A DNA stretch of 52,897 bases from Labilithrix sp. (lineage in GTDB: Bacteria; Myxococcota_A; Polyangia; Polyangiales; Polyangiaceae): assembly GCA_019637105.1 (NCBI GenBank), contig JAHBWF010000039.1, positions 1-52,897 of the forward strand, in the 5' to 3' direction. The notes beneath the pieces are model-generated. The model was not told the origin of the DNA. It saw only the letters and a list, made by a program, of their open reading frames with translations, and did not search any database. Numbering within the stretch: position 1 is the stretch's first letter; every line of letters begins with the position of its first letter. A program made the position numbers and the translations under genes. Positions 1 to 52,897 of the stretch are shown piece after piece.

Positions 1-96
1 CGTCGTCGAGGCGTCGGCGCTCACGGCGGGGCCGCGCCGTTCGCAGGCGCACAGCGCCGCGGTCGTGACGACGAGGGCGAGCGTGGTGGGCTTCAT
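1..96 (-). CDS. Lipoprotein, N-terminal fragment cut by the window edge
   Basis: Reading the minus strand from an ATG at 96 gives 32 codons with no stop before the left edge. The peptide begins MKPTTLALVVTTAALCACER, a short positive N-terminus, a hydrophobic core and a lipobox-like LCAC, so this looks like a type II signal peptide of an exported lipoprotein. It is divergent from the aminopeptidase gene at 248, with about 150 bases between them. Only the signal peptide and a few mature residues are visible, so no function can be given. The start is plausible but rests on the signal peptide alone. Confidence 0.55.
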   Translation of the reverse strand, partial: MKPTTLALVVTTAALCACERRGPAVSADASTT

Positions 97-247
97 CGAG
101 CCGCCGCTCGACGCAGGACGCGTGCCCGCGCGCGGTGAGCGGCGGGGCGCGGTGGACGACGGACGCGGCGGGCGCGGCGCCGCGGCGACCTCAGGCGTTT
201 CGGGCGCTGGCGCGTGCGCGCGTCCGGTGCGAGCATCAGCGACCCCC

Positions 248-1285
248 ATGCGCGCCGCGCGCCTCGTCGTCCTCGTCCTCGCCCTGCTCGCGTCGGGCTG
301 CCTGCCGGTGCGCTACGTCACGCAGGCGGCCGCCGGCCAGGAGGACCTGAACCGCCGCGGGATCGCGATCGACGAGGTCGTCCGCGAGGGGCACCTCGAC
401 AAGCGCACCCGCGAGCTCCTGGCGCACGTCGCGCCGATCAAGGCGTTCGGCGAGCGCTTCGGGCTCGCCCGCACCGACAACTACGAGCGCTACGTCTGGA
501 TCAACCGGCCCGCGGTCGTGTGGGTCGTCAGCGCGTGCCACCCGCTCGCGTTCCGCCCGCGCGCCTGGCGCTTCCCGATCGTCGGGAGCATCACGTACAC
601 AGGCTGGTTCGACCGGAGCGAGGCGAAGAGCTACGCCGACGAGCTCGCGAGGAAGGGCTGGGACGTCGACCTCCGGCCGTCCCAGGCGTACTCGACGCTC
701 GGCTGGTTCGACGATCCGATCCTCTCGACGATGATCTCGGACGGCGACGACGCGCTCGGCGATCTCGCGGACGTGATCCTCCACGAGACCCTCCACGCGA
801 CGTTTTACGTCCCGAACCAGAGCACGCTCAACGAGAGCGTCGCGTCGTTCTTCGGCGACGAGCTCGCCGCCAAGTACCTCGACGAGACCGTCGGGCCGGG
901 GTCCGACGAGAAGGCGACGTTCCTCGAGACGCGCGCGCGCGCCGCCCGGCGCGGTCGGGTGATGAAGGCCGCGTACGCCGAGCTCGCCGCGCTCTACGCG
1001 TCGAAGCGGCCGCGCGAGGACAAGCTCGCCGAGAAGAAGCGCATCACGGACCGGCTCCGCGCCGAGCTCGAGATCAAGCGGCCGGTGACGAACGCGACGC
1101 TCATCCAGTACAAGACCTACGGCTCGGGCAAGCCCGAGCTCGCGGAGCTCCTCGCCACGTGCCGGGGGAGCTTCCCGCGCATGCTGAGGACGCTCGAGCG
1201 CGTGCGCCCGCTCGCGGCGTCGTCGCCGCCGCACGCCGATCCGGCGGTGCTCCTCCGCCCGCTCATCGCCGGCGGCTGCCCCTGA
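248..1285 (+). CDS. Putative zinc aminopeptidase lipoprotein (Aminopep/COG4324 type)
   Basis: Encodes 345 residues from the ATG at 248. This start puts a lipoprotein signal peptide at the N-terminus (hydrophobic VLVLALLASGC, lipobox around Cys17); an open frame extends upstream but reads as non-coding. The body resembles the putative aminopeptidase family (COG4324): YTGWFDRSEAK and a WFDDPILSTM segment precede a zinc-binding HETLH at about residues 179-183, followed by a downstream NES segment likely carrying a third ligand. It is predicted to be lipid-anchored and face the periplasm. Family substrates are poorly defined. An 18-base tandem repeat covers its stop codon. The next gene is convergent, 40 bases away. 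Confidence 0.85.
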   Translation: MRAARLVVLVLALLASGCLPVRYVTQAAAGQEDLNRRGIAIDEVVREGHLDKRTRELLAHVAPIKAFGERFGLARTDNYERYVWINRPAVVWVVSACHPLAFRPRAWRFPIVGSITYTGWFDRSEAKSYADELARKGWDVDLRPSQAYSTLGWFDDPILSTMISDGDDALGDLADVILHETLHATFYVPNQSTLNESVASFFGDELAAKYLDETVGPGSDEKATFLETRARAARRGRVMKAAYAELAALYASKRPREDKLAEKKRITDRLRAELEIKRPVTNATLIQYKTYGSGKPELAELLATCRGSFPRMLRTLERVRPLAASSPPHADPAVLLRPLIAGGCP

Positions 1286-1306
1286 GCCGGCGGCCGCCCC
1301 TGAGCC
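1271..1306 (+). repeat. 18-bp tandem repeat across the stop codon of the aminopeptidase gene
   Basis: Copies at 1271-1288 and 1289-1306 differ at one position (t/c). The first contains the gene's TGA (1283-1285); the second repeats a TGA in the same frame 18 bases later, giving a backup stop. Seen directly. Confidence 0.8.
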
Positions 1307-1325
1307 TCGCGCGATCGCCGCGCGG

Positions 1326-2531
1326 TCAGGGCGGGCAGTCGTCGCCGAGCGGGATCGCCGGATCCTCGCAGCGCCCGCCGCCGTCGAACGACGCCTCGAA
1401 CGCGCCGAGCTTGTCGATCGCGTACGCCTCGACCCGCGCGGCCGCGGAGACCGCGTCGCAGGGGAGGTCCTTGTTGTCCTCGCTGTCGGAGCGGATGTCG
1501 CGCCCGTCGCAGATCGTCGCCTTGACGCCGGTGTAGATCAGCGTCGCCCCCGAGACCTTGTCGCAGAGGGTCGTGTCGACGAGGCCGTTCGAGTCGGCCA
1601 GGTAGATCGTCCGGACCTGGCCGAGGAAATCGGACGTCTTCCAGCGCCCCGCGACGACGCCGTCGCGGAGCGCGCGCCTGCCCGCCGCGTCGGTCCCGAT
1701 CGTGGCGCTGAGCACCGCGTCGGTCATGCGGACCTCGAACGGCTTGGGGTCGTCGGAGAGCAACAAGAGGAGCGTGATCTCCTTGAAGCGCGCGACGGCG
1801 CGCCCGCCGGTCACCCACGCGCGGTCGGATCGGATCGTCGACGCCTCGAGCACGCCGCCGACCTGGAAGCGGCTGTCGAGCTTCCACTCGTCGTGCTCGT
1901 CGAACGCCGGCCGCGTCCCGCCGTCCCCGTTGCGCTCGAACCCGATCGCCGGGAAGACCTCGACCTGCACGGCGTCGTCGTCGGGCAGGCCGTTCCAGCC
2001 CTGGACGCGGAGCACCGCGCCGTAGAGGCCGGCCTGGAGGCCCTCGTTGAACGCCTTGGCGCTGAGGACGTCGCTGAGGCGCGAGAGGTACTCGATGAGG
2101 CTGAAGCCCGCGTTGTCGATGCCGGTCGCGCTCTTGTCCTTGGCGTGCGTCTCGAAGGTCGTCGGCAGGAGCTTGGTCGTACAGCTGCTCGACGCGACGT
2201 CGACCGAGCACGTGAGGTCGAGGTTGAGGCCGGGGATCTGCGGCCGGCCGCCGTCGACCTCGAGGCCGAAGTCGAGCAGGCGGAGCGCGCCGAGCACGGG
2301 CGGCACGTCCCCCGGCGCGGCGTCGGCGGGCGGCCCGGGGACGCCGAGCTCCCTGCACGGGCCGCCCTCGTCGCCGGCGTCGACCTCCTCGGGACCGTCG
2401 GGGCCGGCCTCTGCGACGCCGCCGTCGAGATCGTCCGCCGAGAGGCGCTCGAAGCCGAGGAGCGCCGCGCACGAGGCGCTCGCGCAGGCGAGCGCGAAGG
2501 CGGCGAACGAGGCGGCGCGGCGCGAAGGCAT
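1326..2531 (-). CDS. Hypothetical lipoprotein, Asp/Gly-rich N-terminus
   Basis: Encodes 401 residues from the ATG at 2531. The N-terminus MPSRRAASFAAF with ASC around residues 20-22 is a lipoprotein signal; a CAALLGFE-type start after the Cys is common in lipoproteins of Polyangia. An acidic linker (DGGVAEAGPDGPEEVDAGDE) leads into a roughly 330-residue body. The body has scattered cysteines, probably disulfide-bonded, and alternating beta-like segments. I do not recognise the family. It lies 44 bases downstream of the FKBP gene on the same strand, so the two may be co-transcribed, although a TGTAGACT -10-like element sits 8 bases before its start. Likely periplasmic or outer-membrane anchored. 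Confidence 0.75.
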   Translation of the reverse strand: MPSRRAASFAAFALACASASCAALLGFERLSADDLDGGVAEAGPDGPEEVDAGDEGGPCRELGVPGPPADAAPGDVPPVLGALRLLDFGLEVDGGRPQIPGLNLDLTCSVDVASSSCTTKLLPTTFETHAKDKSATGIDNAGFSLIEYLSRLSDVLSAKAFNEGLQAGLYGAVLRVQGWNGLPDDDAVQVEVFPAIGFERNGDGGTRPAFDEHDEWKLDSRFQVGGVLEASTIRSDRAWVTGGRAVARFKEITLLLLLSDDPKPFEVRMTDAVLSATIGTDAAGRRALRDGVVAGRWKTSDFLGQVRTIYLADSNGLVDTTLCDKVSGATLIYTGVKATICDGRDIRSDSEDNKDLPCDAVSAAARVEAYAIDKLGAFEASFDGGGRCEDPAIPLGDDCPP

Positions 2532-2575
2532 CGGCCCGCAGTCTACATCGACTTCCCGCCGGCCGAGCGAGGTCC

Positions 2576-3064
2576 CTACTTCTTCGCCGCGCCCGCGTCG
2601 GCGCCGACGATCTCGAGCAGCTCGATGTCGAACTTCAGCGCGGCCTTCGGCGGGATCTTGTCGCCGCTGCCCGCCTCGCCGTACGCCATCTGCCACGGGA
2701 TGGTGAGCTTGCGCTTGCCGCCCACCTTCATGCCCGGGACGCCCTCGTCCCAACCCTTGATGACGCCGCCCTTGCCGAGCTCGAACTCGAAGGGGGCCTT
2801 GCCGACGGAGCTGTCGAACTGCTTGCCGTTCATCAGCGTGCCCGTGTAGTGGACCTTCACCTTGTCGCCGGGCTTCGCCTCCTGCCCGGCGCCGACGACC
2901 TCGTCGACCTTCTCCAGGGTGTCCGGGCCGGGCGGCAGCGGCGCGGCCGACGCGGGCGCGTAGTCGCTGGGCGGCAGCTCTTCGACCTTCTTCGAGCAGG
3001 CGAGTCCGCCGAGCACGGACGAGACGAGGACGACGAGGGCGGCCGAGTAGAGAGGTGCGCGCAT
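2576..3064 (-). CDS. FKBP-type peptidyl-prolyl cis-trans isomerase lipoprotein
   Basis: Encodes 162 residues: a lipoprotein signal (VLVSSVLGGLACSKK, Cys23), a short Pro/Ala linker, then one complete FKBP domain at about residues 50-152. Family landmarks are visible: VKVHYTGTLMNGKQFDSS, FELGKGGVIKGWDEG, GMKVGGKRKLTIP, MAYGE and FDIELLEI. It should catalyse X-Pro isomerisation during folding of exported proteins in the periplasm. The ATG at 3064 gives a complete signal peptide and is preceded after 6 bases by a TGGTAA element (3075-3080 on the minus strand), a likely near-leaderless promoter. The lipoprotein gene downstream (1326-2531) may be in the same transcript. Confidence 0.93.
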   Translation of the reverse strand: MRAPLYSAALVVLVSSVLGGLACSKKVEELPPSDYAPASAAPLPPGPDTLEKVDEVVGAGQEAKPGDKVKVHYTGTLMNGKQFDSSVGKAPFEFELGKGGVIKGWDEGVPGMKVGGKRKLTIPWQMAYGEAGSGDKIPPKAALKFDIELLEIVGADAGAAKK

Positions 3065-3070
3065 GCGCCC

Positions 3071-3080
3071 TCGATTACCA
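3071..3080 (-). promoter_or_regulatory. Candidate extended -10 element (TGGTAATCGA) for the FKBP gene
   Basis: TGGTAA lies 6 bases before the ATG. The same TG[C/G]TA[A/G] motif recurs before several other genes in the window, and TA is rare in this GC-rich DNA. Transcription would start at or next to the start codon. Inference from recurrence only. Confidence 0.35.
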
Positions 3081-3151
3081 CGAGGAGCCGGCGTGGATCA
3101 CCCCCGTCCGCGCGTCGCCGTCGGGCGCGGCGGGGGGCCCCGCGCGGGGGC

Positions 3152-4699
3152 TCACTCGCCGCGCGGCGCGGGGATGGGGGCCGCGCCGGTGCTCGGAGGC
3201 GCGACCTGCGCGTTGACCGCGGCGGCCACGAGCTGGAGCACGGCCTCGAGCTGCTCCGGCGTCGCGAGGACGTGGAGCTTGATCTTCTTCCCGTCGGCGA
3301 CGACGGCGGCGTTGTTGAGCAGGCCGCGGGTCGCGAAGCGGACGCCGAGGCTGTTCTGCCGCTTGAGCAGCTCGGTCAGCCGCTCGGCCGAGTCGAGCGC
3401 CGCCTCCTCGTCGGTGCAGTCGCCCTCCGCGTAGACGTCCGCGCCGCCGTCGGCGCGCGGGATGACCCAGAGGCGGATCTCCTTCAGCGACTGCGAGAAG
3501 CGGAGCCCGGGGATCGAGATCTGGTTCGACGGGTTGCGGACGACGAGGCGCATCGCCTCGGTCGACGGCGGCCCGCGCGGGGTCTGCTTGCGGAACGTCA
3601 CCGCCGCCTCGTGCGCGTGCGAGGGGGGGACGATCACGAGGAGCTTCGACTGCGGGCGCAAGAACACGCGCTGCGCGTTGTCCGCGTAGCCGAGCGAGCC
3701 GACGACGCCGGGGACGCCGGCGTCGTACGGGCCGCCCTTGTCGTAGCTCCGCGCGAGCGACGCGATCGTCGCGTCGACCGCGTCGTCGCCCGCGTTGTAG
3801 CGGACCAGCACGGCGTCCTTGTCGGTGTGGATGAGCGACGGGCCGTAGATGAGGATCCAGTCGGTGTCGCGGATCGGATCGACCGGGGACTGGGCGCCCT
3901 TCAGGAAGTCGCGCCACTGCGGGAGCGCCTGGAGGACGGGCCCCATGCGCGCTCCGACCGGGTGCCTTCGGACGAGCGCCACGTTCACCCCGAGCACGAC
4001 GTTCTGCACGCCCGCGTTCACGACCTTCGAGAGGCCGAACATGCTCTCCGGATCGCGCGGTCCGCCCGAGCCGGGGGCCCCGCCCGCGTCGGCGACGGCG
4101 ACGAGCCCGGCGTCGTCCGGCGCGCCGCCGTCCGGCTCCCCCGCGTCGACCGGCGCGCCGCCGTCGGCGACGGCGACGAGCCCGGCGTCTTCGACGGCGA
4201 CGAGCGGGACGGCCGCGTCGGCGCCGGCGTCGACGATCTTCGGCCCCGCGTCCGGCTTGCCCGGCGCGGTCGGGTCCTTGGCGCTGTCCGGCGTGGGATC
4301 GGCGGGGGTCGGCGGCGGAGGCGCCGGCTCGGGCGGGGGAGGGGGCTCCTCGCCGAGGAGGTCGACCGGGATGGTGAGCTCGCCCTCCGGGTCCTTGAAC
4401 TCGATCCCCGACGTGTCGGGCAAGAGGTTCCACGGCGCCACGAACCAGTGCGCGGCGAGCGAGAGCGTGAACGCGAGCGCGAGCGCGACGCGGATCCGCG
4501 CGCCGTCCCAGAACCGCGCCGGCCCGGAGAGCCGCGCCGGAGGAGCGGCTGGGCTCGTGGCGTGGGGCGCGGTCGGCGCCTCGAGCGCCGCCCCTCGGGT
4601 CGGGTCGCCCCGCAGCGGGTACCCGCGGCCCTTCCCGAAGCCGGGCAGCCCGAAAGGGCTCGCCCCCGACGACGGCGGGGGGTGCGTCTGCCTAGCCAC
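3152..4699 (-). CDS. TonB-like proline-rich inner-membrane protein of unknown function
   Basis: Encodes 515 residues from a GTG at 4699. Layout: a cytoplasmic Pro/Gly-rich N-terminus, one transmembrane helix at about 70-87 (VALALAFTLSLAAHWFV), a proline-rich stretch (EEPPPPPEPAPPPPTP) and an Asp/Ala/Gly-rich region with repeated DAGLVAVAD, then a folded C-terminal domain of about 300 residues. The N-terminal half looks like TonB/TolA architecture, spanning the periplasm from an inner-membrane anchor. The C-terminal domain is much larger than TonB and I do not recognise it. No ExbB/ExbD or receptor gene is adjacent. The gene is divergent from the L,D-transpeptidase gene. An envelope role is inferred. 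Confidence 0.7.
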   Translation of the reverse strand: MARQTHPPPSSGASPFGLPGFGKGRGYPLRGDPTRGAALEAPTAPHATSPAAPPARLSGPARFWDGARIRVALALAFTLSLAAHWFVAPWNLLPDTSGIEFKDPEGELTIPVDLLGEEPPPPPEPAPPPPTPADPTPDSAKDPTAPGKPDAGPKIVDAGADAAVPLVAVEDAGLVAVADGGAPVDAGEPDGGAPDDAGLVAVADAGGAPGSGGPRDPESMFGLSKVVNAGVQNVVLGVNVALVRRHPVGARMGPVLQALPQWRDFLKGAQSPVDPIRDTDWILIYGPSLIHTDKDAVLVRYNAGDDAVDATIASLARSYDKGGPYDAGVPGVVGSLGYADNAQRVFLRPQSKLLVIVPPSHAHEAAVTFRKQTPRGPPSTEAMRLVVRNPSNQISIPGLRFSQSLKEIRLWVIPRADGGADVYAEGDCTDEEAALDSAERLTELLKRQNSLGVRFATRGLLNNAAVVADGKKIKLHVLATPEQLEAVLQLVAAAVNAQVAPPSTGAAPIPAPRGE

Positions 4700-4973
4700 G
4701 GGACCGACCCATCACGCCCACACCCTAAGACGAAGCATCGTTCAAAACCATGGAATTCCCGGCGTATCAGGGGTGACGCGCGCCGGCATGGCCGTGGCAA
4801 TGAGGGCGCGCAGGTCCCCTCGCCGCCGCCCCCTGCCAGCCCGCCCGGAGCCCGAGCCGTTTTGCAAAAAACTCGCTGTAATTGCCGCCTTCTGGCATTT
4901 GACGACCAAAGCCGAGCCTGTGGCTCGACGCCCGCGCTGTCCCATGCGAGCTAGCTCCCGAACCTCCGGCCTC

Positions 4974-6731
4974 ATGTCCCGCTCGATCGTCGCCCTCCTG
5001 CTCGCCACCACCGGCCTGGCCGGCGGCATCGCCGCGTGCAGCGAGTCGAAGTCCGAACCGGTCCCCTCCCATCCGACGACGGCGGCGGCTCCCCCGAGCT
5101 CGGGCGTTCCTTCCCACGCGAAGGTCGAAAGCAAGCCCGACGCCGGACGCGCCGCGCCGACCCCGGCGCCGCCGCCCGAGCCGGTCACGTACGACGGCCC
5201 CCTCATCGGAGCCCTGTTCGGCCAGACGCCGATCATGAGCGACATGGAGTGGCCGAAGAAGGAGGAGGACAAGCGGAAGGACAAGGACAAGGGAGCTGTC
5301 CGGATCGGATACATCCGGCAGGGACAAAAGGTTCCCGTCCTCCCCGAGCCGCACCCCAAGTCGAACTGCAAGGACGGCTGGTACGAGCTCGTCCAGGGCG
5401 GCTTCGTCTGCGGCAGGTACGCCTCGCTCGACCTCAACCATCCGAAGATCAAGCACGCGCCGCACCCGCCGGACCTCGACGCCGCGTTGCCGTACCAGTA
5501 CGGCTACAACGTCGCCAACGGCACGCCGCTCTACCGGACGCTCCCCTCGCGCGAGGAGCGCGTGCGGCTCGAGCCGTGGCTCGCGCCCAAGCCGAAGAGG
5601 CCGAAGCCGGTGGAGGTCGACGACGAGAGCACGGCGTCCTACGGCGACGACCTCGACGCGGGCATCCCGCTGACGCTCGCGCGGGCCACGACGACGATCA
5701 CGGCGACCACGACCGATCCGTTCGGCCTCGGCGCCGACGAGGTCGAGAACACGACGCCGTGGTACCTCCGCCAGTACGACGGCGGCAAGCCGACCGTCAC
5801 GCTCGACGAGCTCAAGGGCGAGGGCCCCGTGGCGCGCCGCATGGTGAAGGGCTTCTTCGTCGGGCTCGACAAGGAGATGAGCGAGAAGGGCTCGAAGTGG
5901 TGGCGGACCACGAACAGCCTCATCGCGCCGTTCGAGCGGATCCTGGTCCACACCACCGCGAGCAAGTTCCACGGCGTCTGGCTCGACGACGCCGAGGGCG
6001 GCGAGGCGGCGAGCGCGACGGGGAAGAAGCCGACGCCCGACCTCTGCAAGCCCGGGAGCAAGGCGCAGGTCGCCATCGTCACCTACTACAAGGCGAAGAA
6101 GTACGTCGTCAGCGTGAGCCGCAAGGTGGTCACCGGCGGCGACTCGCTCCCGCGGCACTCCGTCGTCAAGCTCACCGGCGACAGCGTCTCGATCAACGGC
6201 GCCACCTACAACGAGACCGACGAGGGGTGGTGGATCAAGGCCTCCGAGGTCGCGAAGACGAACCCGGGCCGGCCGCCGAAGGAGCTCGCTCCGGGCGAGA
6301 AGTGGATCGACGTCGACCTCACGTCGCAGACGCTCGTCGCGTTCGTGGGCGACAAGCCCGTCTTCGCGACGGCCGTGTCGACCGGCAAGGAAGACAAGGT
6401 CGACCGCGAGAAGAACCACAAGACGCCGACGGGGACGTGGCGGATCCGCGAGAAGCACATCGCGGCGACGATGGACGGCGACGTCGCGAGCGACGGGCCG
6501 TACTCGATCGAAGACGTGCCGTGGATCATGTACTTCAACGGCAGCTACGCGCTCCACGGCGCCTTCTGGCACAACAACTTCGGCCGGACGCGGAGCCACG
6601 GCTGCGTGAACCTCGCCCCGCTCGACGCCAAGGCGCTGTTCGGCTGGAGCGAGCCGCGGATGCCGGACAACTGGCACGGCGTCTGGTCGACGCCGGAGAA
6701 GCCGGGCACCCTCGTCGTCGTCCACGAGTAG
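4974..6731 (+). CDS. L,D-transpeptidase (YkuD domain) lipoprotein
   Basis: Encodes 585 residues from the ATG at 4974. The signal MSRSIVALLLATTGLAGG ends in an IAAC lipobox; an in-frame ATG 30 bases upstream would only extend the n-region. After a Pro/Ala/Ser linker comes a large N-terminal region (about 60-430) with an SH3-like VRIGYIRQGQKVPV segment. A YkuD catalytic domain follows (about 440-585) with the signature HGAFWHNNFGRTRSHGCVNL; His528 and the nucleophile Cys544 are present. YkuD enzymes cross-link peptidoglycan stem peptides or attach proteins to them. The lipid anchor and long N-terminal part suggest it acts from a membrane surface towards the wall. It is convergent with the PrsW gene. 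Confidence 0.93.
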   Translation: MSRSIVALLLATTGLAGGIAACSESKSEPVPSHPTTAAAPPSSGVPSHAKVESKPDAGRAAPTPAPPPEPVTYDGPLIGALFGQTPIMSDMEWPKKEEDKRKDKDKGAVRIGYIRQGQKVPVLPEPHPKSNCKDGWYELVQGGFVCGRYASLDLNHPKIKHAPHPPDLDAALPYQYGYNVANGTPLYRTLPSREERVRLEPWLAPKPKRPKPVEVDDESTASYGDDLDAGIPLTLARATTTITATTTDPFGLGADEVENTTPWYLRQYDGGKPTVTLDELKGEGPVARRMVKGFFVGLDKEMSEKGSKWWRTTNSLIAPFERILVHTTASKFHGVWLDDAEGGEAASATGKKPTPDLCKPGSKAQVAIVTYYKAKKYVVSVSRKVVTGGDSLPRHSVVKLTGDSVSINGATYNETDEGWWIKASEVAKTNPGRPPKELAPGEKWIDVDLTSQTLVAFVGDKPVFATAVSTGKEDKVDREKNHKTPTGTWRIREKHIAATMDGDVASDGPYSIEDVPWIMYFNGSYALHGAFWHNNFGRTRSHGCVNLAPLDAKALFGWSEPRMPDNWHGVWSTPEKPGTLVVVHE

Positions 6732-6741
6732 GCGGCGGAGC

Positions 6742-6755
6742 GCCCCTCACGGGGC
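6742..6755. terminator. Small GC hairpin between convergent genes
   Basis: A GCCCC-TCAC-GGGGC perfect 5-bp stem lies between the L,D-transpeptidase stop and the PrsW gene stop and includes the latter's stop codon. There is no T-run, so termination activity is uncertain. Confidence 0.3.
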
Positions 6756-8837
6756 TCGTTCGCGCCGGCTCTCGAGCGTGATCAGGCGCGGGGCGCCGTC
6801 GCCGCCGAGGCGCCTCCGCAGCTCGCCGGCGATCGCCTCGATCGCGCCGGGCGCGGCGGGCCCGAGCCGGATCGGGCCGCCCTCGCAGTCGAGCTCGACG
6901 TGGTCCGCGACGACCGTGAAGCCCCGGATCTGCCGCCACGCGCGCGCCGCGCCGGCGAACGTCACGCCGTAGGCGTCGATCGCGACGTCGAGCGGGACGG
7001 TCTGCGAGACGCCGAGCGCGGCGACCCCGAGCAGCGCGAGCATCACGCTCGAGCCCGCCACGAAGCCCGTCGACGGCCGGTGCCGGGAGAGCTGCCAGTA
7101 CGCGCCGAGGACGAAGATCCCGAGCGCGAGGAGGTGGAGGAGCACGGCCGAGACCCAGAAGAGGGCCGGCCGGCCGACCCGGACGAGGGCGCGCTCCTCG
7201 GGGCGGACCGCGAGCATCTCGCGGCTCACGACGCCGTGGCGGAGCGCGCGCCGGACGAGGATCACGAACGCCGAGGCCAGGCCGACGTTGAGCATCACCG
7301 CGAGCATCCCGGCGCCCTCGGTCGAGAGCAGCGCGTCGAACAGGCCGTGGCACGCGGCGGCGGCGAACAGCCACGCCCAGGTCCGCGTCCTCGGATCGAC
7401 GAGCTTCGCGCCGAGCGCGTAGCCCCAGAGGGCGCCGAAGAACATGTGCGCGGGCACGCTCATGAAGCAGCGCGCGATCACGAGCGGCGCGGTCAAGCGG
7501 CCGATCGCGAAGTAGCGGACGTTCTCGGCCGCGGCGAAGCCGAGCGAGGCGACGATGCCATAGACGATCCCGTCGACGGGCTCGTCGAACTCGCGGCGGC
7601 GCACCGCGAGCTGCGCCGCGACGCGCTTCGCGCCCTCCTCGGAGAGGCCGACGACGACGGTGAAGACGGCGAACGAGAGCGGGAAGGCGAAGAGCTGGCC
7701 GCCGAACGTCACGAGGCTCGGATCGAGCCACGGCGACGCGCGGGCGAAGCCGGCCTCGGCGAGCCCGGCGGGCACCACCGCGATCGCGCCGAGGAGGAAC
7801 GTCGAGCCCACGAGCCACATCGGCTCGGGGTGCGCGCGATCGAAGCGGCGCACGAAGACGAGCCACGCGAGCGAGAGCAGCACCGGCACGACGAAGCACG
7901 CGGCGGCGAGCGCGCGGTTCGGCGGCAGCCCCACGGCTCCGACGCGTCGAAGCGCCGGCAGCCGCGGCGTGGTGAGGAGCTGCCGCTCGTTCTGCGCCCG
8001 CGCGTACGCCTCGGCGCCCGCGCCGAACGAGAGGTGGAGCGCCGACGGCTCGACGAACCTCGGGCTCCCGAGCGAGACGCGCCCGCGCGCGACGACCGAC
8101 GGCCCGCGCGCCTTCGCCAGCTCGATCGCGGCCTGGGCGGGCGTCCCCTCCGCGCCGCGCACGCGGATCGACGGGCCGTCGCCCCAGCCGACGAGCGCGC
8201 CGTCGCCGAGCTCCGCGACGGGCTGCGCCTTGACGACGCGCGTGCGCCAGCGCGACGGCTCGCGCTCGGGCGTCGGCCGCGGGATCGGCTCGGCCAGGAC
8301 GCGATGGTCCCGGTCGATCGGCCACGCCTCGATCGCGTCGAGGACGTCGGCGCGGGAGCCCTCGTACCAGCGCTCGCCGCCCTCCTGCCGCGCGACCAGG
8401 CGGCTTGTCGCGCCGCGCGCCCCTTCCGCGGCGTCGCGCTCCGTGGCCGCCGCGCTGTGGGGGACGAGGGCGACCTCCGGCGCGGGCTCGAGCACGAGCA
8501 GCGTCCCGCTCCACGTCACGAGCTCGTCGACGCGGGCGGCGTACGTCTCGTCGACGACGATGCGCACGCGCCGGTCCTCCTCCGTCACGTCGGCGCTGAC
8601 GTGGCCCGCGCCGAGCCGTCGGAGGACGAGGGCGCGGAGGTCCTCGCCGAAGCCCGCGGGACCGCGCGGCTGACCGTCGACCTCGTAGGTGAGCTCGACG
8701 TCGTCGGTCCCCGCGAGCGCCGACGCGAAGATCCCCGGGACGCGCTCGCTCCCGGGCGGGGCGTCGCAGCCGAGCAGCGCCGAGAGCGCGCCGAGGAGGC
8801 CGACGAGGGCGAAGAGGACGCGGAGGGGCGCGGTCAT
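6747..8837 (-). CDS. PrsW-family intramembrane metalloprotease with a SecD-like N-terminal domain
   Basis: Encodes 696 residues from the ATG at 8837. A lipoprotein-like signal (LLGALSALLGC) is followed by a periplasmic region to about 290. Its first part (LRALVLRRLGAG, then VRIVVDETYAARVDELVTWSG) resembles the P1 domain of SecD. Several transmembrane helices follow with the PrsW signatures: SEEGAK (Glu pair near 400), FAAAENVRYF, a His in SVPAHMFFGAL, and HGLFDAL (His near 497). PrsW proteases cut membrane proteins; B. subtilis PrsW acts on an anti-sigma factor. The C-terminus adds helices and a PH-like soluble tail. Its ATG overlaps the pheA stop by 4 bases (ATGA), so translation is probably coupled. 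The substrate is unknown. Confidence 0.85.
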   Translation of the reverse strand: MTAPLRVLFALVGLLGALSALLGCDAPPGSERVPGIFASALAGTDDVELTYEVDGQPRGPAGFGEDLRALVLRRLGAGHVSADVTEEDRRVRIVVDETYAARVDELVTWSGTLLVLEPAPEVALVPHSAAATERDAAEGARGATSRLVARQEGGERWYEGSRADVLDAIEAWPIDRDHRVLAEPIPRPTPEREPSRWRTRVVKAQPVAELGDGALVGWGDGPSIRVRGAEGTPAQAAIELAKARGPSVVARGRVSLGSPRFVEPSALHLSFGAGAEAYARAQNERQLLTTPRLPALRRVGAVGLPPNRALAAACFVVPVLLSLAWLVFVRRFDRAHPEPMWLVGSTFLLGAIAVVPAGLAEAGFARASPWLDPSLVTFGGQLFAFPLSFAVFTVVVGLSEEGAKRVAAQLAVRRREFDEPVDGIVYGIVASLGFAAAENVRYFAIGRLTAPLVIARCFMSVPAHMFFGALWGYALGAKLVDPRTRTWAWLFAAAACHGLFDALLSTEGAGMLAVMLNVGLASAFVILVRRALRHGVVSREMLAVRPEERALVRVGRPALFWVSAVLLHLLALGIFVLGAYWQLSRHRPSTGFVAGSSVMLALLGVAALGVSQTVPLDVAIDAYGVTFAGAARAWRQIRGFTVVADHVELDCEGGPIRLGPAAPGAIEAIAGELRRRLGGDGAPRLITLESRRERAP

Positions 8838-10072
8838 CGACCCCGGCGGCGCGCGGCGGCGCGTCGAGGGGGCGCCGCCGGCCGCTCCTCGGGCGCCGGC
8901 GCCGCGCCCGCCGGGGCCACGAGCTCCGCCGCGCGCGGGTAGCTGCCGATGACCTTCACGAAGTCGGCGCTCTTCGAGACGGCGGCGAGCGCGCGGGCCA
9001 CGGGCGCGTCGCTGCGGTGCCCCTCGAGGTCGACGAGGAAGACGTAGTGCCACGGGCGAGTGCGGCTCGGTCGCGACTCGATGCGCGTCAGGTTCACGTC
9101 GGCGTCTTCGAGCACCGAGAGGACGCGCCGGAGGGCGCCCTTGTGGTCGGCCACGCCGAAGGCGATGGTGGTGCGGTCGCGTCCGGTCGCGGGGGCGTCG
9201 TTCTTCGCGAGGACCACGAAGCGCGTCGCGTTCTCCGCGCGATCCTGGATGTTCGCGCGCGCGATCGGCAGTCCGTGGATCTCGGCGGCGATGTCGGCCG
9301 CGATCGCCGCCGCGCGGTCGTCGCTCTTCGCCTCTCGCGCGGCCGCGGCGGTCGAGGTCGTCTGCACGACCTGGGCGCGCGGCAGGTGCTTCGCCAGCCA
9401 CGAGCGGCACTGCGCGAGCGCCTGCGGGTGCGAGTACACGGTCGCGATCTGCGCGAGCGACGTCGCGCGCGAGAGCAGGCAGTGCGCGACCGGGAGCACG
9501 TACTCCTGGCGGATCACGAGGCCGCCTTCGAGCAGCGCGTCCGAGGTCATGCTCACGGCGCCCTCGGTCGAGTTCTCGAACGGGACCACGCCGTAGGTCG
9601 CGTCCTTGCTCTCGACCGCCTCGAACACCGCCCCGATCGTCGCGCACTCGCGGTAGCGCGCCTGGAGGCCGAAGAGCCTCCGCGCCGCGAGCTGGGTGAA
9701 CGTGCCCTCCGGGCCGAGGTAGGCCACGCGGAGCGGCTGCTCCACCGAGAGGCACGCGCTCATGACCTCGCGGAAGACCGCCCGGATCGCGTCCGGCGGG
9801 AAGCGATCGCCCCCCTTGCCGACGAGGCGCTCGAGCACGCGCCGCTCCCGCTCCGGATCGTGGAAGACGGGCACCGCGGCGGCGTGCTTCTTCTCGGCGA
9901 TGTCGCGGGCCACGCCCGCGCGCCGCGCGAGGAGCTCGAGGATCCGATCGTCGAGCGCGTCGATCCGCTTGCGCGCGCCGGCGAGCCCCGGGATCGCCTT
10001 CGCCCCCGCGCGAGCGCTCTCCGCGTTCGGGCGCTCGCGCGCCGGCCTCTTCGGTCCCACTTTGCGCTTCAC
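8834..10072 (-). CDS. pheA: Bifunctional chorismate mutase/prephenate dehydratase
   Basis: Encodes 412 residues from a GTG at 10072. Domains in order: a basic N-terminal extension, chorismate mutase (about 30-110; ARKRIDALDDRILELLARRA, AEKKH), prephenate dehydratase (about 112-295; YLGPEGTFTQLAA, VPFENSTEGAVS) and a C-terminal ACT domain (about 300-375; ESRPSRTRPWHYVFLVDLEG), the phenylalanine-binding ESRP motif. It converts chorismate through prephenate to phenylpyruvate in phenylalanine biosynthesis and is probably feedback-inhibited by phenylalanine. A basic Ala/Pro/Arg-rich tail of about 35 residues is extra. It overlaps the PrsW gene downstream and is divergent, 14 bases apart, from a small membrane-protein gene. 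Confidence 0.95.
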   Translation of the reverse strand: MKRKVGPKRPARERPNAESARAGAKAIPGLAGARKRIDALDDRILELLARRAGVARDIAEKKHAAAVPVFHDPERERRVLERLVGKGGDRFPPDAIRAVFREVMSACLSVEQPLRVAYLGPEGTFTQLAARRLFGLQARYRECATIGAVFEAVESKDATYGVVPFENSTEGAVSMTSDALLEGGLVIRQEYVLPVAHCLLSRATSLAQIATVYSHPQALAQCRSWLAKHLPRAQVVQTTSTAAAAREAKSDDRAAAIAADIAAEIHGLPIARANIQDRAENATRFVVLAKNDAPATGRDRTTIAFGVADHKGALRRVLSVLEDADVNLTRIESRPSRTRPWHYVFLVDLEGHRSDAPVARALAAVSKSADFVKVIGSYPRAAELVAPAGAAPAPEERPAAPPRRAAARRRGR

Positions 10073-10086
10073 GCCTGCATCCTCGC

Positions 10087-10527
10087 ATGACTACGATGCG
10101 CCGAGCGATGCCCGAAGCCACCGTGCTCTACTCCGTGACGGCCGTGGTCGTCGCCGGCCTCGTCGTGTGGGTCGCAGCGGTCCTCAGGACCGCCAAGGAG
10201 CCGTGGGCCCGCGCCGCTCCGCCGCGGTCCGTCGCGCTCGCTCTGGAGCCGATCGCGAGCTCGGAGGAAGCTCCGCCGGCGGAGGACACGTCCGGCCCCG
10301 CGTCGGGGGACGTGCCGAGGAGCGACGCCGACTCGACCGCGCGGGCCACGCCCGTGGCGCTCGCCGCGGAGGCGAAGCCGGCGGGCGAGGACGCGGCGGC
10401 GGACCCGAGCGCCGAGGGCGCGGACGCGAGCGCCGAGGGCGCGGACCCGGTCGCCGAGGGCGCGGACGCGAGCGCCGAGGGGCCCGCCTCGGACGCCGCG
10501 AAGAGGGCGCGCGACGCCGACGCCTGA
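10087..10527 (+). CDS. Small single-TM protein with an Ala/Glu/Asp-rich repeated tail
   Basis: Encodes up to 146 residues. One transmembrane helix lies at about 14-32 (YSVTAVVVAGLVVWVAAVL). A disordered acidic tail follows, with imperfect ASAEGAD repeats between about 105 and 135, coded by near-identical 15-30 base units. No known domain is recognised. Starts at 10087, 10096 or 10108 are all possible and none has a clear ribosome site. It is divergent from pheA with only 14 bases between them, so their control regions must overlap. The repeats could expand or contract by slippage. It is probably a real membrane-anchored protein, but the composition is simple and some doubt remains. Confidence 0.5.
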   Translation: MTTMRRAMPEATVLYSVTAVVVAGLVVWVAAVLRTAKEPWARAAPPRSVALALEPIASSEEAPPAEDTSGPASGDVPRSDADSTARATPVALAAEAKPAGEDAAADPSAEGADASAEGADPVAEGADASAEGPASDAAKRARDADA

Positions 10528-10577
10528 GCGCCGTCCGGGGGCGCGGAGCCGCGGCCCTTACGCCGACCGCGGCGCGC

Positions 10578-11618
10578 TCACGGCAGCGGGTGCTTCTGGA
10601 AGAACGCCCACATCGCGTCGGTGGCGTTGATCGCCTGCGTCGTCTTCCCGAGCCCCGGGATCGGGAGCGACGTCGACGATCCCGGCCACGTGTGACCGCC
10701 GCCCGTGACGGTGCAGAGCGTGACCTCCGCGCCCGCGGCGCACTGCGCGTGCGTCATGCACTGGACGTCGCCGCTCTTGAACGACTCCGTCGCGGCGCCC
10801 GTGCAGCCGTTCCGCTCGGCCCACTTCGCGATCGTCGACGGGACGGACGGGTAGCCGCTCAACGGGTTGCCGTTGTAGGGGACGAGGGTGTCCGACGTGC
10901 CGTGGAACTGCATCACCGGCACGGGGCGGGCCGGCGCGCACGTCGAGACGCCGATCACGCCGGCGACGGGCGCGATCGCGGCGACGCGCCCGGAGAGCTC
11001 GCAGGCGAGGCGATGCGAGAGGAAGCCTCCGTTCGACAGGCCGGTCGCGAAGACGCGCTTGGGATCGACGCAGAGCTTCGTCGCGAGCTCGTCGAGGATC
11101 GCCGAGACGAACGCGACGTCGTCCACGCCCGTCGACGACGCCGTGCCGCAGCAGACGCCGCCGTTCCAGCTCTGCGCGAAGCCGGTGCCCTCGGGGTGGA
11201 CCGCGACGAAGCCGGCGGTGTCGGACTTCGTGTTCATCCCCGCGTAGGTGGCCTGCTGGTCGCCGTTGGACGTGTAGCCGTGGAAGTCGAGGACGATGGC
11301 GGTCCCCTTCGACGGATCGTACGAGGCGGGGACGTGGACGTGGACGGTCCGCTGGGCGATCGTCCAGTCGAGATCGCCGGTGAGCTTCTCCTTGCCCTGG
11401 CACGACGGCGTCGCCGGCGCGGGAGGCGCCGCGCCGTCCGCGTCGGGCGCTCCGCCGTCGGCGGCCGGAGGGGGCGCCTCGCCGTCCCCGGGCGCGGGCG
11501 CGCCGTCGGCCGGCGGAGGCGTCTCGGCCGGCGCCGCGGCGTCGTCGCTCCCGCACGACGACACGGCGGCGCCGAGCGTGAAGAGCGCGAGGATCCCGAG
11601 GCGCCGTGTCGAGCTCAC
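10578..11618 (-). CDS. PHB depolymerase/LpqC-like esterase lipoprotein
   Basis: Encodes 346 residues from a GTG at 11618, the start that leaves a complete lipoprotein signal (ILALFTLGAAVSSCGSD). A Pro/Ala/Asp-rich linker of about 60 residues precedes an alpha/beta-hydrolase of the polyhydroxybutyrate-depolymerase/feruloyl-esterase group (COG3509). The oxyanion region is LDFHGYTSNGDQQ, the nucleophile elbow is GLSNGG (Ser195), and QFHGTSDTLVPYNGN and GGGHTWPGS supply the likely Asp and His. Paired cysteines suggest export. It probably hydrolyses a polyester or an ester-linked aromatic or polysaccharide substrate at the cell surface. It stands alone, with 133 bases before the next minus-strand gene upstream. 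Confidence 0.9.
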   Translation of the reverse strand: MSSTRRLGILALFTLGAAVSSCGSDDAAAPAETPPPADGAPAPGDGEAPPPAADGGAPDADGAAPPAPATPSCQGKEKLTGDLDWTIAQRTVHVHVPASYDPSKGTAIVLDFHGYTSNGDQQATYAGMNTKSDTAGFVAVHPEGTGFAQSWNGGVCCGTASSTGVDDVAFVSAILDELATKLCVDPKRVFATGLSNGGFLSHRLACELSGRVAAIAPVAGVIGVSTCAPARPVPVMQFHGTSDTLVPYNGNPLSGYPSVPSTIAKWAERNGCTGAATESFKSGDVQCMTHAQCAAGAEVTLCTVTGGGHTWPGSSTSLPIPGLGKTTQAINATDAMWAFFQKHPLP

Positions 11619-11751
11619 GCGACCCTCGTAGCGCAGGGAGGCCCTCGCGTCACCTCCGCCGAGCGCCCCGCGCGCGATGAGCGCGGTTCGAGACGCCGCC
11701 GGCGCTGGACGGGAGCGCTCGCCCTGGAAGAGACGCGGTCGCGACGCGGCG

Positions 11752-12459
11752 TCAGGGCTCGGCGAGCTCGTCGTCGATCGCGATCTTCGACGCGCGCAGC
11801 ACGCCCCGGAGGACGTAGTCGAGGTACGTCTCGTGGCCCTCTTGCCAGAGGACGAACGGGGCGCGCGCGCGCCCGCCGTCGTCGACGCCGGCCAGGAGCT
11901 CGACGCCGCCGAGCGTCGGCAGCTCGTGCAGCGTGACGATCGGCGGGATCGCGCTCTCTTCTTCGAAGCGCGCAACCTCGAAGTCGTCGAAGGCCTGGAT
12001 CGCGCCCTTGTGCCGCTCGGCGTCGAGGTGCGCGAGCGGCAAGAGCTCCCAGCCCGCGTCGACGAGCACCGGGAACACGTCCTCCTCGCGCGACTCGTCG
12101 AACGGCGAGAGGCGCTCGTCCGGCGCGGCGCCGATCGAGGCGAGGCGCTCGCGGAGGCGGGCCTTCGCCGCGCCCCCGGCGCCGCCGCCCCAGAACGCCT
12201 CGAGCACGGCGACGAGCTCGGCGTCGGTCGCGCGCCGGTAGAGGCGCTCGTCCTTCGAGGCCGGGTCGATCGCGCCGCTTCCGAGCGCGCGCTTCGCCCA
12301 CGGCGCCGCGTCCGCGAGGGCCTCGCGCTCGCCCGCGGCCTCGACCGCGAAGGCGTGGACGAGGTGGAGGCGGCTCGCGACGTAGCGATGCTGCCCGAGC
12401 GCGCGGACGAATCGAACCAGCTCGTCCCCGCTGCGTGTGCCGATCTCGAAGCCGATCAC
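11752..12459 (-). CDS. Hypothetical cytosolic protein
   Basis: Encodes 235 residues from a GTG at 12459, preceded by GAGGAG at a good distance. There is no signal peptide or membrane segment. The protein is rich in Asp, Glu and Arg and looks like a compact mixed alpha/beta fold (LVRFVRALGQHRYVASRLH; GWELLPLAHLDAERH). I do not recognise the family. It lies 26 bases downstream of the MscS-like gene on the same strand and is probably co-transcribed with it. An open frame extends upstream into the channel gene, but the ribosome site supports the short form. Confidence 0.65.
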   Translation of the reverse strand: MIGFEIGTRSGDELVRFVRALGQHRYVASRLHLVHAFAVEAAGEREALADAAPWAKRALGSGAIDPASKDERLYRRATDAELVAVLEAFWGGGAGGAAKARLRERLASIGAAPDERLSPFDESREEDVFPVLVDAGWELLPLAHLDAERHKGAIQAFDDFEVARFEEESAIPPIVTLHELPTLGGVELLAGVDDGGRARAPFVLWQEGHETYLDYVLRGVLRASKIAIDDELAEP

Positions 12460-12485
12460 GTGGTCTCCTCGAACAGAGCGCCGGG

Positions 12486-14027
12486 TCAGATGCTGAAGAA
12501 GGAGCGGATGGCGCCGAGGATCTTGTCGCGCTCCATCGACTGGCGGGCGCGCTGAGCGTGCTCGTCGAGGCCGTCGCGCGCGGCGATCAGCTCGACGCGC
12601 CGGTTCGCGAGGCGCTCCGAGAGCTCCGTCGCGATCTCGGGCCGCGCGAGGAGGACCCGCTCGAACGTCTCCTTGTCGAGGCGGTAGCACTCGACGTCGG
12701 TCGCCGCCACGACGTCCGCGGTGCGCGACTCGCCGGTGATGAGGCCCATCTCGCCGAACACGTCGGGGGCGGTGAGCCTGCTCACCACCTTGGTCTCGGC
12801 CGGCGCGGGGCCCGCCCCGTCGGGATCCACCGTCATCCGGATCTCGACGGTGCCCGCCGTGAGGATGTAGAGCCAGTGGGCGACGGCGCCCTGCCGCGTG
12901 CAGACCTCACCCGCCGTGTAGATCACGTGGCTGAGCCCCGCCGCGAGCGTCGACACCTCCTCGTCGGTGAGCGAGCGGAACAGCGGGAGGTTCCTGAGCA
13001 CGTCGAAGCGCTCCGACACCTGGCGCTCCGCCTTGCGCTGCTGGCGCTCTTCGTTGTCGATCTGGATCCAGGTCGTCGCGGCGGGGAGGGCGAGGGGGAT
13101 GCTCGCGCGGCGGAGCGCCGTGAAGACGCGGGCGCGGACGCGCGACGCCGTCGAGTCCGTCTGGTTCATGTCGGGGAGCCAGTAGCGGACGGCGTAGCTC
13201 GCGAAGCTGTCGCCGTTGGCCTTCGCGAAGTCCATGCACACGACGTTGGGCGGCGGATCCGAAGCGACGCCCGGGATCGGCGCGGACCGGAGCGCCTCGG
13301 AGACGGTCCGGATGACCTTCGTGGGCGGGAAGCGGAAGTCGACGTTGAACCAGATCCACTGGCGCTGCGGGACGCGGCGGCCGCCCCGCTTGCCGAGGAT
13401 CATGATGTTGTTCGCGAGCAGCTGCGCGTTCGGGACGATGATCGTCGACCAGTCGCGCGTCTCGACGACGGTGTGCCGCCAGCGGATGGCGCGCACGCGC
13501 CCCTGGCGGCCGTTGTCGAGCTGGATCCAGTCGCCCTCGTGGACCGAGCCGTCGAGCTGGAGCGCGACGCCGCCGAGGATGTTGCCGAGCGTGCTCTGGA
13601 GCGAGATCGCGAGCACGGCGCTGACGACGGCGGCGGAGGCCAGCGCGCCGGTGGGGTTCAGGCCGTGGGTCGAGAGCACGCCGAGGGTCGCGGCGATGTA
13701 GCCGACGCCGACGAGCAGGTCGCTCGCGATCATCGGCAGGACCACGCCGGTGAGCGGGAGCAGGACGGAGAAGAGCGCCGTCGCCCCGAGGTTCACCATC
13801 GTGAACGCCTGGAGGAGCTGGGCGGCGACGAGGACACGCGACGCCCACACCGTCGCGCCCGAGGCGTCGAGCGCCGCGTGCGCCCCGAACGCGACGAGGT
13901 AGAGCCCGAAGAGGATCACGACGCGCCGCACGCGGAGACGGTGCGCCGTGTTGAAGCGGTTCACGAGCGCGGCGACCACGACGATCGCCGTGAAGAGCCC
14001 GAGGGCCCAGAACGCTTCGTTTCGCAT
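12486..14027 (-). CDS. MscS-family mechanosensitive channel with C-terminal cyclic-nucleotide-binding domain
   Basis: Encodes 513 residues. Four or so N-terminal helices (about 1-160) lead into the MscS pore-lining helix and beta domain (SAVLAISLQSTLGNILGGVA, DGSVHEGDWIQLDNGRQGRV, RDWSTIIVPNAQLLANNIM). An alpha/beta domain follows, then a cNMP-binding domain at about 355-480 (LPLFRSLTDEEVSTLA; FGEMGLITGESRTADVVA, the phosphate-binding cassette). MscS channels relieve turgor on hypo-osmotic shock. Fusions to this domain are known and may gate the channel by cyclic nucleotide. The cassette has ESRTADV where a canonical cassette has ExxRxAxV, so ligand binding is plausible. A conserved unknown gene follows 26 bases downstream. 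Confidence 0.92.
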   Translation of the reverse strand: MRNEAFWALGLFTAIVVVAALVNRFNTAHRLRVRRVVILFGLYLVAFGAHAALDASGATVWASRVLVAAQLLQAFTMVNLGATALFSVLLPLTGVVLPMIASDLLVGVGYIAATLGVLSTHGLNPTGALASAAVVSAVLAISLQSTLGNILGGVALQLDGSVHEGDWIQLDNGRQGRVRAIRWRHTVVETRDWSTIIVPNAQLLANNIMILGKRGGRRVPQRQWIWFNVDFRFPPTKVIRTVSEALRSAPIPGVASDPPPNVVCMDFAKANGDSFASYAVRYWLPDMNQTDSTASRVRARVFTALRRASIPLALPAATTWIQIDNEERQQRKAERQVSERFDVLRNLPLFRSLTDEEVSTLAAGLSHVIYTAGEVCTRQGAVAHWLYILTAGTVEIRMTVDPDGAGPAPAETKVVSRLTAPDVFGEMGLITGESRTADVVAATDVECYRLDKETFERVLLARPEIATELSERLANRRVELIAARDGLDEHAQRARQSMERDKILGAIRSFFSI

Positions 14028-14446
14028 CCAGAGGCATCAGGCACCAACCGGAGGAGGGGCGTCAAGGGCTCGCGTCGCGGCCCGCTCCGGCGCCCCGCGA
14101 ATCGCGGAGCTCGCCGCGCCGCACCTCCCTTCGCGGCGTCGTGGTCCTCGTTTCGTCACGACGTCCACCACGGCGTCGACGGGATCCTGACGAGCTCGAC
14201 CGCTCCGGTCCCCGTGAGGTCTCGGACCGACAGGCAGCCGCCGAGGGGCGCCACGCAGCAAGGAGCGCAGCGGCCGACCTCGACGCCTCGCTTCCGATGG
14301 GGCCGGATATAAATGTTGTAAAACGAATGGTTATGTCCGGCTCCCTCGCTCGACACAAACCCGAGAGCACGAGCGCGACGTCGTCACGCCCGAGCTTCCG
14401 GGCATCGACGATCTGCGTCGGTGCGTGAGCCGACCCTCGCGGGACC
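14028..14446. other. Spacer with an AT-rich tract, no confident gene
   Basis: This 419-base spacer lies between the MscS gene start and the SUMF1-like gene stop. It contains an unusually AT-rich tract at about 14305-14335 (around ATATAAATGTTGTAAAACGA), which could be a promoter or a scar of acquired DNA. A minus-strand frame through 14300-14425 reads like protein for about 45 residues but has no good start and dissolves into Arg/Ser-rich shadow sequence. Confidence 0.4.
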
Positions 14447-15508
14447 TCACCAAGCCGCCGCTTCGGGGGCTGTCACCGTGCGAACCAGGCGAAAACCAAG
14501 TCCGGCGCCGATCGAGTCTTTGCGGGTAAACTGAGTAGAAAGGGCCAACACTTGAAATGCGCTTCGTAGAGTCCGAGGCTCCGAATGGAAAATGCCACCT
14601 GCAAAGACCATTCGGCCGGAGAGACTCAGCGTGGCTTGAGGGTTCGTCGCCGGTCCCATGCCAGTCGTGTCATTCTCTGGCTCTGATGCCGTCATCTCGA
14701 TCACATTGCCCATGATGTCATGCAGCCCCCAACCATTCGGCCGTTTCAAGCCCACGGGGTGCGTTCCGTTGTCGGAGTTAGCGCAGTACCAAGCTGCCTC
14801 CATCAAGTGCTCGATCGCGATGCAGCTGTCCGCTGGAGGGTCGAACGGTCCCGAGTAGAAGGTGGTCGTCGTCCCGGCGCGCGTCGCGTACTCGAACTCG
14901 ACCGACGTGGGTAGACGGTATCCGTTGCATTCATAGTAAGATGTCGTCGTCTGCTTATAACCTGTACAATCGAAGTCTTCGCCCACCTTTCCAGAGCAAC
15001 CGAGTAGCTCGATGCATGGCTGACGGCCCTCCCGCCGCGATCTCTCGTTGGCGTATTCGACGGCTTCGTACCAGGTAAGTCGCGTCGCCGGGCAAGAAGG
15101 CTCGGAGCAGATTCGTGCGTCGTTCATTCCTTTCTCGGACTCGGGCGTCGGCGGTTGAATGCGATAGCCGACGGAGGACCACTCTCCATGCGTAGTCTCG
15201 TACTGCCCCATAAGAAATGGGTGGGTGAGGGTGACCTCCCGTAGCTCCTCCGAGTACCGCCCACGCCACGGCTCGTCGGGTGGCGAGCCTCGCAAGTAGC
15301 AGCCGGCAGGAATGAGGCACATTCCGTCGTGACAACGCGGCTCGACGATTGGGTGGGGACAGGTACTCACCTGCTCCGGCGCACCCGCGTCGGTTGATCC
15401 TCCCGCCGCACTTGGCGGCGCGGGAGCCGCCTTTCCGCAACCCAGCGCCATCACAAGGGCCCCGAGAAACCAGCAGCGCAGGGAACAGTCGCTACAGGTT
15501 CGTCCCAT
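14447..15508 (-). CDS. SUMF1/FGE-like lipoprotein without the catalytic cysteines
   Basis: Encodes 353 residues from the ATG at 15508, chosen because GAGG lies 9 bases upstream; a GTG at 15523 is the alternative. The lipoprotein signal is LRCWFLGALVMALGCGK. The fold is that of formylglycine-generating-enzyme-like (SUMF1) proteins: MCLIPAGCYLRGS, YRLPTSVEFEYATRAG, GWGLHDIMGNVIEMT and GLGFRLVRT. The region that holds the two active-site cysteines in true FGE reads GGIFHSEPRTLRSAF and has none, so sulfatase activation is unlikely; a binding or structural role fits better. Its start overlaps the end of the metalloprotease frame by 17 bases, so it belongs to that operon. Base composition is clearly less GC-rich than the flanks. 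Confidence 0.85.
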   Translation of the reverse strand: MGRTCSDCSLRCWFLGALVMALGCGKAAPAPPSAAGGSTDAGAPEQVSTCPHPIVEPRCHDGMCLIPAGCYLRGSPPDEPWRGRYSEELREVTLTHPFLMGQYETTHGEWSSVGYRIQPPTPESEKGMNDARICSEPSCPATRLTWYEAVEYANERSRREGRQPCIELLGCSGKVGEDFDCTGYKQTTTSYYECNGYRLPTSVEFEYATRAGTTTTFYSGPFDPPADSCIAIEHLMEAAWYCANSDNGTHPVGLKRPNGWGLHDIMGNVIEMTASEPENDTTGMGPATNPQATLSLSGRMVFAGGIFHSEPRTLRSAFQVLALSTQFTRKDSIGAGLGFRLVRTVTAPEAAAW

Positions 15509-16337
15509 TGTTGTTCGCCTCACTTATGAATCTAAGGTACTTGGCTGTGCCGGACCCCAAGTAGCTCAAGGCCCTCGTATCGATGTTCGGCCAAGTAAAG
15601 CCCCCGCTCACGTTGCCGAGGATGGCGAAGACCTCCGGCAACGCAAGATTGGCCGTGTGTACCTTCCCGTTGATCGCCCAGAGGAACGTCAGCCAGTCGT
15701 ACTCGCTCGAGCGGTTTGCGGCGGGGCAGAACTTGCGCACCCACCCGTTGGTCTGACCGTACCACGGGTCATAGGCTGGGGCCCCGGCGTTGATCGGGAC
15801 CGGAGGCGCGACGGCATAAGCAGCGACTGCCCCATTGGAGAGTCGAAAGCGCCGCACGTCCTTGTAGTAGGTGAAGCGTGCGTTCGCGTCCTTGTTGTTC
15901 ATGACGCGAGTCGCGAAGAAGTGCGCGAAGCCTTCCACCTCCGCGCTCTGAACGTTGTGGCTGGACTGAAGGCAGTGGAGCCGATTGCCGTCCTGGACAT
16001 GATCGCACGAGCAATGACCGGCTCCGGTGTCGTTGTATCCGCCGTTGGATGGGCCGCCAGACGCCGCCATCTGGACCGAGTGACCAAGCTCGTGCCCGAC
16101 GACGTAGGCGTCTTGGGTCGAATGAACCGATGTCGGTTGATAGGTGCCGTTGGGTTGGAGGGCGAGGTTCTGACCGAACCACGCGTCATTCGCGTTCGCG
16201 CACGCCTCACCGCAGAGGGGTTCCCCCGAGGACGACACGTAGTGGAACTCGGGGAAGCTGCAGCAGCCTGTCTCGGTGTGGACGTTCAGCGGAGGAGCGG
16301 CGCCGTTGCCCAAGCCGTTGTCCGACATCCTCAGCAA
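15492..16337 (-). CDS. Zinc metalloprotease catalytic part (C-terminal piece of a frameshifted gene)
   Basis: Encodes 281 residues if begun at a TTG (16337); an ATG at 16328 follows GAGG with no spacing, so neither looks like a real start. It carries a gluzincin-type site: VVGHELGHSVQ with a third-ligand EGFAHFF about 55 residues on. Many cysteines and a WYGQTNGWVRKFC segment suggest an exported enzyme. There is no signal peptide in this piece; that is supplied by the upstream frame (16207-17736), which runs naturally into this one if one base is removed or two are added near 16340. I therefore read both as one gene. GC content is lower than in neighbouring genes. Confidence 0.75.
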   Translation of the reverse strand: MLRMSDNGLGNGAAPPLNVHTETGCCSFPEFHYVSSSGEPLCGEACANANDAWFGQNLALQPNGTYQPTSVHSTQDAYVVGHELGHSVQMAASGGPSNGGYNDTGAGHCSCDHVQDGNRLHCLQSSHNVQSAEVEGFAHFFATRVMNNKDANARFTYYKDVRRFRLSNGAVAAYAVAPPVPINAGAPAYDPWYGQTNGWVRKFCPAANRSSEYDWLTFLWAINGKVHTANLALPEVFAILGNVSGGFTWPNIDTRALSYLGSGTAKYLRFISEANNNGTNL

Positions 16338-17736
16338 AACGCGCGAGCACGGCGGCGACGCGGAGGAGGCGTTGGTCCGCGGTGGTGCTTGGACGGACGT
16401 TGGCGGCGCCGATCGGCATACCGGTCGTCGGCGACGACGCGATGATGACCTGCGCGATGAAGGTCTTCGCCGGAGTCAGGCGGAGCTGTCGTGAGAGTGA
16501 GTAGTAGATGCCGTCGACCCGGGCCCATCGCTCGAACGAGGACGTCGAGACCTCGATCCGAGCATTTTGAGGGCAATACATGACCTCCGGCGTGCACCCG
16601 CTCGCGTCGAGGCGTCCGCTCCAGCGCAAGGCGCCGCTCTCGTAGATCGCGGCGTTGGCGTAAGCAGCGGGGTAGTTGGTCAGTACGGCGTCCTCCGCAG
16701 GGACGTTCGTGGGCCCGACGACGTCGAGGTCGCGGTAGCCGGTCGGCCGCAGCATGATGCAGGTCGGCGTCGTCACCGGGTAGGTCACGCCGGGACAGTA
16801 CGGGAAGGGGCCTGGATCGACCGGCGGGATGACGAAGCTCTGCGTCGCCGCGCTCCCAGCGCTCCCAGCGCTCCCAGCCGACAACGTCTCGAGCTCGCCG
16901 TCGAGTGAGATGCTGTCGCCGACGTCTTCCTCGTCCTCGCCGAGGACCGCCGCCGCACGGGCCTCGCCGTCCGCGGGGGACGTCGCTTTCGCGGCTATCC
17001 GGCGCGCGCGTCGAGTCAGCACCTCGGCGGGGCTCTCGTCGAGGGACACTCCATCTAGCTTGCCGCGACGGCCGCCCAGCTGCGCGAGCTCGGCGTCCCG
17101 GTCCGCCGGTGTGACCGCCCCCTTGTCCCAGGGGCTCGTCCGGCGCCCGAGCGACGCGAGGCGCACGAGCTCGCCGTCCTCGATCGAGGCGAACGCGCGG
17201 GCGCCATCCTGCGAAAACGAGAGGAAGAGGAGCGGCGCTGGGATCCGCTGCGTAAACCCCTCGCGCGTGTAGCGCGCTTCCGCCGTCACTCGTACGAGCG
17301 TACCCCAGGGCACGATAGGACTCGAGGCGGGCGCCCACGCGAGCACGCGACGCTCGCGCGCGGCGAGAACGACGTTGCCCAGCGAGCGGGTCCGGCGCGC
17401 GCCGAGGCCGTCGAGCTGGAGTACGATCTCCGTGTCGACTTCGGCGTCTTCGTGGTTCTGGACCTCGAGCGCGTACGTGTTCGCCCCACCTCGCTCGGCG
17501 AGCACGCCCTCGATCTTCCAGCCGAGAGTCACCGTGGACGTGCTCGCCGATGAAGGCGTCGGGTCCTCTGCCGGGGTCGTCGTGTCTCGGCCGACGCCCT
17601 GCTGAACCACGTCCGTCGTGACGTCACGATCCTCGTTCACCGGGCCCGTGGCGCAGCCTCCGAGCGCCCAGGCCGAAGCGATCACCCATGCCGCGGTTGC
17701 CAACGTGGGCCGCGCAGAGCTCCTCATCGAACGCAT
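16207..17736 (-). CDS. Lipoprotein N-terminal part of the frameshifted metalloprotease
   Basis: Reads 509 residues from the ATG at 17736 (a second ATG lies 9 bases on). The signal MRSSARPTLATAAW ends in ALGGC, a lipobox. An extended Ser/Thr/Asp linker, a beta-rich domain (about 55-150), a SAGSAGSAG repeat (27 bases of 9-bp units at 16851-16877) and a second beta domain (CPGVTYPVTTPTCIML) follow. Up to about 16345 the frame reads as genuine protein (LLRVAAVLARF). Beyond that it turns into Arg-rich shadow sequence before stopping at 16207, while the +1 frame carries the HELGH protease domain. The last 40 or so residues are therefore probably not native. Likely a cell-surface protease, inactive unless the shift is bypassed. 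Confidence 0.7.
   Translation of the reverse strand: MRSMRSSARPTLATAAWVIASAWALGGCATGPVNEDRDVTTDVVQQGVGRDTTTPAEDPTPSSASTSTVTLGWKIEGVLAERGGANTYALEVQNHEDAEVDTEIVLQLDGLGARRTRSLGNVVLAARERRVLAWAPASSPIVPWGTLVRVTAEARYTREGFTQRIPAPLLFLSFSQDGARAFASIEDGELVRLASLGRRTSPWDKGAVTPADRDAELAQLGGRRGKLDGVSLDESPAEVLTRRARRIAAKATSPADGEARAAAVLGEDEEDVGDSISLDGELETLSAGSAGSAGSAATQSFVIPPVDPGPFPYCPGVTYPVTTPTCIMLRPTGYRDLDVVGPTNVPAEDAVLTNYPAAYANAAIYESGALRWSGRLDASGCTPEVMYCPQNARIEVSTSSFERWARVDGIYYSLSRQLRLTPAKTFIAQVIIASSPTTGMPIGAANVRPSTTADQRLLRVAAVLARFAEDVGQRLGQRRRSSAERPHRDRLLQLPRVPLRVVLGGTPLR
16851..16877 (-). repeat. Three 9-bp tandem units coding SAG repeats
   Basis: The unit cgctcccag occurs three times at 16851-16859, 16860-16868 and 16869-16877. 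Being a multiple of three, changes in copy number would keep the frame. Confidence 0.8.
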
Positions 17737-17849
17737 CGTCACCCCCACGTCGGAGAGCCGCTCACGCCCTTCGAGGGTCAGACAATCCCGAGCCCTGACG
17801 CGACGCCCTAGCCTCGCGATGGAGTGCCGAGCAGCCCCCGCCGAGCCCG

Positions 17850-18020
17850 CTACGACGAATGACCGCAGCAGACGACACACTGCCGCAGAAGGCAGCTCTC
17901 GTCGACCACGGAGTGCACGATGAACGCGAATTCGTCGGATAGACGGGGCGTCTTCGGTACCTTGTCGCATTCCCTCGCGACGGCGAGCCGCTTGGGAACT
18001 TCACTTCGGTTCGTCGTCAC
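17850..18020 (-). CDS. Possible small Cys-rich protein
   Basis: A minus-strand frame from a GTG at 18020 encodes 56 residues. The N-terminal half is charged (RSEVPKRLAVARECDKVPK) and the end is Cys-rich (SCLLRQCVVCCGHSS, five of its six cysteines in the last 15 residues). It reads far more like protein than the competing frames in this 341-base spacer (17737-18077), which is otherwise empty. There is no signal peptide and no clear ribosome site, and the frame stays open upstream into sucA, so the start is uncertain. It sits 113 bases upstream of the metalloprotease gene on the same strand. It could be a zinc-binding mini-protein, a peptide precursor, or a chance frame. Confidence 0.3.
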   Translation of the reverse strand: MTTNRSEVPKRLAVARECDKVPKTPRLSDEFAFIVHSVVDESCLLRQCVVCCGHSS

Positions 18021-18077
18021 CAGGACCGCGCGCGCTCGGGCGGGCGAATCAGCCAGACGAGGAAGACGCGAGCCGAA

Positions 18078-20909
<2,832 letters not shown>

Positions 20910-20919
20910 TCGATCGCCC

Positions 20920-20928
20920 CTTCTAGCA
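20920..20928 (-). promoter_or_regulatory. Candidate extended -10 element (TGCTAGAAG) for sucA
   Basis: This copy of the recurring TG[C/G]TA[A/G] motif lies 10 bases before the ATG and abuts the AAGGGG ribosome site. Confidence 0.35.
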
Positions 20929-21124
20929 CGAGCCGGGCGCTCAGCGTACCCGCGCCGCGGCCTTTGCCGGGCCCGAATTCGCGGCGAAATCCGAGGCGAG
21001 ACGAGGCGCTGCAAAGCGCGACACCCGCGGTCGGCCGCGAACTAGCCGCGATTCGCGGGCATTTCCGGTCGGGGCCGTCGGGGGGCGAAACTTTTTCGCG
21101 CGTCCGCGCGCGCGAGCCGAGCCG

Positions 21125-22357
21125 TCAGCGGCCCTTCTGGGTGAGCCAGGCGGTCAGGTCGGCGTTGGGCTCGAGCGCGACCAGGACCGCGTCGACGGTG
21201 ATCGCCGAGACCACCGTGCCCGCCGGCGCGACGTGGACGCCGTGCGCGTCGCGCCACACGACGACGCGCACCGCTTGCGAGGTGACGATCCCGGGATCGT
21301 GCTGCTCGTGCGTGGAGAGCCGCGGGGCGGGCCCCGACGCGGGCGCCTCGTGCGTGTGCGTCGATCCGGCGACCGTGGCCGGCGGGTTCGTGCCGCCGCC
21401 GCTGGAGGCCGGCGGCGCGCCCGCCGCCGGCGCGGGCTTCGCGCCGGGCCGGGGGAAGCTCTGCATCGTCGTCTTGAAATCGGTCGGCGGCGCGCCGACG
21501 GTCGTCATCCGATCGCCGTCGCCCGTCAGGAACGGGAGCTCGTCGCCCGTGAGGTTCTGCGTCGGCGACGCGTCCCATTCGTCGGCGCCGCGGCCGGTCG
21601 GCTTCGCGAGGTCGCTGACGCGGCCGACGAACGTGGGGTCGTTGTTCCCGAGCTCGGAGCGGCCCTGCCCCGCGGCGCCGATCGCCGCGACCTCGGCGGT
21701 GTCCGCCGGGAGCACGTTGCCGGCGGTCTTGGCGTCGATCGCGAGGTGCTGCGCGGTGTCGGCCGCCTGGACGGCCGCGCGCGCCTCGGCGTCGAGGTTC
21801 TCGCGCGACCTCCGGGACGACTTCTTGGGCGCGCCGGGCTTCACGCCGATCGGCCTGCTCGGCGTGTTGGTCCCGAGCGGCTTGCCCTTCGGCGCTTGGG
21901 ACGCCCGCGCCGCCGGCGGCTGCGACGTCTTCGACGGCAGCGGCGCCGGCGGTCGGCTGGGCGTCACGACCATCTTCGTCACCGACGTCGGCATCGGGAT
22001 CGGCGCCACCGAGCCCGCGGGCTTCGCGGGCTTCGCCGGCGGGGCGGAGCGCGCCGGAGGGACGGGCGGTGGCGCCGGATCGGACATCGGATCGACCTCT
22101 TCGATGTCGATCGAGGCGCGGCTCACGCGCTTGCTGACGAGCCCGGTGAGGTCGGCCGCGGCCTTGGCGAGCTCGAGCGCGCGCTCGTCGTCCTCGGCTT
22201 CGGAGGCGGCCTCGGCCGCGCGACGCACCCACTTGATGCCGTCGGCGTGATCGCCCCGGGCCCACATCGCTTCCGCCGTCGACAGCGCCCAGGAGACGTC
22301 CTCGGGGTCTTCCGGGCGGGCCTCGGGAACCTGCGGCAGCGTGAGATCGTCGCTCAT
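21125..22357 (-). CDS. Proline-rich protein with helical-repeat N-terminus, function unknown
   Basis: Encodes 410 residues. Residues 1-85 are helical and look like one or two TPR-type hairpins (VSWALSTAEAMWARGDHADG; DDERALELAKAAADLTGL). A long Pro/Ala/Lys-rich disordered region (about 95-190) and a low-complexity middle follow. A small C-terminal beta-like domain (about 345-408; VRVVVWRDAHGVHV, VDAVLVALEP) closes it. There is no signal peptide or membrane helix. I do not recognise a family; the layout suits a cytosolic scaffold or adaptor. It lies 215 bases upstream of sucA on the same strand and is divergent from the E1 alpha gene across 131 bases. Confidence 0.75.
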   Translation of the reverse strand: MSDDLTLPQVPEARPEDPEDVSWALSTAEAMWARGDHADGIKWVRRAAEAASEAEDDERALELAKAAADLTGLVSKRVSRASIDIEEVDPMSDPAPPPVPPARSAPPAKPAKPAGSVAPIPMPTSVTKMVVTPSRPPAPLPSKTSQPPAARASQAPKGKPLGTNTPSRPIGVKPGAPKKSSRRSRENLDAEARAAVQAADTAQHLAIDAKTAGNVLPADTAEVAAIGAAGQGRSELGNNDPTFVGRVSDLAKPTGRGADEWDASPTQNLTGDELPFLTGDGDRMTTVGAPPTDFKTTMQSFPRPGAKPAPAAGAPPASSGGGTNPPATVAGSTHTHEAPASGPAPRLSTHEQHDPGIVTSQAVRVVVWRDAHGVHVAPAGTVVSAITVDAVLVALEPNADLTAWLTQKGR

Positions 22358-22488
22358 TGCCTGGGCGTGGATCGTAACGGCTTTGGAGCGTTCCGGGGTA
22401 ATTTTGCCTGCTCCCCGCCCGCTACGCCGCAGCGCGGCAGTCGCTGGCGTGGCTTTTCCGTCCGCTCTCGGGGTAAAACGCGGGCCTG

Positions 22489-23541
22489 ATGTCGACGTCG
22501 GCTCACACGGCCTCTTCTTCGCCCGCGAGCAGCAGCAGCTCGCACAGCTCCGACCATCAGCTCTCGCCCGAGCTCCAGCTCCGCATCCACGAGCTGATGC
22601 TCGAGGCGCGCGTCCTCGAGGAGCGCCTCATCACGATGTACCGTCAGGGCGACGGCTACTTCTGGATCGGCGGGCCGGGCGAAGAGGCGTTCAACGTCCC
22701 GCTGGGTCTGCTCGTGGACAAGGGGACGGGCGTCGAGCACGACTATTTGCACCTCCACTACCGCTCGAGCGCGACCTTGCTCGCGATGGGCGCGGATCCG
22801 GTCGACGCGCTCCGCCAGATGAAGAACACCGCGACCGATCCGTACTCGCGCGGCCGCAACTTCGCCGGCCACTACTCCGCGCGCAAGTGGAACGTCGTCC
22901 CGGTCTCGTCGCCGATCGAGGTCCAGTACTCGATCGCGCCGGGCACCGCGATGGCGCAGCGGGCGACCCAGTCGAAGGGGATCACGATCGTCACCGGCGG
23001 CGACGCGGGGACGGCGGAGGGCGACTTCGCGACGTGCCTCGTCTGGAGCTCGCGGAAGGGGAGCGAGCTGCCGATGCTCATCCTCGTCACCAACAACCAG
23101 TACGGGATCTCGACGCCGTTCGAGGGGCAGCACGGCGAGGAGCGCATCTCCGATCGCGGCAAGGCCTTCGGCATGCCGACCGCGACGATCGACGGCAACG
23201 ACGTCGAGACGAGCTGGTTCGCCTTGAAGAAGGCGATGGACTACGTCCGCACCGAGCGCAAGCCGTACCTCCTCGAGGCGATGGTCTCGCGCCTGAACGG
23301 CCACTCCAGCGCCTCGGGCGCCAACTTCGTGGCGAACGAGGTCGACTGCCTCGCGCGCTTCGAGAAGAAGCTCGAGGAGCGGAAGCTCCGCACGCGCGCC
23401 GAGATGGACGAGATGCGCGCGCGCATGACCCAGGAGCTGCTCGAGGCGTCCAAGCGCGTCCGCGAGGAGCCGCAGCCGAAGCCGGAGTCGATCTGGGACT
23501 ACGTCTTCGCCGACAAGAACTACGTCGCGGGAGAGAAGTGA
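22489..23541 (+). CDS. 2-oxoacid dehydrogenase E1 component, alpha subunit (branched-chain/pyruvate type)
   Basis: Encodes 350 residues after a Ser-rich N-terminal tail. It has the ThDP-binding alpha-subunit fold: YFWIGGPGEEAFNV, HLHYRSSATLLAMG, SRGRNFAGHYSARKWNVVPV, and the cofactor motif GGDAGTAEGDF ... LVTNNQYGIST. The motif has GDA where most members have GDG, a mild variant. The segment lengths and the IGGPGEEA sequence favour the branched-chain 2-oxoacid dehydrogenase group, but a pyruvate role cannot be excluded. The beta-subunit gene follows after 4 bases. A GGTAAAAC element lies 9 bases before the ATG and no strong ribosome site is seen. Confidence 0.9.
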   Translation: MSTSAHTASSSPASSSSSHSSDHQLSPELQLRIHELMLEARVLEERLITMYRQGDGYFWIGGPGEEAFNVPLGLLVDKGTGVEHDYLHLHYRSSATLLAMGADPVDALRQMKNTATDPYSRGRNFAGHYSARKWNVVPVSSPIEVQYSIAPGTAMAQRATQSKGITIVTGGDAGTAEGDFATCLVWSSRKGSELPMLILVTNNQYGISTPFEGQHGEERISDRGKAFGMPTATIDGNDVETSWFALKKAMDYVRTERKPYLLEAMVSRLNGHSSASGANFVANEVDCLARFEKKLEERKLRTRAEMDEMRARMTQELLEASKRVREEPQPKPESIWDYVFADKNYVAGEK

Positions 23542-23545
23542 TCGT

Positions 23546-24610
23546 ATGGCGACGATGATCCAAGCGATCCGCATGGCGCTCCACGTGGGCGAGGAGCGCC
23601 TCGGTGTGACCGACATCTTCGGCGAGGACGTGGGGCCGCCGCTCGGCGGCGCGTTCACGGCGACGCAGAACCTCAAGACGGCGTGGAACTCGCCGCTCGA
23701 CGAGCGCGGCATCGTCGGCATGGCGATCGGACTCGCGCTCGCCGGGCGCCGGCCGGTCGCCGAGATCCAGTTCTGCGACTACGCCTTCAACACGATCGAC
23801 CTGCTCAAGATCGCCGGCAACACGTACTGGGCGAGCGCCGGCGACTGGAACGTGCCGATGGTGATGATGACGCCCGTGGGCGCCGGCATCCGCGGCAGCA
23901 TCTACCACTCGCACTCGTTCGACGCGCAGGCGACGCGGACGCCCGGGTGGAAGATCGTGATGCCGTCGAACCCGCGCGACGCCTACGGCCTCATGCTGAG
24001 CGCGATCGTCGATCCGAACCCGGTCATGTTCCTCAAGCCGAAGGCGCTCCTGCGCACCAAGGCGCTGCCCGGCGAGGAGATCCCCGGCGAGCCGGCCGAT
24101 CTCAAGACGCTCTCGAAGATGATCGACGCGCCCGTCGGCGAGTCGCGGAGCCGGTGGAAGCCGGAGTGGCCGCGGCTCGAGGAGCTCTACGTCCCCATCG
24201 GGAAGGCGCGGACCGCGCGCGCGGGCCGCGACGTGACCGTGCTCACCTACGGGCGCAACGTCCCGATGTCCGTCTCCGCGGCGGACGAGCTCGCGAAGGA
24301 GGGCGTCGAGGTCGAGGTGATCGATCTCCGCTCGCTCCACCCGTACGACTGGGACGCGATCAAGGCGAGCGTGCAGAAGACGCACCGCGTGCTCTGCGTG
24401 AACGAGGACACCGAGGTGACGAACTTCGGCGAGCACCTCATCCGCCGCCTCGTCGAGGAGCTCTTCTACGAGCTCTACGCGCCGCCGAAGCTCCTCGCGG
24501 GGGCGCACGTCCCGGGCATCGGCCTCGCCGACAACCTCGAGCACGCGAGCGTCCCGCACAAGGACGGCATCAAGAGCGCGCTCCGCGAGCTCGCTCGTCA
24601 CGAGCCCTGA
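23546..24610 (+). CDS. 2-oxoacid dehydrogenase E1 component, beta subunit (branched-chain/pyruvate type)
   Basis: Encodes 354 residues from the ATG at 23546, with GGGAGAG upstream and 4 bases after the alpha stop, so translation is coupled. Family landmarks: VTDIFGEDVGPPLGGAFTAT, NSPLDERGIVGMAIGLAL, AEIQFCDYAFNTIDLL, HSHSFDAQATRTPGWKIVMP and the C-terminal transketolase domain VTVLTYGRNVPMS ... VEVIDLRSLHPYDWD. With the alpha subunit it forms an alpha2beta2 E1 that decarboxylates a 2-oxoacid and acylates E2 lipoate. No E2 or E3 gene follows; a GC hairpin (24653-24671) comes next and then a gene on the other strand. Confidence 0.93.
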   Translation: MATMIQAIRMALHVGEERLGVTDIFGEDVGPPLGGAFTATQNLKTAWNSPLDERGIVGMAIGLALAGRRPVAEIQFCDYAFNTIDLLKIAGNTYWASAGDWNVPMVMMTPVGAGIRGSIYHSHSFDAQATRTPGWKIVMPSNPRDAYGLMLSAIVDPNPVMFLKPKALLRTKALPGEEIPGEPADLKTLSKMIDAPVGESRSRWKPEWPRLEELYVPIGKARTARAGRDVTVLTYGRNVPMSVSAADELAKEGVEVEVIDLRSLHPYDWDAIKASVQKTHRVLCVNEDTEVTNFGEHLIRRLVEELFYELYAPPKLLAGAHVPGIGLADNLEHASVPHKDGIKSALRELARHEP

Positions 24611-24652
24611 CGGCTCCGCCGTCGGCGGGGCCACGGTCGCGCGCCCCGGCCC

Positions 24653-24671
24653 GTCCGGCGCGCGGCCGGAC
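24653..24671 (+). terminator. GC hairpin after the E1 beta gene
   Basis: GTCCGG pairs with CCGGAC around a 7-base loop, 42 bases after the stop codon and before a convergent gene. No T-run is present, so this is only a candidate. Confidence 0.3.
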
Positions 24672-24732
24672 GCTGCGCCGCCGCCACGTGGCGGATCGGC
24701 GCGCGCGTCGCGCTCGGGCTCGGGCTCGGCGC

Positions 24733-25395
24733 TCAGGGATGCGCTTCGCGCGTCGTGGCGAGCGGCGGGCGTTCGGTGACGACCGGGGCGCGCTCCGGAG
24801 CTCCGGCGGCCACGCGTCGCTGCCGTCGCCCCACGCCCGTCGTCGAGCCGATCAGCGCCGCGCCGAGGCCGAGGAGCATCGCGAAGAAGACCCACCAGAG
24901 CGCCTTCCCGGTCGAGGTCGCCGCCACGAGCGCGGCGCCCGCCGGACCCATCTCGTCGGGCGCCGTCGTCATGAGCGCGCCGATCGCCACCGCGCGCAGG
25001 GCGTCCGCGACGACGAACATGCTGAGCATCGTCGCGAGCGACCACAGCACGATCCCGTGGAGCGCTCCGCGGCGGCGCTCGACGATGCCGGCGGCGTGAC
25101 CGGCGACCACGCCTCCGGCGAAGAGCGCGACGATCCACACGACGAGCGACCACAGGCCCGCCGCCACGCCGATCCCCTGGAGCGCGGCCGGATCGGTCGG
25201 ATCGAGCGCCGAGAGGTTCACCGCGAGCCCGAGCACGCTGAGCGCGATCCAGACGGCGATGGCGACGAGGAGGCCGCCGACGACGCCGCCCCAGCTGAGG
25301 CGTGTCGACTTCGCCGGCTCCGCGAGGGCCGGCGTGGGCTCCGCGAGCGCGGGCGGCGTGGCCGTAGAGATGTCCGCAGCGTTCTCGGTCGTCAT
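24733..25395 (-). CDS. Four-helix membrane protein, function unknown
   Basis: Encodes 220 residues from the ATG at 25395, with GAAGGAG 9 bases upstream. A cytoplasmic Ala/Pro-rich N-terminus with a duplicated ALAEPTPALAEP is followed by four hydrophobic helices: WGGVVGGLLVAIAVWIALSV, a segment near GVAAGLWSLVVWIVALF, GIVLWSLATMLSMFVVADAL and ALWWVFFAMLLGLGAALIG. A basic tail ends the protein. The GG-rich helix pairs (GGVVGG, AGGVVAGHAAG) resemble small bacterial integral membrane proteins sometimes encoded with stress or transport genes. I cannot assign a function. It lies 56 bases downstream of the ParB-domain gene on the same strand and may share its transcript. Confidence 0.75.
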   Translation of the reverse strand: MTTENAADISTATPPALAEPTPALAEPAKSTRLSWGGVVGGLLVAIAVWIALSVLGLAVNLSALDPTDPAALQGIGVAAGLWSLVVWIVALFAGGVVAGHAAGIVERRRGALHGIVLWSLATMLSMFVVADALRAVAIGALMTTAPDEMGPAGAALVAATSTGKALWWVFFAMLLGLGAALIGSTTGVGRRQRRVAAGAPERAPVVTERPPLATTREAHP

Positions 25396-25451
25396 GACGA
25401 GGGCTCCTTCTCGCGCCTCCTCGCTGCAACGACCGCGCCGCCGGCGGCGCG

Positions 25452-26498
25452 TCAGGGCTCGTCGTCGGGCACGCCGCCGCCCATCCGCGCGAGGTCGTCC
25501 TGCTTGACCTTGTCGGCGTTGAACTTGGCGGCGCGGTCGCGCATCGTGACGAGGACCTTCTCGGCGGGCGGCAGCTCGCCCTGGATCCAGCGGAGCGGGT
25601 TGATCCGCGCGACGACGAAGGACCGGAGGTACGGGCTGACGAGGCCCTTCGCGCGGAGCTTCGCGACGGCGGCGGCGACGTTCTCCTCGACCTCGAGCGT
25701 GAGCGCGGCGAGCCGCTCGTGCTCGTGGATCGCCTCGGCGATCGGCGCCTCCGAGAAGGTCTCGACCCGGCGGAGGACCGGGTGGTACGCGCCGCCGGCG
25801 AAGCGTCCGTTCTTCTCGTAGCAGACGCCGAGCGTCACGAGCGCCGGGTCCTCGAGGTAGAACGCGAAGCCGTTCTCGGCGAGCGTGTCGTCCTCCTCGA
25901 GCAGGCCGCGGTAGATCCGGATCACCTCGAGCGCGCGCTCCTTCAGGTTGTGCGCCTTCTCCGTGTTGAGCGCGAGGATCTGCCACGCGACCTCGCGCGT
26001 GGGGACGATGAGCGCGGTGATCGACTTCGCGCCGAGGCGGCGCATCGCCTCGAGGCGGTGGCGGCCGTTCGGCGTCCAGAACGCCGGCTCGCCGTCGCCG
26101 TCGCCCTGGTTCGCCTTCGACGGCGCGTGCTTCGGGGCGGTGACGGCGATGACGGGATCGAGGAAGCGCCCCGTCTTCTGGATCACCTCGGCGAGGCGCT
26201 TATGGTGCGTGTCGCTCAGGTCGCGCTGGAACGGGGTGGGCTCGATCTTGGCGATCGGCAGGATGGCCGCGACGAGCGGATGGCCGCCGAGCGGCTCCTT
26301 GTAGCGGCCGACGACGACGCCGCCCTCGTGGGCGACGATCCGCTCGATCGGCGCGATCGCCGCGTCCCCCTCGTCGAGCCGGCACGACTGGGGATCGAGC
26401 CCGGCCGACTCGGCCTTCTGCTTCCGTGGAGCCCGGCGAGCGGGCGCGCGCCCGCGCGAGGAAGAGGCCTTCGACGTCGCTCGCTTCTTGGCTGCCAT
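25452..26498 (-). CDS. ParB/sulfiredoxin-like domain protein
   Basis: Encodes 348 residues from the ATG at 26498. A Lys/Arg/Ala-rich basic N-terminus (about 1-30) is followed at about 80-190 by a ParB N-terminal-type domain: KIEPTPFQRDLSDTHHKRL, VIQKTGRFLDPVIAV and PNGRHRLEAMRRLGAK, where GRHR is the usual motif. ParB-type domains bind CTP or act as nucleases; here the rest of the protein lacks an obvious ParB helix-turn-helix, and no parA or parS is nearby. A role in chromosome segregation is therefore unlikely. DNA-linked regulation or nuclease activity is possible. A TGGTAAGGAT element lies 6 bases before the start. Confidence 0.85.
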   Translation of the reverse strand: MAAKKRATSKASSSRGRAPARRAPRKQKAESAGLDPQSCRLDEGDAAIAPIERIVAHEGGVVVGRYKEPLGGHPLVAAILPIAKIEPTPFQRDLSDTHHKRLAEVIQKTGRFLDPVIAVTAPKHAPSKANQGDGDGEPAFWTPNGRHRLEAMRRLGAKSITALIVPTREVAWQILALNTEKAHNLKERALEVIRIYRGLLEEDDTLAENGFAFYLEDPALVTLGVCYEKNGRFAGGAYHPVLRRVETFSEAPIAEAIHEHERLAALTLEVEENVAAAVAKLRAKGLVSPYLRSFVVARINPLRWIQGELPPAEKVLVTMRDRAAKFNADKVKQDDLARMGGGVPDDEP

Positions 26499-26504
26499 GC
26501 GCCG

Positions 26505-26514
26505 ATCCTTACCA
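26505..26514 (-). promoter_or_regulatory. Candidate extended -10 element (TGGTAAGGAT) for the ParB-domain gene
   Basis: Same motif and same 6-base spacing to the ATG as at the FKBP gene, supporting a near-leaderless transcript. Confidence 0.35.
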
Positions 26515-26665
26515 CCGTTGCCGGCCGCGATCCGCTCGCGCTCACCGGCGGACCCCGCGAGGCGACGGCGCCGCAGCGCCCGCCGTTTACGATTCTTTAC
26601 CCCTCCGCGCCGCGACGCGCCTCGGCCCCGGGCGCATCGGTACGAACGGAAGGCGAGGTGATGCG

Positions 26666-27268
26666 ATGGCACTCTGTTCGATGGCAGCTCTGGCAGGCGT
26701 GATCGGCGTGTTCGCCGTGGTGAGGGGGCTCGCGCTCCACCGCCGCTTCGGCGGCGGGGGCGGACCGTGGGCGCTCGCGGCGTGCGGCCCGAGCTTCGGC
26801 GGGCGCGGCGGGCGGTGTGACGGCCGCGACGCGGCGGGGTGGGGCCGAGGCGGTTGGGGCCGTCGAGGCTGGGGCGGGTGGGGGAGGAGCGGCGGGCTCG
26901 GCGGGAGCTTCTGGCTCCGCGCGGTCTTCGCGCGGCTCGACACGACGCCCGGGCAGGAGCGCGAGATCCGCGGCGCGCTCGAGGATCTCCAGCGGACGGC
27001 GCGCGACGCGAGGGACGGCTTGAAGGGCGCGCGCGCGGACCTCGCCCGCGCGGTCCGGGGCGAGTCGTTCGACCGAGACGCCGCGGCGGAGGCCGGCGGC
27101 CGGGCGGACGCCGCCGTCGCGACCGCGAAGGACGCCGCCCTGTCCGCGCTCGAGCGCGTCCACGCGGTGCTCGATCCGCACCAGCGCGAGCGCCTCGCCG
27201 CGCTGCTCGCCGAGGGACCGGGCGGAGGCCGGCGCCGCGGCGGTCCCTACCGCGACGCCGCGAGCTGA
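26666..27268 (+). CDS. Spy/CpxP-like periplasmic sensor or chaperone with a Gly/Arg/Trp-rich linker
   Basis: Encodes 200 residues from the ATG at 26666, with AGGCGAGG upstream. An N-terminal hydrophobic segment (MAALAGVIGVFAVVRGLAL) probably acts as a membrane anchor. It is followed by a striking Gly/Arg/Trp-rich stretch (GWGRGGWGRRGWGGWGRSGG). The C-terminal half is an all-helical domain (about 90-190; LDTTPGQEREIRGALEDLQR, LDPHQRERLAALLAEG) like Spy/CpxP/ZraP proteins, with a TPGQ/DPHQ pair in place of the classic LTxxQ repeats. Such proteins buffer metal or misfolding stress in the periplasm. No two-component genes are adjacent. The next gene is convergent. Confidence 0.7.
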   Translation: MALCSMAALAGVIGVFAVVRGLALHRRFGGGGGPWALAACGPSFGGRGGRCDGRDAAGWGRGGWGRRGWGGWGRSGGLGGSFWLRAVFARLDTTPGQEREIRGALEDLQRTARDARDGLKGARADLARAVRGESFDRDAAAEAGGRADAAVATAKDAALSALERVHAVLDPHQRERLAALLAEGPGGGRRRGGPYRDAAS

Positions 27269-27302
27269 CGCGAGCGCGCGGCGTCGCCCCGCGCGTTCGC
27301 GG

Positions 27303-28520
27303 TCACTCCGCGTACATCTTGATGCCGGTCGCGGCGGCGAACGAGAGCCGGTGCGCCTCGTCCCACTCGGGGTGGCGCACCAGCACGTGCCCGTCCGACA
27401 GCAGCGTGTGCTTCCAGTTGCGCCGCAGCGTGCCGGGGCGGAGGAGCTTCTCCTCGACGACCCACTCTCCGGCCTCGCGCATCCACGCGCCGAGGCCCTC
27501 GATGCGGGTGATCTTGCCCTCGCCCCGCGCGCGCTTGAAGACGATGCCGACGTTGTACTTGCGCGGCGACTTCGCCTCGAACCTCCCGAAGCACGACACG
27601 CGCGCCCACTCGCGGAAGAGATCGATGTCGTTCGTGTAGTTCATCTGATCGACGATGTGCGCGCCGCCCGGACGGCAGCCGATCTCGCCGAACACGGCCT
27701 CGCCCTTCGGCGTGAGGTACCACTCCATGTGGGTGAAGCCGTCGCCCATCCCGAGCGCGCCGAGCACCTTGCGACCGAGCTCGATGCCGCCCTGGAGCTT
27801 CGCCTGCTGCATGTCCCGCACGGTGATGATGACCGGGCTCACCCACTCGAGCGTGCGCATCTCGAGCGGCTTGGGCAGGTACGCCGCGACGTTCTCGTAG
27901 GCGGGCACGCCGCCGACGCAGACCGTGTCGAACGTGAACTCCTCGCCGTCGACGTACTCCTCGCAGCTCGCCTCGGGGACGCCGCGCATCGCCTTGAGCA
28001 CCGTCTCGAGCTCGGCGTCGCTCGTCACCTTGTGGGTGTCGGCGCTGCCGGCCCCCGCGATCGGCTTCAGGATCAGCGGGTAGCCGATCTCCTCGGCGGC
28101 GGCGCGCGTCTCGGCCTCGGTCTTCACGCGGCGCGACTTCGGGACGCGGAGCCCGGCCGCGCGGACGCGCTCCTTCATGAGCTGCTTGTCGCGGAAGCCG
28201 GTGACGGCGTCGACCGACATCCCCGGCACGCCCCAGCGCTCGCGGAGGCGGGCGGCGAGGATGACGAGCGGCTCCCAGTTGGACAGCACGCGATCGATCG
28301 TCGTGCCGCGCAGCCAGGTCGAGACGCGCTCCATGACGTCGTTCTCGTCCATGATGCGCGGGACGCGGAGGTAGTCGTGGAGGTACGGCCGGACGCGCGC
28401 GGGCAGGGCCTCGAGCGGCGTGTCACCGACCCCGTACACCGTGGCGCCGACCTCGGCGAGGCCGCGGGTGTACTCGATCATCTCCGGCGGATAGGCGGGC
28501 GAAAGGAAGACGACTCGCAT
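27303..28520 (-). CDS. ATP-grasp ligase A (L-amino-acid-ligase-like)
   Basis: Encodes 405 residues. An N-terminal Rossmann-like domain (MRVVFLSPAYPPEMIEY) precedes an ATP-grasp fold: FRDKQLMKERVRAAGLRVP, GYPLILKPIAGAGSADTHKV (nucleotide Lys and Gly-rich loop), EEYVDGEEFTFDTVCVGG, GDGFTHMEWYLTPKG (metal-binding Glu) and FGEIGCRPGGAHI (second metal ligand and Arg). Family members join a carboxylate to an amine through an acyl-phosphate. It is a clear paralogue of the genes at 28657 and 31564, sharing RDKxxMK, THMEW and EI..RPxG motifs. It is divergent from ligase B across 136 bases. A TGGTAAACA element lies 21 bases before the ATG. Substrates are unknown. Confidence 0.9.
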   Translation of the reverse strand: MRVVFLSPAYPPEMIEYTRGLAEVGATVYGVGDTPLEALPARVRPYLHDYLRVPRIMDENDVMERVSTWLRGTTIDRVLSNWEPLVILAARLRERWGVPGMSVDAVTGFRDKQLMKERVRAAGLRVPKSRRVKTEAETRAAAEEIGYPLILKPIAGAGSADTHKVTSDAELETVLKAMRGVPEASCEEYVDGEEFTFDTVCVGGVPAYENVAAYLPKPLEMRTLEWVSPVIITVRDMQQAKLQGGIELGRKVLGALGMGDGFTHMEWYLTPKGEAVFGEIGCRPGGAHIVDQMNYTNDIDLFREWARVSCFGRFEAKSPRKYNVGIVFKRARGEGKITRIEGLGAWMREAGEWVVEEKLLRPGTLRRNWKHTLLSDGHVLVRHPEWDEAHRLSFAAATGIKMYAE

Positions 28521-28541
28521 CGGTGCGTCCTGGCGGTCGGG

Positions 28542-28550
28542 TGTTTACCA
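28542..28550 (-). promoter_or_regulatory. Candidate extended -10 element (TGGTAAACA) for ATP-grasp ligase A
   Basis: Copy of the recurring motif, here 21 bases before the ATG, in the divergent spacer shared with ligase B. Confidence 0.3.
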
Positions 28551-28656
28551 CACGGCACCCGTCCCCGACGGCCGAGTTCTTCGCCGGTCGTCCGGCGCCG
28601 CGGGCACGGGTCCGTTGACGCGCCCGCTGGCCTGAGGGCACGCTGGGCCGCCCTCC

Positions 28657-29877
28657 ATGCCCCGCAACGTCATCTTCGTAGCCCCGTTCCCCGTCGACAC
28701 CACCATGCGCTTCGTCCGGGCGGCGTCGAAGCTCGACGACGTGCGTCTGCTCGGCGTCTGCCACACGCCGCCGGAGGGAGAGGACGCCCGGCTCTACCAC
28801 GACGTCGTCCGGGTGACGAAGCCGCTCGATCTGGGGGACGTGCTCGACGGCGTCGAGGTGCTCCGCCGCCGCCACGGCCAGCCCTACCGGCTCATCGGCA
28901 TCCTCGAGCCGTTGATGGTGGAGCTCGCGGAGGCGCGCGCGCGCTTCGGCATCGACGGCACGCGGCCCGCGGTCGCCGACCTCTTCCGTGACAAGGCCCG
29001 GATGAAGGATGCGCTGCGCGCCGCGGGGCTGCCGGTGGCGCGTCACCGGCTCGTCAAGTCCGAGGCCGACGCCCGCGGCTTCGCCGAGGAGGTCGGCTTC
29101 CCGATGGTCCTCAAGCCGCCGGCGGGCATGGGCGCCAAGGCGACCTTCCGCGTGAGCTCTCTCGACGCGCTGCTCCGCGCGCTCCGGGGCATGCGCGTCG
29201 ACGCCGGGGCGCCGGTGCTGGCGGAGGAGATGCTCCGCGGCCGCGAGCACAGCTTCGAGACGATCACGATCGGCGGGAAGGCGAAGACGTGGTCGATCTC
29301 GGATTATCTGCCGAGCTGCCTCGAGGTCGTCGAGAACGCGTGGATCCAGTGGTCGAACGTCCTGCCCCGTGAGCTCGACGCGCCCGTCCACGACGCGGCC
29401 CGCGCGATGGGCTTCGCCGCGATCGAGGCGCTCGGGCTCGACAGCGGGATGACGCACATGGAGTGGTTCGAGAAGCCGGACGGCTCGCTCGCGATCGGCG
29501 AGATCGCGCAGCGCCCGCCCGGGGCGAACATCACCCGCATGACCGGCCTCGCGCACGACGTCGACCCCTACCGCGCCTGGGCGCGCGCCGTCGTCGACGG
29601 CGAGCTCGACGCTCCGTGGACGCGCAAGTACGCGGTGGGCTGCGCCTACCTGCGCGGGATGGGGCAGGGGCGGATCGTCCACGTGACCGGCGTCCACGAG
29701 ACGCACGAGGCCGTCGGCAAGTGGGTCGTGGAGGCGAAGCTCCCGACGCTCGGCGCGACGAAGGCCGACAGCTACGAGGGCGACGGCTACGTCATCGTTC
29801 GCCACGAGAGCACGGACGCGGTCCGCGCGATGATCAAGGAGATCATCGAGACGGTGAAGGTCCACTACGCCGAATGA
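28657..29877 (+). CDS. ATP-grasp ligase B (L-amino-acid-ligase-like)
   Basis: Encodes 406 residues and has the same architecture as ligase A: N-terminal MPRNVIFVAPFPVDTTMR, then FRDKARMKDALRAAGLPVAR, GFPMVLKPPAGMGAKATFRV, EEMLRGREHSFETITIGG, DSGMTHMEWFEKPDG and IGEIAQRPPGANI. The essential Lys, Glu and Arg positions of the ATP-grasp fold are in place, so it should be an active ATP-dependent carboxylate-amine ligase in the cytosol. The distinct loop residues (GMGAKA against GAGSAD in A and AAGASG in C) suggest a different substrate from its paralogues. It is divergent from A and convergent with glgA, so it is probably a single-gene transcript. Confidence 0.9.
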   Translation: MPRNVIFVAPFPVDTTMRFVRAASKLDDVRLLGVCHTPPEGEDARLYHDVVRVTKPLDLGDVLDGVEVLRRRHGQPYRLIGILEPLMVELAEARARFGIDGTRPAVADLFRDKARMKDALRAAGLPVARHRLVKSEADARGFAEEVGFPMVLKPPAGMGAKATFRVSSLDALLRALRGMRVDAGAPVLAEEMLRGREHSFETITIGGKAKTWSISDYLPSCLEVVENAWIQWSNVLPRELDAPVHDAARAMGFAAIEALGLDSGMTHMEWFEKPDGSLAIGEIAQRPPGANITRMTGLAHDVDPYRAWARAVVDGELDAPWTRKYAVGCAYLRGMGQGRIVHVTGVHETHEAVGKWVVEAKLPTLGATKADSYEGDGYVIVRHESTDAVRAMIKEIIETVKVHYAE

Positions 29878-29946
29878 CGCGGCGCCGGCGCGGCCTCCTG
29901 CGCGCCCCGCGTGGAGCCGGCCCGCGCGCGCCCCGCGCCGGAGCGC

Positions 29947-31422
29947 TCAGCGGCCCGGCGCGATCATCCGGTAGACCATCTCGTAGGCGTTCACCCGCTC
30001 GTCCCAGCCGAGGCGCGCGCGCATGCCGTTCCTCTGGAGCGCGCGCCAGCGCTCGCGGTCCTCGCCCTCGCCGGAGCCCCAGGTCGCGAGGGCGTGGGCG
30101 ACGCCGTAGCCGAGGCCGCTCTCGTCGAAGTGATCGAAGACGAAGCCGTTGCCGCTCCGCCGGCCGGCGTCGAACGGCGTGACGGTGTCGGCGAGGCCGC
30201 CGGTCCGGTGCACGATCGGCGGGGTGCCGTAGCGGAGGCTGTACATCTGGTTCAGCCCGCACGGCTCGTAGCGCGACGGCATGAGGAACATGTCCGACCC
30301 GGCCTCGATGAGGTGCGCGAGCGGCTCGCTGAAGCCGCGCTTGTAGGCGACCTGCTTCGGGAACTGGAAGGCGAGCGCCGAGAAGAACTTCTCGTACTGC
30401 GGCTCCCCCGTCCCGAGGACCACGAGCTGGACCTGCCGCTTGGCGAGGACGCGCGGGAGCACGCTCATGCAGAGGTCGAAGCCCTTCTGCCACGCGAGCC
30501 GCGAGACGACGCCCATGACCGGGACGCGCGGGTAGTAGCGGAGCCCGGCGCCCTCGAGCAGGGCCCGCTTGTTCACCTCCTTGCCCGCGAGGTCCTCCGC
30601 CGAGTACGGCTGCGGGATCCGCGCGTCGGTCTCGGGGCTCCACTCGCCCTCGTCGATGCCGTTGAGGATCCCGAAGAGGACCTCGCGGCGCTGGCGGAGG
30701 AACGCGTCGAGCCCGACCCCGTGCTCCGGGGTCTGCACCTCGCGCGCGTAGGTCGGGCTCACGGTGGTGATCGCGTTCGCGTAGAGGATGCCCGTGAGGA
30801 GGAAGTTGATCCGGCCCTCGCGCAGCTGGTCCTGGTGGAAATGATGCGCGGCGTCCGCGAGCCCCGCGTCGCCGAGGGCGTTCTTCCCGAAGGTGCCCTG
30901 GTGGCCGATGTTGTGGATCGTCAGGACCGTGCGGGTCCCCGCGAAGAGGCGGTCCCACGTGAACATCGTCCTGAGGAGGAGCGGGATGAGGCTCGTCTGC
31001 CAGTCGTTCGCGTGGACGATGTCCGGGCGGAACCCGAGGCGCTGGCAGACGACGAGCGAGGCCCACGAGAGGACCGCGAACCGGAGGTGCTCGTCGTGGT
31101 CCGACGTGTAGATCCCCGGCCGGTCGTAGAGGCCGGAGCACCGGACGAAGTAGACGGGGACCTTGGCGCCTCCGGGCACGCCCGGGAGATCGGCCGTGTG
31201 GACCGAGAAGACGATGCGCGTCCCGCCCAGGACGAGCACGGCCTCGCCGATGACCGTCTCGAAGGTCCGGTCCGGCGCCTTGACCCGCGCGTACATGGGC
31301 ATGACGATCCGCACGTCGTGCCCGCGCGCCGCGAGGGCGCGCGGCAGAGCCGCCGCTACGTCGCCGAGCCCCCCCGTCTTGGCGAACGGAGCCACCTCGG
31401 ATGAGACGAAGAGGACGTTCAC
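29947..31422 (-). CDS. glgA: Glycogen synthase (ADP-glucose type, GT5)
   Basis: Encodes 491 residues from a GTG at 31422, giving the canonical start VNVLFVSSEVAPFAKTGGLG with the KTGGL ADP-glucose motif. Further landmarks: FSVHTADLPGVPGGAKVPVY, IVHANDWQTSLIPLLLR, TIHNIGHQGTF, SRLAWQKGFDL, VVLGTGEPQYE and SRYEPCGLNQMYSLRYGTPP (the GT-B Glu region). It extends alpha-1,4-glucan from ADP-glucose. No other glycogen gene is in the window; it lies between two ATP-grasp genes and is divergent from ligase C. A TGCTAGGGT element lies 10 bases before the GTG. Confidence 0.96.
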   Translation of the reverse strand: MNVLFVSSEVAPFAKTGGLGDVAAALPRALAARGHDVRIVMPMYARVKAPDRTFETVIGEAVLVLGGTRIVFSVHTADLPGVPGGAKVPVYFVRCSGLYDRPGIYTSDHDEHLRFAVLSWASLVVCQRLGFRPDIVHANDWQTSLIPLLLRTMFTWDRLFAGTRTVLTIHNIGHQGTFGKNALGDAGLADAAHHFHQDQLREGRINFLLTGILYANAITTVSPTYAREVQTPEHGVGLDAFLRQRREVLFGILNGIDEGEWSPETDARIPQPYSAEDLAGKEVNKRALLEGAGLRYYPRVPVMGVVSRLAWQKGFDLCMSVLPRVLAKRQVQLVVLGTGEPQYEKFFSALAFQFPKQVAYKRGFSEPLAHLIEAGSDMFLMPSRYEPCGLNQMYSLRYGTPPIVHRTGGLADTVTPFDAGRRSGNGFVFDHFDESGLGYGVAHALATWGSGEGEDRERWRALQRNGMRARLGWDERVNAYEMVYRMIAPGR

Positions 31423-31432
31423 GAGGGCGCGC

Positions 31433-31441
31433 ACCCTAGCA
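31433..31441 (-). promoter_or_regulatory. Candidate extended -10 element (TGCTAGGGT) for glgA
   Basis: Fits TGnTAnnnT, 10 bases before the GTG. The divergent ligase C gene has a near-identical TGCTAGGTT followed by the same GCGCGCCC, so both promoters in this spacer share one design. Confidence 0.45.
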
Positions 31442-31524
31442 CCGGTCCGCGGCGAGCGGGGAGACGACGAGGCGGGCCGCGGACGACGAGGACGACCGCC
31501 GAGATGGAAACCGGCGAGGCGTCC

Positions 31525-31533
31525 TGCTAGGTT
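31525..31533 (+). promoter_or_regulatory. Candidate extended -10 element (TGCTAGGTT) for ATP-grasp ligase C
   Basis: Fits TGnTAnnnT, 30 bases before the GTG start. The element and the following bases match the glgA element on the other strand. Confidence 0.4.
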
Positions 31534-31563
31534 GCGCGCCCATTTCCACAAAGGCCGAGAGTC

Positions 31564-32790
31564 GTGGACGTCATCTTCGTCGAGCCGTCATTCCCCGCGA
31601 ACCAGCGCGAGTTCGCGCGCGCTCTTCACTCCGTCGGTGCCCGCGTCATCGGCATCGGCGAGCGGCCCAAGTCGTCCCTCGACGACGGCCTCCGCCACTG
31701 GCTGACCCACTACGAGGAGATCGGCAACGTCACCGACGAGGCCCAGCTCGAGAAGACGGTCCGCTGGCTGATGGCCCGGCCCGGCGTGAAGATCGAGCGG
31801 CTCGAGGCCGTGGTCGAGGCCCACGTCATGGCCGCCGCGCGGGTCCGCGAGCGCTGCGGGATCCCCGGCACGAGCGTCCGGACGGCGTTCCTCTGCCGCG
31901 ACAAGCCGGCCATGAAGGAGGCGCTCCGGGAGGCGGGCGTGCCCTGCGCGCAGTCGATCGGGAGCGCCGATCCGACCGAGATCAAGGCGTTCGCCGAGCA
32001 GGTCGGCTTCCCGCTCGTCGTGAAGCCGCGCGACGCCGCCGGCGCCTCGGGGACCTACCGGGCGAACGACCCCGGGGAGCTCCACGACGCGCTCGTCGCC
32101 TGCCACGTCGACAAGGGGCGGAGCGTCGCGGTCGAGGAGTTCATCGAGGGCCACGAGGGCTTCTACGACACCATCACCGTCGACGGTAAGGTCCTCCACG
32201 ACTTCGTCTCGCACTACTACCCGAACGTGCTCGAGGCGATGCGCACGCGCTGGATCTCGCCGCAGTTCATCGCGACCAACCGCGTCGACCAGCCGAGCTA
32301 CGACGAGATCAAGGCGATGGGCCAGAAGGTGATCTCCGCGCTCGGCGTCACGACGTCGGCGACCCACATGGAGTGGTTCTACGGCCCGAAGGGCCTGAAA
32401 TTCAGCGAGATCGGCTGCCGTCCGCCGGGCGTGCGCGCCTGGGACCTCTACGCGGCGTCGAACGAGTTCGACATCTACCGCGAGTGGGCGATGGCGATCG
32501 TACACGGCAAGGCGAGCCAGAGGCTCACGCGCCGCTTCGCCGCCGGCATCATCGCGCTCCGGCCCGACCGCGACGGGCACATCTCGCACTACGAGGGCAA
32601 GGACGAGATCTTCCGGCGCTTCGACGGGATGATCGTCGACAGCCATTTCCCGCCGCCGGGCACGCCCACGCAGGGCGTCGAGGCGGGCTACATGGCGAAC
32701 GCGTGGCTCCGCCTGAAGCACTATGACTACGACACGCTCCGATCGATGCTCGACACCGTCGGCCAGACGCTGAAGGTGCGCGCGTCATGA
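31564..32790 (+). CDS. ATP-grasp ligase C (L-amino-acid-ligase-like)
   Basis: Encodes 408 residues from a GTG at 31564. It is the third paralogue: MDVIFVEPSFPANQREFARA, CRDKPAMKEALREAGVPCAQ, GFPLVVKPRDAAGASGTYRA, EEFIEGHEGFYDTITVDG, TSATHMEWFYGPKG and FSEIGCRPPGVRAW. The ATP-grasp Lys, Glu and Arg positions are conserved. It heads a plus-strand run: an S51-like protein, an esterase and a fourth ATP-grasp protein follow with small gaps or overlaps. This suggests a shared pathway in which an amide is formed and then trimmed or released. A second ATG (32787) overlaps its stop but opens only a 24-residue out-of-frame reading. Confidence 0.9.
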   Translation: MDVIFVEPSFPANQREFARALHSVGARVIGIGERPKSSLDDGLRHWLTHYEEIGNVTDEAQLEKTVRWLMARPGVKIERLEAVVEAHVMAAARVRERCGIPGTSVRTAFLCRDKPAMKEALREAGVPCAQSIGSADPTEIKAFAEQVGFPLVVKPRDAAGASGTYRANDPGELHDALVACHVDKGRSVAVEEFIEGHEGFYDTITVDGKVLHDFVSHYYPNVLEAMRTRWISPQFIATNRVDQPSYDEIKAMGQKVISALGVTTSATHMEWFYGPKGLKFSEIGCRPPGVRAWDLYAASNEFDIYREWAMAIVHGKASQRLTRRFAAGIIALRPDRDGHISHYEGKDEIFRRFDGMIVDSHFPPPGTPTQGVEAGYMANAWLRLKHYDYDTLRSMLDTVGQTLKVRAS

Positions 32791-32857
32791 GCGCCTCGTC
32801 CGAAGCCCGGCCGTGGGGGCGGCCGACGTCTCGTCGCCCTACCCGGAGCCTCCGCAC

Positions 32858-33823
32858 GTGATCTCCGGCGATACGCGCGCCGTCGTCCTCCTCGGCGCGC
32901 AACGGTTCGACCCCTCGCTCGCCGACGCGGTCGCGGAGCTCGGCGTCGAGGGGAAGATCGCCGCGATCACCGCCGGCTGGCAGGAGCGCGAGGAAGAAGA
33001 CGACGACCTCCAGGAGCACCTCGGCGGCCGCACGGTGAACCTCCGCCTCCACGCGCGCGCGGAGGAGGTCTTCAAGAACGACCCCGACCTCCAGGCCGCG
33101 CACCGCGAGCGCCAGGCGATCCTCCGCCACCGCCAGGACTTCTACCGGATCCGCCTCGAGCACGCGCTCGACGCGCAGCACGTCATCGCCAACCGCGCCG
33201 CGCCGAAGGACATCCTCGACGACGAGGCGCGCGCCTCGATCCAGGCGATCCGCGACATCGACCGGAGCCACCTCGAGCGGTGCGTGCGCGACCACAAGGC
33301 GTTCGAGGAGCGCTGGCGCCCGCTCGAGCGCCCCGCGGTCGCCGACCAGATCGGCGAGATCGCCGAGATCGTGAAGGACTGCGAGGCGATCGCGATCGCG
33401 GGCGGCCACGTCGCGTCGCTGCTCAACCGCCTCAGGATGTTCGACATCGCCAAGCTCGCGGCGGGCAAGGTCGTGTTCGCCTGGTGCGGCGGCGCGATGG
33501 CGGTCAGCGAGCGGGTCGTCCTGTTCCACCACTCGCCGCCGCAGGGGCCCGGCGCCGCCGAGGTCCTCGACGAGGGGCTCGCGCTCGTCGGCGACGTCGT
33601 CTGCCTCCCGCAGCCCGAGTTCCGCCTCCGCCTGGACGATCGCGAGCGCATCCGCGTCATGGCGCGCCGCTTCGCGCCGGCGACCTGCCTCGCGCTGCCG
33701 GCGCGCTCGCGCGTGACCTGGCTGAAGCGGGGCCCCAAGGACCCGTCCGGCGTGCTCGCGCTGCGCGACGACGGCATGCACACGCGCTTCGAGGTCTCGG
33801 GCGGCGGAGGCATCGGCTCATGA
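32858..33823 (+). CDS. Cyanophycinase/peptidase S51-like protein with a Cys nucleophile
   Basis: Encodes 321 residues from a GTG at 32858 with GGAG 9 bases upstream; a GTG at 32813 would add 15 residues. It has a class-I-glutaminase-like core: TRAVVLLGAQRFDP, KIAAITAGWQERE, AIAIAGGHVASLLNRL and FAWCGGAMAVSERVVLF. In peptidase S51 enzymes the nucleophile motif is GTSAGA; here the aligned AWCGGA puts Cys210 in place of Ser. A long helical insert (about 55-150) is extra. Family members cut acidic or beta-linked peptides (cyanophycinase, peptidase E). A hydrolase or amidotransferase acting on the product of the neighbouring ligases is inferred. Its stop overlaps the esterase start (ATGA). Confidence 0.65.
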   Translation: MISGDTRAVVLLGAQRFDPSLADAVAELGVEGKIAAITAGWQEREEEDDDLQEHLGGRTVNLRLHARAEEVFKNDPDLQAAHRERQAILRHRQDFYRIRLEHALDAQHVIANRAAPKDILDDEARASIQAIRDIDRSHLERCVRDHKAFEERWRPLERPAVADQIGEIAEIVKDCEAIAIAGGHVASLLNRLRMFDIAKLAAGKVVFAWCGGAMAVSERVVLFHHSPPQGPGAAEVLDEGLALVGDVVCLPQPEFRLRLDDRERIRVMARRFAPATCLALPARSRVTWLKRGPKDPSGVLALRDDGMHTRFEVSGGGGIGS

Positions 33824-35001
33824 AGCGCTCGATGAGACCGAGCTCGGCGTCGATGCGCGCCGCGCCCAAGTCGGCGATCCAGCAGCTCATCGACTCCCGG
33901 CCGGACGCCGCCAAGGTCGACCGCTTCCTCGAGGGCCGCTCGATCCCCATCGTCGAGGGCCCGGCGGTCACGTTCGTCTGGCGCGGCGAGGCGAACGGCG
34001 TCAGCCTCCGCCACTGGATCTTCGGCCTCGAGTCGGGCAGCGCGCTCACGCGGATCCCCAACACCGACCTCTGGTATTTGACGCTCGACATCCCGCACGG
34101 CTCGCGCGTCGAGTACAAGTTCGAGATCCACCGCTCCGACCGGAGCGAGTGGATCGAGGACCCGCGCAACCCGAACCGCGCGCGCGACCCGTTCGGCGCG
34201 AACTCCGTCCTCCAGGGCGAGGGCTACGCGGTCCCGGACTGGGTGCGGCCCGACCCGACGTCGCGCCCGGGCCTGCTGGAGCCGTTCGGCTTCCACAGCA
34301 AGGCGTTCGGCGGGATGCGAAGCGGCCACATCTACCTGCCGGCGCGCTTCCGCAAGACGCGCCTCTACCCGCTCGTGGTCGTCCACGACGGCCGCGACTA
34401 CCTGAACTTCGCCGTGATGAAGACGGTGCTCGACAACCTGATCGAGCGCCTCGAGATCCCGGACATGATCGTCGCGTTCACCGACTCGCCCGACCGCATC
34501 CGCGAGTACCCGAACGACGAGCGTCACGCGCGCTTCCTCACGGAGGAGCTGCTCGCGGACCTCACGCACCGCCTGCCGATCATCGACCGCCCCCAGGCGC
34601 GCTGCCTGATGGGCGCGAGCTTCGGCGCCGTCGCGGCCTTCTCGACGGCGTACCGCTACCCGGGCGTGTGGGGGCGCTTGCTCCTCCAGTCCGGGTCCTT
34701 CGCCTTCACCGACATCGGCAAGACGAACCGCCGCGGCCCGCTCTTCGACAAGGTGGTCGAGTTCGTGAACCAGGTCCGCGCCAACCCGGTGCCGGTGAGC
34801 GAGCGCGTCTTCATGAGCTGCGGCGTCTACGAGTCGCTCATCTACGAGAACCGGTCGCTCGTCCCGCTGCTCGACTCCACGGGGATGCAGGTGAAGTTCG
34901 TCGAGGCGCGCGACGGTCACAACTGGGAAAACTGGCGGGATCGCCTGCGTGAAGGGCTGTCGTGGCTCTTCCCGGGCCCGCTGATGTTCATCTACGAGTA
35001 G
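33820..35001 (+). CDS. Esterase of the Fes/PF00756 type with an N-terminal E-set domain
   Basis: Encodes 393 residues from the ATG at 33820, which overlaps the previous stop by 4 bases. Residues 50-135 form a CBM48/E-set-like beta sandwich (VTFVWRGEANGVSLRHWI, WYLTLDIPHGSRVEYKFEIH). The alpha/beta-hydrolase domain follows: YPLVVVHDGRDYLN, MGASFGAVAAF (Ser267 in GxSxG) and DGHNWENWRD (His367). This is the layout of enterochelin esterase. No siderophore genes are adjacent, so the substrate is more likely an ester, thioester or amide linked to the locus product. There is no signal peptide; it should be cytosolic. Confidence 0.88.
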   Translation: MKRSMRPSSASMRAAPKSAIQQLIDSRPDAAKVDRFLEGRSIPIVEGPAVTFVWRGEANGVSLRHWIFGLESGSALTRIPNTDLWYLTLDIPHGSRVEYKFEIHRSDRSEWIEDPRNPNRARDPFGANSVLQGEGYAVPDWVRPDPTSRPGLLEPFGFHSKAFGGMRSGHIYLPARFRKTRLYPLVVVHDGRDYLNFAVMKTVLDNLIERLEIPDMIVAFTDSPDRIREYPNDERHARFLTEELLADLTHRLPIIDRPQARCLMGASFGAVAAFSTAYRYPGVWGRLLLQSGSFAFTDIGKTNRRGPLFDKVVEFVNQVRANPVPVSERVFMSCGVYESLIYENRSLVPLLDSTGMQVKFVEARDGHNWENWRDRLREGLSWLFPGPLMFIYE

Positions 35002-35063
35002 CGCGACGCGCTCGCGACGAGTACGAGCAACGCGACGAGACCGAGGAGTCGGGGAAGAGGAAC

Positions 35064-36314
35064 ATGGGAGAAGTCACACGTCACATCGGGCTGTCGCTCG
35101 GCGCGGACATCTGCTGGCCGCTCTGCTTCGAAGCGATCATGAAGGAGCTCGACCTCCGCATCCCGATCGAGGGCGACACCGTCCGCTTCGAGGTCGAGCG
35201 GGTCATGATCGAGCCCTTCGATCTCCGCCAGGGCTGCAAGTACGACCTCGTCGTCGACCGCCTGACGCACTGGTACCACACGAGCCGCGAGTGGATAAAG
35301 AAGGCCATCTTGATGGATGACCTCTACGTCTTCAACAACCCGTGGAGCGTCCAGGCCAACGAGAAGCACACCACGTACTGCGCGATGATGCGCCTCGGGA
35401 TGCGCATCCCGGAGACGTGGATGATCCCGCCGAAGACGTACGAGCCGAACCCCGACCTCAAGCTCACGCTCTCGCGCCACGCGAAGCTCTTCGACGTGAG
35501 CCTCCTCGGCAAGAAGCTCGGCTGGCCGATGTTCATGAAGCCGTACGACGGCGGCGGCTGGCGCGGCGTCACCAAGGTCGACGACGCCGAGGCGATGTGG
35601 AAGGCGTACGACGAGAGCGGGAAGTCGGTCATGCACGTCCAGCAGGCGATCCACGACTTCGATCGGTTCGTCCGCTGCATCGGCTTCGGCCCGCAGACGC
35701 ACTGTGTCCTGTACGACCCGTCGGCGCCGCTCCACGAGCGCTACACGACCGAGCGGAACTTCATCTCCAAGGAGGACGAAGACCACCTCCGCAAGATCAC
35801 GCTGACGATCAACGCGTTCTTCGACTGGGAGTTCAACTCCTGCGAGGCGCTGCGCAAGGACGGGCTCTGGTACCCCATCGACTACGCGAACCCGTGCCCC
35901 GACTCGCAGGTGACGTCGCTCCACATGCACTTCCCGTGGATGGTGAAGGCGTACGTCCGCTGGGCGGTCTTCTGCGCCGCCACGAAGCGCAAGATGCGGA
36001 AGAACCAGGACTGGGCGCCGTTCATCGCGATCGCCGACACGGACGCCCCGTTCGAGGAGAAGCTGGAGCGGTACGCCAAGCTCGCCGACGAGCGCTTCGA
36101 GACGGCGCGCTTCGAGGAGTTCACGGCGAAGCACCTGTCGCACCTCGACGAGGTCGCCTGGGGCTTCTTCGGCACCGCGCCCGCGAAGGAGGCCGTCCGC
36201 CAGAAGGTCGCCGCGCTCTTCCCGGCGCACGAGCACGAGAAGTTCACCGAGCACTTCTGGAGCCGCATCCAGGACTGGCGCAAGCTGGAAGAGGCGACGC
36301 TGAAGCGCGCCTGA
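35064..36314 (+). CDS. ATP-grasp-like protein D, divergent
   Basis: Encodes 416 residues from the ATG at 35064, with GAAGAGG upstream. The N-terminal part (MGEVTRHIGLSLGADICWPL) handles a Rossmann-like region. The central part has ATP-grasp features: SLLGKKLGWPMFMKPYDGGG with WRGV (Lys plus Gly-rich loop), VMHVQQAIHDFDRFVRCIGF, FFDWEFNSCEALRKDG (likely metal Glu) and YPIDYANPCPDSQ (likely Asp/Asn metal ligands). It differs clearly from ligases A-C and has a C-terminal helical extension of about 100 residues. It closes the four-gene run that starts at 31564. Probably an ATP-dependent ligase or kinase; the substrate is unknown. The next gene is convergent after 14 bases. Confidence 0.8.
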   Translation: MGEVTRHIGLSLGADICWPLCFEAIMKELDLRIPIEGDTVRFEVERVMIEPFDLRQGCKYDLVVDRLTHWYHTSREWIKKAILMDDLYVFNNPWSVQANEKHTTYCAMMRLGMRIPETWMIPPKTYEPNPDLKLTLSRHAKLFDVSLLGKKLGWPMFMKPYDGGGWRGVTKVDDAEAMWKAYDESGKSVMHVQQAIHDFDRFVRCIGFGPQTHCVLYDPSAPLHERYTTERNFISKEDEDHLRKITLTINAFFDWEFNSCEALRKDGLWYPIDYANPCPDSQVTSLHMHFPWMVKAYVRWAVFCAATKRKMRKNQDWAPFIAIADTDAPFEEKLERYAKLADERFETARFEEFTAKHLSHLDEVAWGFFGTAPAKEAVRQKVAALFPAHEHEKFTEHFWSRIQDWRKLEEATLKRA

Positions 36315-36328
36315 GCGGGCCGCTCCGG

Positions 36329-37744
36329 CTAGAGCGGGCGCGCGCAGCGGGCGCCGACGGCGTAGTGGCTGATGTAGTGCCCCCACGTCTTCGGGTTGCC
36401 GTACTTCTCCACGCCGAGGTACGCCTCCTGGAAGGCGTACTGCCGGACGCCGCCGCGGTCCAGGTTGGCGCCGGCGGGGTTTCCGGCGACGAACGTCTCC
36501 ACGAGGCCGAGCAGATCGGCGTGCCCGAACGGGCCGTTGCCCGTCGGGAAGCGCCCGGGGGCGGCGACCTGATACGCGCGATCGATCGGCAGCCCGTCGT
36601 TCGCGAGCGGCACGCCCGCGCGCGGCGGCGGCCACGCGTAGTTGAAGTCGTACGAGGCCCGGGCGTAGAGGTTCGTGTCCGTCCCCCACGGGAACGGCCG
36701 CGCCGCCTCGGTCTGTTCGCCGCGGACCGCGTAGGCCCACTCCTCGTAGGTCGGCAGCCGCCCGCCGTCCCACGCGCAGAACGCGACGAAGAGCGCGCGC
36801 GGCGTGCAGTTGAGCGTCTTGGTGTCGAGCTCGTCCTTCGTCCAGCCGCGCTCGTCGCCGGAGTAGGCGAGGAGCTTGTCGGCGGCGTGCCAGTAGGTCG
36901 GCCCGCCCATGCCCTTGGCGTAGCAGCCGTTCGCGCGGCCCTGCGCGTTCCAGTACGCGTTCGCGCCCTGGCCGGTCCCGATGAGCTGGACGACGTCGAC
37001 CTCGTTCGCGGGCACCGAGTCGTCCCACGCCTCCGACCACTCCGCCGGCAAGAGCGGGCGGTTCGCCTTCACCCAGCTCCGCACGTCTCCGCCCGTCGCC
37101 TCGATGAACGCCCGCATGCGCCCGGCCGTGATCAGGTACTTGTCGAGGCGGTACGGCCTGGCGCCCGGCTGGATCGAGACGCAGCAGTCCTCGTGCTTCC
37201 GCGCCGGATCGTCGATCTCGCCGGAGCCGCACGTGTCGCCGCCGAAGTGCTGCCGGCAGCTCCGCGACGCGGCGCAGACGCCGGACGGACACGCATCGGT
37301 CTCGCAGTCGTTGTGTATTTTGCACGTTTTGCCGGTCGCGCATTTCGGCGCGTTCGCGCCGCCGCAGTCGACGTCGGTCTCGTCGCCGTTCTTCACGCCG
37401 TCGGTGGGGGACGGGGCGGCGCAGACGCGGTCCTCGCACACGCCGGACGCGCAGTCGCCGCCGGCGTCGCAGCCGTCGTCCGCCGCCGCCGGGGGCTCGC
37501 TCGCCGGCGACGTGCCTTCGGTCCCGGCCGCTTCGCTCGCCGGCGGCGGCGCGGCTTCGCTCTCCGCCGCGCTCGAGCAGGCGGTCGCCGAGGCGATCGC
37601 GACGAGCAGCGCGCCGGCGGCGAGCGCGCTCGGCGCGGCGGCGCGGGCTCCGGCGGAGAGGGGCACGCGGGATCCACGGCGGCGATCCAGTCGATCGGGC
37701 GTCGAGATCAAGAAACACCGGGAATCTTCGCGTGATCGAGCCAT
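36329..37744 (-). CDS. SUMF1/FGE-like lipoprotein with a Cys-rich linker
   Basis: Encodes 471 residues from the ATG at 37744, which has GGGAGG upstream; a GTG at 37666 would give a shorter, cleaner lipoprotein signal (ALAAGALLVAIASATACSS). After the lipobox comes a Ser/Pro/Ala linker. Next is a Cys-rich EGF-like or disulfide segment of about 90 residues (GGDCASGVCEDRVCA; NDCETDACPSGVCA), as in many myxobacterial surface lipoproteins. A SUMF1-like domain follows (YRLDKYLITAGRMRAF, WDGGRLPTYEEWAYAVRG, FGHADLLGLVETFV). The C-terminus lacks the FGE active-site cysteines, so catalysis is doubtful. Probably a surface recognition protein. Confidence 0.85.
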   Translation of the reverse strand: MARSREDSRCFLISTPDRLDRRRGSRVPLSAGARAAAPSALAAGALLVAIASATACSSAAESEAAPPPASEAAGTEGTSPASEPPAAADDGCDAGGDCASGVCEDRVCAAPSPTDGVKNGDETDVDCGGANAPKCATGKTCKIHNDCETDACPSGVCAASRSCRQHFGGDTCGSGEIDDPARKHEDCCVSIQPGARPYRLDKYLITAGRMRAFIEATGGDVRSWVKANRPLLPAEWSEAWDDSVPANEVDVVQLIGTGQGANAYWNAQGRANGCYAKGMGGPTYWHAADKLLAYSGDERGWTKDELDTKTLNCTPRALFVAFCAWDGGRLPTYEEWAYAVRGEQTEAARPFPWGTDTNLYARASYDFNYAWPPPRAGVPLANDGLPIDRAYQVAAPGRFPTGNGPFGHADLLGLVETFVAGNPAGANLDRGGVRQYAFQEAYLGVEKYGNPKTWGHYISHYAVGARCARPL

Positions 37745-37915
37745 TCCGTCGGGCCTCCCGCGCTCCGCGGTGCAGCCGGCGTGCCGTGACGTTGAAAAAT
37801 TGCACCGTGAGAGGAGTCGTCCGCCGTCGGGAGGCGGCGCGCCGGCGACGAAGAGGCGCCTCGCGCGCCGCGGCCCCTTGCTGCAGGCGACGCCGCGCCC
37901 GGCCCGGCGCCGTCG

Positions 37916-37924
37916 TGCTAAACC
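37916..37924 (+). promoter_or_regulatory. Candidate extended -10 element (TGCTAAACC) for the peroxiredoxin gene
   Basis: TGCTAA ends 7-11 bases before the ATG at 37932, in line with the recurring near-leaderless arrangement. Confidence 0.35.
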
Positions 37925-37931
37925 CGCCGCC

Positions 37932-38390
37932 ATGATCGACGTCGGACAGAAGCTCCCCGCGTTCAGCCTCGAGAACCAGGACGGAGAGACCCGGACGAGC
38001 GCGAGCTACGCCGGCAAGTGGCTCGTGCTCTACGTCTACCCGAAGGACGACACCCCCGGGTGCACGATCCAGGGCAAGTCGTTCACCGCGACGAAGGCCG
38101 ACTACGACGCCGCGGGCGCGGTCGTCGTCGGTCTCAGCGCGGACGACGCGAAGTCCCACAAGGACTTCTGCAACAAGTTCGCGTTCACGATCGAGCTGCT
38201 CGCCGATCCGGAGACGAAGCTCCTCGGCGCGCTCGGCGTCGGCCAGTCCGAGTACAAAGGGACGCTCTACTGGGACCGCACGACGTTCCTCGTCGATCCG
38301 ACCGGCGTCGTCCGCAAGGTCTACACGAAGGTCGATCCGAACGGCCACGAGAAGACCGTCCTCGACGACATCGCGAAGCTCAAGGGCTGA
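37932..38390 (+). CDS. Peroxiredoxin, BCP/PrxQ type
   Basis: Encodes 152 residues, the usual BCP/PrxQ length. The peroxidatic cysteine is Cys44 in KDDTPGCTIQGKSF. The resolving Cys found five residues later in E. coli BCP is absent (Lys49). Instead Cys80 in HKDFCNKFAF is 36 residues on, the place of the resolving Cys in the alpha3-type PrxQ subgroup, so it should still be a 2-Cys enzyme. It reduces hydroperoxides using thioredoxin in the cytosol. It stands alone between a SUMF1-like gene (divergent) and the kinase gene (convergent). Confidence 0.95.
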   Translation: MIDVGQKLPAFSLENQDGETRTSASYAGKWLVLYVYPKDDTPGCTIQGKSFTATKADYDAAGAVVVGLSADDAKSHKDFCNKFAFTIELLADPETKLLGALGVGQSEYKGTLYWDRTTFLVDPTGVVRKVYTKVDPNGHEKTVLDDIAKLKG

Positions 38391-38414
38391 CATCCCCGCG
38401 CGGCCTCGTCGTCA

Positions 38415-38476
38415 ACGGCGGCCGCGCGTCGTCGACGTCGGTTGCCGCGTCGTCGGGACGGCGGCCGCGCGTCGTC
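38415..38476. repeat. 19-bp exact direct repeat between convergent genes
   Basis: The sequence acggcggccgcgcgtcgtc occurs at 38415-38433 and 38458-38476, 43 bases apart. The second copy runs into the kinase gene's stop codon (38475-38477). Seen directly. Confidence 0.85.
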
Positions 38477-40619
38477 AGCGATGGCTGAGGAGCAAACAGC
38501 CGCCGATCGACAGCGTGATCACGACGAGCGCGGCGAGGCCGAGCTCGGCGATCCGGACGGCTTGCGGCTTCTCCGCCTCGGGCAACGGAGGGCGCGGCGG
38601 CTCCTGGTGGGGGAGCCAGCGCGCCGGGTCCGACGCGGGCTCGTACGCGGCGCCCGGCATGCGCGCGCGCGCGGACGGCGGCGGCAGCGCGACGGAGCCC
38701 GACGGCGCGCCGCGCGGTCCGGCGGCGGGGGGCAGCGCGTCCGAGCTCCCCGGATGAACGGGCGGCATCCGCGCCGGGCCCGCGGGCTCGATCCGGCGCG
38801 GCGGAGGGAGGGGCAGCGGACCCGACCCCGCGAGCTGCGCCGGCGGGAAGAGCGCGGCGTGCGCCGGATCGTGCGGGCGCTCGTGGCGGGGACGATCGAG
38901 GCGCATCGTGCGCTTCGCTTCTTCCTCGACGGGCGGCGGCTCGGCGATCAGCGTCCCGGTGCGCGGGACCGGACCGGTGCGCGGGACGGGAGGTCCGCCC
39001 AGCGCCTGCGTCGTGTCGACGCGCGCGGGCGGCGCGTGCGCGACCGCCCGGGGGAGCGACAGGATCGCGGGCGTCTCGGTCGTGGCGACCGTCGGCCCTT
39101 CCATGTCGCCCTCGGTGAACTCCGCGGTCCAGAGATCGTCCGGATCGCGCGGGGTGGGGAGCTCGGCGGAGTCGGGGCCCCCGTCGTGCGGGGCGCGGAA
39201 CCCCGCGGGCGGCGCGCCGCGCGGCGGCCTCACCACCGTCCGCTCGGCGGTCGACGCCGGCGGCGAGTCGATCACCGCGGTCGGTCCGGAGGACGGCATC
39301 GGCAGCTCGGTCGTCGGCTCCGACGACGGGACGAGGGACGTCGCGCTCGAGTTGACCACCGTCCGCCCCGACAGCGGCGCGGGCTCGGGCGGCGGCGCCG
39401 GGCGCGACGCGCGCGGCGTCGCGGGGAGCTTCACGCCGGAGCCTGGCGTCGCGGCGGGCGGCGTCGCGGGGAGCTTCACGCCGGCGCGCGACGACTTCGC
39501 GCCGAGCGCCGGCGGCGGGGCCGACGGCAGCGGGATGCGCTGCATCTTCTGCATCGGCGGCGGCTTGAACGAGAGCGACGGGGCGGACGCGGCCGGCGGC
39601 TTCACCGAGAGCGCCTTCGGATCGCTCGGCGCCGCGTCGTCTCCGGGCGGCGCGGTCACGGCGCTCGTCCCCTCACGCGGCGTCGCCGCCGGCGGCGGGG
39701 GCAGCGCGCTCGGGCGCGCGAGCGGCGTCTGCGCGGGCGTCGACGCGTAGCTCTGCGGCACGGCCTTCCGGAGCGCCGCCTGCATCTCGCGTACGCCCGG
39801 CCAACGACGCGGCTTCTCGAGCGCGAGCGCCTTGTCGACGACCGCGATCACCTCCCGCGGGATCTCCCGGCCTGCGCGCGTCGCCGCGAGCGACCGCGCC
39901 TGCCGGCTCGCCGCGGCCATCAAGAGGTTGCTCAGCGTGTCCTGGACGTGCACCGCCTCGCCCGAGAGGAGCGTGAACATCGTCGCGCCCACGGCGTAGA
40001 CGTCGGTGTGCGCGTCGATCTGCCCGCGCTTGCCGAGCGCCTGCTCGGGCGACATGTACTCGGGCGTCCCGAGCAGGAGCCCCGTCGCCGTCGGCTCGGC
40101 CTGGACCGCGGCCTCCTTGATGTGCGCGATGCCGAAGTCGAGGACCTTCACGGTGCCGTCGGCGAGGACGAAGATGTTCTCCGGCTTGATGTCGCGGTGG
40201 ATGATGCCCCGCTCGTGCGCGGCCGCGAGGACGTCGAGCACCTGATCGCAGACGTGCGTGACCTCCGCGACCGGGAGGCGACCGCCGCTGCGTTCGCGCT
40301 TGTCCTCGAGCAGCTCCCCGTGCTCGAGCAGCTCCATCACGATGTACGCCGAGCCGTCGGCGGTGACGTCGTCGTCGAGGATCCGGACGACGCCGGGGTG
40401 GCCGACCTTGTTCGCGGCGTAGCCCTCGCGGAGGAAGCGGCTCCGGACGTCCGCGTTCCGCGCGTACTCCGGGTGCATGATCTTGATGGCGGCGACCTGA
40501 CCGCGCCGGTGCGTCGCGCGGAAGACGGTCGCGACCCCGCCGCGCGCGATCTTCGCCTCGATCCGCCACTTGTCTTGCAGGACCGTCCCGATCCAGCCCG
40601 ACGGTCTGTGGTCCACCAT
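38475..40619 (-). CDS. Hanks-type Ser/Thr protein kinase with long disordered tail and C-terminal TM helix
   Basis: Encodes 714 residues from the ATG at 40619. The kinase domain spans about 10-265: KIARGGVATVFRATHR (Gly-rich loop, one Gly replaced), AAIKIMHPE (catalytic Lys), IIHRDIKPENIFV, KVLDFGIAHIKEA (DFG) and GTPEYMSPEQ, all intact. A Pro/Ala/Ser-rich region of about 400 residues follows, with internal repeats (VKLPATPPAA/VKLPATPRAS; VPRTGPVPRTGTL). A single transmembrane helix at the extreme C-terminus (LGLAALVVITLSIGGCLLL) anchors it. This architecture is typical of myxobacterial kinases. Its targets are unknown; divergence from the esterase-ligase operon makes control of that operon possible but unproven. 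A TGTAGTCT -10-like element lies 10 bases before the ATG. Confidence 0.93.
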   Translation of the reverse strand: MVDHRPSGWIGTVLQDKWRIEAKIARGGVATVFRATHRRGQVAAIKIMHPEYARNADVRSRFLREGYAANKVGHPGVVRILDDDVTADGSAYIVMELLEHGELLEDKRERSGGRLPVAEVTHVCDQVLDVLAAAHERGIIHRDIKPENIFVLADGTVKVLDFGIAHIKEAAVQAEPTATGLLLGTPEYMSPEQALGKRGQIDAHTDVYAVGATMFTLLSGEAVHVQDTLSNLLMAAASRQARSLAATRAGREIPREVIAVVDKALALEKPRRWPGVREMQAALRKAVPQSYASTPAQTPLARPSALPPPPAATPREGTSAVTAPPGDDAAPSDPKALSVKPPAASAPSLSFKPPPMQKMQRIPLPSAPPPALGAKSSRAGVKLPATPPAATPGSGVKLPATPRASRPAPPPEPAPLSGRTVVNSSATSLVPSSEPTTELPMPSSGPTAVIDSPPASTAERTVVRPPRGAPPAGFRAPHDGGPDSAELPTPRDPDDLWTAEFTEGDMEGPTVATTETPAILSLPRAVAHAPPARVDTTQALGGPPVPRTGPVPRTGTLIAEPPPVEEEAKRTMRLDRPRHERPHDPAHAALFPPAQLAGSGPLPLPPPRRIEPAGPARMPPVHPGSSDALPPAAGPRGAPSGSVALPPPSARARMPGAAYEPASDPARWLPHQEPPRPPLPEAEKPQAVRIAELGLAALVVITLSIGGCLLLSHR

Positions 40620-41027
40620 GCCCGCGAGAAGACTACACGAGGCCGAGGTCGTCTCGCATCGACCGCGCGCCTCGCGCGCCGCGCGCCGATCGCGACCGTC
40701 CCGATCGCGCGTGAGCCGGCGCGGACGCGCCGCGCGCCGGATCGTCGATCGCGACGCGCGCCGACGCCGCGACCGGATCGGTCGCGCGCGGACCGGCCGC
40801 GGAGCCCCGCCCGTTCGGAGGCCGCGGCGCGTCCCCGCGGCGACACCGGATCGCAACTACGACCTGCCCCGATGTAAGCAAGGCGGCGGCGCGGAGTCCT
40901 CAAATACGCGGGGTTTCAGGGTTTACTTGCGACCGGACGCGCGCGCCGCTACGACGTGGGCGAAGCTCTTCGGTTTGGAGCTGTGACTGGGGTTGGAGGG
41001 TCCGTCCGCGCAGGGCGGGACAAAAAC
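40620..41027. other. Divergent spacer between the kinase gene and the esterase operon
   Basis: These 408 bases hold no convincing gene. A TGTAGTCT -10-like element serves the kinase side (40630-40637, minus). A less GC-rich patch near 40895-40930 (around CTCAAATACGCGGGGTTTCA) is a plausible promoter region for the plus-strand operon. The rest is Arg-coding-like CGCG-rich sequence. Confidence 0.4.
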
Positions 41028-41786
41028 ATGTTCGAGAAGTCTTCCTGGTACTCGTCTCGTTTGCAGTGCGACACGACGCTCGCGCGCTGGGGGTTCTCCG
41101 GTCAACCCGTGCTCGTCTTCCCGACCGCCGGCAGCGACGCGGAGGAGATCGAGCGCTTCAAGATGATCCACGTGCTCGAGCCGTTGCTCGCCGCCGGGCG
41201 CGTCAAGATCTACTCGTGCGACAGCGTCGCGGGGCGCGTGTTCTTCGACAAGCAGCACTCGGTCGAGCACCGCATGTACGTGATGAACCAGTTCCACCAG
41301 TACGTGAAGCACGAGGTCGTCCCCGCGATCCGCACGGACTGCAAGACGCCCGACATCCCGATCTGGACGACGGGCGCGTCGATCGGCGCGTTCCACGCCG
41401 TGGCGGTGACGTGCCGGTTCCCCGATCTCTTCCACCGCGCGCTCGGGATGAGCGGGAGCTACGAGCTGCTCCGGTTCATCGATCACCCGCAGCCGACGGA
41501 CTACTACCGGGTGTCGTCGCCGCTCCACTTCGTGCCCACGCTCTCGGGCCTGCACCTCGACGTGCTGCGCACGCGCTACATCCACCTCGCGTCGGGCGAG
41601 GGCAAGTGGGAGAACATCGGCGAGAGCTTCCGCATGGGCAAGGTGCTCGGCGACAAGGGGATCCCGAACTGGGTCGAGTCCTGGGGCAACGTCGATCACG
41701 ACTGGGTCACCTGGCGCGCGAAGCTCCCCAAGTACCTCGACGACTGGACCTCGCCGAAGCAGGCGGAAGCGGCGGCGCAGGTCTGA
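41028..41786 (+). CDS. Esterase-like alpha/beta hydrolase (COG4947 type)
   Basis: Encodes 252 residues from the ATG at 41028; a GTG 72 bases upstream would add a Gly-rich stretch unlike the family. The protein begins MFEKSSWYSSRL and has PVLVFPTAGSDAEEIERF, then TTGASIGAFHAVAV (Ser118 in GxSxG), an ARTRYIHLASGEG-like strand and VDHDWVTWRAKLP (likely catalytic His). It lacks a signal peptide. It is the first gene of a tight three-gene operon with a GCS2-CBS ligase (1 base gap) and an AspA-like amidohydrolase. Such small esterases are found beside ATP-grasp and GCS2 genes in other bacteria; a role in releasing or transferring the ligated product is inferred. Confidence 0.85.
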   Translation: MFEKSSWYSSRLQCDTTLARWGFSGQPVLVFPTAGSDAEEIERFKMIHVLEPLLAAGRVKIYSCDSVAGRVFFDKQHSVEHRMYVMNQFHQYVKHEVVPAIRTDCKTPDIPIWTTGASIGAFHAVAVTCRFPDLFHRALGMSGSYELLRFIDHPQPTDYYRVSSPLHFVPTLSGLHLDVLRTRYIHLASGEGKWENIGESFRMGKVLGDKGIPNWVESWGNVDHDWVTWRAKLPKYLDDWTSPKQAEAAAQV

Positions 41787-41787
41787 C

Positions 41788-43926
41788 ATGGAAGCCGGTC
41801 CTCGGAACGACAAGACGTCCGCCGGCGAGCTCGAAGGCCCCGAACGCGCGCGCTACGTGCGCGCGCTCCTCAGCGATCTCCGCGCGCTCGAGCGGATGCT
41901 CGCGGAGGGCATGTTCGAGGAGGGCGTCTCGACCGTCGGCGCCGAGCAGGAGATGTTCCTCGTCGACCGCGCGTACAACGCGTCGCCGACGGTGCTCGAG
42001 CTGATCGACAAGATCGCCGACCCGCACCTCACGACCGAGCTCGGGCTCTTCAACCTCGAGATGAACGCCGACCCGGAGCCGCTCGACGGCGGCGGGCTCG
42101 CGCGGCTCGAGGCGCAGCTCACGTCGCTCTACGCGCGCGTGAAGGCGGCCGCCGCCGAGCTGGACGTCCAGCCGGTGCTCACGGGCATCCTGCCGACGCT
42201 CGCGCGGACGGACCTCTCGCTCGACAACATGGTGCCGAACCCGCGCTACCTCACGCTGAACCGCGTGATGAGCGCGGCCAAGGGCGACGGCTACGACATC
42301 TCGATCAAGGGCCTCGACGAGCTCGTCGCCAAGCACGACTCGCTCATGTTCGAGGCCTGCAACGCGAGCTTCCAGGTCCACCTGCAGTCGCTCGATCCGC
42401 GGCGCTTCGGCCACGACTACGACATCGCCCAGCTCGTCCTCGCGCCGACGCTCGCGATCGGGACCAACTCTCCGACGCTCCTCGGCAAGCGACTCTGGGC
42501 GGAGACGCGCATCGCCCTCTTCGAGCAGTCGTGCGACATCCGCACGCGCACGCTCCACGCGCGGCAGGACGCGCCGCGCGTCTCGTTCGGCAAGGGGTGG
42601 GCGACGCGCGGGGGCGCGCTCGGCATCTTCAAGGAGAACGTCACGCGCTTCCGCCCGCTCGTCGGGATGAGCGTCGACGAGGACTCGCTGAGGATCCTCG
42701 ACGAGGGCGGCGTCCCCGACCTCCGCGCGCTCCGCCTCCACAGCGGCACGATCTACCGCTGGAACCGCGCCTGCTACGGCGTCTCCGCCAGCGGCAAGCC
42801 CCACCTCCGCATCGAGCTGCGCGCCCTCCCGTCGGGCCCGTCGATCCTCGACGAGGTGGCGAACGCCGCGTTCTGGATCGGCCTCATGCGCGAGCTCTCG
42901 CGCACGATCGAAGACCTCCCGTCGCGGATGGACTTCGACCAGGCGCAGGCGAACTTCTACAACGCCGCGCGCGAGGGCCTGGCCGCGCGCTTCATCTGGC
43001 TCGACGGCGAGGAGGTGATCGCGCAGCCGTTCGTCCTCGATCGCCTCTTGCCGATCGCCGAGGCCGGGCTGTCGCGCGCGGGCGTCGATCCGGACGACGT
43101 CAAGCGGTACCTCGGCGTCGTCGACAAGCGCGTCCGCACCCTCCACACGGGATCGCGCTGGGCGCTCCGCTCGCTCGCGGACATGAAGCCGAAGGGCACG
43201 CCCGGCGAGCACCTCGCCGCGCTCGTCGCCGCGACGATCGCGCGCCAGGAGACGGCGCGTCCGGTCGCCGAGTGGGAGCGCGCGCGCCTCGACGAGATGC
43301 CGGCGCGCCGGACGGGCTGGGCGAAGGTCTCGCAGTACATGCAGACCGACCTCTTGATCGTCCACCCGAACGATCCGGTCGAGCTCGCCGCCGACATCAT
43401 GAGCTGGGAGCGCATCCGGCATTTGCCGGTGGAGGACGAGAACGGCAAGCTGGTGGGGCTCGTCACGTCGCGCGCGGTCCTCCGGTACTACGCGAACCTG
43501 CCGGGCGCCCGCTCGGAGAGCTCCTCGATGCTCCCGCGCAGCGATAGCTCAACCATGCTCCCGAGGTCGGACAGCTCCACGTCGCTCCTCGCCGATCTCA
43601 CCCGGCTCGGGAGCGCGCCCCCGCCGAATGTGACGGTCGGCGAGGTCATGAAACGGGATCTGGTGACGGTCTCGCCCGAGACGTCCACCCTCGCTGCGAT
43701 CTCCTTGATGCGCAAGCACCGCATTGGATGCTTGCCTGTGGTCAAGGATGGACGCATCGTTGCGATGGTCATGGAGGAAGACTTCATGGGCATCGCCGCC
43801 GATCTCCTCGAGGAGAAGCTCGGCGCCCTCGAGTCGACCGAGGAGCCCTCCGTCAGGAGCGCGACGCGGGAGAAGGCGACGGAGCGGGCGGCGGAAGGAC
43901 CGGACGCGAGGAGGCACTCTCGATGA
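41788..43926 (+). CDS. Glutamate-cysteine-ligase-like (GCS2) enzyme fused to two CBS domains
   Basis: Encodes 712 residues. The GCS2-type domain (about 30-480) shows VGAEQEMFLVDRAYN, ELGLFNLEMNADP, NACNASFQVHLQ-like FEACNASFQVHLQSL and FGKGWATRGGALGIF; it should form a gamma-glutamyl or similar amide with ATP. CBS domain 1 (about 513-570; YMQTDLLIVHPNDPVELA) and CBS domain 2 (about 614-670; EVMKRDLVTVSPETSTLAA) follow, separated by a Ser-rich linker (about 573-608) that repeats SSxMLPRSD. CBS pairs usually bind adenine nucleotides, so activity may answer to energy charge or SAM. It starts 1 base after the esterase stop and overlaps the next gene by 4 bases (ATGA). Confidence 0.9.
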   Translation: MEAGPRNDKTSAGELEGPERARYVRALLSDLRALERMLAEGMFEEGVSTVGAEQEMFLVDRAYNASPTVLELIDKIADPHLTTELGLFNLEMNADPEPLDGGGLARLEAQLTSLYARVKAAAAELDVQPVLTGILPTLARTDLSLDNMVPNPRYLTLNRVMSAAKGDGYDISIKGLDELVAKHDSLMFEACNASFQVHLQSLDPRRFGHDYDIAQLVLAPTLAIGTNSPTLLGKRLWAETRIALFEQSCDIRTRTLHARQDAPRVSFGKGWATRGGALGIFKENVTRFRPLVGMSVDEDSLRILDEGGVPDLRALRLHSGTIYRWNRACYGVSASGKPHLRIELRALPSGPSILDEVANAAFWIGLMRELSRTIEDLPSRMDFDQAQANFYNAAREGLAARFIWLDGEEVIAQPFVLDRLLPIAEAGLSRAGVDPDDVKRYLGVVDKRVRTLHTGSRWALRSLADMKPKGTPGEHLAALVAATIARQETARPVAEWERARLDEMPARRTGWAKVSQYMQTDLLIVHPNDPVELAADIMSWERIRHLPVEDENGKLVGLVTSRAVLRYYANLPGARSESSSMLPRSDSSTMLPRSDSSTSLLADLTRLGSAPPPNVTVGEVMKRDLVTVSPETSTLAAISLMRKHRIGCLPVVKDGRIVAMVMEEDFMGIAADLLEEKLGALESTEEPSVRSATREKATERAAEGPDARRHSR

Positions 43927-45086
43927 GCGACGTTCACGATTTGCCGGAGGGGCGGGAGATAGGGCGCGTCGTCGGCGACGCGGCCGGCCCCACGCTGATC
44001 GTCGTCGCCGGGATCCACGGCAACGAGCGCGCCGGCGTCGGCGCGGCGCGGCGCGTCCTCGCCACGCTCGCGCGCCGGCAGGGCAGGGTGATGGGGGAGC
44101 TCGTCGCCCTCGCCGGCAACCTCGGCGCGATGCGCCTCGGCGTGCGCTACCGCGAGCGCGACATGAACCGCGTCTGGACGAAGGACCGCGTCGCGGACCT
44201 CGAGTCCCGCGCCCGCTCGGGCGGCGCGCTCGACGCCGAGGACCGCGAGCAGCTCGAGCTGCTCGACGCCGTTCGGGCGGCGATCGCGCGCGCGCGCGGC
44301 CCCGTGTACCTCGTCGATCTCCACACGACGAGCGCGCACGGCCTGCCGTTCATCCTGTTCGGCGACACGCTGAAGCAGCGCAAGTTCGCCAGCGCGATCC
44401 CGCTGCCGCTCGTGATCGGCCTCGAGGAGCAGGTCGACGGCGTGCTCACCGCGTTCTTCACCACGCAGGGCTGCGTGACGTTCGGCGTCGAGGGCGGTCA
44501 GCACGACGATCCGGGCTCCGTCGACAACCTCGAGGCGGTGGTCCTCCTCGGCGCCGAGTCGGCGGGCCTCTTCGGCTCCGGTCTCCTCACCGAGACGGGC
44601 GCGGCGCACGCGCTCCTCGAGCGTCGCCGCGGCGATCTCCCGCGCGTGATGGAGGTCGTCTCGCGCCACGCCATCACGGCGGCCGACGCGTTCGTGATGG
44701 AGCCCGGCTTCATGAACCTCGCGCGCGCGCGCGCCGGGCAGCTCCTCGCGAAGAGCCGCGCCGGAGAGGTGCGCGCGCCGAAGGACGGCATGGTGATCCT
44801 CCCGCTCTACCAGGGGCAGGGCTCCGACGGCTTCTTCTGGGGCCGCGAGGTCGGCGCGGCGCGGATGCACCTGTCGGAGGCGCTCCGCCACATGAAGGTC
44901 GACCGCCTGCTGCACCTGCTCCCCGGCGTCGCGCGCGATCCGGCGAGGCCGTCGAAGCTCGTCGTCGGCGAGCGCGCCACGCGGCTCTACCGCCTCGACA
45001 TGTTCCACTTGCTCGGCTACCGGCGCGTCCGCAAGGAGGCCGAGCGCCTCACGCTCGAGCGCCAGCTCGAGCACGCGGCGGAGTGA
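43923..45086 (+). CDS. Aspartoacylase/succinylglutamate-desuccinylase-like amidohydrolase
   Basis: Encodes 387 residues from the ATG at 43923, overlapping the ligase stop. It is an M14-type zinc enzyme: VVAGIHGNERAGVG (zinc ligands His and Glu, about residues 30-38), ELVALAGNLGAMRLGVRYRE, DMNRVWTKDRV and YLVDLHTTSAHG (third zinc ligand His), with VTFGVEGGQHDDP as the likely catalytic Glu region. Family members hydrolyse N-acyl amino acids such as N-acetylaspartate or N-succinylglutamate. Placed after a GCS2 ligase and an esterase, it may remove an acyl or aminoacyl group from the locus product. It ends the operon; a repeat lies just beyond. Confidence 0.9.
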   Translation: MSDVHDLPEGREIGRVVGDAAGPTLIVVAGIHGNERAGVGAARRVLATLARRQGRVMGELVALAGNLGAMRLGVRYRERDMNRVWTKDRVADLESRARSGGALDAEDREQLELLDAVRAAIARARGPVYLVDLHTTSAHGLPFILFGDTLKQRKFASAIPLPLVIGLEEQVDGVLTAFFTTQGCVTFGVEGGQHDDPGSVDNLEAVVLLGAESAGLFGSGLLTETGAAHALLERRRGDLPRVMEVVSRHAITAADAFVMEPGFMNLARARAGQLLAKSRAGEVRAPKDGMVILPLYQGQGSDGFFWGREVGAARMHLSEALRHMKVDRLLHLLPGVARDPARPSKLVVGERATRLYRLDMFHLLGYRRVRKEAERLTLERQLEHAAE

Positions 45087-45094
45087 GATCGCGC

Positions 45095-45150
45095 GCGCCG
45101 GGCCGACGATCGGCGCTCGCGGCTCGCGGCGCCGGACCGACGATCAGCGC
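45095..45150. repeat. 22-bp imperfect direct repeat across the stop of the lipoprotein gene
   Basis: Copies at 45095-45116 and 45129-45150 match at 20 of 22 positions, 34 bases apart. The second copy contains the stop codon of the minus-strand gene that ends at 45144. Confidence 0.8.
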
Positions 45151-46151
45151 GCGAGCCGGCGCACCTTGTTGTCGGTGCCCCAGTAGAAGAACTTGGCGTC
45201 GATCGCGAGCTGCGTGACCGACGTCTGGCCGGTCGCCAACACGGTCGCCTCGCTGCCGTCCGCCTTGCTCCGGTGGATCGTCCCGTCGCCGTGGTTCACC
45301 CAGTAGAGCAGCCCGCCCTCGTCGAACGTGAGGCAGTTCGGGTTCGCCTGCCCGGTCTTCAACGTGGTCGTCCCGCCGCCCCCGTCCTTCGGGTGCTTCG
45401 AGATGCTCCCCGCGTCGCCCGACGCGGTGAAGAAGACGTCGGTCGCGTTCGCGGCCACGCCCCACGGCGACGCGACGCCGGCGTCGGCGGTGAGGAGATC
45501 GCTCGCGAGGCCGCCTTCGTACGGGACGGCGACGATCCGGTCTCCGTCGAAGTCGGCGGCGTAGACGGCCGTCTTCGACGGATCGACCGAGACGCACGCG
45601 AAGCTGCCCAGCGCGAGCGAGACGGGACCGCCGCCGTCCGCCGACGCGCGCCAGAGGCTCGTCGAGGTGTACCAGAGGTAGGTGTCGTCGACGGCGATCT
45701 GCCGGGTCGCGCCGTCGGCCGTGAGCACGCCGGTCGGGCTGCCGCCGTCGAGCTCGGCGCGCACGATCGTCCGCGACGGCTCGGTGAGGTAGTACAGGCC
45801 GTCGCCGTTCACGGCGACGGCGCGCACCGTCTCGTCGGCGGGGAGGACGACGAGGTCGATCGGGGCGCACGCGCCCGCGTCGCAGGCTCCGCCCGCGCAG
45901 TCGCGGCCGCACGCGCCGCAGTTCTCGGGCGTGTCGGGCGGGGCGCCGTCGCAGAGGAGCGGCGCGTCGCCCGGCGGCGCGTCGACGGGCGGCGAAGGGT
46001 CCCGGAAGCCGCCCTCGAACCCGGCGTCCACGTCGCTCGCCGGCGGAGGATCTCCGCCGACGAAGCCGAGCCCACAGCCGACCGCGCCGAGCGCCGCCGC
46101 GAACACGAGCCTGCGCCCGAGGCGCGCGCGCTGACCAACCCGCCCTGACAT
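45144..46151 (-). CDS. Propeller-like lipoprotein
   Basis: Encodes 335 residues. The lipoprotein signal is RRLVFAAALGAVGCG. An Asp/Pro/Gly linker and a small Cys-rich segment (NCGACGRDCAGGACDAGACA) follow, the latter typical of myxobacterial surface lipoproteins. The rest (about 100-335) is a series of about 40-residue beta repeats (VAVNGDGLYYLTEP, IAVDDTYLWYTST, VAANATDVFFTASG, LTFDEGGLLYWVNH, LAIDAKFFYWGTD), likely a six-bladed beta-propeller of the low-density-lipoprotein-receptor/NHL kind. It probably binds a partner at the cell surface. It is the last gene of the run headed by the ECF sigma factor, 25 bases after the metallopeptidase. Confidence 0.82.
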   Translation of the reverse strand: MSGRVGQRARLGRRLVFAAALGAVGCGLGFVGGDPPPASDVDAGFEGGFRDPSPPVDAPPGDAPLLCDGAPPDTPENCGACGRDCAGGACDAGACAPIDLVVLPADETVRAVAVNGDGLYYLTEPSRTIVRAELDGGSPTGVLTADGATRQIAVDDTYLWYTSTSLWRASADGGGPVSLALGSFACVSVDPSKTAVYAADFDGDRIVAVPYEGGLASDLLTADAGVASPWGVAANATDVFFTASGDAGSISKHPKDGGGGTTTLKTGQANPNCLTFDEGGLLYWVNHGDGTIHRSKADGSEATVLATGQTSVTQLAIDAKFFYWGTDNKVRRLAR

Positions 46152-46176
46152 CGCTCGAGCATAGCCGGCGACGGGC

Positions 46177-46989
46177 TCAACGGGCCAGAAGACCCTCGAG
46201 CCCGAGCCGCCGGGCGGCGTCCGCGTCGAGGCGCGCGACGCGGCGGGCGATCTCCTCGACCTTGGCGCGGAGCGCCGCGTCCGAGGCGAGCCGCCCGCGC
46301 AGGTGCTCGGCGCGGGCGACGGCGAAGGCGAAGGTGTCCGCCTTGTCCTCCTCGACGCCGCTCGTGGCGTACGCCGAGACGAACCCGGGCAGGTCGTCCG
46401 CGGGGCGCGCGGCCCACGCGCCCCGCAGCGTGCGCCCGCCCGAGCCGTAGGCGAAGCTCGCCGGGTTCAGCGCGCCCCACTCGGGATCGGGAGAGACGCG
46501 CCCGTCGTCCGCGAGATCGAAGAAGTGGAAGACCTCGTGGTGGAGGCTCCGGACGAGATCGCTCTCCGCGCTCGAGACGTCGATGAGGAGCAGCCCGCCG
46601 ACGTTGGGGAGCGACGGGACCGGCATCTCGTTCTCGGCGAGATCGTCGGTGAGCACGACCCCCGCGAGCCGCACGCCGCGGAGGAACGACGTCGAGTAGC
46701 GCCCGAGCTCGCGCGCCACGATCGCGGCGCCGCGGGCGAGGCGCTCCTTCGACGGGGGCACGCCGTGCACCGGGCCGTTCGCGAGCGCGAGCGAGAACGG
46801 CTTCGCCGACTCGAGCAGCGGGACGCCGTTCGCGTGGCTCCGCACGACGAAGCCGAAGCTCGCGGCGTCGCTCGGGAGCGCCGGCCGCTCGTCCGAGGCG
46901 CCTTCGGCGCTGCGCGTCGCGACGATCCCCGCGCCGCCCGCGAGCGTGAGCGCGGCGAGCACGAAGAGCGCGGGAGGGGAGGGCCTCAC
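46177..46989 (-). CDS. Exported zinc metallopeptidase-like protein
   Basis: Encodes 270 residues from a GTG at 46989. A signal-like N-terminus (ALFVLAALTLAGGAGIVA) without a lipobox precedes a domain with DLVRSLHHEVFHFFD, an HExxH zinc motif around residue 148, and VSAYATSGVEEDKADTFAFA downstream, probably the third ligand. This pattern matches putative zinc-binding metallopeptidases of bacteria whose substrates are unknown. Likely periplasmic or secreted. It follows the heme-oxygenase-like gene by 57 bases and precedes the propeller lipoprotein by 25 bases, so it is in the same run. A TGCTACGCT element lies 7 bases before its GTG, hinting at an internal promoter. Confidence 0.8.
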   Translation of the reverse strand: MRPSPPALFVLAALTLAGGAGIVATRSAEGASDERPALPSDAASFGFVVRSHANGVPLLESAKPFSLALANGPVHGVPPSKERLARGAAIVARELGRYSTSFLRGVRLAGVVLTDDLAENEMPVPSLPNVGGLLLIDVSSAESDLVRSLHHEVFHFFDLADDGRVSPDPEWGALNPASFAYGSGGRTLRGAWAARPADDLPGFVSAYATSGVEEDKADTFAFAVARAEHLRGRLASDAALRAKVEEIARRVARLDADAARRLGLEGLLAR

Positions 46990-46996
46990 CCGGCGT

Positions 46997-47005
46997 AGCG
47001 TAGCA
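46997..47005 (-). promoter_or_regulatory. Candidate extended -10 element (TGCTACGCT) for the metallopeptidase gene
   Basis: Fits TGnTAnnnT and ends 7 bases before the GTG at 46989. Confidence 0.35.
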
Positions 47006-47046
47006 AATCGCGGGCGGATCGCCGTCGCGAGTCGACGTCGCGGCGC

Positions 47047-47829
47047 TCAGCCCGTGCGCTTCATCACCACGGGCGGCGGCGCGGTGGTGGCCGCGTCGCG
47101 CGCGAGGCCCATCCGCTCCGCCACGCCGTCGCGGTAGCGGTGCCAGCGCACGAGGGCGTCCATGCACGTGCTGACGACGGTGCTCTCGACGTCGGGGGCG
47201 CCGGCGTGATCGAGGAGGATCCTCCACGCGTCGCCGCGGTGGCCGCCCTCGACGTCCCCGTGCGCGCGCACGAGCTGCATCGCCTCGGGAGGGCACCCGT
47301 AGTGGACGACGAGCGCGTGGCGGCTCACCGCGGCGTCGCCGCGGGGCCGCGTGTAGGTCCCCGCGAGCTCGCCGCGCTCGTTGACGCTGCCCTCGACGAA
47401 GATCGTGAGGAGCGCCGCCGCCGCCTGCCACGGGCCCTTGGCCGACGTCGCGAAGAGCCAGTCCTTGTAGGAGCGCGCGGCCGGGTGCAGATCGGAGTCG
47501 TCGAACTCGGACCGCGCGAAGCCGAGGCCCTCCATCATCCGGAGGAAGAGCTCGGGGTGCGGCGCGCTCTTCGAGAGCCCTCCGGTCTGCTCCTCGTAGA
47601 GGTTCTCGGCGAGCGCGCGGCGCACGTCGACGAGGTCCGGCACCTGGCCCAGGCAGCGCGCGAGCAGCACGGGGAAGTCGCGCACGTACACGGAGTACTC
47701 GTGCCGGAAGTGCACGAGAAGCTGCGCGCGCGAGAGCCCCGGCCGCGTCAGCGACGGGTACGCCCAGTGGTGCTTCTGGTCCATGATCGCGAGGAGGCGC
47801 TCGACCGTGGGGTGGGTGAGGGGGATCAC
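47047..47829 (-). CDS. Heme-oxygenase-like (PqqC/TenA/CADD-type) protein
   Basis: Encodes 260 residues from a GTG at 47829 (a GTG at 47877 would add a basic stretch unlike the family). It is all-helical with landmarks of the heme-oxygenase-like superfamily: LLVHFRHEYSVYVRDFP, ENLYEEQTGGLSKSAPHPEL, VSRHALVVHYGC and RAHGDVEGGHRGDAW. The Glu and His positions in EEQ, HPE and HGDVEGGH could bind a di-iron centre, as in N-oxygenases and fatty-acid decarboxylases of this fold, but the exact reaction cannot be read. It lies in the ECF-headed run below a Fur box, which fits an iron-linked role. Confidence 0.8.
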   Translation of the reverse strand: MIPLTHPTVERLLAIMDQKHHWAYPSLTRPGLSRAQLLVHFRHEYSVYVRDFPVLLARCLGQVPDLVDVRRALAENLYEEQTGGLSKSAPHPELFLRMMEGLGFARSEFDDSDLHPAARSYKDWLFATSAKGPWQAAAALLTIFVEGSVNERGELAGTYTRPRGDAAVSRHALVVHYGCPPEAMQLVRAHGDVEGGHRGDAWRILLDHAGAPDVESTVVSTCMDALVRWHRYRDGVAERMGLARDAATTAPPPVVMKRTG

Positions 47830-47934
47830 GCCTCGATCGTGGCACTCGGATCGGCGTCCGTCACGTTTTCGGGGCACGGCGTCGCGCCGAGGCCGCGCTC
47901 GCCTGGGCTGCGCCCGCGCCGGGGCGGCGGCGCC

Positions 47935-48177
47935 TCACTGGTTCAGCGCGATCGCGGCGGCGAACGCCCAGAAGAGGTAGAGCCCGACCACGCTCGCGAG
48001 CACGACCGGGACCGACGCGCGGCCTGCGGTCGCGAGCGCGCGCGCGTACCAGGGGGCGTCGTCGAAGGCGCGGAGGAACGCCGCACGCGCGGCGGTGGGG
48101 GCCCGGCCCGCCGAGCCGTCGGCGTGGGTCGGGAGCTCGCGCAGCGCGCGCACGAGCGGATCGTCGCTCGGGTCCAT
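47935..48177 (-). CDS. Small single-TM protein after the ECF sigma gene (possible anti-sigma factor)
   Basis: Encodes 80 residues from the ATG at 48177. A cytosolic N-terminus of about 50 residues (MDPSDDPLVRALRELP, ARAAFLRAFDDAPWYARALA) is followed by one hydrophobic helix (VPVVLASVVGLYLFWAFAAA) at the C-terminus. Its place 44 bases after the sigma-factor gene and the cytosol-plus-one-helix layout suggest an anti-sigma role. It lacks the zinc-binding HxxxCxxC of ZAS anti-sigma factors, and no extracytoplasmic sensor part is present, so this is only inference. Confidence 0.6.
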   Translation of the reverse strand: MDPSDDPLVRALRELPTHADGSAGRAPTAARAAFLRAFDDAPWYARALATAGRASVPVVLASVVGLYLFWAFAAAIALNQ

Positions 48178-48221
48178 GTCGTTCGCTCTCCCTTCACGAG
48201 CGTCTCGTCGAGGCCGTACGT

Positions 48222-48869
48222 TCACGTGGCGTCCTCCTCCGGCCGGGCGGCCGCTCGCCGGACGTTCGCGCGCTCTTCGAGCGCGCGCATCTTCTCGGTG
48301 AGCTGGGCGCGGGCGCGGCTCAAGCGCTGGCGCATCGCCTCCCGCGTCACGCCGAGGACCGTCGCGACCTCGTCGTGCTCCAGACCGTCGACGCCGACGA
48401 GCAGGAGCACCTCGCGCGCGCCGACCGGCAAGGCCTGGAGCGCCGCCTCGAGGAGCGCGATCGCGCGGGCGCGCTCGTGCTCCTCGTCGGGCGCCGGACC
48501 GGGCGAGACCGCCGCGAGCGTGTCGAGGCCCATCGTCACGAGCCGCGACAGGTCGAGCATCGCCCAGCGCCGGTGGCTCAGGAACGCGTTGCGCGCGATC
48601 GTGAAGACGAGCGGACCGAGCCGCGTGTCTTCGCGGAGGCCGGGCGCGGCCTTCGCGAGCTTCAGCCACGTCTCCTGCGCCAGGTCCTCGGCGGTGTCGC
48701 GCCGGCCCGAGAGGCGGAGGAGGAACGAGAAGACGCGCGCGTGGTAGAGCGCGTAGACGCCGTCGAACGAGGCGACGTCGCCGCGGCGGAGGCCGTCGAC
48801 GAGCCGTCGCGCGTCGAGGTCCGCGCCTCCGGCGAGCTCGTCCTTGGCGGCGGGTGCGTCCCCTCCCAT
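48222..48869 (-). CDS. RNA polymerase sigma factor, ECF family
   Basis: Encodes 215 residues. Region 2 is at about 28-95 (FDGVYALYHARVFSFLLRLS, DTAEDLAQETWLKLAKAAP) and region 4 at about 140-195 (LPVGAREVLLLVGVDGLEHD, EVATVLGVTREAMRQRLSRA, the helix-turn-helix). Both are complete. It should direct RNA polymerase to an alternative promoter set in response to a signal. It heads five minus-strand genes. The intergenic region upstream of its ATG has a near-consensus Fur box at 48931-48949, about 62 bases away. This suggests iron repression, as for FecI/PvdS-type sigma factors, though no TonB receptor or FecR-like gene is adjacent. Confidence 0.95.
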   Translation of the reverse strand: MGGDAPAAKDELAGGADLDARRLVDGLRRGDVASFDGVYALYHARVFSFLLRLSGRRDTAEDLAQETWLKLAKAAPGLREDTRLGPLVFTIARNAFLSHRRWAMLDLSRLVTMGLDTLAAVSPGPAPDEEHERARAIALLEAALQALPVGAREVLLLVGVDGLEHDEVATVLGVTREAMRQRLSRARAQLTEKMRALEERANVRRAAARPEEDAT

Positions 48870-48930
48870 CGCGGAGAGAAACGCACGCGCTCGCCGGGCG
48901 TGACAAGCCTTTCGCGATCGGGGCCGCGTT

Positions 48931-48949
48931 GATATTGAAAATCATTTTC
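48931..48949. promoter_or_regulatory. Fur box
   Basis: The 19 bases gatattgaaaatcattttc match the classic Fur box GATAATGATAATCATTATC at 16 of 19 positions, and TGAAAAT-C-ATTTTCA (48936-48950) is a perfect 7-1-7 inverted repeat. It is the most AT-rich stretch in this GC-rich neighbourhood. It lies 23 bases before the plus-strand gene at 48973 and about 62 bases before the divergent sigma gene, so iron-loaded Fur could repress both. Motif match seen directly; regulation inferred. Confidence 0.8.
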
Positions 48950-48972
48950 ATTAGCGCTAGAGACTCGAGGAG

Positions 48973-49533
48973 ATGACGAACGATTCCTCCGCGCCTCCGC
49001 GCTTCGACGGCACGTGGCGACGCCTCTCCGAGGAAGGCAACCGCGCGTCGGAGGGCGATCCGGCGCGCGCGCGCCGCGCGTACGAAGGGGCGATCGTCGA
49101 GGCGGAGCGCCTCCTCGCGGCGGCCGAGGATCCCGACAGCGAGCCCGATCTGGTCGACGCCGCGCCCGTCCTCGTCCTCATCGCCTGCCAGAACGCCGCC
49201 GAGCTCGAGCGGCGCCGCGGCGCTCCGGCCGCCGCGTCGCGGCTCGTCGCGCGCGCCTTCGAGCGCGTCGTCACGACCGCGGTCTCGCCGCGCGCCCCGC
49301 GCGCGCTCCGGCAGAGCTGCGCGGACAACCTCAAGCACGTCCTCGAGGCGGTGATCGAGGACCTGCCGGCGGGCGACGCCGACGGCCTCCGCCCGTTCGT
49401 CGAGCGGGCGATGGCCGCGTGGCTCGCCGTCCGCTTCTCGGCCGACGAGCCGGCGGGGGCGCTCGCGGCGCTCGCGTCCGGCTCGAGCCGCGCCGAGCCG
49501 CGCGCGACGCCGGCGGCGCGGAAGGCGTCATGA
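48973..49533 (+). CDS. Helical TPR-like protein below the Fur box
   Basis: Encodes 186 residues from the ATG at 48973; CGAGGAG lies directly before it, closer than ideal. The protein is all-helical with two or three TPR-like hairpins (WRRLSEEGNRASEGDPARAR, LIACQNAAELERRRGAPAAA, RQSCADNLKHVLEAVIEDLP). There is no signal peptide or membrane segment. Small TPR-like proteins of this size occur next to iron- or superoxide-response genes in other proteobacteria, but I cannot name the family with certainty. With the Fur box 23 bases upstream and a ferredoxin-NADP reductase gene 42 bases downstream, it probably belongs to an iron-regulated transcript. Confidence 0.7.
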   Translation: MTNDSSAPPRFDGTWRRLSEEGNRASEGDPARARRAYEGAIVEAERLLAAAEDPDSEPDLVDAAPVLVLIACQNAAELERRRGAPAAASRLVARAFERVVTTAVSPRAPRALRQSCADNLKHVLEAVIEDLPAGDADGLRPFVERAMAAWLAVRFSADEPAGALAALASGSSRAEPRATPAARKAS

Positions 49534-49575
49534 ACGTCGCGCATCGCACTCCCCCGAAGCCCCCACGGTAGCGTC

Positions 49576-50352
49576 ATGTCCCTGAAGTTCACGACCGAGC
49601 GCATCCTCTCGGTCCACCACTGGACCGATCGACTCTTCACCCTCACGTGCACGCGGAGCGCCGGCTTCCGCTTCGTCAACGGGCAGTTCGTCATGATCGG
49701 GCTCGAGGTCGAGGGCCGGCCGCTGCTCCGCGCGTACTCGATGGCGAGCGCGAACTACGAGGACACCCTCGAGTTCTTCTCGATCAAGGTCGCCGACGGC
49801 CCGCTCACGTCGCGCCTCCAGCACGTGCGCGTCGGCGACTCGCTCCTCGTCGGGGCGCGCCCGACCGGGACGCTCGTGATCGGCAACCTCCGTCCCGGAC
49901 GGACGCTCTGGCTCCTCGCGACGGGGACCGGGCTCGCGCCGTTCCTCAGCATCATCAAGGACCCGGAGACCTACGAGCGCTTCGAGCGCGTCGTCCTCAC
50001 GCACACCTGCCGGCAGGTCGACGAGCTCGCCTACGCCTCGTTCATCCAGCACGAGCTGCCCGCGAGCCCCCTGCTCGGCGAGCTCATCCAGCCGCGCCTC
50101 GTCTACTACCCGACCGTCACGCGCGAGGCCTTTCGGACGACGGGGCGCATCACGGAGCTCATCTCGAGCGGCAAGGCGTTCCGCGATCTCGGCCTCCCGG
50201 CGCTCGACCGCGCCGCCGACCGCGTCATGCTCTGCGGCAGCCCCGAGATGTTGAAGGACACGTCGGCGCTGCTCGAGGAGCGGGGCTTCGAGGAGGGTAA
50301 CAGCGGCGAGCCCGGCGACTACCTCGTCGAGAAGGCCTTCGTCGCGAAATAG
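49576..50352 (+). CDS. fpr: Ferredoxin/flavodoxin-NADP+ reductase
   Basis: Encodes 258 residues, the length of bacterial Fpr. The FAD domain shows FVNGQFVMIGLEVEG and LLRAYSMASANYED (RxYS flavin motif). The NADP domain shows LATGTGLAPFLSI, THTCRQVDELAYAS and LCGSPEMLKDTSALLEERGF, and the C-terminus VEKAFVAK is characteristic of the subfamily I group. It exchanges electrons between NADPH and ferredoxin or flavodoxin in the cytosol; related Fpr enzymes support oxidative-stress and iron-release reactions. It follows the TPR-like gene by 42 bases and may share its Fur control. A CGGTAGCG element lies 5-12 bases before the ATG. A strong hairpin follows the stop. Confidence 0.96.
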   Translation: MSLKFTTERILSVHHWTDRLFTLTCTRSAGFRFVNGQFVMIGLEVEGRPLLRAYSMASANYEDTLEFFSIKVADGPLTSRLQHVRVGDSLLVGARPTGTLVIGNLRPGRTLWLLATGTGLAPFLSIIKDPETYERFERVVLTHTCRQVDELAYASFIQHELPASPLLGELIQPRLVYYPTVTREAFRTTGRITELISSGKAFRDLGLPALDRAADRVMLCGSPEMLKDTSALLEERGFEEGNSGEPGDYLVEKAFVAK

Positions 50353-50380
50353 GGCCCGGGCGCGCGGCGCCCGGGGGCCC
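50352..50380 (+). terminator. Strong GC hairpin directly after fpr
   Basis: GGGCCCGGGCGC pairs with GCGCCC-GG-GGGCCC, a 12-bp stem with a 2-base bulge and a 3-base loop, starting on the last base of the fpr stop codon. No T-run follows, as often in GC-rich genomes. Confidence 0.5.
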
Positions 50381-50473
50381 GCCCCGTGGATCCGGGCGCG
50401 CGCCGGGCGATCCCTCGCGCGCGCGCCGCGAACGGCGGAGGTTTTCTCGTCACGACCTCCGCCCTCGAGCGTC

Positions 50474-50857
50474 ATGACGGGCATGTGGACCTTGATCCGA
50501 AACGGCGGCGTGCCGCCGATGCTGTTCATCCTCGTCACCGGCCTCGTCGGGCTGGCGGCGGCGTTCCATTTCGCCCTCCGCGCCAGGAGGCAGAGCCTCG
50601 GTTTCGTCAAGGGCATGGCGGCCGCGACGCTGTTCGGGACGCTCGCCGCGTCCTGCGCGGACGTCGGCGCCACGCTGTACACGGCAGAGAAGTCCTTCGA
50701 TAAGGGCGAGGGCGTCGAGCGGGCGCTGCACCTCGTCGTCGAGGGCCTCGCCGAGTCGACCAGCCCGGGGATCCTCGGCTTCTCCTTCCTCGCGCTCAGC
50801 GCGATGCTCGTCGCCGTCGGGCGCCGCCGACTCGACGAGCGCGCCGGGGCCGCGTAG
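50474..50857 (+). CDS. Small membrane protein, function unknown
   Basis: Encodes 127 residues with three hydrophobic segments: PPMLFILVTGLVGLAAAFHF, FVKGMAAATLFGTLAASCAD and STSPGILGFSFLALSAMLVA. The start MTGMWTLIRNGGVPPMLFIL recalls the first helix of MotA/TolQ/ExbB proteins (xxGGxxMxPI), and the overall spacing of helices is similar. The protein is shorter than those proton-channel subunits and no ExbD-type partner is adjacent. A relation is possible but not shown. It lies about 120 bases after fpr behind the hairpin, so it probably has its own promoter. Confidence 0.65.
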   Translation: MTGMWTLIRNGGVPPMLFILVTGLVGLAAAFHFALRARRQSLGFVKGMAAATLFGTLAASCADVGATLYTAEKSFDKGEGVERALHLVVEGLAESTSPGILGFSFLALSAMLVAVGRRRLDERAGAA

Positions 50858-50939
50858 CGCGTCGGGCGCGCGCGAGGCCGGCCGGTCGTCGCGCGCGCCA
50901 AACTCGCCCCGGCCGCGCGCGTCGGGTTAGAAGCGAGAC

Positions 50940-52166
50940 GTGCGGGCTGTCGTCGCGCTCTCGGTCCTGGCGGTCGTCGGAGGTTGCAGCCGCGGCCGAG
51001 CGCCCGGAGGAGCGCCGGAGATCTCCGCGGTCGAGACGAGCGCCGCGAGCGTCGACGCCGACGCCGGCTTCGTCAGCGCCGCGGCGGAGCTGGCGGTGCC
51101 CGTGCTCGAGAGCGGGGGCGCGCGCCCGCTCGTCGCCCCGGAGCCCGCGGGCACGCGCCACGACGTCCCGGCGGGCACGCTCGTGAGCGGCAGCGCGCCG
51201 GGCGACGAGGGGCGCGTCGCGGCGTTCGAGCCTGCGCTCGTCGAGGTGGAGCTGGGGGCGTTCGCGATCGACGCGCTGCCGTACCCGAACGATCCGACCG
51301 CGGCCCCCGTGCTCGTGAGCTCTCAGGCGGAGGCCGCGCGCCTGTGCCGCGAGCGAGGCGCGCGACTCTGCACCGAGCTCGAGTGGGAGCGGGCGTGCAA
51401 GGGCCCGGACGGCGACCGCTTCTCGACCGGCGCGATCTGGAACGACGCCTGCGATCGCGCGCCTTCGCGCTGCGCGTCCGGCTTCGGCGCGCGCGCGATG
51501 GGCTTCATGCGCGAGTGGACCGACAGCGCGGCCGTCTGGAGGAGCGACGCCGCGAGCCCCGTCGTGCGCGGCGGTCCGGGGGCCGCGCGGCGCTGCGGCG
51601 CCCGCGCGAGCGCGGCGGCGAGCGACGCGCCCGCGCAGATGGCGTTCCGCTGCTGCCACGGCGCGCGCAACGACGCCGCGGTCGCCCCCGTCCCGCCGCG
51701 GCCGGCCTTCCGCAAGACCGATCTCACGGCCGAGGACCTCGCGCGGATCTTCGCGGACGTCCCCGAGCTCGGGCGCGTCCGCGAGAACGTCCGCCTCTAC
51801 GGCGAGCCCGAGGTGAAGAACATCGTGGCGCGCGGGGCGCCGCGCGGCCGCGCGGAGGGCTGGGCGGCCGGCATCCACTTCGCGACCTCGCCGATCCTCT
51901 GGAGCCCGGAGCTCGGCGTGGAGCTCCTCGTCGCCGCCGGGCGCGCGAAGAAGACCGGCTTCGTGGTGGCGCTCTGGACGCTGCCCGACGGCAAGTACCG
52001 CTTCGCCTCGTCGTTCCTCTTCCTCGACGACGCCGCCCCAGTGGCGCTCGCCTACGAGCCGTCGCGCCGCAAGGAGCTCCGCTGGTCGGCGTGCTGGGGC
52101 TGCGCCGGGGAGCAGGGCGCCGTGAGCCTCCGCGACGACGGCCGCGTCGTCATCGTCCATTACTGA
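50940..52166 (+). CDS. SUMF1-like lipoprotein with an extra C-terminal domain
   Basis: Encodes 408 residues from a GTG at 50940. The lipoprotein signal VVALSVLAVVGGC is followed by an Ala/Pro linker. A compact SUMF1-like domain comes next (about 95-240): VEVELGAFAIDALPYPNDP, ARLCTELEWERACKGPDGD, GFMREWTDSAAVW and VVRGGPGAARRCGARASAA. The RC.AR cysteine is present, but the two catalytic cysteines of FGE are not. A second domain (about 250-408; LTAEDLARIFADVPELGRVR, then beta-rich LLVAAGRAKKTGFVVALWTL) is not recognised. It is likely surface-anchored and binding rather than catalytic. A 57-bp tandem repeat spans its stop codon. A GGTTAGAAG element lies just before the GTG. Confidence 0.85.
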   Translation: MRAVVALSVLAVVGGCSRGRAPGGAPEISAVETSAASVDADAGFVSAAAELAVPVLESGGARPLVAPEPAGTRHDVPAGTLVSGSAPGDEGRVAAFEPALVEVELGAFAIDALPYPNDPTAAPVLVSSQAEAARLCRERGARLCTELEWERACKGPDGDRFSTGAIWNDACDRAPSRCASGFGARAMGFMREWTDSAAVWRSDAASPVVRGGPGAARRCGARASAAASDAPAQMAFRCCHGARNDAAVAPVPPRPAFRKTDLTAEDLARIFADVPELGRVRENVRLYGEPEVKNIVARGAPRGRAEGWAAGIHFATSPILWSPELGVELLVAAGRAKKTGFVVALWTLPDGKYRFASSFLFLDDAAPVALAYEPSRRKELRWSACWGCAGEQGAVSLRDDGRVVIVHY

Positions 52167-52271
52167 ACGGGCGGATCCTTCGGGCCGAGCGCGATCGTCC
52201 TGGGCCGAGCGCGGATCCACTGAACGGGCGGATCCTTTTGGGCCGAGCGCGATCGTCCTGGGCCGAGCGCG
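52162..52271 (+). repeat. 57-bp tandem duplication across the stop codon
   Basis: Copy 1 (52162-52218) includes the TGA of the SUMF1-like gene. Copy 2 (52219-52271) begins with the same actgaacgggcggatcctt and places another TGA exactly 19 codons later in frame. Copies differ by a small c/tt change and at the end. The unit itself contains two gggccgagcgcg blocks. Confidence 0.85.
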
Positions 52272-52666
52272 AGCGTCCTCGGCCCTCGAGCACCCCTCCA
52301 GGGAGGCCCGCGCGCGGGGAGGCTCGTGAGCGGTCCGCGCCGACCTCATGACGCGCGAAGAAGGCGACGCGCGAAGAAGGCGGGGCGATCACGCGCGGAC
52401 GCGGAAGGCGCCGAGCTCGAAGCGCTCGCCGTTCACCAGCACGTCGATCACGAAGGACCGTCCAGGACGCATGCCCGTGCGATGACGGGAGGTTCGTTCC
52501 GGCCCCTCGCTCGTCGTGGGGGCGGAACGCACCGGTCGAAATCATGGCGTCCGGGGACCGGGGCGCGCGGCGGCCGCCCGCGGCGATATTTCTTCAAATA
52601 TTTGGATTGACTTCGATTAAATGGATTCGTGCCGCGTTGCGTCATTCGCGCTAGACCTGTGTACCG
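52272..52666. other. Spacer with an AT-rich tract and a possible gene remnant
   Basis: About 395 bases lie between the repeat and the gene running off the right edge. A minus-strand frame ending at 52389 is described separately. An AT-rich tract at 52585-52623 (AAATATTT palindrome, then TTGACT) stands out from the GC-rich surroundings and is a likely promoter zone for the gene at 52667, although no matching -10 was found for the TTGACT. Confidence 0.4.
52389..52472 (-). pseudogene. Possible remnant: 27-codon protein-like frame
   Basis: From an ATG at 52472 the minus strand encodes 27 residues, RPGRSFVIDVLVNGERFELG followed by AFRVRA and a stop. It reads like the last strands of a beta-rich protein rather than random sequence. 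The frame is open only to about 52545 upstream, so it is either a fragment of a lost gene or a very short protein. No start or ribosome site is convincing. Confidence 0.25.
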
Positions 52667-52897
52667 ATGCCTTTGCTGCTGGCCCTCGTGCTGACCGTCG
52701 CGGCGTTCGCCGGCGGGATCGCGTTCGCGCGTCGGCGACGGCTCGCGTCGCTCTTCGCGCGCGCCGCCGCCAAAGGGCTCGCGCCGCCCTTCGCGCGCGC
52801 CGCCGCCGGGTGGCTCGCGTCGATGCGTCGTCGCGCGCGCGCCGCGTGGGGGATGCCGTCCCTCGGCCGCCGCCGCGCCGGGACATCGGACGCGGGT
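52667..52897 (+). CDS. Membrane-anchored protein, N-terminal part cut by the window edge
   Basis: The ATG at 52667 opens 77 codons to the right edge without a stop. Residues 1-19 form a hydrophobic segment (MPLLLALVLTVAAFAGGIAF), a signal anchor or signal peptide, followed by a highly basic Ala/Arg-rich stretch with an internal repeat (LASLFARAAAKGLAPPFARA). An AT-rich promoter-like tract lies about 45 bases upstream. Too little is visible to assign a family. The positive charge after the helix predicts an N-out or cleaved topology with the rest in the cytosol. Confidence 0.45.
   Translation, partial: MPLLLALVLTVAAFAGGIAFARRRRLASLFARAAAKGLAPPFARAAAGWLASMRRRARAAWGMPSLGRRRAGTSDAG

Follow-up and report, generated by a model that had tools for sequence, protein, structure and literature searches.

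What is made, and taken apart again, by a bacterial locus in which amide-forming ligases stand beside hydrolases and a glycogen synthase gene? The locus in question lies in a 52,897-nucleotide stretch of Labilithrix sp. DNA (the window), where the original prediction placed a candidate locus of such ligases and hydrolases. Profile searches of each protein bear out the positions given for all nine genes (Table 1), and the sequence contains both close junctions, the 1-base gap between est2 and the GCS2-CBS gene (41786/41788) and the ATGA overlap between the latter and the AspA gene (43923-43926). The observation of a ligase/hydrolase locus is thus confirmed, and the gene module is well supported as a unit; its product we infer. 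The reading that we tentatively favour is that the locus makes and turns over an alpha-glucan, built from ADP-glucose, to which amino acids or a peptide are conjugated. The argument draws on conservation, co-occurrence, gene order, a separate GlgA clade, enrichment of glycogen genes and the family assignments of the proteins.

Table 1. Features of the Labilithrix locus, in window coordinates
Feature	Positions	Strand	Basis
ATP-grasp ligase A, L-amino acid ligase-like	27303..28520	-	Pfam ATP-grasp models
ATP-grasp ligase B, divergent partner of A	28657..29877	+	Pfam PF02222
glgA, GT5 ADP-glucose-type glycogen synthase, cluster-specific clade	29947..31422	-	TIGR02095, tree
ATP-grasp ligase C, L-amino acid ligase-like	31564..32790	+	Pfam ATP-grasp families; 4wd3, BacD
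S51-like protein	32813..33823	+	sub-cut-off Pfam S51 match, AlphaFold model
est1, enterochelin-esterase/CE1-like, N-terminal Enterochelin_N domain	33853..35001	+	PF00756, PF11806
D, divergent ATP-grasp protein, helical C-terminal extension	35064..36314	+	hhalign, AlphaFold
Lineage-specific insertion (FGE-like -, PrxQ-like +, protein kinase -)	36329..40586	.	D/est2 adjacent elsewhere
est2, small CE1-like alpha/beta hydrolase	41028..41786	+	PF00756
GCS2 carboxylate-amine ligase fused to CBS pair	41788..43926	+	orthologues' PF04107; CBS
AspA/AstE-like metal-dependent acylase	43923..45086	+	PF24827

Conserved co-occurrence, on which the original prediction hinged, is found. D, S51, est1 and est2 have strong orthologues in one and the same set of 32 of 144 class genomes; C has one in 31, all within the 32 and each with D. 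Order is kept as well: S51 is followed by est1 in 32/32 of these genomes, est1 by D in 29/32 and D by est2 in 28/32. Because D and est2 are adjacent there, and also in two further loci (L060 and L068), the segment that separates them in the window is read as a lineage-specific insertion, and C-S51-est1-D-est2-GCS2-AspA is one ancestral order, broken here. The inserted genes look like bystanders, FGE and Prx each being present in 3 of 80 named loci and the kinase query, which belongs to a large family, in 14 of 80 and in 3 of 20 control regions; in this respect PrxQ and the kinase were rightly regarded as interleaved genes. The block of about nine genes, whole or partial, is common to bacteria of five phyla, namely Myxococcota, Planctomycetota and Gammaproteobacteria, with fewer genes in Eisenbacteria and Acidobacteriota. 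Two planctomycete loci (L157, L165) carry a ten-gene version, the full set plus glgC. A search with D gave 457 D-bearing stretches, and among the best 80 the non-myxobacterial orthologues, from other phyla, are 63-66% identical to D. With up to ten genes kept across phyla, and D conserved to this degree, the module must have a specific role.

A, B and C are paralogues, and in the tree each forms one clade, with 4 or 5 phyla apiece; the A and B clades each have support of 100/99 and members from four phyla. A and B are divergent neighbours in 17 places among the 80 named loci. The solved structures closest to the C profile are L-amino acid ligases, 4wd3 (E 2.3e-21), which we take to be RizA, and BacD (E 1.5e-13), and the alignment spans most of C, including the Glu region toward the C-terminal ATP-grasp core. 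RizA and BacD are dipeptide-forming ligases. The BacD model matches A at 2.6e-12 and B at 3.5e-7, both under cut-off, and PurK models outscore it for B; against the curated NCBIfam models, none of the matches listed for these ligases reaches its cut-off. By sequence A, B and C belong with the L-amino acid ligases, and they are putative enzymes for joining two free amino acids with ATP. D matches nothing in Pfam at E<=1. The ATP-grasp core of its profile nonetheless aligns to that of C (hhalign, 94.9%, E 4.7e-8), its weak PDB matches are to biotin carboxylases and D-Ala-D-Ala ligases (best E 6e-4), those listed being ATP-grasp enzymes, and its AlphaFold model is confident (pLDDT 86, pTM 0.88). 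D is therefore placed in the ATP-grasp superfamily by core homology, and is predicted to be a divergent ATP-grasp protein, the most conserved member of the module.

The fifth ligase is recognized through its relatives. In Pfam the window GCS2-CBS protein matches CBS only (3e-28), with no match to the GCS2 model PF04107, which does match 23 of the 25 members of its alignment (A8) at E<=1, best 5.4e-11. Two planctomycete orthologues, each with two CBS stretches, exceed the GCS2 cut-off, so that GCS2 membership belongs to the orthologues and not to the window protein; the profile of the GCS2 core (A8) found nothing in the PDB at E<=10. GCS2 matches occur in 46 of the 144 class genomes, 30 within the 32 cluster genomes (one of them, in G146, at 35% identity) and 16 outside by eye count, and the tie of GCS2 to the core module is loose. 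In several genomes the GCS2 gene is on a separate contig or far from the cluster.

Among the hydrolases, the S51-like protein falls short of the Pfam S51 cut-off (E 0.05, 13.7 bits against 23.9), and the best PDB match of its profile is PdxT at E 0.039. Its AlphaFold model (pLDDT 89) has a long helical insert at about residues 91-168, and the window copy has Cys225 at the nucleophile elbow. Among 97 copies, of which some share a genome, this position holds S in 58, C in 18, G in 7, A in 5 and T in 5, with 4 unmatched, so that no conserved catalytic Ser stands at the elbow and the Cys-peptidase reading is weak. The original prediction of a Cys-variant S51 peptidase fails as a family trait, being ruled out by this variability, and the protein is probably not a conventional S51 peptidase. 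The esterases are better defined. Est1 matches PF00756 (2.2e-16) and PF11806 (Enterochelin_N, 1.6e-6), its structure matches include 2b20 (E 3e-17) and CE1-CBM48 esterases, and the Ser of its GASFG motif is kept in 102/102 copies, as befits an enterochelin esterase/CE1 enzyme. A CBM_20 match is weak (0.009, under cut-off), and the Enterochelin_N domain need not imply glucan binding. Est2 matches PF00756 at 8.8e-7 and 5vol at E 6e-5. The AspA protein joins the AspA/AstE acylases by its family match (PF24827, 1.5e-18) and its HxxE...H metal motif, both HGNE and DLHT being present; HGNE is found in 31/31 copies and DLH in 27/31.

The sugar side of the argument begins with glgA, whose reading frame is open to 31551, with a start near 31422 inferred from homology. 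Its product scores 526 bits against TIGR02095 (cut-off 328) and has the KTGGL and EPCGL motifs, which play a catalytic role in GlgA, and is thus a GT5 GlgA. It stays under the NCBI GlgA equivalog cut-offs (best 503 of 616), and its function may therefore differ. In the tree the cluster GlgA forms its own clade (99/99, four phyla). In the 12 genomes searched, 11 further GlgA fall outside it, and 7 of these genomes have a more distant GlgA in addition. GlgA had been taken for an unrelated interleaved gene, a view that fails because the clade is cluster-specific: glgA belongs to the system. In the 80 named loci glgA and C are neighbours in 40 places; 26 of these glgA copies lie within 600 bp upstream of C, with both genes on one strand.

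Other glycogen genes, glgC, malQ, glgB or glgX-like, accompany the cluster in other phyla. By NCBIfam, 6 of the 8 glgC tested from cluster loci pass the equivalog cut-off and 2 fall just short of it, and malQ passes in 2/2; two GlgX-like proteins and one glgB fragment at a locus end are under cut-off. A glycogen gene of any kind occurs in 51/80 named and 13/20 planctomycete loci. In loci of at least 19 kb the counts are 26/35 named, 10/15 planctomycete and 6/11 class, against 0/20 controls (Fisher p 2e-8 for named loci versus controls). The link is not universal: 9 of the 35 long named loci have no glycogen gene, nor do any of the 8 sampled Acidobacteriota loci (4 of 6 named Acidobacteriota loci do), and weaker planctomycete loci (L184-L190) have one in 1/7. 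In the class (L015-L035) cluster-type glgA is nearby in 12 of 21 loci and absent nearby in 9, those of G158, G132 and G069 (L032-L034) being without it. The tightest trio, S51-est1-D, may therefore not need a glucan. With its glycogen link the module would have a product that is in part sugar, an aspect absent from the original prediction; the gamma-glutamyl-type compound proposed there may or may not be what is made. The Labilithrix locus is plausibly, if far from certainly, a copy of an ancient five-phylum module coupling ADP-glucose/alpha-glucan synthesis to the formation of ATP-dependent amide (or ester) bonds.

We infer that the product is a glucan (or glucoside) to which amino acids are attached, and we likewise infer each step and the order of steps. 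GlgA, supplied by GlgC in clusters that carry its gene, would synthesize an oligoglucoside or alpha-1,4-glucan. Carboxylates would be activated to acyl phosphates by the GCS2-CBS ligase and by A, B and C, the three RizA/BacD-like ligases, which together would link amino acids into a gamma-glutamyl unit or short peptide, and D might be the committing enzyme that joins this unit to the final acceptor. Est1, with its CE1 fold and Enterochelin_N/CBM48-like N-terminal domain, and est2 would act on acyl groups at the hydroxyls of sugars, transferring or removing them; AspA, along with an FGase-like hydrolase in some relatives, would cut back N-acyl or amide bonds, and the CBS pair may serve as an adenylate sensor. 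A bolder version, which we regard as improbable, is a nitrogen-bearing glycogen, an alpha-glucan with amino acids or short peptides attached via amide or ester bonds, forming an unrecognized reserve or surface material. Five ligases and a dedicated GlgA would build it, and esterases docking on the glucan would remodel it. Were the glucan link true, storage themes of carbon (glycogen) and nitrogen (amino-acid polymer) would be united in one pathway, with a defined enzyme set for testing.

The same enzymes could instead make a small molecule that stays free, either a short peptide or a gamma-glutamyl compound, on which ADP-glucose places one or a few glucosyl units (an osmolyte, low-molecular-weight thiol or signal), with no decorated polymer. 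This possibility, which we find doubtful, would suit the closeness of C to dipeptide-forming ligases; gamma-glutamyl bonds are often GCS2 products, and small acceptors are glycosylated by GlgA-related GT-B enzymes (the BshA model matches the cluster GlgA at 1.5e-8, far under its cut-off). It sits less well with the ADP-glucose glycogen-synthase signature of that GlgA and with the polymer-handling malQ, glgB-like and GlgX-like genes in some loci. Alternatively, the ligases and esterases alone would yield a peptide-type compound or nitrogen store, and the glycogen genes would be nearby only through shared regulation, as in growth arrest or nitrogen limitation. The sampled Acidobacteriota, with S51-est1-D and no glycogen genes nearby, and the class loci that lack a nearby cluster-type glgA are consistent with this, but plain co-regulation requires neither a separate cluster-glgA lineage retained across phyla nor a second, more distant GlgA in the same genomes, and we consider it unlikely.

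The ATP-grasp and GCS2 folds include enzymes that tag proteins (RimK, PafA), and the ligases might likewise modify a protein, for instance a glycogen-associated one, with amino acids or peptides in the manner of RimK or tubulin ligases. C, however, is nearer to free amino-acid ligases than to RimK, and clustering of the ORFs of at least 80 aa from the 80 loci gave no further widely shared family (families in at least 4 loci), which makes protein tagging very unlikely. The interspersed FGE, PrxQ and kinase genes of this lineage could suggest a chance housekeeping neighbourhood, a mobile island or a defence locus. To this we give next to no credence: cross-phylum co-occurrence and order rule out chance clustering, and conserved order refutes a chance neighbourhood for the core genes; a defence island is ruled out by the PADLOC models, which gave 0 matches to 10 proteins at E<=0.001, leaving none assigned to anti-phage defence; and a plasmid origin is ruled out, D having no plasmid match.

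No published description of the module was recognized among the papers that literature searches listed, those on ATP-grasp enzymes with glycogen synthase and on planctomycetes included. In the searched part of PMC11046441, which reviewed the alpha-glucan enzymes of prokaryotes in 2024, 'esterase' and 'gene cluster' occur 0 times and 'ligase' once, as O-antigen ligase. Iyer et al. in 2009 are reported to have described amidoligase neighbourhoods with several ATP-grasp ligases, GCS2, alpha/beta hydrolases and aspartoacylase. These neighbourhoods share enzyme classes with this locus. None of them is known to include a glycogen synthase gene of its own along with further alpha-glucan genes. The likeness to RizA (4wd3) and BacD (3vmm) lies in the alignment of C and in A and B as its paralogues, but here the three separate paralogues have beside them a GCS2 ligase and D, which is a fourth and divergent ligase. 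The cyanophycin system (CphA and an S51 cyanophycinase) resembles the locus in setting an ATP-grasp ligase by an S51-like protein and in its storage-polymer theme; it differs in that here the S51-like nucleophile is variable and glycogen genes are present. Membership in cyanophycin biosynthesis is rejected, A-D having no Mur-ligase match in Pfam. Fes and the CE1-CBM48 feruloyl esterases share with est1 the fold family, the conserved Ser and the Enterochelin_N N-terminal domain, whereas siderophore or plant-polysaccharide genes were not recognized by eye in 13 cluster loci. Textbook glycogen operons are not known to include ligases or esterases. The likeness to GlgCAB glycogen synthesis is carried by the GlgA motifs and by the GlgC, MalQ, GlgB-like and GlgX-like neighbours, and the difference by the cluster GlgA, which stands in a clade of its own.

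The ligase and hydrolase genes of the window constitute one conserved module, accompanied in many carriers by a separate ADP-glucose glycogen synthase lineage. The module comprises three peptide-ligase paralogues (A, B and C), one divergent ligase (D), a GCS2 ligase fused to CBS, and est1 and est2, both hydrolases of CE1 type. Strong orthologues of D, the S51-like protein, est1 and est2 occur in an identical 32 of the 144 sampled class genomes, and of C in 31 of those 32, with none strong elsewhere in the class; the chance coincidence of two such genome sets, a figure that ignores shared ancestry, is about 1 in 10^32. The S51-like gene precedes est1 on the same strand, less than 500 bp away, in all 32 genomes; the order est1-D is found in 29 and D-est2 in 28, the window being one of four exceptions. 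In relatives such as loci L060 and L068, D and est2 adjoin directly, but in the window FGE-like, PrxQ-like and kinase genes are inserted between them; among the best 80 of 457 loci, the PrxQ gene is confined to L055-L057, the three closest relatives, and FGE is unmatched in L056. It was therefore concluded that the two tightly coupled subsets of the original prediction are real, being the two halves of one ancestral order.

Gene calls and family searches bear out A, B, glgA, C, the S51-like gene, est1, D, est2, GCS2-CBS and AspA. The inserted FGE-like, PrxQ-like and kinase genes are also present, the kinase being identified via its motifs. The est1 frame is misread if taken from a mechanical ORF list alone. 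The source genome comprises 334 contigs and 8.45 Mb, and two Labilithrix metagenome-assembled genomes (D identity 96% and 94%) are the closest named relatives among the matches listed.

Coordinates of cluster genes and of genes noted beside or outside the cluster
Feature	Location	Coordinates	Remark
Dehydrogenase E1-type gene and second gene in tandem	window	22489-24610	PF00676; perhaps an E1 pair
S51-like protein	window	32813-33823	
est1	window	33853-35001	start near 33853
FGE-like, PrxQ-like and kinase genes	window	36329-40586	between D and est2
est2	window	41028-41786	
Protein like Haem-oxygenase-2/TENA	window	47050-47877	
Extra ATP-grasp gene	own genome, L193	8653-9867	
Extra ATP-grasp gene	own genome, contig C283	40683-41879	
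AspA-like gene and second GCS2 ligase	own genome, L192 (contig C304)	1-2557	GCS2 ligase follows; no CBS in Pfam
N-formylglutamate amidohydrolase-like gene	L029	16768-17730	PF05013 match

A D profile scanned against 84,980 species genomes gave 457 confirmed stretches, of which the best 80, many on short contigs, were used for locus counts. These 80 include Acidobacteriota, Planctomycetota, Gammaproteobacteria and one Eisenbacteria genome, with D identity of 63-66%, and contain est1 (76), S51 (73), est2 (63), C (60), GCS2 (45), glgA (43), A (26), B (26), AspA (22) and FGase (13). With weak relatives counted in (E<=1e-40), D is present in 40/246 sampled Planctomycetota and 13/247 sampled Acidobacteriota genomes. 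In a tree of 56 sequences A (100/99), B (100/99) and C (100/100) each form a single clade; because the labels were assigned from best hits, the informative part is the phylum spread within each clade. Beyond Myxococcota, all three clades reach Planctomycetota, Gammaproteobacteria and Eisenbacteria, and that of C also Acidobacteriota. Loci L157 and L165 hold C, S51, est1, D, est2, glgA, glgC, B, A and GCS2 within about 13 kb, and L168 holds A, S51, est1, D, est2, glgC, GCS2 and AspA.

Ligase C aligns with the L-amino acid ligase 4wd3 (E 2.3e-21) and with BacD, which places A, B and C, by sequence, in the dipeptide-ligase type; D is assigned, from profile comparisons, as a divergent ATP-grasp protein. 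The predicted structure of D is a confident model with a helical C-terminal third, and in L037 a remote relative matches ATP-grasp weakly in Pfam. The GCS2 assignment is backed by 23/25 orthologues, and also by planctomycete members in which CBS is likewise found. Two further ATP-grasp genes of the same genome sit outside the cluster, one an additional copy of A (74% to A) and the other B- or C-like, and the genome's second GCS2 ligase means that a GCS2-AspA pair exists outside the cluster too. Distant D relatives (28-31%) in L036, L037, L040 and L042 have nearby a subtilase gene and one for a protein judged by eye to be amidotransferase-like, the L036 copy of which has no Pfam match; a distant est2 adjoins D in L036 and L037, and a match to a circularly permuted ATP-grasp, below cut-off, is present in L036. 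These surroundings are a different ligase-esterase neighbourhood.

The Ser of GASFG is retained in 102/102 copies of est1, a protein similar to Fes and to CE1-CBM48 esterases. For its small relative est2, the motif pattern was recognised in 68/83 copies. The confident S51-like model has a nucleophile-elbow arrangement (strand 220-224, Cys225, helix 226-230) and two long helices (91-126 and 132-168). Of 97 copies, with some genomes entered twice, 58 have Ser at the nucleophile position, 18 Cys, 7 Gly, 5 Ala and 5 Thr, and 4 are unmatched. A catalytic nucleophile is not expected to vary so, and the protein may thus act as a partner in binding or regulation, or rely on other residues. Ala or Gly occurs in L019, L020, L100, L105, L098, L027, L093 and others, and several such clusters look complete.

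The original prediction treated glgA as interleaved, a view not borne out: among the best 80 of 457 loci there are 40 places where it adjoins C, and at 26 of these it lies upstream, same-strand and no more than 600 bp away. An N-formylglutamate amidohydrolase-like gene lies immediately 5' of glgA in 13 of these 80. In a GlgA tree built after a search of 12 genomes, 15 cluster-type sequences from four phyla (rows G175 and L109 being one and the same gene) split with support 99/99 from the 11 other GlgA of those genomes; among the copies that the search found, identity to the window GlgA is 47-57% for cluster-type ones and 29-44% for the others. Of two cluster-type copies in the gamma genome, only one was placed in a fetched cluster (L116). 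In non-Myxococcota clusters, glgC exceeds the NCBIfam equivalog cut-off in L116, L120, L123, L129, L132 and L163, and is slightly under it in L165 and L174; malQ exceeds its cut-off in L112 and L126, whereas a glgB fragment at the end of L111 and GlgX-like genes in L110 and L128 fall below. By tblastn, at least one glycogen gene is found in 51/80 named loci (the best 80 of 457) and 13/20 planctomycete loci, but in 0/8 sampled Acidobacteriota loci, 1/7 weaker planctomycete loci and 0/12 loci of distant D/est2 relatives. For loci of at least 19 kb the counts are 26/35 named (from the best 80 of 457), 10/15 planctomycete, 6/11 class and 0/4 Acidobacteriota, against 0/20 control regions from cluster-bearing contigs, the glgA queries being derived from the clusters themselves and identical for test loci and controls.

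A pathway can be proposed in which the ligases would assemble an amino-acid or short-peptide unit, with D as the putative commitment step, GlgA would provide an alpha-glucan or oligoglucoside, and the joint may be remodelled by the esterases and AspA. A small glucosylated peptide as the product fits nearly as well. A free storage compound, with the glycogen genes merely co-regulated, is less likely, because carriers have retained a separate lineage of GlgA, several of them alongside another GlgA copy.

Neighbourhoods of ATP-grasp, GCS2, esterase and AspA genes were reportedly described in a 2009 study. In a literature search mostly confined to sources outside subscription journals, no description of this cluster or of its glycogen link was recognised. 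The combination matches no recognised system, and every enzyme class in it is already known.
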